From a virus, in the IMG/VR virus record IMGVR_UViG_3300036859_000086, positions 1 through 33,588 of that record: a stretch of DNA of 33,588 bases; one strand, given 5' to 3'. The notes beneath the pieces were generated by a model. That model was given only the letters and a program-made list of their open reading frames with translations. It ran no database searches and was not told where the DNA came from. Position numbers and translations under genes: made by a program. Below, piece after piece: positions 1 to 33,588 of this stretch; within the stretch, counting starts at the first letter, position 1; each line of letters begins with the position of its first letter.

Positions 1-119
1 GTGCTTAGCTGTGACCATATGTATACCCTCCGTTACTCGGACATTAGTGATTCTAAGTATTTCTGTCATATTTTGATACAATTTTCTGGAGGCTTTTGGA
101 AGTAGATTAGGAGCGAAGT

Positions 120-671
120 ATGACTGTTGCCGAACCCAATACCGTCCCCGTAACTGTTGTTAATTCTTCTGAGGTTGAAATTGTGGGGTCGGTGACGATC
201 TCGGCTCTTCCATCTGTTACGATCGCAGCGTTACCATCTGTGGTTGTGTTGTCTATGCCAGATGTCGACGTCTCTTCGATGCCCACCGTAAACATCAATA
301 TTCTTTCAGACCTCCCCGCCGGATCTCAGCAGGAGGTAGTTAGTAGCGGAAACGTTGCTAACGCCACTGCTTCAGCCACACTTTCGGCCTCAGAAGGCGC
401 CATTACATACATAACTGGATTTGAAGTTACTGGTTCTGGGTCTACCTTGGGATCTGTGGTTACCGTAACCGTAACCGGACTAATAGGAGGAACTGCCTCC
501 TATGCTTACACCTTCGCTGCTGGTGCGGCGGCGGCAAACCAGCCTCTAGTTGTTGCGTTTGCAAAGCCGATTCGCGCTAGCTCTACGAATACTCCAATAG
601 TTGTCAGCTGCCCAGCGGGCGGACTCGGGAACACTCATAACTCTGTTGTAGCTCACGGCTACTCAATGTAA
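120..671 (+). CDS. Putative virion structural protein with octapeptide beta-repeats
   Basis: Unrecognised 183-residue protein, probably a virion decoration or fibre component. Residues 25-64 are five consecutive eight-residue units of the pattern V-x-[IV]-x-x-[LMI]-[PS]-x (for example VTISALPS, VTIAALPS, VDVSSMPT), which predicts a regular beta structure. The remainder (about 70-183) is rich in Ala, Thr, Val and Gly and looks like a single beta-sandwich domain. It has no signal peptide or membrane segment. The ATG at 120 follows AGGAG at 109-113 with good spacing. It lies just upstream of the endolysin, so it is probably a late gene. The structural role is inferred from composition; I see no catalytic motif. 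Confidence 0.7.
   Translation: MTVAEPNTVPVTVVNSSEVEIVGSVTISALPSVTIAALPSVVVLSMPDVDVSSMPTVNINILSDLPAGSQQEVVSSGNVANATASATLSASEGAITYITGFEVTGSGSTLGSVVTVTVTGLIGGTASYAYTFAAGAAAANQPLVVAFAKPIRASSTNTPIVVSCPAGGLGNTHNSVVAHGYSM
192..311 (+). repeat. Five tandem 24-bp units encoding octapeptide repeats
   Basis: In-frame tandem repetition with exact 8-codon period inside the first gene. The units diverge in DNA sequence but keep the hydrophobic-x-hydrophobic pattern and a Leu/Met-Pro pair in four of the five units; the fifth has Leu-Ser. Confidence 0.7.
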
Positions 672-694
672 CTACAAACTCCTTGGGAGGGCCT

Positions 695-2194
695 GTGCCT
701 GTAATCGACCACACGTATCTGAAGCAACCTAATTACTTCTACTGTGGGCCGACTGCTACAGCTATCGCGCTGAATGCCCGAGGCCAGATCTACTCTCTTG
801 ATCAGATGGCAGCAGAGCTGCATACGACAGAAAACGGTACAGATTCAGTAAATGACGTCACAAGGACCCTAAATGGCCATCTTGGGACAGTTTATGAGTC
901 AGTTTTCATCGGCGGTGATGATGCAACACCAACTGAAGCTAACAAATTGTGGTTGGATGTTATACACGCAGTGACTGAGGGTTTCGCCGTCGTAGCTAAC
1001 GTAATCGGTTCTATTAGAACTTCAGATGGCTGGACGTACAACTACCCTACCGGACATTACGTCACTGTCGTCGGAACAGACGACGTCTCTTCTGTTTATG
1101 TAGCAGATGTAGACAAACGGGAGTACTGGATAACTGTCGGACAGTTGGCGACATGGATTGCCAGTCGTGGCTACTCTGCGCCTAATTTACTGCTAACTAC
1201 TGCTAAATTAGCCGAAGAAACTTCCAAAACACTCTACGACGACTCCCAACAGACTATTTTTGGTGTAGATTTATCAGATTTCGACTCAGATAGGGGAAAT
1301 AACCCTTCTGTGGTCAGTAATTACAAATCAGACGGCATCAGTTTCGTAACACACAAAACAGTGGAGGTGACGTCAAACGTCACCTATCGACACACAAAAC
1401 TAAAGGGAATGCTAGAGGCTGCTAGAGATTCTGGAATTCCATTCCTCGGTGGGTATGTTGTCCCAAGAAGTGGCGTTTCGGCCGAAAGGATCGCAGATGA
1501 GCATATTTCATTCCTTGACACGTGGATTCCGTGGTGGAGGACATTCCCTGGCTTCTTCCATCAAGTTGATCTGGAACTTTGGGATTATGATGCTGTTTCT
1601 GCTGAAATTGGCAACGAAGTCCTCCAACAGCTGCTGCTGAAGACTGGTCAACCAGTAATTTTGTATGCAAGCAAGGGCCAATATGGCTCTTCCGCCCTCT
1701 CAGAGAGACGCTGGAACGCGAACTACCCCTCGGAGTCATCTCTCCCTTACCGGGAACTTTATAACTCCGTAGGAGGCAACTCAGGGCCAGGATGGACTGA
1801 GTATGGAACGCCATCTAGGGTTCCTGAGATTTGGCAGTACAGCTCGAAAGCTGTTGTTGCTGGAGTCGGCACTACCGATGTCAACGCCTTCCGAGGTTCA
1901 GAGTTGGCTTTCGCTAAGATGCTCGGAATTAAAACAGAAGACTCAACTCTAGAAAACGAGGAGGAAGATTTGAAACCTTATGCCTTCACTTGCCAGGACG
2001 GCGTCAGCATCGTTCTGGTGTGGCTTTGCCCAGAACACGGGTTGATTCGACAGAATGTCGGCGACGCTCGGTGGGTCGGTAACGTCCCTGGAATTCCGCA
2101 CGTAATCATCGGAGCTGAGGGGAACGTCGGCCTCATCGGCCGGGATATCTCAGAAGTTGAAGCTACGAAGTGTGCTGGTTGCCCAGAGAAGTAG
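695..2194 (+). CDS. Endolysin: C39-type peptidase + GH25-like muramidase
   Basis: Cell-wall lytic enzyme for host release, 499 residues. The N-terminal domain (about 1-170) resembles C39-family papain-like peptidases: nucleophile candidate Cys17 in NYFYCGPTA, His121 in PTGHYVTVVG and an Asp in the following VADVD. The second domain (about 188-410) resembles GH25 lysozymes: GVDLSDFD at 190-197 and the acidic pair in VDLEL (about 292-294). A short C-terminal region (about 425-499) contains Cys pairs (CQDG, CPEHG, CAGC) and may bind wall or zinc; I do not recognise it. A TTG at 683 is possible, but the GTG at 695 sits after GGGAGGG and before the first conserved motif, so I prefer it. The holin-like gene lies at the other end of the window rather than next to it. 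Confidence 0.85.
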   Translation: MPVIDHTYLKQPNYFYCGPTATAIALNARGQIYSLDQMAAELHTTENGTDSVNDVTRTLNGHLGTVYESVFIGGDDATPTEANKLWLDVIHAVTEGFAVVANVIGSIRTSDGWTYNYPTGHYVTVVGTDDVSSVYVADVDKREYWITVGQLATWIASRGYSAPNLLLTTAKLAEETSKTLYDDSQQTIFGVDLSDFDSDRGNNPSVVSNYKSDGISFVTHKTVEVTSNVTYRHTKLKGMLEAARDSGIPFLGGYVVPRSGVSAERIADEHISFLDTWIPWWRTFPGFFHQVDLELWDYDAVSAEIGNEVLQQLLLKTGQPVILYASKGQYGSSALSERRWNANYPSESSLPYRELYNSVGGNSGPGWTEYGTPSRVPEIWQYSSKAVVAGVGTTDVNAFRGSELAFAKMLGIKTEDSTLENEEEDLKPYAFTCQDGVSIVLVWLCPEHGLIRQNVGDARWVGNVPGIPHVIIGAEGNVGLIGRDISEVEATKCAGCPEK

Positions 2195-2202
2195 ACAGTG
2201 AA

Positions 2203-2229
2203 GGGAGGGACGCTCGCAACGTCCCTCCC
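2203..2229. terminator. Hairpin terminator after the endolysin
   Basis: Perfect 10-bp stem GGGAGGGACG / CGTCCCTCCC around a 7-nt loop, starting 8 nt after the endolysin stop. There is no strong T-run, as is common in actinophage terminators. Its position between rightward and leftward genes suggests it may work in both directions. Confidence 0.7.
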
Positions 2230-2269
2230 AGATCCAGCGCACACTGGCTGTTATAGTCTATCATGTTTT

Positions 2270-2343
2270 GGCGGGATCGTACAGTGGTCTACTACGCAAC
2301 TCTCATAAGGTTGATATCGGTGGTTCAAATCCACCTCCCGTCT
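2270..2343 (+). tRNA. tRNA with CAT anticodon (tRNA-Met-like)
   Basis: A complete cloverleaf folds by eye. The 7-bp acceptor GGCGGGA pairs with TCCCGTC (one G-T). The D arm GTA/TAC is 3 bp with GG in the loop and A14/A21 positions filled. The anticodon stem CAACT/GGTTG carries loop CTCATAA (anticodon 2304-2306). The variable loop is 5 nt, and the T arm GGTGG/CCACC has loop TTCAAAT. No CCA is encoded. The discriminator base is T, which is unusual for Met or for Ile2 (lysidine-modified CAT), so the identity is uncertain. The acceptor starts with a G-C pair, which favours elongator over initiator. An AT-rich TATAGT at 2252-2257 may be its -10 element. Confidence 0.85.
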
Positions 2344-2344
2344 C

Positions 2345-2461
2345 TCAGGCTGGGATTACCGTCCAGCCTCGCTTCCGCAGCTCAGCAGCCTTCTCTTCTG
2401 AGCATTCGATGATTCCGGAGATTTTGCCATCACCACTGATTATGTGACTCCAAATGTTCAT
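2345..2461 (-). CDS. Small hypothetical protein (38 aa), leftward
   Basis: Short leftward gene. The ATG (2459-2461) overlaps the TGA of the upstream membrane-protein gene as ATGA, the usual sign of translational coupling. It encodes 38 residues with a compact pattern: short beta-like start (MNIWSHIISG), then a helix SEEKAAELRKRGW, ending VIPA. The pattern resembles a small alpha/beta miniprotein, but I do not recognise a family. Its stop lies 2 nt from the 3' end of the tRNA, which is on the opposite strand. The gene was supported by the ATGA junction and by sensible composition, not by homology. Confidence 0.5.
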   Translation of the reverse strand: MNIWSHIISGDGKISGIIECSEEKAAELRKRGWTVIPA

Positions 2462-2763
2462 CGGATTTCGTCCTTCCTTAGGGCGTCGTTATAGCTCTTT
2501 TCGGCTTCTGTCTCTTGTTTTTCTAGGTTGTGTAGTCGTTGAACTGCTACGCGGTGTCTTTTCGGGAGGGCTACCACACCTCTTACTAGCCACACTACCA
2601 CCCAGCAGACTGCCAGGATAGCTAACGCGCCGACGACGACGTACAAAGCGTACATCAGCGCGATTCCTAGCGCAACTACTAGAAACGCTCCTATTACGAG
2701 CGCTCCAACCCATCCTACAGAGAAGCCAGTTCGATTGGATGTTCTGTAATAAAATCTCATCAT
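2458..2763 (-). CDS. Small membrane protein with two TM helices and charged tail
   Basis: Leftward gene of 101 residues. A basic N-terminus is followed by two predicted membrane helices (about 17-40 and 43-63) and then a charged, probably coiled-coil cytoplasmic tail with many Lys, Arg and Glu (66-101). No family is recognised; small membrane proteins of this shape occur in phage superinfection exclusion and lysis control, but that is a guess. It has two adjacent ATG codons and no Shine-Dalgarno sequence. Instead a promoter-like sequence ends 6 nt before the first ATG, so the message may be leaderless. It is coupled to the 38-residue gene downstream and runs against the surrounding rightward genes. 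Confidence 0.6.
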   Translation of the reverse strand: MMRFYYRTSNRTGFSVGWVGALVIGAFLVVALGIALMYALYVVVGALAILAVCWVVVWLVRGVVALPKRHRVAVQRLHNLEKQETEAEKSYNDALRKDEIR

Positions 2764-2769
2764 GGTTCT

Positions 2770-2798
2770 AGTCTACAGGAGGAAGAGATGTGTGGCAA
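2770..2798 (-). promoter_or_regulatory. Candidate housekeeping-type promoter for leaderless leftward operon
   Basis: On the minus strand, TTGCCA (2798-2793), a 17-nt spacer and TAGACT (2775-2770) match a sigma-70/SigA-type promoter with a TANNNT -10 box. The expected start, about 7 nt downstream, falls on or next to the ATG at 2763, which lacks a ribosome-binding site. The -35 lies inside the start of the divergent rightward gene at 2788. Confidence 0.45.
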
Positions 2799-2976
2799 CC
2801 CAATCCACCGAGTTGAGCTAGTTCTCTTTACTCATCCTTCAGACGTCAGACATAACGGTAAAAAGATGTGTTATATGGATGGTTTTTGTGATAACTGGAG
2901 TTGTGAATGTGACCACCCGCTAGATGATGACAACTGGCCAATCTGTGACTGCGAGATGGAAAATTATGAAGACTAG
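2788..2976 (+). CDS. Small Cys-rich acidic protein (62 aa)
   Basis: Rightward gene with a very strong ribosome-binding site (AGGAGGAAGAG directly before ATG). It has 62 residues, seven of them Cys, arranged mostly in the second half (CDNWSCECD, ICDCEMEN) among many Asp and Glu, so metal binding is likely. The family is unknown. It is the first gene of the rightward carbohydrate island and diverges from the leftward membrane-protein operon with 24 bp between the two starts. A second Cys/Asp-rich protein of similar size lies in the same island at 6679-6861. Confidence 0.65.
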   Translation: MCGNPIHRVELVLFTHPSDVRHNGKKMCYMDGFCDNWSCECDHPLDDDNWPICDCEMENYED

Positions 2977-3232
2977 ATCTAAAATCCCCGGGGTTGTCCG
3001 ACAGGTCTGCGGTCGCCCAAGGAAATGTCCCGGCTGCAATCCCGAAGACGGCCACCTCAATATGGATTGGGCGATTACGACGATGATTGATATCTTTTGC
3101 CAAATTGATCGGTGCAAGAGCAAAACTGGAAAAGTCAACGAAACCTGGAAGGCGTTGAGACTAGCAATCGAAGAGGTGTATCTAGATCATGAAGGTTGCG
3201 CTTGTCTTCCCTCTTCGGCTGACTCCAGATAG
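2966..3232 (+). CDS. Small zinc-finger-like protein (88 aa)
   Basis: 88-residue protein starting at an ATG that overlaps the end of the previous gene by 11 nt. Its N-terminal part has CGRPRKCPGC (Cys15, Cys21, Cys24) followed by a His, a plausible zinc knuckle. The middle is a likely helix (WAITTMIDIFCQI), and the end has CAC. An upstream ATG at 2924 is in frame but has no ribosome-binding site and would sit deep inside the previous gene, so I chose 2966, which follows GAGATGGA. The last 44 nt overlap the start of the glycosyltransferase gene. Function unknown. Confidence 0.55.
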   Translation: MKTRSKIPGVVRQVCGRPRKCPGCNPEDGHLNMDWAITTMIDIFCQIDRCKSKTGKVNETWKALRLAIEEVYLDHEGCACLPSSADSR

Positions 3233-3971
3233 ACAGGAAGCATGGGATGTCACCTCTGCGATAGTTCCCTCACTATTTCCGTTTTACCGAGTTTACACCT
3301 CTGACTCCGACCATTCGGACTTCAACCGCCCTGCTTCACGAAATGTCGGTGTTGATACTGCTCAAAAAGATGGAGCTGATGTTGTTGTTATCTGTGATGC
3401 AGACTCTGTTCCGGAAGAACTGCCGTTACACGAAGCAATCCAGGGTGCTTTTGATGACAGGCTGATGCACTACCCCTTCCATGAAGCGTGGTACGTCGAT
3501 TGGAAGGGCATGACCAGGGTGAAACAGCGAGCCACAGCGGATCAAGTAAGAAGTCGGATATGGGACAAATGCGCCTCGGAAGGAGGCGTCTGGGTTTGTA
3601 CTCCAGAGACGTGGTGGCAAGCCGGTGGCCAGGATCCCAGTCTAGCACATTGGGGCTGTGACGACAGAGCTTTTCTAGCAGCGGCGCGGACTCTCGTGGG
3701 TGACCCACAGAAGCATCAGGGCATCCTTTACTGTCTTCCGCATACCAGACCAACTGATGAAGAAATATGGGTTCCCGAAGAGGTCCAATTGATGATGCAG
3801 TACCAAGATGCTTATCAAAAACCACTACTGATGAAAGAGTTAATTGATGGCAGATCTAACTTATCTAGTTCCTTCGAGACAGCGTCCGAAGAACGCAGTC
3901 CAGCTGTACGAGTCTTTCAGAGAGACGTGCACATCAGACACAAAGCTAATCATTTTAGTAGATCAAGATGA
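3189..3971 (+). CDS. GT-A family glycosyltransferase (C-terminus overruns next gene)
   Basis: Nucleotide-sugar-dependent glycosyltransferase. It has a Rossmann-like start MKVALVFPLR, substrate-binding NRPASRNVGVDTA (46-58), the metal-binding DxD motif CDADSV (Asp70, Asp72), and a galactosyltransferase-like acceptor segment GGVWVCTPETWW ... WGCDDRAF (132-162). The recognisable domain ends around residue 218. The last 41 or so residues lie in DNA that also encodes the N-terminus of the next glycosyltransferase, giving a 125-nt overlap. In the +1 frame a TAA lies just before the next ATG, so a lost stop or indel is possible. The acceptor is unknown; phage proteins are the likeliest target given the neighbours. 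Confidence 0.8.
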   Translation: MKVALVFPLRLTPDRQEAWDVTSAIVPSLFPFYRVYTSDSDHSDFNRPASRNVGVDTAQKDGADVVVICDADSVPEELPLHEAIQGAFDDRLMHYPFHEAWYVDWKGMTRVKQRATADQVRSRIWDKCASEGGVWVCTPETWWQAGGQDPSLAHWGCDDRAFLAAARTLVGDPQKHQGILYCLPHTRPTDEEIWVPEEVQLMMQYQDAYQKPLLMKELIDGRSNLSSSFETASEERSPAVRVFQRDVHIRHKANHFSRSR

Positions 3972-4719
3972 CCCGACTCTTTCAACCTACTACAGGCTAC
4001 TTAATGGTGTGGGCCAAGTTACAGCAGTTGGCCCGGGCCGTAGAGGCATGGTTGCGGCTCTTCAATCTGGATACGAGATCCACAGAGATCAGCTGGGATT
4101 TGCAGTTGGGTTTCTCGGTGACGATCACCGGCCAAGGACGCCAGGGTGGGACACTGCATATCTTAACTCTCTGCGGGAGCTGGGTACAGGAATCGTGTAT
4201 GGCGACGATCTCTTTCAACACGAAGCTATCCCCACTCAAGTAGCGATGACGACAGATATTCCGAAGACTCTGGGGTATATATGCCCTCCCGAATTTGATC
4301 ACCTCTGTGTGGATGTTGTATGGAATGACTGGGGTAAGGCAATCCAGAAGATTCGCTATCTTCCGGCGGTTGTTGTTGAGCACGTCCACTATCTCGCCGG
4401 TAAAGCTCAGAAGGATCAAACGTATAGCGACGTCAACAGCAGCGTAATGGCTGCGCACGACTCTGCTGCTTATCAGGAGTATATGAATGGCAACTTCTCA
4501 AGAGATGTCGACAAACTGAAGAAGCTTGTTGCTCCGCCGAAGAATTTATACGTTCCGAAGGTGAAGCCAGAACCTCCAGTTGTGGAGGTTGTTTCTCAGG
4601 ACTCAGTTGGGCAAGCGATGGAAGTCACTATCGAGCCAGCAAAGGTCGAGATCGTCGAAAGAGATAGCTCCAGAGCGAAGCGTGGTCGTCCGGCGAAAAA
4701 ACCACTCACAAAGGAGTGA
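3847..4719 (+). CDS. GT-A glycosyltransferase with basic AT-hook-like tail
   Basis: 290-residue glycosyltransferase-like protein of a type seen often in actinophages. The N-terminal motif is TYLVPSRQRPKNAVQLYESF (5-24), followed by LIILVDQDDP (35-43) and the catalytic-site segment FLGDDHRPRTPGWD (89-102), equivalent to the DxD region. The fold extends to about residue 230. A low-complexity tail rich in Lys, Pro, Val and Glu follows, ending in KRGRPAKKP, which has the RGRP core of an AT-hook. The ATG at 3847 is preceded by an in-frame TTG that I ignore. It begins inside the previous gene and its stop overlaps the ribosome-binding region of the next. Confidence 0.8.
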   Translation: MADLTYLVPSRQRPKNAVQLYESFRETCTSDTKLIILVDQDDPTLSTYYRLLNGVGQVTAVGPGRRGMVAALQSGYEIHRDQLGFAVGFLGDDHRPRTPGWDTAYLNSLRELGTGIVYGDDLFQHEAIPTQVAMTTDIPKTLGYICPPEFDHLCVDVVWNDWGKAIQKIRYLPAVVVEHVHYLAGKAQKDQTYSDVNSSVMAAHDSAAYQEYMNGNFSRDVDKLKKLVAPPKNLYVPKVKPEPPVVEVVSQDSVGQAMEVTIEPAKVEIVERDSSRAKRGRPAKKPLTKE

Positions 4720-4721
4720 TG

Positions 4722-5537
4722 ATGAAGGGTCTAGTCTCTTTCTCCCTCTTCGGTGATGACCCGAACGACTGCTACTACTCCGGTGCTATCAAAAATGCCG
4801 AACGCTATCACCAGATATGGCCAGAATGGGATTTGTGGTTCTTTGTTGGTCGTTCCGTTCCGGATTATGTCCTTTCTCAAATCAAAGCCCTGAATCCTAA
4901 TGTCTCTTTCGAATTTGTTGACGAACCAGAAGATCAAACATCGACGTGGTGGCGGTTCCGGGCAATTAAACACTCAGAACACGACTTCATCCTCTTTAGG
5001 GATGTCGACAGTAGGCCGATTCTCCGAGAAGTGATGGCCGTAGAGGAATGGATAGAATCAGATCCAAAGCAGTTCCCTTATCATGTGATGCGAGATCATC
5101 AATATCACGGCAGAGTAATTCTCGCAGGACTCTGGGGGCTTAAGAGGCAAGCTTTCTACAACCATCGGGCGATTCCTGATAGAATCGATGGTGATTACTA
5201 CGGCACAGACCAAATTGCTCTTCAGGCATTGGTATGGCCAGTGTGTAAGAGGGTCGTGATGGCTCATATTGGTTGTTATCAAATCTTCGAGAAGATGGAT
5301 CAGCGCCGGCCGTTTACGGTTAGAAGATCAGAAAAAGAGCCTTTTGTAGCTCAAGGGTTGGATGCCAAAGACAACCCTCGCTACCCAGGCCACGAACAAT
5401 TTGTTGACTCGGACTTAGAACTTCGGCGCAGGAACGACGTATTTCAGGAGAAATATCGTGTACAAGGAGAGATGCCGGCCTTCGTGGACCGCAGAGCGCC
5501 TAAAAGAAATCTATTCCAGCCCGTGGCGGATGAATAA
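4722..5537 (+). CDS. Glycosyltransferase-like protein (GT-A, DVD motif)
   Basis: 271-residue protein. It begins with a short beta strand (GLVSFSLFG), has a Trp-rich substrate region (WPEWDLWFFVGRSVPDYV) and a metal-binding FRDVDSRP (Asp94, Asp96), then YYGTDQIALQALVWP, which resembles the acceptor side of GT-A enzymes. Three start codons stand in a row (GTG 4716, ATG 4719, ATG 4722); the last is 5 nt after GGAG and is the best placed. The final 80 nt overlap the following methyltransferase gene in another frame. The sugar donor cannot be told from the sequence. Confidence 0.7.
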   Translation: MKGLVSFSLFGDDPNDCYYSGAIKNAERYHQIWPEWDLWFFVGRSVPDYVLSQIKALNPNVSFEFVDEPEDQTSTWWRFRAIKHSEHDFILFRDVDSRPILREVMAVEEWIESDPKQFPYHVMRDHQYHGRVILAGLWGLKRQAFYNHRAIPDRIDGDYYGTDQIALQALVWPVCKRVVMAHIGCYQIFEKMDQRRPFTVRRSEKEPFVAQGLDAKDNPRYPGHEQFVDSDLELRRRNDVFQEKYRVQGEMPAFVDRRAPKRNLFQPVADE

Positions 5538-6021
5538 CGACTGGGGAGACCACAAACAACGACTAGAGTTTACAGAGAGAGTGGCAAGGAAGATTGTTGA
5601 TGTCGACCAGACGGCAGCCGCTGCTGATCTTAGCTGCGGCGACGGCTATTGGGAGAGGGTATTTCCTGATTGGGATTGGCAGCTTGGAGATTACGCCAGT
5701 GGCTACGAGTATGTTGGGCCTATCGAAGATATGATAGATCGTATATTTGATGTCGATATCTTTTTCTTCTGCGAAACCATTGAACATCTTGAAGATCCCG
5801 ATTACGTCCTTCGAAGAATTAGGGAGAAGTCAAAGAAACTTATTCTCTCGACTCCGTTGAGATACGCAGAAATGGGTCCTGATCCTAATCCCCAACATTA
5901 TTGGGCTTGGGACGAGGCTATGATCAGAAAGATGCTAGTGGATTCAGGGTGGACTCCTAAAGAATACACTCAGACTCGCTACCAACCAGGGTATATATTT
6001 CAGATTTGGGGATGCGAGTGA
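5458..6021 (+). CDS. Class I SAM-dependent methyltransferase
   Basis: 187-residue methyltransferase of the Methyltransf_23-like group. Motif I is AADLSCGDGYW (55-65), which binds S-adenosylmethionine; the acidic/His segment FFCETIEHLEDPDYVL (104-117) is typical of small-molecule and sugar O- or N-methyltransferases; LILSTPLR follows as the strand before the active site. The GTG at 5458 follows CAGGAG by 7 nt. It retains an N-terminal helix (LKEIYSSP ... HKQRLEFTE) usual in phage relatives, so the internal ATG at 5530 is less likely. It lies between glycosyltransferase and nucleotidyltransferase genes, which suggests that it methylates a sugar. Confidence 0.8.
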   Translation: MYKERCRPSWTAERLKEIYSSPWRMNNDWGDHKQRLEFTERVARKIVDVDQTAAAADLSCGDGYWERVFPDWDWQLGDYASGYEYVGPIEDMIDRIFDVDIFFFCETIEHLEDPDYVLRRIREKSKKLILSTPLRYAEMGPDPNPQHYWAWDEAMIRKMLVDSGWTPKEYTQTRYQPGYIFQIWGCE

Positions 6022-6692
6022 ATGTAGATGACGTCGTGGTCTTTATTCCATGTGCAGGTGACCAGGAGAGGTGGGCGAACCACCTCGGCTACTCTAAACA
6101 TCTAGTTCCTGTAGTTAATCGAGAGCCACTACTACATCGCACCATCCGACAGCTTAACGAACGTCATATTACTCCTTGGGTTGTTGGTAAGGCTAATGAC
6201 GCCAGATATATCATCGAAGGAAGTAACTTCTTTGAAGCTGCGCTAGATCCTAGATTATACGGCCAGGGCCGGTTCCGGACATCTGAAGCTCTTTATAACT
6301 ACTCAGGAAGAACAATTGAGTTCCTCGGAGACGTCTTCTTCACTGATGAAGCTATGGACACCATCTTGAGCGACGAACGGCGCGGGTGGAGAGTTTACGG
6401 AAGAATTGGAGCTTCGAAGTTTACTGGCTGTGAGTACGGAGAGATCTTTGCTCACTCTTTCTACGCTGAAGACATCCCGAAGCTAATCGATGTGTCAGAC
6501 TACATCATTCGAGGCATCGAGATCGGATTAGTAACTCCTGGAGCTTCCCATTGGGATCTCTATTGCTGGATGGCTAGATGTTCTTCTTGGGACTACAAAC
6601 CTGAGTGTTTTACTATCATTGATGATTTTACGGAAGACTTCGACTATCCACACGACTACGACACCTGGAAAAATAGATATGGCTTACGCTAG
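6018..6692 (+). CDS. Sugar nucleotidyltransferase-like protein
   Basis: 224-residue protein with the N-terminal signature of NTP-transferases: strand VVVFIPCAG, loop GDQERWANHLG and SKHLVPVVNREPLLHRTI (26-43). In that family this region binds the nucleoside triphosphate and the Lys contacts phosphate. LGDVFFTDEAMD supplies the Asp usually needed for metal. It would activate a sugar phosphate to an NDP-sugar donor for the nearby glycosyltransferases. The GTG at 6018 overlaps the previous stop as GTGA and sits 6 nt after GGGG; an ATG at 6012 is possible but has no room for a ribosome-binding site. Confidence 0.7.
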   Translation: MNVDDVVVFIPCAGDQERWANHLGYSKHLVPVVNREPLLHRTIRQLNERHITPWVVGKANDARYIIEGSNFFEAALDPRLYGQGRFRTSEALYNYSGRTIEFLGDVFFTDEAMDTILSDERRGWRVYGRIGASKFTGCEYGEIFAHSFYAEDIPKLIDVSDYIIRGIEIGLVTPGASHWDLYCWMARCSSWDYKPECFTIIDDFTEDFDYPHDYDTWKNRYGLR

Positions 6693-6861
6693 TGACGAGT
6701 GCAGGCTCTGCGACGACTGGGACGACGGAGAAGGGTGCATCGAAGGCAGGTGGTACGGCCACTGTATGGATGACTTCTGCCACGGGATGTGTGAATACTT
6801 AGGCGACTGCGACTGTAGTAATTGCCACGGATTGATTGAGATTGGTGTATTGAATGGGTAA
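6679..6861 (+). CDS. Small Cys/Asp-rich protein (60 aa)
   Basis: 60-residue acidic protein with nine Cys, mostly in pairs (CRLC, CHGMC, CDCSNC), plus several Asp and His. This indicates metal binding, probably zinc. The ATG at 6679 overlaps the end of the previous gene by 14 nt; the upstream in-frame ATG at 6619 would give a low-quality N-terminus, so I reject it. The Shine-Dalgarno is weak (GGAAAAATAG). It resembles the Cys-rich protein at 2788-2976 in size and composition, though I cannot show that they are homologous. Confidence 0.55.
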   Translation: MAYASDECRLCDDWDDGEGCIEGRWYGHCMDDFCHGMCEYLGDCDCSNCHGLIEIGVLNG

Positions 6862-6879
6862 TCAGAGATTATCTCAAGA

Positions 6880-6892
6880 GGAGGTACCCTCC
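6880..6892 (+). promoter_or_regulatory. Ribosome-binding site folded into a small hairpin
   Basis: The Shine-Dalgarno GGAGG (6880-6884) pairs perfectly with CCTCC (6888-6892) across a TAC loop, directly before the ATG at 6894. The 5-bp hairpin could limit initiation at this methyltransferase gene. A 3-nt loop makes it only moderately stable. Confidence 0.4.
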
Positions 6893-6893
6893 G

Positions 6894-7475
6894 ATGGGTG
6901 AATGGCGACTACAGGAGACGAACTTCCCGTCAACTTTTGAATATCATCAGGGTCGCGAGCGAGTTCCTCATCTAGAGCAGAGTTGGCATAAAGGGAGGCT
7001 GTATGCAGCTGCGAAAATGGTTAGGAGTGTTCAGCCGAATACTGTGGTGGACCTTGGTTGCGGTGACGGAGGACTCCTTCAGATTCTCAAAAGTCAAGGC
7101 ATTAGCTGTTGGGGCTATGATTTCCAACCGTCTAATGCCCAGGGCTGGAAAGAAAGGAATGTCATAGCGTACCAAGCTGACATATTCAACACAGACTTCT
7201 CTGAAGTCCAGTGGGGAGATGTAGCTGTAGCTACCGAGGTTCTAGAACATCTAGACGACCCCCACGGAGCTGTCCACGACATCAGCTATAAGAGCAAATA
7301 TCTTGTTGCCTCTTCTCCTGTCAACGAACGCCCCGGGGACGGTGCGTGCGACAGCCATATCTGGGCTTGGGATCTTGAGGGCTATGCCGCCCTACTAGCT
7401 CCTCACTTCACTGTCATCCAACAGAAGGTGGTCGACTGGAATCAGTTAATTCTCGGAAGGAGCAGATATGTCTAA
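6894..7475 (+). CDS. Class I SAM-dependent methyltransferase
   Basis: 193-residue methyltransferase, distinct from the one at 5458. The N-terminal FPSTFEYHQGRERVPHLEQS (11-30) is a segment that I associate with actinophage relatives. Motif I is TVVDLGCGDGGLL (50-62). The acidic residue of GYDFQPS ends the second strand, and EVLEHLDDP (115-123) is the usual post-motif II segment. SHIWAWDLEGYAALL follows near the end. It probably methylates a small molecule or a sugar. The gene has a very strong ribosome-binding site (which may be partly sequestered) and overlaps the next gene by 8 nt. Confidence 0.8.
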   Translation: MGEWRLQETNFPSTFEYHQGRERVPHLEQSWHKGRLYAAAKMVRSVQPNTVVDLGCGDGGLLQILKSQGISCWGYDFQPSNAQGWKERNVIAYQADIFNTDFSEVQWGDVAVATEVLEHLDDPHGAVHDISYKSKYLVASSPVNERPGDGACDSHIWAWDLEGYAALLAPHFTVIQQKVVDWNQLILGRSRYV

Positions 7476-8181
7476 GCCGATGTGGCATCGAGTTTGGGAT
7501 TGGGTAGTTAAATTTATCAATTCTACTCCCCCACCAAAGTCTATTCCAGAACCTATTCCAACACCACCACCAACATCTACACTTCTCTTCAGGGATGACT
7601 TCTCCAATCTATCTAGTTGGAGATTATATGACTCTGCTGGCCACGCTGGTAACGGTCTTAGATCTCCTTCGCAGATTTCTGTTGTTGATGGCATCCTAAC
7701 AATTACAGGAACAGCTAATGGAACCACAGGCGGGATGATGCTGAGTGGTCATGAGCTTACTGGCGGAACTGTTTCGGTTAGGATGCGAGCACCTGCGGGT
7801 GCTGGAAAGTATCACCCTGTGGTGTTGCTTTGGCCATCTACTGACAGATGGCCAGATGATGGTGAGATTGATTTCGTTGAGATTTTGAATAGACCAGAAA
7901 GAGACCGTAACGACTTCACAGTCCACTACGGCACAGCAAACAGTCAAATTAGCAATGGTATCGCTGTAGATATGACTCAGTGGCATACCTACTCTGTAAC
8001 CTGGACTCCAGATTACATCTCAGCGGCTGTTGATGACGTCGAGTATTTCCGCACCACAGACAAAGCAGCTTTCCCTCCAGTGCCGATGAACGTCTGCATC
8101 CAACTGGATTGGTTCCCATATGCCGATACAACTAGCGGTTCAGGAGTGATGGAAGTAGATTGGGTTGAGATTAGTGCCTAA
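7468..8181 (+). CDS. GH16-like glycoside hydrolase with Pro-rich linker
   Basis: 237-residue protein. Residues 1-20 form an amphipathic Trp-rich helix (MWHRVWDWVVKF) and 21-36 a Pro/Thr/Ser linker. Residues 40-237 look like a concanavalin-A-like jelly roll of family GH16: DDFSNLSSW near the start, the catalytic ExDxxE motif in DGEIDFVEI (Glu133 nucleophile, Asp135, Glu138 acid/base), then WHTYSVTWTPDYISAAVD, typical of the family. All three catalytic acids are present, so it is probably active on a beta-glucan or galactan-type polymer. It has no export signal. Placement within the glycan island suggests trimming, binding or transglycosylation of the virion glycan, or degradation of a surface polysaccharide. 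Confidence 0.8.
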   Translation: MSKPMWHRVWDWVVKFINSTPPPKSIPEPIPTPPPTSTLLFRDDFSNLSSWRLYDSAGHAGNGLRSPSQISVVDGILTITGTANGTTGGMMLSGHELTGGTVSVRMRAPAGAGKYHPVVLLWPSTDRWPDDGEIDFVEILNRPERDRNDFTVHYGTANSQISNGIAVDMTQWHTYSVTWTPDYISAAVDDVEYFRTTDKAAFPPVPMNVCIQLDWFPYADTTSGSGVMEVDWVEISA

Positions 8182-9091
8182 GCAAGCTTTAATAACCGGA
8201 TCTGACGGTTTTGTAGGAAGACATATTACCAAGCTCCTCGAAGATAAGGGGTGGAGAACTTTAGGCATCGACATCACCCAGGGAAATGACGCTGTGAAGT
8301 ATTTCCAACGTGGTACAGATCGATTCGATCTCGTGGTCCACGCTGCTTACGTAGTGGGCGGCAGAGCTACAATTGATGGTACGAATACAGCTCTTATTTC
8401 TAATGAGCTGTTGGATGTTTCGATGTTTGATTGGGCTCTACGAACGAAACAAAAGGCTGTGCTGTACTTCTCAAGCTCGGCTGCATATCCGGTGTGGCGT
8501 CAGGAGAAAGAGTATGTCGATTCTTTAGGGCAGCAGCACTTCAAGAGCCTGCGGGAAGATGACGTCACTCTAGAAGACAGAGATTATCCAATTCTTCCCG
8601 ACACCCACTATGGCTGGGCGAAACTCAATGGCGAACGTCTAGCGAGAGTAGCTGGTGAAAATGGCGTACGGGTACATGTCGTCCGGCCCTTCTCCGGATA
8701 TGCAGAAGACCAATCTTTGGATTATCCCTTTCCCAGCATCATCAGACGAGCTACAGATGGAGATCTCTCCGTTTGGGGTCCAAATGGACAAACACGAGAC
8801 TGGATACACATCTCTGACGTCGTAGAAGGTGCGTACGCGGTTTACAAGAACGACGAACGTCGACCAGTAAATCTCTGCACCGGGAGAGGTGTTGAGATGG
8901 GGGATTTGATGGTTAAAGCATGGAAATATGCTCAACCAATCCCGTCATCTTATACGCCGGAGATTACTTACCTAACCGATAAACCAACTGGTGTTTTCCA
9001 CAGAGTGGGCAACCCCACGAGGATGAACGAACACTATAAAGCTAAGGTCAGTCTTGAAGAAGGAATTAAACGCGCATTGGCGCAAAGCTAA
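8174..9091 (+). CDS. Extended-SDR NAD-dependent sugar epimerase/dehydratase
   Basis: 305-residue extended short-chain dehydrogenase acting on NDP-sugars. The NAD-binding glycine motif is ITGSDGFVGRH (7-17), DLVVHAAY (52-59) follows, the Ser of YFSSSAAYP (98-106) and the YxxxK pair Tyr146/Lys150 in HYGWAKLN form the catalytic site, and VRPFSGYAEDQ plus GQTRDWIHISDVV are typical of the substrate domain. The product could be an epimerised or 4-keto sugar nucleotide. The GTG at 8174 overlaps the previous gene by 8 nt and gives the short N-terminus expected for the family; a TTG at 8165 is possible. It is the last gene before the terminase. Confidence 0.85.
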   Translation: MPKQALITGSDGFVGRHITKLLEDKGWRTLGIDITQGNDAVKYFQRGTDRFDLVVHAAYVVGGRATIDGTNTALISNELLDVSMFDWALRTKQKAVLYFSSSAAYPVWRQEKEYVDSLGQQHFKSLREDDVTLEDRDYPILPDTHYGWAKLNGERLARVAGENGVRVHVVRPFSGYAEDQSLDYPFPSIIRRATDGDLSVWGPNGQTRDWIHISDVVEGAYAVYKNDERRPVNLCTGRGVEMGDLMVKAWKYAQPIPSSYTPEITYLTDKPTGVFHRVGNPTRMNEHYKAKVSLEEGIKRALAQS

Positions 9092-9129
9092 GCATCATGA
9101 CACTCCCGGGGAGTTGATTCCAGGAGAAT

Positions 9130-9687
9130 ATGACTTCCCCAAACCAATCGAAGGAGGTGTTCAAGATCGTTTACAAAGGGTTACCACCGAAGGACGAAGA
9201 CGCTCGCGTCAATCGTATTCCTAAGAAGTATGACAAAACTATTATCAACCAAGATGAAGAAGTCACAGTGAGAGGTATCGACCTCCCTGAACTAGCGCCA
9301 ACCGGTAGGCCGTGGTGTGAACGGACTAAGGATTGGTGGTATACGTGGCGCATCTCTCCTCAGGCGAAACTGATGGGTCCAACGGACTGGGAGTTCATGC
9401 TAGAGATCGCCGTTCTTCATAACGAATACTGGACTCCACCAAAGATTGTTGATGGAGAATATAAAGGTTCGCTGTCTCCCACAGCCAGAGCTAACTACGC
9501 CGCAGAGATGAGGCAGCGTGTAGCTAAATTTGGCGCTACATGGGAAGACAGGCAGAAACTACAACTAACTATCGAAACTCCTCAATCTGAGGAAGAACTA
9601 GATAAACGAATCGCCCAGGAGGCGAAATCAATCACTAACTATGCTGAGCGACTGAATAAGAAAGCTGCTGAGCAGAAAGAGTCATAG
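9130..9687 (+). CDS. Terminase small subunit
   Basis: 185-residue protein immediately upstream of the terminase large subunit. It has a basic N-terminal region, a central Trp-rich segment (CERTKDWWYTWRISPQAKLM, about 62-81) that resembles actinophage small terminases, then helical DNA-binding or oligomerisation regions with many charged residues and a Lys/Glu-rich C-terminal helix. It would recognise the packaging site and load the large subunit. Ribosome-binding site CAGGAG lies 4 nt before ATG. The assignment rests on position and this signature. Confidence 0.75.
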   Translation: MTSPNQSKEVFKIVYKGLPPKDEDARVNRIPKKYDKTIINQDEEVTVRGIDLPELAPTGRPWCERTKDWWYTWRISPQAKLMGPTDWEFMLEIAVLHNEYWTPPKIVDGEYKGSLSPTARANYAAEMRQRVAKFGATWEDRQKLQLTIETPQSEEELDKRIAQEAKSITNYAERLNKKAAEQKES

Positions 9688-9702
9688 TCCCAGGAGGATA
9701 AT

Positions 9703-11248
9703 GTGATTCCACAAGGGTTGCCTGAGCACACACTCGGGTGGGAAATTTTAGACTGGAGTAGCCAGATGCTGGCTCAGCCAGATGGCGACAATCAGGGAGA
9801 TGCGTGGCAATTCACGGATGAACAAGCGATGTTTATCTTGTGGTTCTACGCTGTAGGCGGTGATGGAAAGTTCCTGTACAGAAATGCCGTATTGGAAAGG
9901 TCGAAAAGGCTGGGGAAAATCACCGCTGCTTGCAGCTATCAGCTGCGCTGAGCTTCTTGCTCCGACGAACTTCGCCGGGTGGGACTCTGAAGGTAAGCCT
10001 GTAGGGAAGCCTACAGCTAGCCCGTTAGTCCAGATTGCAGCTCTTTCTGAGAGCCAAGCAGACAACACAATGAGCTTGGTTATTCAGATGCTCTCTAATG
10101 GTCAAGCAGTTTATTACTACCCATATCTTGATATCAATTTATCGAAGATTACCTATCCCGGAGGTAAAAAGCTAGAAAAGGTTACGGCATCTCCTCGTGG
10201 TCGAGAAGGCAACCGTGCGACGTTTGTTGTGATGGATGAAACCCACCTTTGGGTGCCGGCCGAAAAGGGTCCAGAGCTTTACCAAGCTCTCTCTCGTAAC
10301 CTCGCCAAGATGAATCGTAGATGGGTCGCTACTACGAACGCTCATGCTCCTGGAGAGAACTCTGTAGCTGAGACGCTCTATAACCAACACGTTGTAGCTA
10401 TTAACGGCACAGGGTTCGATACTAAGATGCTCTTCGACACCAGAGAGGTGTTCGTAGACGACCTCTCGGATAAAGAAGAGGTATTGCCCGCGTTGAAGTA
10501 TGTCTACGGAGACGCTTGGTGGATTGATGTTGAAAACTTCTTCATTGAAATTCAAGGAACTCCAGAGCACATCGCCAGGCGATTCTTTTTCAATCAACAT
10601 GTCGAGGGAAGCTCGACTTGGATTAAGCCCAAGGTCTGGGAAGGTTGCAGAGAGAAGGATCTCCTTGCCAGAAGGCGCCTTCGGACTAATGATGTCATTG
10701 CTCTTGGTTTTAAGGGTAACACCATCCGTGGAGCAGCTGTTGTCGGTTGTCGTCTTGAAGACGGTGCACTCTTCGATCTAGGTTGGTGGGAGAATCCTAA
10801 CCTCGACTCCACTGCAAGATGGGAAGTCCCATTTAAGGATGTCGATACTAGACTCCGCAATCTGATGATGAAGTACAGAGTGGCGAAAGTCGTCGCTGAT
10901 GCAAATCAATATCAGGACATCATCGGTAGGTGGGCTGCTGACTACGAAGACGAAGTCGAGGAGTTCTGGGTTCAGAATAAAACGAAGATGGCTAAGGCTG
11001 TTGAGCAATTTGAATCAGCAGTAGAGACGAAGCGTCTCCTTTGGGTCTCTGCTGATATCTCTAGGCATGTTCAGAGTTGCCACCTTGAAGAAGTTCCTCA
11101 GGGATACATTCTCCGTCAAGAAACTCAGAGTTCTAAGAGGTATATCTTTGGTGCTCAAGCCGCTGTTCTTGCATTCGAAGCAGCCACCCTCGCTATTGAA
11201 GAGGGTGCTCTACGGCCAATGGCCGATAATACGCTTTATACATTTTGA
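9703..11248 (+). CDS. Terminase large subunit, reading frame shifted (+1) at Walker A
   Basis: ATPase-nuclease motor that packages DNA. The start is GTG 9703 after AGGAGG. The protein is readable only as two frames: 9703-9906 (68 residues, ending LERSK) joined to 9908-11248 (446 residues, beginning GWGKSPLLAAI). Joined, they restore the P-loop SKGWGKS and a 514-residue protein. One extra A in AAAA (9904-9907) separates them. Walker B is TFVVMDETHLW (Asp178, Glu179). The C-terminal half is the RNase-H-like nuclease, but where relatives in my memory have an acidic GFDGS-type motif this has GFKGN (Lys337), and near the end YIFGAQAA replaces an Asp-containing segment. It may be a true mutation, a sequencing error, or programmed frameshifting. 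Confidence 0.8.
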
Positions 11249-11268
11249 TTTAACAAGGAGGTGAAGGG

Positions 11269-12888
11269 TTGTCTCAGCCATATTCCAACGTCAACGTCTC
11301 TGCACCTCTAGGCCAGGGAACAAAGGGTAATCCCTTTAAGGCCGTAAAGAAAAAGGATATTTCAAGAAATAACTACGAGCCAGGTACGCCGTGGTGGTGG
11401 CTACAACGGCTCACTCAGAAACTTCTCGACAGGCGAGCAAGGTATGACCTCCTAGAGGATTACGCCACTGGTAATCATCCACTACCAAATGCCGATTACA
11501 GATACGCAAAGGCGCTTCGTGATCTCCAACAGAAGGCTAGAACAAACTACTGCGGGCTGATTATTTCTGCTACTACAGAGAGAATGACAGTTAAGGGTTT
11601 TAGGTTTGGGCCGGCTGGAGAAGCTGACGAGGACGCCAAGCGTATCTGGGACTACAACGACATGGACTTCCAAGCACCAATGAACCACCAAATCGGAGGG
11701 ACATTTGGAGTTTGTTATGGGATGGTTAGTCCTCCGGACCCGACAGATCCTGATAGCGAACCAATTATAACAATTGAAGATCCGAGGATGTGTATCGTCG
11801 AACGAGATCCAAAGAGAATCACCAGAAGCTATGCTGGGTTGAAGATATGGCAGGACGACACCCTTGAGATGATTGTCGCATGTCTTTATTTGCCCACAGA
11901 GATTCACACATTTACATCTACCAAAACTCCAGCCCAGATTTTCGCTCAAGAATCGCATCTCTCCCTCTACTCAGATGGTGGAAACTTCTACATCGGAGAC
12001 CAATTCGAATATGCATTTACTCAGCCCAACCCGCTCGGAGAGGTGCCGTTAGTTGAGGGTCAGTGGCAGCCGACGCTCGGAGAGCTGAGCAAAGCTGAAC
12101 ACGAAGACGTCCTGGATATCCAAGACAGAATTAACCATACCGTCCTCGACCGATTGATTATCTCTAAGAGCCAAGCGTACCGACAGCGCTGGGGAACTGG
12201 CATCAAGCTTGATGGGAAGAGCAAGAAGGCTCCTTTCGAGCCTGGTGCGGACATGCTTTGGCTAGTCCAAGACCAAGATGCTCAGTTTGGTGACTTCGAA
12301 ACCGCTGACATCGAACAACTTCTTTCTGCTGTAACGCATGACGTCGGAGATATGGCTGCTACCACTAAAACTCCTGCAACGTATCTAATGAATAGAATGG
12401 TAAACGTCTCAGGTGACGCTCTAGCCCAAGATCAATCCGGGTTGGTTCAGAAGGTTAAGATGCGAGAACAAGCTGTTGGCTGGTTTTACGAACGTCTGAT
12501 GAAACTAGCGTTCAAATATAAAAACGACGAACGATGGAAGCAAATTGAAGCATCCACTCTTTGGACTGATCCAGAGATTCGGACGTTGGCAGAATCTGGC
12601 GACGCAGCTGGGAAGTTCGTTTCTGCTGGAATCCCACTCCCGTTGGTTATGGAAAGGTTTAACTTCACTCCTGACGAAATCGCATTCACAGTGAAGTGGA
12701 CTGAAGAACAGGAAGCGAAGCAACTCGCGAGAGAGGACCAACAGGCCCAACAAGCTCACGACCAAGCAATTGAGCAGCAGAAGGTCAAAGCTGTAGCTGC
12801 CGGTAGTGGCAGTAGTAGCACCTCTTCTGCAAAACCTAAACCTAAATCCACCACTGCTACATCCACAAAACCATCGGGGGGGAGGTAA
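11269..12888 (+). CDS. Portal protein (SPP1 gp6-like)
   Basis: 539-residue portal, the dodecameric DNA channel of the head vertex. Supporting segments are RARYDLLEDYATGNHPLP (55-72), NYCGLIISATTERMTVKGF (about 92-110) with FRFG following, and a central region with RINHTVLDRL and YRQRWGTGI, typical of actinophage SPP1-type portals. The long C-terminal region (about 480-539) is low complexity, rich in Gln, Ala, Ser, Thr and Lys. The start is a TTG with an ideal Shine-Dalgarno (AGGAGG, 7 nt upstream). The gene's last codons contain the ribosome-binding site of the next small gene. The position after terminase agrees. Confidence 0.9.
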   Translation: MSQPYSNVNVSAPLGQGTKGNPFKAVKKKDISRNNYEPGTPWWWLQRLTQKLLDRRARYDLLEDYATGNHPLPNADYRYAKALRDLQQKARTNYCGLIISATTERMTVKGFRFGPAGEADEDAKRIWDYNDMDFQAPMNHQIGGTFGVCYGMVSPPDPTDPDSEPIITIEDPRMCIVERDPKRITRSYAGLKIWQDDTLEMIVACLYLPTEIHTFTSTKTPAQIFAQESHLSLYSDGGNFYIGDQFEYAFTQPNPLGEVPLVEGQWQPTLGELSKAEHEDVLDIQDRINHTVLDRLIISKSQAYRQRWGTGIKLDGKSKKAPFEPGADMLWLVQDQDAQFGDFETADIEQLLSAVTHDVGDMAATTKTPATYLMNRMVNVSGDALAQDQSGLVQKVKMREQAVGWFYERLMKLAFKYKNDERWKQIEASTLWTDPEIRTLAESGDAAGKFVSAGIPLPLVMERFNFTPDEIAFTVKWTEEQEAKQLAREDQQAQQAHDQAIEQQKVKAVAAGSGSSSTSSAKPKPKSTTATSTKPSGGR

Positions 12889-12892
12889 GTAG

Positions 12893-13006
12893 ATGGCTAC
12901 TAAGAAACCAACGATGCCACCGGCTAAGAAAGCTGTGCCAGGCAAGAAAGCAGTTCCGCCGGTACCAACCAAGAAGAAGCCCTATCCGCCCAAGAAGGGT
13001 AAGTAA
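12893..13006 (+). CDS. Lys/Pro-rich basic miniprotein (37 aa)
   Basis: A 37-residue protein made mostly of Lys, Pro, Ala and Val, with repeated KKAVPGKKAVPPVP and KKKPYPPKKGK. ATG 12893 follows the strong site GGGAGG in the portal's end. It is strongly basic and probably disordered, so it may bind nucleic acid or acidic scaffold surfaces, but that is inference. It sits between portal and scaffold, where several actinophages carry short basic genes. Function unknown. Confidence 0.6.
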   Translation: MATKKPTMPPAKKAVPGKKAVPPVPTKKKPYPPKKGK

Positions 13007-13082
13007 GTAGCGATTAAACCTGAATGGATCTGGCATCTATTCAACTTTAACACCATAAATTTGAATCCCAGGAGGATTGAGA

Positions 13083-13730
13083 ATGACTGCACCAGAGGGC
13101 CAGGAGCCCGAACAGATCGAAACCACTGATGACGTAAACGTAGAAGAGCCTAATCTCGTCAAGCCCGTATTCACTAAGACGAAGTCTCCAAAGGTTCCCC
13201 TTCCGGAACTTGATGGATCGACTTCTCCAGATGAATACGACGAAGACGGTGTTACTGGCGATACTAACGACTCCATCAATGCGCCTCTGGAAGGGCTAGA
13301 TGACGTCAATGTGTTGAAAGGAATGGTTGTGCGTCTTCGACACGAAAACGCGAATCATCGGAAGGGGAAGCAGGAAGTTGTCAAGGAGCGAGATTCGCTA
13401 AAGGCTGAGAAGCTTACCAGGAGTAAGGCTATCGAAAAAGCTAACGAGCGCGTCCTCGCAGCAGAAAGAATTGCGAAGCAGTATGTCATCCTCGCAGCGA
13501 TGCGAGAGTATGACGTCGACGAGGAAATGGCTGACCTGATTGATGGGGAAAACGAAGAGGAGATCTTCGATAAGGCTAAGCGGCTTGCCGGCACAAGAAA
13601 GCAAAAGCCAGCTTACGACACCCCAACTAATGTCGACCTGTTCGCTGGGAAGCGTGGTAATCCACTAACCCGCAAAACAGATTCAGGCGGCGCAGATTTC
13701 CTTAAGGATCTGATGCGCGGTAACTTCTAG
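13083..13730 (+). CDS. Capsid scaffolding protein
   Basis: 215-residue acidic protein directly before the capsid gene. Residues 1-80 are disordered and rich in Asp, Glu, Pro and Thr. Residues 82-145 form a long charged helix or coiled coil (MVVRLRHENANHRKGKQEVV through ANERVLAAERIAKQ), as expected for scaffold. The C-terminal region includes basic segments and ends FLKDLMRGNF, the usual capsid-binding type of tail. ATG 13083 follows AGGAGG; the in-frame TTG at 13077 is rejected. No protease gene lies between portal and capsid, so scaffold is probably released intact or removed by another route. Confidence 0.8.
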   Translation: MTAPEGQEPEQIETTDDVNVEEPNLVKPVFTKTKSPKVPLPELDGSTSPDEYDEDGVTGDTNDSINAPLEGLDDVNVLKGMVVRLRHENANHRKGKQEVVKERDSLKAEKLTRSKAIEKANERVLAAERIAKQYVILAAMREYDVDEEMADLIDGENEEEIFDKAKRLAGTRKQKPAYDTPTNVDLFAGKRGNPLTRKTDSGGADFLKDLMRGNF

Positions 13731-13782
13731 ATCTTTCCTATTTATACATTTAATCATCTAAAAATAGAAGGAGGTGAACCAC

Positions 13783-14772
13783 ATGGCTTATAATGATGTA
13801 ACTGAGCGGACTAGTACCTCGCGTACCGCGCGGGAAATTCCAGAGACCGTAGCTAGCGGCATCCTAAGTGATGTCTTTGAAGGTTCAGCTGTTCTGAAGC
13901 TCGGGGATACGTTCCCGATGCCTGCCCTACAGCACCGGATCGCAGTTCTGAGCGCATTCGCTGACGCATACTGGCTTCAGGGTGCTTCTCAGAGCGTAAA
14001 GGATTCTGCTCTAAAGCAGACCACCAAACCACTTTGGGATAACGTCTACATCACCCCAGATGAGCTTGCTGTTCTGGTCGTCATTCCTGACGCCTGGATG
14101 GCTGACTCTAACATCACCTGGGATGAAATCAGGAAAGAGGTCTCTCGGGCGTTCGCTCGAAAGATTGACCAGGCTGTTCTATTCGGCGACGGTACCCCGC
14201 CTGCCGGTTTCAGTGGTCCTGTTGGTGGTATTATTGGTGGTGCCGTTTCGGCGGGTAACTTCACCACTCTTGGTACTACTGTGTCGGGTTCCTACAACGA
14301 CGTCGGGCTAGACCTTGCTGACGTTGCTGAGGACCTAAGCCGTGACGGCTATGACGTCACTGGTTGGGCAGCTCGTAAGGGCTTCTCTTGGCAGCTGACC
14401 AAGACTCGTGATACCACGGGTCAGCCAATCTACTCCACCACCCTTGGTGGTCCGGATGGTCCTAACACCGCTGCGCTCTACAACCGCCCGTACTACGAGG
14501 TCGGCAACGGCGCATGGGACGACACAGAGGCTCTTGCCATCTGTGGCGAGTGGGACAAGTTGAAGATTGGTGTCCGTCAGGACATGACTTTCCAGGTATT
14601 CGACAGCGGTATCATCTCTGATGACTCCGGTAACGTCGTCTACAACGCTATGCAGCAGGACGGTAAGGTTCTCCGGGCGGTAATGCGTCTTGGCTATGCC
14701 GTACCAAACCCTGTGAAGGCTCTTGGTGGGACATTCCCATTCGGCGCTCTTCGCCCAGTGGGCGCTAGCTAA
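13783..14772 (+). CDS. Major capsid protein (HK97 fold)
   Basis: 329-residue main shell protein. The start REIPETVASGILSDVFEGSAVLKLGD (about 17-42 as a region) is the N-arm/E-loop entry typical of HK97-fold capsids of this size. WDEIRKEVSRAFARKIDQAVLFGDGTPPAGF is the conserved spine-helix region with the FGDG motif (residues 131-134). IGVRQDMTFQVFD and AVMRLGYAV mark the P- and A-domain ends. It has no long N-terminal delta domain. GTG 13774 is in frame, but ATG 13783 is better spaced from the AGGAGG at 13769-13774. An AT-rich leader (13731-13770) precedes it and a strong hairpin follows, fitting high and separately controlled expression. Confidence 0.9.
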   Translation: MAYNDVTERTSTSRTAREIPETVASGILSDVFEGSAVLKLGDTFPMPALQHRIAVLSAFADAYWLQGASQSVKDSALKQTTKPLWDNVYITPDELAVLVVIPDAWMADSNITWDEIRKEVSRAFARKIDQAVLFGDGTPPAGFSGPVGGIIGGAVSAGNFTTLGTTVSGSYNDVGLDLADVAEDLSRDGYDVTGWAARKGFSWQLTKTRDTTGQPIYSTTLGGPDGPNTAALYNRPYYEVGNGAWDDTEALAICGEWDKLKIGVRQDMTFQVFDSGIISDDSGNVVYNAMQQDGKVLRAVMRLGYAVPNPVKALGGTFPFGALRPVGAS

Positions 14773-14787
14773 TCCACTATTTCTCTT

Positions 14788-14818
14788 CGAGAGGGAGGGC
14801 TCCGCGCTCTCCCTCTCG
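14788..14818. terminator. Strong hairpin terminator after the capsid gene
   Basis: A 13-bp stem (14788-14800 with 14806-14818, one G-T pair) around the loop TCCGC, then GGGGG rather than a T-run. Located 15 nt after the capsid stop and before the second glycan block, it should separate the two transcripts or reduce readthrough. Confidence 0.75.
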
Positions 14819-14856
14819 GGGGAAGTTTAAACAGGCAACTGAACGGAGGCGCCGAC

Positions 14857-15588
14857 GTGGCCAGTGCATTCTGGTGGATAGGTAGCCAATCTACTCCCCG
14901 GAAGAATTTTGGAGATCTACTAACACCCCTCTTACTAGAACGATTTGGTGGCGTCACAGTGGAGTGGCAACACGCTGCCGCTGCCGACGTCCTCTGCGTG
15001 GGTTCTATTCTCGAATCTGTCACTCCTACTTACTCAGGTATTGTTGCTGGCTGCGGGAAGCTTCGCGAAGAAACTGATGCGGTTTCGAAGCTCAAGAACT
15101 CGAAAGTATTGGGTCTGCGCGGTCCGCTGTCCGCCAAAGGCGTCCGTGGGAATTACGTCCTCGGGGATCCTGGGTTGCTTGCTGATGAGCTAGTAGTGAC
15201 CGAGAAAAAATACAACCTCGGCATCGTCCCTCACTGGAGTGATAAAAGAACGTGGTCTCAGTTCTCTCAGTGGAATCCTAGAATCATCAGACCCACTGAT
15301 GACCCGCTGTATGTTCTTTCTGAAATAGGAGCATGCAAGAAAATCATCACTTCTTCTCTCCATGGGTTGATAGTCGCTGATGCATTTCACATCCCCAGGC
15401 GCATCGAATACTCGGAGACGATGGATCGAGAAGGTGGGCAATTTAAATTTAGAGACTACCTCTCTTCAATAGGGATGTCCTTGCAACTAGGCGTCACTCA
15501 AGAAGCTCCACGATATAAGATAGAAGATATCCAAGCTGAACTATTCGACATGCTTGAAGAAGTGGGTCAGTTGCTACGGAGGTCATGA
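14857..15588 (+). CDS. Polysaccharide pyruvyltransferase-like protein
   Basis: 243-residue member of the polysaccharide pyruvyl transferase family (PF04230 type) by pattern: NFGDLLTPLLLERFGG (17-32), a Gly-rich segment IVAGCGKLREE, LGLRGPLSAKGV (85-96), GDPGLLAD (103-110), and the family signature SSLHGLIVADAF (166-177). Members add ketal-linked pyruvate to sugars, or act as glycosyltransferase-like enzymes. GTG 14857 follows GGAGG by 7 nt. Ends by ATGA overlap with the next glycosyltransferase gene, so the two are coupled. The acceptor is probably the glycan made by the surrounding enzymes. Confidence 0.8.
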   Translation: MASAFWWIGSQSTPRKNFGDLLTPLLLERFGGVTVEWQHAAAADVLCVGSILESVTPTYSGIVAGCGKLREETDAVSKLKNSKVLGLRGPLSAKGVRGNYVLGDPGLLADELVVTEKKYNLGIVPHWSDKRTWSQFSQWNPRIIRPTDDPLYVLSEIGACKKIITSSLHGLIVADAFHIPRRIEYSETMDREGGQFKFRDYLSSIGMSLQLGVTQEAPRYKIEDIQAELFDMLEEVGQLLRRS

Positions 15589-16418
15589 TGAAAAGAAAAC
15601 ATCACCACAAGCCAACTATTAGCCTCCTCGTACCCTTTCGTTCAAATGACCCATATCGCCGTAGAGTATTCGAGTGGCTTAAGAAGTATTGGGCTCATGA
15701 ACTTCCAGAGGCAGAGTTAGTTATTGGTCACAATCACTCGATCCCCTACTCCAAAACTTCTGCTGTCAACGACGCAGCAGCCCGCGCTCGTAGTGACATA
15801 TTCGTAGTGTTGGATGCCGATTGCTACATCCCTGGCTCAGTCATCAGAGATGCTGTAGCTAGAATCAAAAGATCAGCCCGAAAGGGTCATCGGTTGTGGT
15901 TTATTCCATATCGTAGAGTTTATAGACTAACTGAAGAAGCAACCGCCAGGGTTCTTGCATCCGACCCCTGTAACCCTCTTCGCTTTCCTACTCCGCCGTC
16001 AGACCTAGATGTCGAATCAACAGAAGGCTCTGCCTTTGGCCACAGATTCGGAGCACTTATCCAGATTCTCCCAAGAGAAGCTTTTGAAATTGTTGGCGGG
16101 ATGGACCCTAGATTTTGTGGTTGGGGTGGCGAAGACATCGCATTTGTTCGGGCTGTCGACACCCTTTGGGGTAAGCATAAAACAACCAATAACGACGTTC
16201 TCCACCTATGGCATCCGAAGATCGGAACTGGATGGGCCACCCGAGAGTGGGAGGGTCAGTCGCGGCCTCGCACCAATGACAACCTCGCCGTACGCTACAA
16301 CCTCGCTACTGGCGACAGAGCGAAGATGCGGAAACTTGTAGATGACGGAAAGAAGCAACGAACGCATCCCATCATAGAATTTATCCGCAGGGTGATGTGG
16401 TGGCTTCGAAACCGTTAA
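15588..16418 (+). CDS. GT-A glycosyltransferase with galactosyltransferase-like C-terminus
   Basis: 276-residue glycosyltransferase. Family-2-like start ISLLVPFRSNDPYRRRVFEW (11-30), KTSAVNDAAARA (56-67), DxD in FVVLDADCY (Asp76, Asp78), then GGMDPRFCGWGGEDIAF (170-186), the acceptor motif typical of Glyco_transf_7C/galactosyltransferases, and a metal-ligand His in VLHLWHP (about 204-210). Two ATGs overlap the previous stop as ATGATGA; the second (15588) is 5 nt from GGAGG and is chosen. The strongly basic N-terminus (KRKHHHK) and the basic, Trp-rich end could dock it to a surface. Its order after the pyruvyltransferase suggests joint action. Confidence 0.85.
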   Translation: MKRKHHHKPTISLLVPFRSNDPYRRRVFEWLKKYWAHELPEAELVIGHNHSIPYSKTSAVNDAAARARSDIFVVLDADCYIPGSVIRDAVARIKRSARKGHRLWFIPYRRVYRLTEEATARVLASDPCNPLRFPTPPSDLDVESTEGSAFGHRFGALIQILPREAFEIVGGMDPRFCGWGGEDIAFVRAVDTLWGKHKTTNNDVLHLWHPKIGTGWATREWEGQSRPRTNDNLAVRYNLATGDRAKMRKLVDDGKKQRTHPIIEFIRRVMWWLRNR

Positions 16419-16433
16419 GTATTAGACAGCGAG

Positions 16434-16464
16434 GGGAGAGAGGACTTCCTCGGTCCTCTCTCCC
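16434..16464. terminator. Hairpin terminator between converging genes
   Basis: A perfect 12-bp stem GGGAGAGAGGAC / GTCCTCTCTCCC around loop TTCCTCG, shortly after the rightward glycosyltransferase stop and before the end of the leftward gene at 16495. It probably works for both directions. Confidence 0.7.
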
Positions 16465-16472
16465 GCTCATCT

Positions 16473-16489
16473 CTTCCGTCCCCCGGAAG
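16473..16489 (-). terminator. Small hairpin downstream of leftward miniprotein gene
   Basis: Stem CTTCCG/CGGAAG (6 bp) with loop TCCCC, 5 nt beyond the leftward stop codon. It is much weaker than the neighbouring 12-bp hairpin, so its role is uncertain. Confidence 0.3.
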
Positions 16490-16494
16490 TCTAC

Positions 16495-16677
16495 TTATCG
16501 TGCCGCATCCTGTAGTTCGTGACCGATGTGGTAACGCTTGCACTTCCTGCATATATAAACGGTCATATCTTCCATCATATGTGACTCGATGAACTTCCAC
16601 GCCTGCTGCTCATATTCGAATCCCATCTTTTCTTTAGCTTTTGGGAAGCTGTAATGCTGCCCCCTTTTCGTAGCCAT
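16495..16677 (-). CDS. Leftward zinc-ribbon-like miniprotein (60 aa)
   Basis: Leftward gene whose ATG follows a perfect Shine-Dalgarno (AAGGAGATGGG) on the minus strand, which strongly supports it as real. The 60 residues comprise a basic start (MATKRGQHYSF), a charged helix (KAKEKMGFEYEQQAWKFIES) and a likely zinc site ICRKCKRYHIGH (Cys x2 Cys with two His). Small proteins of this type are often regulators or DNA/RNA binders, but no specific function can be assigned. It diverges from the GT-B gene with 21 bp between starts and converges on the glycosyltransferase at 15588. Confidence 0.7.
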   Translation of the reverse strand: MATKRGQHYSFPKAKEKMGFEYEQQAWKFIESHMMEDMTVYICRKCKRYHIGHELQDAAR

Positions 16678-16698
16678 CCCATCTCCTTAGGACAATAA

Positions 16699-17703
16699 AT
16701 GAAGATTCTTGCTTACACTCCTACGTACGTCGGCTCTGGCCACAACGCTGGCGCCGAGACCACTTTACACGGTCTCCTGAGCGCCCTGAAGAGACAAGGG
16801 CACGATGTGATGGCTCTCGCATCCCGGCCGTTTAAAGATGGGTCTCAGAGTTACGTAGCAGGCTCTGTGATGGTGCAGGCGTACTCCAGCAAACGTGATC
16901 CTGAGCTTTACTTCCCCGGTTGCGATCTCATCATAACACAGTTCGAGTGTGCGCAGCGCGCGTGGTACATCGGAGATCAGCTTCAAATCCCAACTGTCCA
17001 GGTAGTTCACAACAACACCGAGTACGCCACGAATCTCGCTGTTCGCTATAACACCGCTCTTGTTTACAACGCTGAGCATGTCCAGCGCTCCATTGATGAA
17101 GCTCAGAAAGAAACCAAGGGCAAAATTAAACCCTCAGTTTTGGTGAGACCAATTATAGATCCCGAGATCTATCGAGTTGAGACTTCACGAGAATATATTA
17201 CACTAGTGAATCTTTCTGATGGAACTCCTCCATTTTACAACAAAGGCTACGAGATCTTCTACCACCTTGCCGAGAAGTTTCCTGATCAGAAGTTTCTAGG
17301 AGTGAAGGGCGCTTACGGCGAACAGGTCGTTAGGGAGATGGAGAATGTCACGATTTGGGAACACCAGATGAATCCCCTAAACATCTACCGACAGTCGAAG
17401 ATTATTTTGATGCCTTCAGAGATCGAATCATGGGGGCGTGTCGCTATAGAAGCAGCGTGTTCTGGGATTCCTAGTTTAACTAGCACTGCTCCTGGCTTGG
17501 TCGAAAGCAATATCGGTCACGACCAGATCCCTTGGGGGAGACCTGATATGTGGGAAGAGGGGCTAGAGAAGCTTCTGGGCGACTACGACAACGCTTCCTA
17601 CTCAGCTGAGCATAAGGCTACGCGTCTTCATCTCTCTAATGAGTATGAAGTCGGATACTTCCTCGAATTTATCGAGGAGGTCGCCAAGAGGCGACTGAAG
17701 TAA
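16699..17703 (+). CDS. GT-B (family 4-like) glycosyltransferase
   Basis: 334-residue enzyme with two Rossmann-like domains. The N-terminal domain has ILAYTPTY and GAETTLHGLLSALKRQGHDV (18-37), the acceptor-side helix typical of family 4. The C-terminal donor domain has ITLVNLSDG, NKGYEIFYHLAEKFPDQKFLGVKG and the sugar-nucleotide motif ILMPSEIESWGRVAIEAACSGIP with the EX7E pair Glu243/Glu251. The family retains the sugar's configuration when transferring. The only GT-B enzyme in the window, it ends the second glycan block. The start has only a weak ribosome-binding site (TTAGGAC). Confidence 0.9.
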   Translation: MKILAYTPTYVGSGHNAGAETTLHGLLSALKRQGHDVMALASRPFKDGSQSYVAGSVMVQAYSSKRDPELYFPGCDLIITQFECAQRAWYIGDQLQIPTVQVVHNNTEYATNLAVRYNTALVYNAEHVQRSIDEAQKETKGKIKPSVLVRPIIDPEIYRVETSREYITLVNLSDGTPPFYNKGYEIFYHLAEKFPDQKFLGVKGAYGEQVVREMENVTIWEHQMNPLNIYRQSKIILMPSEIESWGRVAIEAACSGIPSLTSTAPGLVESNIGHDQIPWGRPDMWEEGLEKLLGDYDNASYSAEHKATRLHLSNEYEVGYFLEFIEEVAKRRLK

Positions 17704-17738
17704 CTATCGGAATACGGCAACAGATAGGAGGTGAGTGG

Positions 17739-18329
17739 ATGGTAGCACTTCTAGAGATAGAGGATATCGAAGCAGCTATAGGTCGATCTGCGGTTGACGC
17801 GACAGAGGAAGCTAAATGGCAGTTTTATATAGATGCCGTATCTTCTTTTATCAACGGTTATGTTGATGTCAGTTTTGAAGAACTGACTGATGATGTTGTC
17901 CGTTATCAAGCTGACTACTACGGCTTGATCGATCTAGGAGGTGGTCCAGTGTCTACCGTCAACTCCGTCAAGGAGTGGCGGTCTCAGCTCGAAACGGTAT
18001 GGGATTGGGACGGGATCGATCAACTTTTCAACCTTTGCCCCAACCAAACAGTTGATGTCGACTATGATCATGGCTATGCAGCCGTCCCCGATGATATCAA
18101 ATTCCTAGCAGCGCAAGTCGTCATAGGAGTTTTGCAACTAGGCATTTCTGGAACAGTCACTAGCTTCACCGTCGGTGATGTTACAGAAGTGTATGCGTCA
18201 CAGTCGGGAGACGACGCAACAGCCGTCCTCAGCCGGTCTGTGCTTAATCGATATACTAACGTCTATTCTACACTGCGCCTAGGTTCTGGTCGTCATCCTA
18301 ATGCGTTACCGACATTCCCAACTCTATAG
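17739..18329 (+). CDS. Head-to-tail adaptor (connector)
   Basis: 196-residue protein in the usual slot after the capsid. Its start (EDIEAAIGRSAVDATEEAKWQFYIDAVSSFINGYVDV) resembles gp6/gp15-type connector proteins: a helical bundle that begins with residues that describe an end-filling DNA-channel ring. The middle is beta-rich, including VNSVKEWRS. The tail end (YTNVYSTLRLGSG) is consistent. It would attach to the portal and take the stopper. ATG 17739 follows AGGAGGTGA. The assignment is by position and fold-like pattern; a direct family match was not tested. Confidence 0.7.
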   Translation: MVALLEIEDIEAAIGRSAVDATEEAKWQFYIDAVSSFINGYVDVSFEELTDDVVRYQADYYGLIDLGGGPVSTVNSVKEWRSQLETVWDWDGIDQLFNLCPNQTVDVDYDHGYAAVPDDIKFLAAQVVIGVLQLGISGTVTSFTVGDVTEVYASQSGDDATAVLSRSVLNRYTNVYSTLRLGSGRHPNALPTFPTL

Positions 18330-18337
18330 GGGGAGAT

Positions 18338-18691
18338 GTGACCAGACTTGGAAGCGAAACCTTTGAAATTCTCCGGGCTCCATTAGTAGTTGATCCGGTC
18401 GATGGGAGCAGTTACAGAGATTGGAATAACCCAGTTCATATCACAGTGGTGGATGCTAATATCCAACCATTCATGATGGCGGAGAAGTTGAACTTCGAAG
18501 AAACCAGGGATAGAGAGTTCGCTAGAACTGCTCTTCGTTTTTATTGTCCTCCTGGGACGAGAGTAGAAGCTACAGACCGGATCTTCTATAACGGAGAAAC
18601 ATATGAAGTGTTCGGTCATGACGGAGTTTGGCATCGCTTCAGTGGAGCAGAACACCATGTCCAATTCATCGGACAGAGAAAGGAGGGGTAA
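18338..18691 (+). CDS. Head-tail stopper (head closure protein)
   Basis: 117-residue mainly beta protein (EILRAPLVVDPVDGSSYRDW near the start, then RFYCPPGTRVEATDRIFYNGETYEVFG). The pattern TRVEATDRIFYNGETYEVFG (about 73-93) is typical of head-closure/stopper proteins of the SPP1 gp16 type, which plug the connector after packaging. The GTG start follows GGGGGAG. It is one gene after the adaptor and 2 nt before the next gene, matching conserved order. Confidence 0.7.
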   Translation: MTRLGSETFEILRAPLVVDPVDGSSYRDWNNPVHITVVDANIQPFMMAEKLNFEETRDREFARTALRFYCPPGTRVEATDRIFYNGETYEVFGHDGVWHRFSGAEHHVQFIGQRKEG

Positions 18692-18693
18692 AG

Positions 18694-19059
18694 ATTCCAG
18701 CTAAGGTATTTATCAACCAAGATGCTTTAGAAAGGTTAACGCTAGAAGATCCACGAGCAAGAGCTTACATCCAAGAACGTGCTCAGGCAATCGTAGATGT
18801 GGCAAAAGCTGACTTCGAGCGACAGCAGCGCCACGACAACGAACTGCGGACATCAGAAACTACTCCTCCTAAGTATCTAGAAGAGTTTCAAGTAGAGGTT
18901 TATCCATCTGAAGAGGGGTTGAAGTTCAGAATCTTGAATACCGACCCAGCCGCTAGTTGGGTTGAGTATGGAGCCCACGCGGGGGGCAAGACATTTGTTC
19001 TTCGATATAAGCCAATGACTCACGCCGTCGAAATAGTAAGTGGGGTGAGTATTCCTTAA
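18694..19059 (+). CDS. HK97 gp10-like tail completion protein, apparent ATT start
   Basis: 121-residue protein in the position of HK97 gp10-like proteins: helical N-terminal half (INQDALERLTLEDPRARAYIQERAQAIVDVAKADF) and beta C-terminal half with DPAASWVEYGAHAGGKTFVLRY, where WVEYGA is the family's common core. No ATG, GTG or TTG stands at the expected place. The strong site AGGAGG (18681-18686) is followed after 7 nt by ATT (18694), which gives IPAKVFINQD. The only in-frame standard start nearby is a TTG at 18628 inside the previous gene without a ribosome-binding site. I chose ATT. Confidence 0.65.
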   Translation: MPAKVFINQDALERLTLEDPRARAYIQERAQAIVDVAKADFERQQRHDNELRTSETTPPKYLEEFQVEVYPSEEGLKFRILNTDPAASWVEYGAHAGGKTFVLRYKPMTHAVEIVSGVSIP

Positions 19060-19526
19060 TGACACTTCCAGGTCCCGCTTGGGATTTCCAACCGAACGGT
19101 GACACTGAAGCTGCTGTAAGAGACATCCTCGCTAACGACACTCCAGAGTTGCCTCACTTTCCCCCAAACCCACCACTAACAATTACAACCAACTTGATCG
19201 GGTTCGTCCCCGAACAGAGATGGATCGTCATCTCCCAAGAGGGCGGCTCGATGCAGTGGCCAAAGATCTTTAGATGTCGAGTCGACGTCGAGGTATTTGC
19301 TGAGCGACGATCTGTCGCAAGAGAAATCTCAGAAATTGCTCTAGCTAGTATTTTTCGACAGACTGGCATCTATAGGGGATACGGAGTCTTCATCTCCGAC
19401 GTCACCCTAGAACAAGGTATCACTAGAATCCCTGACAAGCTTCAAGGGGTTAGTAGATACGTGTTCGCAGTACGTCTAACAACTGTTCCGGATGCGTTGT
19501 CGCCACAGATGGTGCCGTACTCCTAA
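19059..19526 (+). CDS. Tail terminator protein
   Basis: 155-residue protein coupled to the previous gene by a 1-nt TAATG overlap. It has the alpha/beta pattern of phage tail terminators: an N-terminal helix (DTEAAVRDILAND), a proline-rich loop (LPHFPPNPPLT), beta strands with FRCRVDVEVFAERRSVAREISEIALASIF (about 77-105), and a C-terminal strand SRYVFAVRLTTVPD. In the family it caps the tail tube and joins it to the head. Position before the tail tube gene agrees. Confidence 0.75.
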   Translation: MTLPGPAWDFQPNGDTEAAVRDILANDTPELPHFPPNPPLTITTNLIGFVPEQRWIVISQEGGSMQWPKIFRCRVDVEVFAERRSVAREISEIALASIFRQTGIYRGYGVFISDVTLEQGITRIPDKLQGVSRYVFAVRLTTVPDALSPQMVPYS

Positions 19527-19552
19527 TCCCTAGAAAGGAAGTGAATTAACAG

Positions 19553-20113
19553 ATGGCAAACGATGCTACCGAAGTAAGACTGGCCCCCGATGGCCAGGTG
19601 TATGTCGCAGCGAAGGGCTCTACCCTTCCAACAAACGCTACGATGGCACTAGATTCAGCATTCAAAGAGCTTGGCTACCTCGACGAAACTGGCGTTGTAA
19701 TTAACCCAGATTTGAAGCTCTCAGATATTATGGCGTGGCAGTCAGCAATCGCAATTAAGACCACTCTTGATACTGTGAAGTTCGAAGTTAAGTTCCACAT
19801 GATGCAGGTCAACACCGTAACTTGGGGTCTCTATTTCTTCGCCTCGACCTTCACCAACAACTTCGGCCAAGCAAAACTGACCCTGCCCTCCAACCCTGCG
19901 ACCCAGGAACGGGCTCTCATTATCGACTGGCAGGACTCCGAAGGCGACAAGAACCGACTAGTCCTCCCGACTGCGGTTCTGACGAAGCGTGAAGACTTGA
20001 AGCTAGTCCGAAAGGATTCCCAGCTGGCTGGTGTCACATTCGGAGTATTGGATAATAGTGGTTCTATCGGATTTATCTACTCAGACAACCCAGACCTCGT
20101 CCCAAGTTCATAA
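19553..20113 (+). CDS. Major tail tube protein
   Basis: 186-residue major tail protein. It begins with a virion-like segment ATEVRLAPDGQVYVAAKGSTLPTNA, typical for actinophage tail tube starts, followed by LGYLDETGVVINPDLKLSDIMAWQS, the conserved core where many relatives have GY.sE.Gv. The remainder is beta-rich with KRLDLK-like KREDLKLVRKDSQLAGVTFGVLD. It forms hexameric rings around the tape measure. No Ig-like extra domain follows, and the gene ends 22 nt before the endonuclease. Confidence 0.85.
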   Translation: MANDATEVRLAPDGQVYVAAKGSTLPTNATMALDSAFKELGYLDETGVVINPDLKLSDIMAWQSAIAIKTTLDTVKFEVKFHMMQVNTVTWGLYFFASTFTNNFGQAKLTLPSNPATQERALIIDWQDSEGDKNRLVLPTAVLTKREDLKLVRKDSQLAGVTFGVLDNSGSIGFIYSDNPDLVPSS

Positions 20114-20135
20114 CTACTACAAAACGGACAATAGA

Positions 20136-20597
20136 TTGCAGAAAACATGTCGTAGATGCGGAGAGAGTAAGCCGCTTGATGATTCTAACTTCTACAAAAG
20201 AAAATCAGCCAGAGATGGATTCTATAACATATGCATCGCATGTGCTAAATCTGAAACGAAGGACTGGAAAGAAACTTTATCTGAAGAACAGAAATATCGC
20301 TATAGACGCGCAGAGCAATCTGCGATCTACGGTCTCACTCTAGAACAGTTTGAAGAGATGGTCGCTGCGCAGGCTAACGTCTGCTACCTGTGCGGCGGCA
20401 CTTCTCAGACTGGTCGGAAAAGTGATCGACATTTGTCCGTGGACCACAACAGAAAGTGTTGCGACAGGGTTGGCAGTTGCGGTAAATGTGTTAGGAAGCT
20501 TCTATGTACAAAATGTAACTCAGCCTTAGGGCTAGTTAACGACAACATAGATCTTTTGAAAACAATGATTGCCTACCTAGAAGATCATTCTCTCTGA
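20136..20597 (+). CDS. HNH endonuclease (recombination endonuclease VII-like)
   Basis: 153-residue free-standing endonuclease. The N-terminal zinc ribbon is KTCRRCGESKPL ... NICIACAK (Cys5, Cys8, Cys33, Cys36). The endonuclease VII-like core is LTLEQFEEMVAAQANVCYLC (67-86 with Cys83, Cys86), LSVDHNR (Asp103, His104), and VRKLLCTKCNSALGLVND with the second Cys pair (124, 127) and the Asn. The open frame extends upstream into the tail tube gene, but TTG 20136 gives the family's usual N-terminus. Selfish homing endonucleases commonly sit between phage structural genes; ribosome-binding is weak. Confidence 0.8.
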   Translation: MQKTCRRCGESKPLDDSNFYKRKSARDGFYNICIACAKSETKDWKETLSEEQKYRYRRAEQSAIYGLTLEQFEEMVAAQANVCYLCGGTSQTGRKSDRHLSVDHNRKCCDRVGSCGKCVRKLLCTKCNSALGLVNDNIDLLKTMIAYLEDHSL

Positions 20598-20606
20598 CTA
20601 TAGACC

Positions 20607-20636
20607 AGGGGGTCGTTCGGGATGGGGCGACCCCCT
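20607..20636. terminator. Hairpin terminator after HNH gene
   Basis: A 9-bp stem AGGGGGTCG / CGACCCCCT with a 12-nt loop, followed by CTTATC. It separates the tail tube and endonuclease from the chaperone genes. Confidence 0.65.
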
Positions 20637-20668
20637 CTTATCCCATCCCACACAACTAAGGAAATGAT

Positions 20669-20962
20669 ATGACTGTAAAGAAAGCTACTGCAACCAAGAC
20701 TTCAACTTCCGTAAGAGAAGAAGCCCTAGAAAACGGTATCACATTCACATACGAAGATGAGGAGTTTCACGTTCCTCCTGCAAAGCTTTGGCCTCTAGAT
20801 GCTATTGAAGCACAGGAAAGAGGCCAGCTGCTTGTCTTTCTGAAATCACTTCTTGGCGATGATCAGTATAAAACTTTACGTAGTGTTGCCTTTACTCTTG
20901 GTGACATCAATGAGTTCTCTGAGAGTATGTACGATGCGTTGAATGTCGAGCCGGGAAAATAA
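20669..20962 (+). CDS. Tail assembly chaperone, short form
   Basis: 97-residue gpG-like chaperone that binds the tape measure during tail assembly. It begins with a short Lys/Ala/Thr tail and contains FTYEDEEFHVPPAKLWPLDAIEAQERGQ, the usual segment where a beta pair precedes helices. It ends VEPGK directly on the slip site. Strong start AAGGAAATGAT ATG. Ribosomes that do not slip stop at TAA 20960-20962 and make this form. Confidence 0.85.
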   Translation: MTVKKATATKTSTSVREEALENGITFTYEDEEFHVPPAKLWPLDAIEAQERGQLLVFLKSLLGDDQYKTLRSVAFTLGDINEFSESMYDALNVEPGK

Positions 20963-21393
20963 TTGGGCTTAAAAGCGTCCTAGACGACGAAAGGCTTCGA
21001 AACAAACTGGAAGCCGATCTTCTTTCTGAGTATGGGGTAGATCTTCTTGATTTATATCGAGAAGATCGCCCCCTCTCCGTGCGGAAGGTGATAGTTCTGA
21101 TGAATGAATTGCCGTCGTCATCTAGGTTGGCGAAGGAAATTAGAAATGATCCTCTTAGTTCTGAAGAGCACCTGCTTCTGACAATAGTTGATATCTTAAC
21201 TACCGTCGCCTATCAGACTTCTATCTCTGCTGCTGGTGCAGCAGGAGACGAATATCGAAGAATAATGAAGGATGCTCCAAAGCCCATAGAACGCCCGACA
21301 ATTTACTACGAAGAGCCTGAGGTCGAAGAGCTTGAGTTCACCTCCATTTCTGATCTTCAGTCAGTAGGCTTCTTGAAGATTAATCAGAACTAA
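20669..21393 (+). CDS. Tail assembly chaperone, long frameshift form
   Basis: Extended gpGT-like product: 20669-20959 joined by -1 frameshift to 20959-21393, 241 residues in total (97 + 144). The second part opens IIGLKSVLDDERLRNKLEAD and has LSVRKVIVLMNELPSSSRLAKE, the typical actinophage second-chaperone signature (a Leu-Pro pair near short helices). It has no good start of its own, so it is read only by slipping. The ratio of the two forms sets tail assembly, as established for gpG/gpGT in lambda. The stop precedes the tape measure by 26 nt. Confidence 0.85.
20953..20959 (+). promoter_or_regulatory. Programmed -1 frameshift slip site GGGAAAA
   Basis: Heptamer in the zero frame as G GGA AAA, immediately before the TAA stop, with the standard X XXY YYZ form. 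A -1 slip repairs perfectly (GGG AAA) and leads into an open frame of 144 residues. Confidence 0.9.
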
Positions 21394-21419
21394 CTTAGGG
21401 ATGGAGGTGTGAATGAAGT

Positions 21420-24400
21420 ATGCCTAAAATTGGAGATGTTTGGGTTGATGGAGATATCCGTTGGGATAACGATAACATCGACAGAATCGCATCGAATGCA
21501 GGCACTAGCGCAGGCGACCGATTCTCTGAGAACTTTCGTCCGAACATCGGCAGAGATGCAGATTTCAATAACATCCTAGACCAGTCACGTATGACGGGGT
21601 TGCGTGCAGGTCAACTGTACGGCGAAGGGTGGCAGCGCCAGATCCAACAATCCATCAGTCAATCTGACGATCAATTCAACGTCCATATGAATAGACAAAT
21701 CCAGGCATACCAAAATCTCGAACGTCAGCGAACCGCAGCTGCCGAAGATACCAACCGGCGGTTAGCTGGGTTGCGAGACGAAATCAACCGAGGCACACAG
21801 GAAGAGTTGAATGTCAGAAAGCGAGCGGAGAGTGATTACGCAGCGCACGCTGATCGTCAATTCAAAGACATCGTAAGCTCCTACTCAAGCGGCCTTAACA
21901 GGATGGATCAAGAACACACATCTTGGGCTCAGCGGACAAGAGTAAGATTCCAAAACCTATTCGATGGCAATGGCTTCACCACAGCATTTCGCCGGGTGCT
22001 TTCTGACGGAGATACTGACGTCGATCGCCATTCCCGTGGGTGGGGAAGTGCGATTACTTCGCACGTAACCTCAGCCTTCTCTTCTCTAATCTCCATCCTT
22101 CCGGGACGCCTAGAAGGAGTATTCACGAACAGTGGTCCCGTTATCGGGACTGCACTGCTCGCTGGTGTTGCTGGCGCTATTGCTATCGGCGCTCCAGCCC
22201 TAGGTGCAATGTTTACTGGGTTGTTTATGCTCGGCATCGGCGGGATCCTTCCGCTGGCCGGGGCGTTGTTTGTGGGGATGGCTAACGATCCTCGTGTCCA
22301 CGCGGGCATGGATAGGATCAAAGAAACATTCATGAACAAAATCATCAAAGCTCCAGAGATGCAAAACATCGGGCAGATGCTTACCGAACAGCTCGATAAA
22401 GTTAATGCTGCTCTTGGTCGATGGGCTCCTACCATCAATAGCATCCTTCAGGCGGGAGCGCGCTTCTTCGGTCCAATCACCGATGGTCTTATTGGAATGG
22501 TTGATGCCATTCTTCCTGCCATCAACCGGCTAGCTAACAGCCAGTTTATGACAGAGCTTGTGAAGGTGGCTTCTGAGGGATTAGTGAAAATTGGCCAGGC
22601 AATCAACGCTGCGCTGGGAAGGTTCCTAGATAACCCAGAAGCAATCTCCGGAGCAATTCAAGGGCTTCGTCTTTTCTTCAACTTAATCGCTGGCGGCATC
22701 GGAACTATTATTGATTTCGCTGCCTGGCTGTCCGTGATGTGGGCTCGACTCAATAAAGATCCTGATGGAGCAGGTCCAAACCTCTCTATTATGGGTCAGA
22801 TTCGACAAGCGTGGCATGATATCTCAGAAGATGCAGAAAGAGTAAGAGCTGCCGCTGCTGGGATCTGGACTATTCTTACTCAGATCTCTGGGACTACTGG
22901 CCAGTGGAAAGCTGATTTGAAAGCTATTGGGGACATCTGGAACCTCATTCACGGCCGTGGAGACCTACAATCTCTGCAAAATACCTTCAAGGAGTTGCTG
23001 AATACCTCTCCAGCCTTAGCTGCTGTTCTAGCTCCACTTATCAACGCTATCGACCTATTCAAATGGGCCGTTAAGGAAGTTCCGGTTGTGTGGTCGAAGG
23101 CTTGGAACGGAGTTAAGACAGATGCTATCAATATCTGGAATGCAACCTTTGCTTTATTCCGTGGGTGGATTCAGAACATCCAAAACTGGTTTAACACAGG
23201 ACTTGACTGGGTTAAGAACGCGTGGAGTACGGCGTGGAACTGGGTCAAGGATCATGTAGTCGGAATTTGGAATACAATTGTTTCGTGGATTTCCAACAAA
23301 ATCTCTGAGATCGGTCAGTGGATCTCTAATAAGATGCAACAGGTTCAAAATCTTTGGAACCTCGCCTGGGACATCATCAAGAATAAGATCCCAGAAGTAT
23401 GGAACGCGATCATCGCATGGGTTGGCGGAAAGCTTACAGAACTCGGCACATGGATTCTTACTAAGATGCAGCAAGTCCAGAACCTCTGGAATCTTGCATG
23501 GGATATTGTTAAAAACAAAATCCCGGAGGTATGGAATGCCATCGTTGATTGGGTCGTTGGTAAGCTAGGAGAACTCGGTCAATGGATCCTAACCAAGCTT
23601 GAAGAAATTAAAGGTTGGTGGACAGACCACTGGAATGCCATTAAAGACTGGGTTGTCAATAAGTGGAATGAGATTGTTGACTTTGTTGTTGGTAAGCTAA
23701 ATGACATCGGAGGTTTCATTCTTGGTAAGTTGAACGAAATCCGAGGTTGGTGGACCGAACATTGGAACGCTATCAAGGATTGGGTAGTAAACAAATGGAA
23801 CGAAATCGTCGAGTGGGTCACCAACAAGCTCCACGAGCTTGGTGCCTTCATCCTCGGTAAGCTAACAGAAATCAAGCAGTGGTGGACAGACCACTGGAAC
23901 CAGGTGAAAGACTACGTCGTTGATAAGTGGAACGAAATTAAACAATGGGTCACTGATCGGTTCAACGAAGTTGTTGCATTCATCTTGCTCAAACTCGGCG
24001 AAGTCAAACGATGGTGGGAAGAGCACTGGCAGGCAGTTCTGGACTGGGTCCATAACAAATGGGAAGAGATCAAGAACCTCGTAAATGGTGCTATCGAGTT
24101 TGTTCGCACTGCTATCGAAACTGGGATGGCAAGAATCTCTGAAGGTTGGAATAAGATGTGGGCAGGGGTTTCTTCGTTCCTTGGAGGAATCTGGGTTGAA
24201 ATTGAAAACAGGGTTGCCACTGGAATGAACAAAGTCATCGACGTCCTAAACAAGGGCATCGAGGCAGTTAACGCAGTATTGAGCAAGCTTGGTGTAGATT
24301 TCAAAATTGACCCTATCGGTCACGTCGGCGGAGGTGCCGCTGTCGCAAGCAACGCAGCCGCAGCAGGAGCAAACCTAGCCGGGTCGCTTGGTCACGCATC

Positions 24401-25874
24401 AGGCGGCCGGATTGGTCTAGCAGACGGCGGATCTATCGATGATGGGTCAGCCTTCCCTGGAGGCAGGCTTAGTGGTCCAGGCCATGGCACAGCTGATCTT
24501 ATCCCAACCAGACTCAGAGGAACCGGAGAGCAAGGTCCATGGGTCTCTAATGACGAATACGTCGTTAACGCCAGAGCCTCTCAGAGTCTGGGTTACGACA
24601 ATCTCGAATATATGAATAGGTATGGTAAGTTCCCGAACGGCTTAGGTCGGAACTACGTCGAAGATAGAAATAGCAGCAACCCTTGGGGTCTCGCAGGAGG
24701 CGCCAAGATTGTGTGGCGTGGTGCCAACGGAGATAACGAATCTCTGATGGAGGCTCACAGAAACCACGTACACGTTGCTATGTCTGTACCGCCCTCTCAG
24801 GACACCCAGCAGAACCCAGCAATCGTCGCGGCGATGGGTGGGGCTGGAGTCCCACTGAACCCGGTCTCTGGCTTCCGAGCTGGCTCCACAGGCTCAGGTG
24901 GTGGCGCAGACAACCACTCGAAGGGCATCGCTACCGACTTCGGTGGCTTCGAACAGGACGCGCTAGCTGAGTTCGCAGGAAAAGCTCCCGGAGTTATCGA
25001 GCTTATCCACCGAACCAACAAGGGCGACTACGGCATCTTCGGTGGTGGTGGGTCGATCCTTAACGAGTTCCTCGCTAAGGGTATCGACTGGGTTATGGGG
25101 AATATGGTTGGACCATCACTAGACGGAGCCAAAGGTCTTGTTGACGCATCTGGGATGGGAAACACCGCTATTGGCCAGATGGCTAAGGGCGTTCTTGAGA
25201 AGCTGAAGGAAGGTTTGAAAAAGAAGATCGAGAACTTCATCAAGAACCTCCTTTCTGCTGCTGTTAACGCAGTCAAGGGTGTAGGTGGGAAGGTCGGCTC
25301 CATTGGAGGCGGCGTAGAACAGTGGCGTGGTCTAGGTGCTCAAGCACTACAGATGTTGGGGATGCCTGCCGATTGGATTACTGGTCTGCTGGCGAAGATG
25401 ACCAGTGAATCTAATGGTGATCCAAACGCCGTAAACAACACTGACATCAACGCCCAACACGGTGACCCGTCACGAGGGCTGATGCAGGTTATTGGCTCTA
25501 CCTTCCGAGCATACGCGCTGCCAGGATATGACAGCAACGTCAACGACCCGCTGTCTAACATCCTTGCAGCTCTTCGATACATCCAAGCTCGTTATGGTGG
25601 TGTGCCGGGGTTGCCTGCTGGCGGGTATGACAACGGCGGAATTCTCCCTCACGGTGGACTAGCTATTAACACTTCGAATAAACCCGAGATGGTTTTGACG
25701 TCGTCTCAGGCTTCTGCTCTAGAGGAGAAGATTCGTGGAATGTCTGGGGCGTCGGGAGGCGTCTTAGCTCCGAATATCAATGTCTATGTTGATGGGGTGC
25801 TTGTTGCTAGTAAGGTCGTTGTGGAAGAAAACAACCGAGCATTAGTTTCTACATTGAAGAGAGGTAGGGGGTAA
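21420..25874 (+). CDS. Tape measure protein with M15-like and lytic transglycosylase regions
   Basis: 1484-residue tail length ruler. Residues 1-180 are charged and helical. A hydrophobic region (about 241-289) is likely membrane-active. Residues 555-906 are eight 44-residue Trp-rich repeats. From about 990 the protein is Gly/Ala-rich. A region with HRNHVHVA (His1116, His1118) followed by NHSKGIATDF (His1166, Asp1173) has both halves of an M15/VanY-type peptidase zinc site but in reversed order. Near the C-terminus, TSESNGDPNAVN (catalytic Glu candidate 1330) with RGLMQVIGSTF and PLSNILAALRYIQARYG is a soluble lytic transglycosylase domain. Enzymatic regions could open the wall during DNA entry. 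Length implies a tail of about 220 nm if 1.5 A per residue holds. Confidence 0.9.
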   Translation: MPKIGDVWVDGDIRWDNDNIDRIASNAGTSAGDRFSENFRPNIGRDADFNNILDQSRMTGLRAGQLYGEGWQRQIQQSISQSDDQFNVHMNRQIQAYQNLERQRTAAAEDTNRRLAGLRDEINRGTQEELNVRKRAESDYAAHADRQFKDIVSSYSSGLNRMDQEHTSWAQRTRVRFQNLFDGNGFTTAFRRVLSDGDTDVDRHSRGWGSAITSHVTSAFSSLISILPGRLEGVFTNSGPVIGTALLAGVAGAIAIGAPALGAMFTGLFMLGIGGILPLAGALFVGMANDPRVHAGMDRIKETFMNKIIKAPEMQNIGQMLTEQLDKVNAALGRWAPTINSILQAGARFFGPITDGLIGMVDAILPAINRLANSQFMTELVKVASEGLVKIGQAINAALGRFLDNPEAISGAIQGLRLFFNLIAGGIGTIIDFAAWLSVMWARLNKDPDGAGPNLSIMGQIRQAWHDISEDAERVRAAAAGIWTILTQISGTTGQWKADLKAIGDIWNLIHGRGDLQSLQNTFKELLNTSPALAAVLAPLINAIDLFKWAVKEVPVVWSKAWNGVKTDAINIWNATFALFRGWIQNIQNWFNTGLDWVKNAWSTAWNWVKDHVVGIWNTIVSWISNKISEIGQWISNKMQQVQNLWNLAWDIIKNKIPEVWNAIIAWVGGKLTELGTWILTKMQQVQNLWNLAWDIVKNKIPEVWNAIVDWVVGKLGELGQWILTKLEEIKGWWTDHWNAIKDWVVNKWNEIVDFVVGKLNDIGGFILGKLNEIRGWWTEHWNAIKDWVVNKWNEIVEWVTNKLHELGAFILGKLTEIKQWWTDHWNQVKDYVVDKWNEIKQWVTDRFNEVVAFILLKLGEVKRWWEEHWQAVLDWVHNKWEEIKNLVNGAIEFVRTAIETGMARISEGWNKMWAGVSSFLGGIWVEIENRVATGMNKVIDVLNKGIEAVNAVLSKLGVDFKIDPIGHVGGGAAVASNAAAAGANLAGSLGHASGGRIGLADGGSIDDGSAFPGGRLSGPGHGTADLIPTRLRGTGEQGPWVSNDEYVVNARASQSLGYDNLEYMNRYGKFPNGLGRNYVEDRNSSNPWGLAGGAKIVWRGANGDNESLMEAHRNHVHVAMSVPPSQDTQQNPAIVAAMGGAGVPLNPVSGFRAGSTGSGGGADNHSKGIATDFGGFEQDALAEFAGKAPGVIELIHRTNKGDYGIFGGGGSILNEFLAKGIDWVMGNMVGPSLDGAKGLVDASGMGNTAIGQMAKGVLEKLKEGLKKKIENFIKNLLSAAVNAVKGVGGKVGSIGGGVEQWRGLGAQALQMLGMPADWITGLLAKMTSESNGDPNAVNNTDINAQHGDPSRGLMQVIGSTFRAYALPGYDSNVNDPLSNILAALRYIQARYGGVPGLPAGGYDNGGILPHGGLAINTSNKPEMVLTSSQASALEEKIRGMSGASGGVLAPNINVYVDGVLVASKVVVEENNRALVSTLKRGRG
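23082..24137 (+). repeat. Eight tandem 132-bp units in the tape measure gene
   Basis: Eight consecutive units of exactly 44 codons without gaps. Most have Trp at positions 4, 8, 19, 25 and 36 of the unit; examples of conserved cores are WNLAWDI, WWTDHWNAIKDW and VVNKWNEIV. 44 equals four hendecads, matching 11-residue Trp/Phe periodicity known in other tape measures. Units 4 and 5 are the closest pair. Confidence 0.85.
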
Positions 25875-25877
25875 TAG

Positions 25878-27170
25878 ATGACCGTAAGTCTCAAGGCTGA
25901 CGGAGTTGAAGTTTCAAATACATCTTCTGCCTCTTCGGTTACTGTCAGTCCAGCTTACCCAGCGGGGACTGTAGGTAAAGATATCAACATCCTTACAATA
26001 TCTACTACGGTATTGATCTCAACAATAAACACTCCTCCCGGATGGCACAGAGTCATTGAAGGAAGATCTATTGACGATCAAACTGGGGTAGAGCTACTTG
26101 TAGCGATCTTTAGTAGAAAAGGTGCCTTAACTGGCACCCAAGCTGTCACTGTCACCCGGGCGCTTAGCTCGGGGACAGTGACTGCTGCTATCGATACGTA
26201 CGAACGAGCAACTGGCAAGACGTGGTTCATCAGTGGATACGAATCTACATATGAGTACACCGATGAAGAAGACGTCCTCCATACGGGGACTAACGTATTC
26301 GTAAGTCTAAATGAGCTAGACCCAGTTATCACAATCGTTTTCAACGAGTCAACAAGTCGTCCTGGATTTGATATTACAATCACTGCTGTTGATGACTACT
26401 CCACGATTGTTGTAACGGCGGTTGATCCATCTGCGGAATTTGGAGATTTGATAGTCCGAGGAGCCAACAACGCTCAACTCACAGGAGACATTTTCACCTG
26501 CTCAGATTACGAGTTCGCGAACTTCGATAGGATCATCTATCAATTTGATTTCTATACAGATGGTGTCCTCCAGGACACGCTAAGCAGTTCAGAAATCACT
26601 AACGTTCCTCGCGACTTCTTTGTGGCCGGGGGCTACTACCCTCGTCTTAATAGCTGGCTGCGGTCAGTTAATATCCCTGAGCTTTCTATCCCTTGTTTCA
26701 TCTCAGAGATGCCAGAACGGGAAAGAGAAGGACGGGTTCTAAACAAGAGCAACGTTCTTGGTAGGAAGTTCCCTGTAATTACTACGGATAAGTTCGGTGC
26801 CCGAACTGGAACGATGAAGTTCTCTGTGGGCGCCTACGACGACCTCACATGGGCGCTAGACAACGACACTGTAGATGACGTCGAGCTTCTACTAGATCAA
26901 GGTGACGTTCTTCTTCTCAGTCACATCGACGCAGCGGTAACTAAGGAAGATCCTACATTCCTGGTTGTAGAGAATGTCAAACGCACAAGAATGGGCGTTT
27001 ACAACCAAGTTGTGTTTATGTACGAAATTCAATATATTGAAGTCGAGAGACCAGCTACGACAGCTCGCGTCACTGACCGTGATTGGCAGGATGTCAGCGA
27101 CAACAACATCAACTGGGCTCTTGTTAGATCTACTCACGAAAACTGGTTGCAAGTTCTTCTCAGACCTTAG
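25878..27170 (+). CDS. Minor tail protein, distal-tail-like
   Basis: 430-residue protein in the distal tail position after the tape measure. The N-terminal part (about 1-120) is a beta domain (LKADGVEVSNTSSAS; PGWHRVIEGRSIDD; FSRKGALTGTQAVTVT) like carbohydrate- or fibre-associated domains. The middle includes Ig-like strands. The C-terminal part (about 270-430) has KFPVITTDKFGARTGTMKFS and YEIQYIEVERP, resembling Dit-type tail-tip ring proteins. Thus it may combine Dit and accessory domains. Start ATG follows AGGGGG. Confidence 0.65.
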   Translation: MTVSLKADGVEVSNTSSASSVTVSPAYPAGTVGKDINILTISTTVLISTINTPPGWHRVIEGRSIDDQTGVELLVAIFSRKGALTGTQAVTVTRALSSGTVTAAIDTYERATGKTWFISGYESTYEYTDEEDVLHTGTNVFVSLNELDPVITIVFNESTSRPGFDITITAVDDYSTIVVTAVDPSAEFGDLIVRGANNAQLTGDIFTCSDYEFANFDRIIYQFDFYTDGVLQDTLSSSEITNVPRDFFVAGGYYPRLNSWLRSVNIPELSIPCFISEMPEREREGRVLNKSNVLGRKFPVITTDKFGARTGTMKFSVGAYDDLTWALDNDTVDDVELLLDQGDVLLLSHIDAAVTKEDPTFLVVENVKRTRMGVYNQVVFMYEIQYIEVERPATTARVTDRDWQDVSDNNINWALVRSTHENWLQVLLRP

Positions 27171-27179
27171 GTGGTGGCG

Positions 27180-28310
27180 ATGTACTCCGTTAGCGATAGA
27201 TTCCTGGAGGCTGTTCGCCAGTCAGGTCATAGGAAGACAGTGGTGGATGTTTACCACGGTAGATCTACCGAGCCGTTGCTATCTGATCTACCAGTTATCG
27301 ACTGTCAAATCAAGGTTGATAGAAACTCTAACACCCGTAGATCTGGTTCGATCACTATTGGGGATCCGACTCTGTTCTCTCTAGTAGAACCTTGGGGTTT
27401 AGAGCTAGTGATCAAAACTGGTCCAGAGTTCCCGGACCGAGAAGAACTTGTCCCTATGGGGGTCTTTGTCATTGATACCGATTCCTTCAGAATCACTGAG
27501 GGAAGTTTTCCTAAGGTAGAGATCTTCGATAGGACACAGCGGGTCACGGACGTCACGGTTAATCTCCTCGCAGATGACACGCAGTTTGCGGGAGAGTCTG
27601 TCAGGGCTATCGTCAGCCGAGCGATTGATGGAGCTGCGCCTGGATATCCAAATGCAGCTAAGTGGACGACATCATTCGATCCCACACTTCCCTTCCCTCA
27701 GCTACCGGGTGGGTTTGATCCTGGAACCGATAGATGGGCTCTAGCCAAAAAGGCCGCCGAGTTGCTTGGAGCAGACGTCTACTTTGACGTCAACGGAGAT
27801 CCACAATGTCGGAAAGCCCCGACCTTCGATAGGTCTATTACTCAGTCTCAATCTGTTTGGGATATCCGATATGGTCAAAATCTTATCGACCTAGAGAAAA
27901 CTGTCACTAGAGCCAACGTCTTCAACGGAGTTCTTGTCCGGGGAGGACAAAAGAATAATGACTCTCCGGAAAAAACTAGACCGTTTGCGCTGGCCGTAGA
28001 TAACGACCCTCGAAGCAGGACCTACTGGAACGGCCCATTTGGAAAAAAGACTAGAGACGTCTCTAACGAAGGTATCACCGACAGCGCTCAAGCATATGCC
28101 CTAGCTGTTGCCGAACTTCAGAAGAGTCTGCTATTGGTAAATCAGTTCAAAATTACCTGCTTAGCTAATCCTGCCTTGGATGCAGGAGACATCATTTCTT
28201 TATATGAGACTGCTTCGCAGACTACACCTACATTATGCATCGTTGATGGTTTTAGCTTCAACTCGACGTATGCAAACTTCGAAATTGATGCGAGGGCGCT
28301 GGATGCCTAA
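27180..28310 (+). CDS. Tail hub / DUF5047-like minor tail protein
   Basis: 376-residue tail-tip hub. The N-terminus YSVSDRFLEAVRQSGHRKTV and DGRS-type segment, then IKVDRNSNTRRSGSITIGDP, are characteristic of actinophage DUF5047 minor tail proteins. Gp27/Tal-like features include EIFDRTQRVTDVTVNLLAD, ALAKKAAELLGADVYFDVNG, NVFNGVLVRGG, and AYALAVAELQKSL near the end with DAGDIISLYE. GTG codons at 27171 and 27174 are in frame, but ATG 27180 fits the family start and is better spaced from AGGTGG. It probably forms the trimeric tip hub that closes the tube. Confidence 0.8.
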   Translation: MYSVSDRFLEAVRQSGHRKTVVDVYHGRSTEPLLSDLPVIDCQIKVDRNSNTRRSGSITIGDPTLFSLVEPWGLELVIKTGPEFPDREELVPMGVFVIDTDSFRITEGSFPKVEIFDRTQRVTDVTVNLLADDTQFAGESVRAIVSRAIDGAAPGYPNAAKWTTSFDPTLPFPQLPGGFDPGTDRWALAKKAAELLGADVYFDVNGDPQCRKAPTFDRSITQSQSVWDIRYGQNLIDLEKTVTRANVFNGVLVRGGQKNNDSPEKTRPFALAVDNDPRSRTYWNGPFGKKTRDVSNEGITDSAQAYALAVAELQKSLLLVNQFKITCLANPALDAGDIISLYETASQTTPTLCIVDGFSFNSTYANFEIDARALDA

Positions 28311-28581
28311 TTCACAAGAAGAGTTTGTTGATGCGCTGATGGCGCGAGTAAGAGCAGAGATCGATGCGTCAACACTGAAAGCTACATTAGCTACCTGGGT
28401 ATCTCAGGAAGCAGTTGATGCAAATCTTTCTACGATTGTAATCGATAGCCGCGAATACACATTTGTACCAAAGGCAACAGACGAGACGTTCGTTAATGGA
28501 GATCCGATCCTGGTTCTCTACTCAGGAGGGATTCCGCAAACAATTCTCGGCAAACAGCGAGGCAATACCCATCTAGCTTAA
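28303..28581 (+). CDS. Small tail-tip protein (92 aa)
   Basis: 92-residue protein whose ATG overlaps the end of the hub gene by 8 nt. It has a short helix (EEFVDALMARVRAEID), then a beta part with IVIDSREYTFVPKATDETFVNGDPILVLYSGGIPQTILG, which looks like a small OB- or SH3-like barrel similar to tail-tip cargo proteins. Frames that begin further upstream (28180) are shadows of the hub gene. Function is inferred only from position. Confidence 0.7.
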   Translation: MPNSQEEFVDALMARVRAEIDASTLKATLATWVSQEAVDANLSTIVIDSREYTFVPKATDETFVNGDPILVLYSGGIPQTILGKQRGNTHLA

Positions 28582-28592
28582 AGGAGTAAACT

Positions 28593-29273
28593 ATGAGTGG
28601 TACCACGACCATCTGCGGTCTGGTGAAACCAGAACTTGAGGATGCTCCCGCTGACATCGAAGTAGCAGTGGGTGTACCTCTAGAACAACTTGATGTCCTA
28701 TTGAACCCGGTGTTCACTTCTCCAGCGTCTAGAGACGCAACTATTGTTGCGCCAACAGCGGGAATGGAAGCTTTCTGTACTTCCACTAGAGAGAAGTATA
28801 TCTATACCGGAACTCAGTGGGTGGGAGTTAGACCTAGAACAAAACGCAAAGCCCTAACTGAAACAATCAACAACAACACCTCCTTCCAAGCTGACGACGC
28901 TCTCTTCGACTCTGTTGAAGCAAACAGTCATTATAAGATTAACGTCAGAGCATCTGTACTAACAGATGCTACAGCTGGGTTGAAATGGAAGTTTACTATT
29001 CCAACTCTAGCTTCTGGCACATACGAAATGATGATTTCCAAAGAAGGAGTCCCGGCCGATATCCAACACTACCTTCGGTACTGGGATGACGCCACCGGCG
29101 ACAGCGCGTCTCTTGCCACCAGCGTGCTCCATACTTTGAACTTCGAAGGCTATCTCACAACAGCAGCAAATGCTGGCACCTTCCAGTTCTACTGGGCTCA
29201 GAGCACTGGCGTCGTATTCAATACCCAGGTCTTCTTTGGGAGCACTATTGAGCTGCTGAAGGTGGAACTGTAA
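28593..29273 (+). CDS. Minor tail protein
   Basis: 226-residue protein. Residues 1-85 resemble the N-terminal segment that attaches actinophage tip proteins (CGLVKPELEDAPADIEVAVG; PTAGMEAFCTSTREKYIYTGTQWV). Residues 90-226 are a beta sandwich (NNTSFQADDALFDSVEANSHYKINV; KFTIPTLASGTYEM), the type used as a sugar-binding or fibre domain. It has a very good ribosome-binding site (AAAGGAG) and is followed immediately by the first spike. Confidence 0.7.
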   Translation: MSGTTTICGLVKPELEDAPADIEVAVGVPLEQLDVLLNPVFTSPASRDATIVAPTAGMEAFCTSTREKYIYTGTQWVGVRPRTKRKALTETINNNTSFQADDALFDSVEANSHYKINVRASVLTDATAGLKWKFTIPTLASGTYEMMISKEGVPADIQHYLRYWDDATGDSASLATSVLHTLNFEGYLTTAANAGTFQFYWAQSTGVVFNTQVFFGSTIELLKVEL

Positions 29274-30563
29274 ATGCCAATCACCATCATGGGTGTCGGG
29301 TTGCGTGGTCCTAATGGCGAGTCCGTAGGCGTCTCAGCCAAAGACTACGGAGCCGTAGGGGACGGCGTCACCAACGACACCGCCCATCTGCAAGCTGCCT
29401 TAGACGCAGCTCTATCCTTAAATAAACCTCTCTATATTCCATCAGGTACGTACCTCAGTGACGCATTGACTTGGCACCCGAAGGTGAAGATATTCGGTTC
29501 CGGCAGAGATAACACAATAATCAAAGCTAGATCGAACTCTATCACTCTGCTAAGTTACACCGCTACGACTTACACCACGGGGTTTGTGATGCGGGATCTT
29601 ACCCTAGACTCCAACAGCAAAACTAGCGTCAATCTCGTTCACCTAGATGGTGGCGACGACACAAAGCGAATCGGAGATGTCGACTTCGCTGATGTCACCT
29701 TCTGGAGCACAGCTACTCGTGGATTGTGGTTGGAGTTTTGTGTTGCTACGCGTGTCTCGAATTGTCTTGCTGAGTTGTGTGTCAATGGCTACGTCATCGA
29801 AAACTGCGCTGACACCAACCTCGACCAGTGCTATGCCTTTCTAGGAACAGGCACTGGATTCCAGATCATTGGTACTGCCACGGCAGGCACGCACTACGAC
29901 GAAGGAATCCGTCTTACCAGCTGTGTTACCAATGGTCAGTCTGTTGGTATCTCTGTCACGGATCACGACTGGGGTTCGGCAGTTGGCTGTTCGTTCACTA
30001 CATGTGATGGTGGGTGTGCAGCGCTGGATGCCGCTAACAACTGGTCTTTTATCGGATGTGAATTCGCAGCAGGAACGAGCGACGCCGGGATCCAAGCTGC
30101 CGCAGCTTGTGAGAATATTCTTATCAGTGGATGCCGAGTGGCACTGAACTCTTTCGGTGTTATCGCTCAGGGTGACTCCTGGAATATCTCTGGTAATAAC
30201 TTCTACGCCGGAGCGAACGTAGACATCTTTTCCAATGCTCTCACTAACAGCATCATTGCTGGGAATAGATGTGCTTCAGTTGGAGTTTCTCAGTCAATCT
30301 ATACAGCTAGTGCAGTATCAGGAACAACGATCTCAGGTAATGTCACCTCTGGAACTATCTCTGGATTTGACTACACCAACTTCGAGTGGGGCAACCAAAC
30401 GCCTTCATCCTTTCATCCTCCAATTCTTTATGGGACCGGAACTCCGGAGAGCGCTGTTGCAGCTCCAGTGGGGACGTTGTTTATGAGACTAGATGGAAGC
30501 ACGAGTACGACGTTGTATGTCAAAACATCCGGCACAGGAAATACTGGGTGGACTCCAAAATAG
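29274..30563 (+). CDS. Tail spike with pectate-lyase-like beta-helix
   Basis: 429-residue tail spike. N-terminal anchor [40 protein letters not shown] (about 7-46) leads into a right-handed beta-helix of the pectate lyase 3 type, with the classic YGAVGDG-TNDT start and [13 protein letters not shown]. The helix continues to about 380, with repeated strands ([26 protein letters not shown]). A C-terminal cap [20 protein letters not shown] ... SGTGNTGW (387-428) is a short beta module. Such proteins bind or degrade surface polysaccharide. Several Cys in the helix. The stop of the previous gene abuts ATG 29274. Confidence 0.85.
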
Positions 30564-30577
30564 AAAGGGGATGATGG

Positions 30578-33040
30578 ATGCCTACTGTAACAATTATCGG
30601 CACGGGAATCCGTGGCCCGGCAGGAACGCCAATTGGCCTCTCCGTCTCCGATTACGGCGCAACCGGCAACGGAACTACAGATGACACGGCAGCTATTAAC
30701 GCTTGTCTAGCTGCTGCTACTGATGGAATGATTGTTTTCTTTCCAGCAGGTACATATCTACTGAGTAAAGACGTCAACGGATATATGGTCAAGGTGACTA
30801 AGAAACATATCACTCTGTTAGGCCAGGGCCGAGACAAAACCATCTTGAAGGTGAAGAACTCGGCAGGAGAGTACGTCGCAGTTGTTAGCGACGGAACTGT
30901 CTCTGGAAACACAGACATCTCCGGGCTAACCGTTCGTGACCTCACCATTGACGAAAACCAATCGAACAACACGATGGCTGACGTCTCACTAGCTACTGGC
31001 CCAATCTTCAACGGCTATCCAAGAATTGCTATTCGTTGTTACAACGGCACCGACGGTCTTATTGAGAACGTAAGATTCAAGGACTGCGATAACGTCAACA
31101 CCGTTGCTATCAACGGTGGCGCTACAATTATCAAACGTTGGAAGATTGTAGGTTGCTTCTTTGAAAATACGGGTGTCGGGACATCCCACGATCACTCTTC
31201 AATTTACTTCCACGGCACCGGAGTCACAGTACGAGATTGTGTATTCACAGCCGGTGGAGCCGCTGCTGCTACCGCAATTGAAACTCACGGTCCATACCAG
31301 GTTATCGATGGTAACCAGGTTTTCAACTACCTCTGTATGGCAAACGTCACCGGTGTTTCTGCTACCCCCTCAACTAACATCATCGTTACGAATAACGCCG
31401 GCAGAGGGCTGATGGTCGGTATTCATCTGTGGTGCTATGACTACGGCGGCATCAGTGGATTCGCTCTGAACCAATTACTGGTTGCTCATAATCAAATCGA
31501 AATTGACAGAGATGCATGGGATGCAGTTGTAGGATTCAAGGTCGGCATCCTCTTTAACAACGGCTCTTCTGCTTGTGCTAGAGACGTCAAGATCGTAGAT
31601 AACCAAATTAGCTGGAAGCCAATTACGGCTACCGCAGTATCTAATGACAACTACTCAGCTGGCATCCTCTGGATTCGTACGGTTTCGGTTACAGAGGGCA
31701 CAGAAGATGATGAAATCGACATCAGTAGAAATACAATCACTGGTTCGAATGGTCCTGGAATCTACTACATTCCAAAGCTTCTGACTAAACGCCTGAAGAT
31801 CAATGACAACATGATTGTCAACCCGGGTTCTAGTTGCACCTCTGCTGCTGCCCGAGTGGGGATCCTTATTGATACAGTTACTCTTGGAACGACAAGTCTG
31901 TTTGATGTTCAAATCAGTAGAAACGCCGTAGTTGACGAAAACGGTACACATAAAGTTGCTTGTGCCATCGATACTCAGAACATCTCCACTCTAACTGACG
32001 GCAGACTTCTAGACAACACCCTCCGTCTCGCTGACGGAGTCACAACCCTTCCTGTGGTGAAAGGTGACGCTGCGTCGGCGTGGTACTGCCGACAATCGAT
32101 GGATGTCTACGTCGCAAACACTGGGGTCTACACCACTGGCTCTGTAATCTTTGAAACATCAACCGGCAAAGAATACCGCCAGACGGCTACGCCGAGTGGG
32201 AGCACGTGGGCTGATGTCAGAGCTGAGATGACTACAGCGACGTCTAACGTCGCTACGAACACGTCCAATATTGCGACGTTGAACGCTAACATTTTCCGTG
32301 GTTCAGGTTCTCCCGAGGGGGCTGTAACAGCGCCTGTCGGATCGATCTACCACAGAAGCGACGGTGGAACTAGGACGTCGCTGTACGTCAAAGAGAGTGG
32401 CTCTGGGAACACCGGCTGGCTTGACCAAACGGAATTAACGACTGCGACAACTAACATCGCTACCAATACATCAAATATCTCAACACTTCAGACGCAGATT
32501 CTCGGGCGCTTCTTCCATAAGTTTGTTACTGGCTTCTACTACTCAGTTCCGCAAGTTAGAGGGTCGGTGAGCAACCAGGTTGCAACGCTTAATCAAATGT
32601 ACCTGATGCCATTTTTTGTTTCGGAGACAACAACCTTCGACCGCATCGGAATTACTGTATCTTCCGGAATAGCAAGCAACACAGCTAGATTAGGAATTTA
32701 TGCTGACGACGGTCATGGACGTCCAACAGGCGCCGCGCTCTTAGATGCTGGAACAGTTGATACATCAGCTGCTGCTTCAGTAGAGGCAACGATCTCTTAC
32801 CAACTAACCCCCGGGCTGTATTGGGTTGCCATGGCTACTCAGGGCGGAGCTAGTGGCGCCACAGTCGCTCAATGCGTTACTCCGTCTCTCCAGGTCGGCG
32901 CGGGGTCGCTAGCTAACGGCATCACCGGTAGAAGCGCCTACAGCCAAACCGGGGTAACGGGCGCGCTTCCGACCTACTCTGCTTCAGGAGCAGTGGCGTT
33001 CGCGCCAGTGGTCGCACTAAGAGTTGCTAGTGTCCCGTAA
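30578..33040 (+). CDS. Second tail spike with beta-helix, cap modules and receptor-binding-like tail
   Basis: 820-residue protein, paralogous at the N-terminus to the previous gene: GTGIRGPAGTPIGLSVSDYGATGNGTTDDTAA. A beta-helix runs to about 520, with LSKDVNGYMVKV and KIVDNQISW. A short coiled segment TTATSNVATNTSNIATLNAN precedes the same cap module (GSPEGAVTAPVGSIYHRSDGG ... NTGW, from about 573), then a second copy of the coiled segment (TTATTNIATNTSNISTLQTQ). The last about 175 residues (from 645) form a beta domain with ARLGIYADDGHGRPTGAALLDAGTVDT, a type common at phage adsorption tips. It likely works as a trimer and as host-binding protein. Confidence 0.85.
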   Translation: MPTVTIIGTGIRGPAGTPIGLSVSDYGATGNGTTDDTAAINACLAAATDGMIVFFPAGTYLLSKDVNGYMVKVTKKHITLLGQGRDKTILKVKNSAGEYVAVVSDGTVSGNTDISGLTVRDLTIDENQSNNTMADVSLATGPIFNGYPRIAIRCYNGTDGLIENVRFKDCDNVNTVAINGGATIIKRWKIVGCFFENTGVGTSHDHSSIYFHGTGVTVRDCVFTAGGAAAATAIETHGPYQVIDGNQVFNYLCMANVTGVSATPSTNIIVTNNAGRGLMVGIHLWCYDYGGISGFALNQLLVAHNQIEIDRDAWDAVVGFKVGILFNNGSSACARDVKIVDNQISWKPITATAVSNDNYSAGILWIRTVSVTEGTEDDEIDISRNTITGSNGPGIYYIPKLLTKRLKINDNMIVNPGSSCTSAAARVGILIDTVTLGTTSLFDVQISRNAVVDENGTHKVACAIDTQNISTLTDGRLLDNTLRLADGVTTLPVVKGDAASAWYCRQSMDVYVANTGVYTTGSVIFETSTGKEYRQTATPSGSTWADVRAEMTTATSNVATNTSNIATLNANIFRGSGSPEGAVTAPVGSIYHRSDGGTRTSLYVKESGSGNTGWLDQTELTTATTNIATNTSNISTLQTQILGRFFHKFVTGFYYSVPQVRGSVSNQVATLNQMYLMPFFVSETTTFDRIGITVSSGIASNTARLGIYADDGHGRPTGAALLDAGTVDTSAAASVEATISYQLTPGLYWVAMATQGGASGATVAQCVTPSLQVGAGSLANGITGRSAYSQTGVTGALPTYSASGAVAFAPVVALRVASVP

Positions 33041-33070
33041 CCACCAAACCCGTTAGGAGAATAGAAGTGC

Positions 33071-33265
33071 ATGAAATGGTTAGTGGTGGTCCGAGATTTG
33101 ATCTCTATTGCCGTGGGTGCCTTCGGCCTAATCCACAGTCAGTTAACGGGGCAGTCGTCAACGGAACTCCTAGCAATCTACACAGTCCTTCTCGGTTATC
33201 CAGGAGTACTACAGATGGTGGAACTAAGAAAGAAGCCACCAAAAGATGGCCCCGGTGGGGGATAG
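33071..33265 (+). CDS. Holin-like small membrane protein
   Basis: 64-residue protein with two hydrophobic segments (VVVRDLISIAVGAFGLIHSQLTG about 5-27 and TELLAIYTVLLGYPGVLQMVEL about 31-52) and a charged C-terminus (RKKPPKDGPGGG), the shape of actinophage holin-like proteins. It follows the tail spikes. AGGAG at 33055-33059 is 11 nt upstream, longer than ideal; a GTG at 33067 is better spaced but reads a frame whose N-terminal half looks non-coding. A third hydrophobic segment continues in another frame to 33336. The endolysin is not adjacent but at the far left. Confidence 0.7.
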   Translation: MKWLVVVRDLISIAVGAFGLIHSQLTGQSSTELLAIYTVLLGYPGVLQMVELRKKPPKDGPGGG

Positions 33266-33336
33266 TTCTAGCAAGCGGATTCGGGACGCTATTCCTCGCA
33301 GTCCTACCATTGGTTAATCACCTTACTGGAACCTAG
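33252..33336 (+). other. Open frame encoding a membrane segment downstream of the holin-like gene
   Basis: In the -1 frame relative to the holin, RWGIVLASGFGTLFLAVLPL and VNHLTGT form a good transmembrane helix ending at TAG 33334-33336, just before the next ribosome-binding site. There is no start codon in this frame here. It would be expressed only by -1 frameshifting at the holin's end (a CCCC run at 33251-33254 would allow one P-site slip), or if the sequence has an indel. Confidence 0.35.
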
Positions 33337-33347
33337 GGAGGGTAGAG

Positions 33348-33588
33348 ATGGCTTCCTTCGAAGACAAAACAAGAGTTATGCTAGTTGTAGTATTTACTTC
33401 AGTTTTGGTTATGACTGGATTGAATATCTTTTACTCTGATGAACGAATCAAAGAATCGAATATGTATTTCTGCGATATCGTTATGACGGTCAACGACGCC
33501 TACAGAGAAAACCCACCAGATCCTCAAACTCAGACGGAACTAAGCAAGAAGCTCCGGCAACAGTATGCCGACCTAGAACGTCGGCTCC
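33348..33588 (+). CDS. Membrane-anchored protein, cut by the window end
   Basis: Begins ATGGCTTCC after a strong ribosome-binding site (AGGGAGGG), 11 nt past the previous frame's stop. The visible 80 residues have one N-terminal membrane helix (VMLVVVFTSVLVMTGLNIF, about 10-29) and then a polar, helical segment (YREN, PDPQTQTELSKKLRQQYADLERRL) that continues out of the window. The layout resembles i-spanin- or accessory lysis proteins encoded next to holins. Incomplete, so no further assignment. Confidence 0.65.
   Translation, partial: MASFEDKTRVMLVVVFTSVLVMTGLNIFYSDERIKESNMYFCDIVMTVNDAYRENPPDPQTQTELSKKLRQQYADLERRL

Follow-up and report, generated by a model that had tools for sequence, protein, structure and literature searches.

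A two-armed set of sugar enzymes around the head genes of an actinophage-like fragment, a candidate system for virion O-glycosylation

Described virion glycosylation and the present locus

Virion glycosylation in a few mycobacteriophages was reported in 2023 (Freeman 2023, as related by the papers that cite it). According to these citing papers, the subunits of capsid and tail tube bear the glycans at their C-termini (PMC12619734, citing Freeman 2023); Che8, Corndog, and Myrna are named as examples of glycosylated phages, capsid glycosylation being reported for Che8 (PMC12363180, citing Freeman 2023); and in cluster O three glycosyltransferases (GTs) encoded downstream of an O-methyltransferase modify capsid and tail tube (PMC11600133, citing Freeman 2023). 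Both C-terminal glycosylation of capsid and tail tube in some mycobacteriophages and the placement of a methyltransferase beside several GTs are thus already known. The DNA analyzed here (the window) is a 33,588-base IMG/VR record, probably a fragment. It is actinophage-like, with portal, capsid, and tail proteins related to those found in siphoviruses of actinobacteria. A preliminary description had called its sugar-gene set richer than a minimal system; richer it is, but the cluster O precedent (PMC11600133) makes it a richer variant of a known virion glycosylation, not a new kind.

Four described arrangements come closest. Cluster O (Corndog-type; Firecracker gp33-36) also carries an O-methyltransferase and GTs inside the head operon, Firecracker gp35 is homologous to GT1 and GT4 of the window, and the Firecracker capsid and tail tube proteins end in Ser (LVGS and KGDS); unlike the window, it has no GT-B, SDR, NT, PyrT, or GH16 annotated, and its sugar genes lie between portal and protease, whereas those of the window lie before TerS and after the major capsid protein (MCP) gene. 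Che8 and its F1 relatives, with glycosyltransferases at the right end, share with the window a related MCP (about 26% identity for Starcevich), and the MCP and the major tail protein (MTP) of Che8 are Ser-ended (KTGS and SDGS); in contrast to the window, the two GT genes of Starcevich stand at the right end of the genome and are not homologous to GT-B. Streptomyces phage TurkishDelight has a GT-B homologue, gp20 (role putative), between MCP and MTP genes whose products are both Ser-ended, but gp20 is a tandem of two GT-B domains and a single gene in the region seen, and the 575-aa capsid protein differs from that of the window. Finally, Tunturiibacter jumbo phage Tunturi_5 encodes adjacent homologues of PyrT and its partner GT (gp300-gp301, 47% and 46% identity), although this is a 308-kb acidobacterium phage in which the pair does not adjoin head genes.

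Sugar enzymes flanking the head genes

The window opens with p120, an endolysin, and tRNA-Met, followed by the left sugar arm (3189-9091), TerS, TerL, portal, scaffold, and MCP; then come the right sugar arm (14857-17703), adaptor, stopper, tail terminator, MTP, chaperones, tape measure, tail genes, and two spike-like proteins. A nucleotide-level search of the region in question against phage records gave no match, an RNA family search of the window returned the tRNA only, and a defence-system library yielded a single weak methyltransferase match and nothing else. Family, fold, and motif matches recover the eleven sugar enzymes previously described around terminase, portal, and capsid, all on the + strand and on both sides of the TerS/TerL/portal/scaffold/MCP block (Table 1). 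The span first proposed for them, 2788-17703, needs a later start: 2788-3232 holds two small Cys-rich ORFs, and the first enzyme begins at 3189. Signature motifs of the SDR, PyrT, GT-A, and GT-B families are intact.

Table 1. Sugar enzymes, proposed acceptor proteins, and a landmark gene of the window
Feature	Coordinates	Strand	Supporting match
GT1, GT-A glycosyltransferase, Firecracker (Corndog group) gp35 family	3189..3971	+	phrog_1721 galactosyltransferase 2.7e-20; DAD motif
GT2, GT-A glycosyltransferase with C-terminal extension	3844..4719	+	phrog_14945 1.1e-42
GT3, GT-A glycosyltransferase, GT8-like fold	4716..5537	+	AlphaFold2 model pTM 0.72; DVD motif
MT1, SAM methyltransferase-like	5458..6021	+	Methyltransf_23 0.0013, below Pfam cut-off; conserved in G001, G016
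NT, putative sugar nucleotidyltransferase, window-specific	6006..6692	+	phrog_33187 (unknown function) 6e-35
MT2, SAM methyltransferase	6894..7475	+	Methyltransf_23 2.8e-12
GH16-like hydrolase, system membership doubtful	7468..8181	+	Glyco_hydro_16 7e-17
SDR, nucleotide-sugar epimerase/dehydratase	8165..9091	+	Epimerase 2.7e-27
MCP, major capsid protein, proposed acceptor, ends ...RPVGAS	13774..14772	+	Phage_capsid 8.8e-20
PyrT, polysaccharide pyruvyltransferase-family protein	14857..15588	+	PF04230 1.6e-10
GT4, GT-A galactosyltransferase-like PyrT partner, Firecracker gp35 family	15585..16418	+	Glyco_transf_7C; phrog_1721 3e-19
GT-B (GT4-type) glycosyltransferase, proposed initiating enzyme	16699..17703	+	Glycos_transf_1 (PF00534) 2.5e-8
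Head-tail adaptor, landmark downstream of GT-B	17739..18329	+	phrog_442 1.7e-16
MTP, major tail (tube) protein, proposed acceptor, ends ...DLVPSS	19553..20113	+	phrog_117 1e-29

Chance clustering of sugar genes was rejected: order and content recur in relatives, so the set is far beyond what chance would assemble. In the closest relative by MCP (78%; G001, comprising L002 and L015), the left arm reads GT1-GT2-GT3-MT1-MT2-SDR-TerS and the right arm MCP-GT-B-adaptor, and NT, GH16, PyrT, and GT4 are absent from both. Two further relatives (G005 and G006) have GT2-GT3-SDR before TerS, with GT1 as well in G006. The 57.6-kb contig G016, probably near complete since TerS and TerL sit at its ends, carries GT1-GT2-GT3-MT1-SDR-PyrT-GT4 in its left arm and MCP-GT-B-adaptor in its right. 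GT2 is conserved in all four of these relatives, and its relatives in Streptomyces phages adjoin nucleotidyltransferases; the SDR adjoins TerS in L002, L020, and L022 too, and L002 encodes, next to its SDR, an MT2 homologue 56% identical to that of the window.

The left-arm assignments vary in firmness. GT1 is tied to Firecracker gp35 by blastp (3e-6) and HMM (1.5e-33). GT3 had no match in family searches, and its model resembles the GT8-type GT-A enzymes glycogenin and LgtC (Foldseek E 4e-7), by which it is predicted to be a glycogenin/LgtC-like GT-A. For the SDR, as for PyrT, a sequence search against the PDB found no match at the cut-offs used. The NT model is weak (pLDDT 52), with top fold matches to sugar-1-phosphate nucleotidyltransferases at E about 1e-3 (best 4ecm, 1.2e-3), and a Streptomyces phage homologue adjoins a GT and an MT; a nucleotidyltransferase function is thus weakly supported. 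GH16 retains the catalytic motif E-[ILV]-D-x-x-E as EIDFVE, aligned with laminarinase 3iln, but it had no match in phage records and only short partial ones in viral contigs (100 residues, 35%), and the arms of near relatives hold no homologue. NT and GH16, each with too few relatives for placement, are by comparison with near relatives window-specific extras. The original reading of all eleven genes as one pathway is supported for most of them, less securely for NT, and is not supported for GH16.

In the right arm, PyrT scores 41.8 bits against a PF04230 cut-off of 25.3 and carries the SxLHG motif as SSLHG at residue 166. GT4, which belongs to one family with GT1 (phrog_1721), matches Tunturi_5 gp301 as noted above and Firecracker gp35 (blastp 5e-9). 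With single sequences of PyrT or GT-B as queries, no relative in viral contigs was confirmed; profile queries did recover relatives. In all 27 contigs found with the PyrT profile a GT4 homologue is adjacent, and in two of them (L120 and L121) the pair shares a single reading frame, that of L121 being a 517-aa ORF between TerL and portal. The pair belongs to the left arm in G016 but to the right one in the window, a switch from which we argue that both arms serve one pathway; by this evidence they look like one system.

GT-B beside the capsid gene and the terminal serine of its neighbors

GT-B has the invariant E243 and E251 of the E-x7-E motif, and its profile matches predicted glycosyltransferases, such as 3c48. 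Searching viral contigs with this profile yielded 138 relatives; the 80 that were kept form 60 clusters at 90% identity. MCP lies just upstream in 39 of the 60 clusters, the adaptor downstream in 40, and both in 32; 13 clusters have neither nearby and may be other phages. Bacterial genomes have the full MCP-GT-B-adaptor order at 20 loci, mainly prophages, in Streptomyces, Kitasatospora, Micromonospora, Kutzneria, Actinomadura, Sphaerisporangium, Nonomuraea, and some metagenome bins, with a second GT-B after the adaptor in six Streptomyces loci; the remaining bacterial matches have no recognised head genes nearby. GT-B is tied to the site between MCP and the head-tail adaptor, and members of its family appear in contexts other than the head operon as well.

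The two structural proteins reported as glycosylated in mycobacteriophages share a feature at these loci. In the window both MCP (...GAS) and MTP (...PSS) end in a hydroxyl residue. Among GT-B-linked loci, with sequences >80% identical removed, the last residue is Ser or Thr in 43 of 45 MCPs (Ser 42, Thr 1; the two exceptions end in N or in A after GS) and in 33 of 35 MTPs (Ser 31, Thr 2). At the same loci, Ser/Thr ends are found in 6/58 scaffold, 4/44 portal, 7/33 TerL, 1/48 adaptor, 0/47 stopper, 10/44 tail terminator, and 3/57 GT-B proteins. The tails that bear the last Ser are otherwise dissimilar (LRPVGAS, NGSTYDYS, YTADGVGS). A general Ser enrichment of C-terminal tails was rejected as the cause, Ser making up ~6-7% of the preceding 29 residues and being rare at the ends of other structural proteins.

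The association extends to a wider set, to which we added loci found by MCP rather than by GT-B (MCP-first genome searches) and twelve cultured phages. Here the MCP ends in Ser/Thr in 47/49 GT-positive versus 4/25 GT-negative cases (p = 2e-12), where the GT-negative cases are loci whose visible stretch lacks GT-B and cultured phages whose whole record lacks a PF00535 match; a prophage counted as GT-negative may have a GT elsewhere in its genome. The contrast persists among clusters at 60% identity (23/24 versus 2/16; p 7e-8), and the few independent contrasts that the MCP tree affords, five in all, comprise four in agreement and one tie, with no reversal. Four GT-negative MCPs end in Ser. Among the twelve cultured phages with a homologous MCP, both proteins are Ser-ended only in Starcevich and Guey18, the same two that have a PF00535 glycosyltransferase, sited elsewhere in the genome. 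The rule is not universal: Myrna, reported glycosylated, lacks the terminal Ser, its MCP ending in Ala and its candidate tube protein in Val. We found no report of a C-terminal serine in phage capsid glycosylation in the literature searched, which took in few subscription papers; to a specialist, the unexpected parts are the terminal-Ser association and the tie of GT-B to the capsid gene.

A proposed virion glycosylation pathway and its alternatives

The sequence itself shows which genes are present, their synteny, the link of terminal Ser to GT presence, and the pairing of PyrT with GT4; from these we infer enzymatic activities, an order of action, and an outline of glycan chemistry. We consider it likely that the window encodes a virion O-glycosylation system in which GT-B initiates on the Ser that ends MCP and MTP and other enzymes extend or modify the product. 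GT-B, the GT that these phages have in common and that is encoded in the window after the capsid, PyrT, and GT4 genes, would place the first sugar; GT1, GT2, GT3, and GT4 would extend the glycan; SDR, perhaps with NT, would make an unusual nucleotide sugar as donor; MT1 and MT2 would methylate the glycan; and PyrT, in a unit with GT4, would add a pyruvyl group to the residue that GT4 adds. That the glycan is methylated or pyruvylated is suggested by the family names of these enzymes. MCP and MTP are the two most abundant virion proteins.

The preliminary description had proposed one split system acting on virion proteins, and the tie of GT-B to the capsid gene, the change of arm by PyrT-GT4, and the common terminal Ser all favor it; its suggested targets, head or tail proteins, are strengthened and narrowed by the shared Ser to MCP and MTP. 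The comparison of presence and absence across relatives that it called for supports this, in that gene order and content recur and terminal Ser tracks GT presence.

The strongest alternative is that other virion proteins are glycosylated, such as tail fibres, spikes, or the glycine-rich or collagen-like fibre proteins of the relatives' left arm, and that the Ser of MCP and MTP has another cause. The left arms of G005, G006, and G016 do encode fibre-like Gly-rich, spike, or G-X-Y proteins, and the position of GT-B could be an accident of operon ancestry. Yet the window's own left arm has no such protein, and the terminal Ser is a feature of MCP and MTP alone, tracking GT presence across unrelated C-termini and GT families; we regard this alternative as unlikely.

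Less probable still, and by a clear step, is modification of a host surface polymer, for receptor masking or superinfection exclusion. Sets of SDR, pyruvyltransferase, and GT genes are typical of capsule and exopolysaccharide loci, and PyrT-GT4 pairs are also found in large phages, away from head genes. Against this, no flippase or polymerase is recognised in the window, the sugar genes stand among late genes and flank the head genes on both sides, and a host target leaves the terminal-Ser association unexplained. Modification of phage DNA bases is very improbable: DNA-glycosylating phage GTs exist (Pyle 2024, as cited in PMC12619734) and one of the matches of GT2 is a PHROG that bears the name DNA methyltransferase, but GT-B is tied to head rather than replication genes, and the near-complete G016 (the window being without its replication half) has ThyX and, among its Pfam matches, neither a dUMP/dCMP hydroxymethylase nor any other part of a hydroxymethylated or primed base pathway.

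Glycosylation of MCP and MTP, if correct, means that virion glycosylation likely reaches many phages known only without cultivation, as well as prophages in sequenced genomes of Streptomyces and its relatives. It points, through position behind the capsid gene, to the enzyme that probably initiates, and it offers a single terminal residue as a marker of the phages, and of the proteins in them, that may carry glycan. A direct mass-spectrometric test thereby becomes possible in prophages of culturable strains. More tentatively, and with somewhat more doubt than confidence, we suggest a general serine code. The last Ser of capsid and tail tube would be a point of convergence for phage GTs with two or more unrelated folds (GT-A and GT-B among them), one residue would suffice to predict a glycosylated virion, and in the window's lineage a mobile PyrT-GT unit would cap the virion glycan and so pyruvylate it. 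The PyrT-GT4 pair is also present in jumbo phages, which suggests that unrelated phages have exchanged a terminal-sugar module.

HNH-type genes and the TerL reading frame
In the window, the major tail gene overlaps at its 3′ end with an Endonuclease VII/HNH-type ORF, and similar HNH genes adjoin the major tail protein, portal and TerL genes in G016 (L139), a 57.6-kb, probably near-complete relative; such placement is typical of homing endonucleases. In the gap between the glycosyltransferase genes GT4 and GT-B, a 60-base stretch forms a stable hairpin (-30 kcal/mol); the gap also holds a minus-strand ORF with a good ribosome-binding site, and L002, in the closest relative by major capsid protein, carries an HNH-like minus-strand ORF at the equivalent place. 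TerL is split in two ORFs by a one-base frame change within an A run in the Walker A region, which may be a sequencing error, a real break or a frameshift; TerL of L002 is a single unbroken ORF of 512 aa.

Contents of the left sugar arm
Between the tRNA and the left sugar arm lies a small membrane-protein-like ORF that could be a holin-like gene, and two short Cys-rich ORFs in the arm are alike in composition. The left arm of relatives contains genes for Gly-rich, G-X-Y-repeat or spike-like fibre proteins; the window's left sugar arm has none.

Features and coordinates
Feature	Location	Strand	Length
Membrane-protein-like ORF	2458-2763	minus	
Cys-rich ORF	2788-2976		62 aa
Cys-rich ORF	6679-6861		60 aa
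TerL	9703-11248 (9703-9951 + 9860-11248)		
GT4/GT-B gap	16415-16698		
ORF in gap	16495-16677	minus	60 aa
Endonuclease VII/HNH-type ORF	20031-20597		
Fibre-like protein genes of relatives	L137:623-4231; L133:4336-6486; L132:4575-5837		
PyrT-GT4 fusion	L121:3257-4810		517 aa

Glycosyltransferase arrangements elsewhere
In L121, an unrelated phage contig, the pyruvyltransferase-family gene (PyrT) and GT4 are joined in one ORF, located between TerL and portal. Streptomyces prophages (L142, L143, L145, L146, L149 and L151) carry two GT-B genes, one on each side of the head-tail adaptor, in the order MCP-GTB-adaptor-GTB-stopper.
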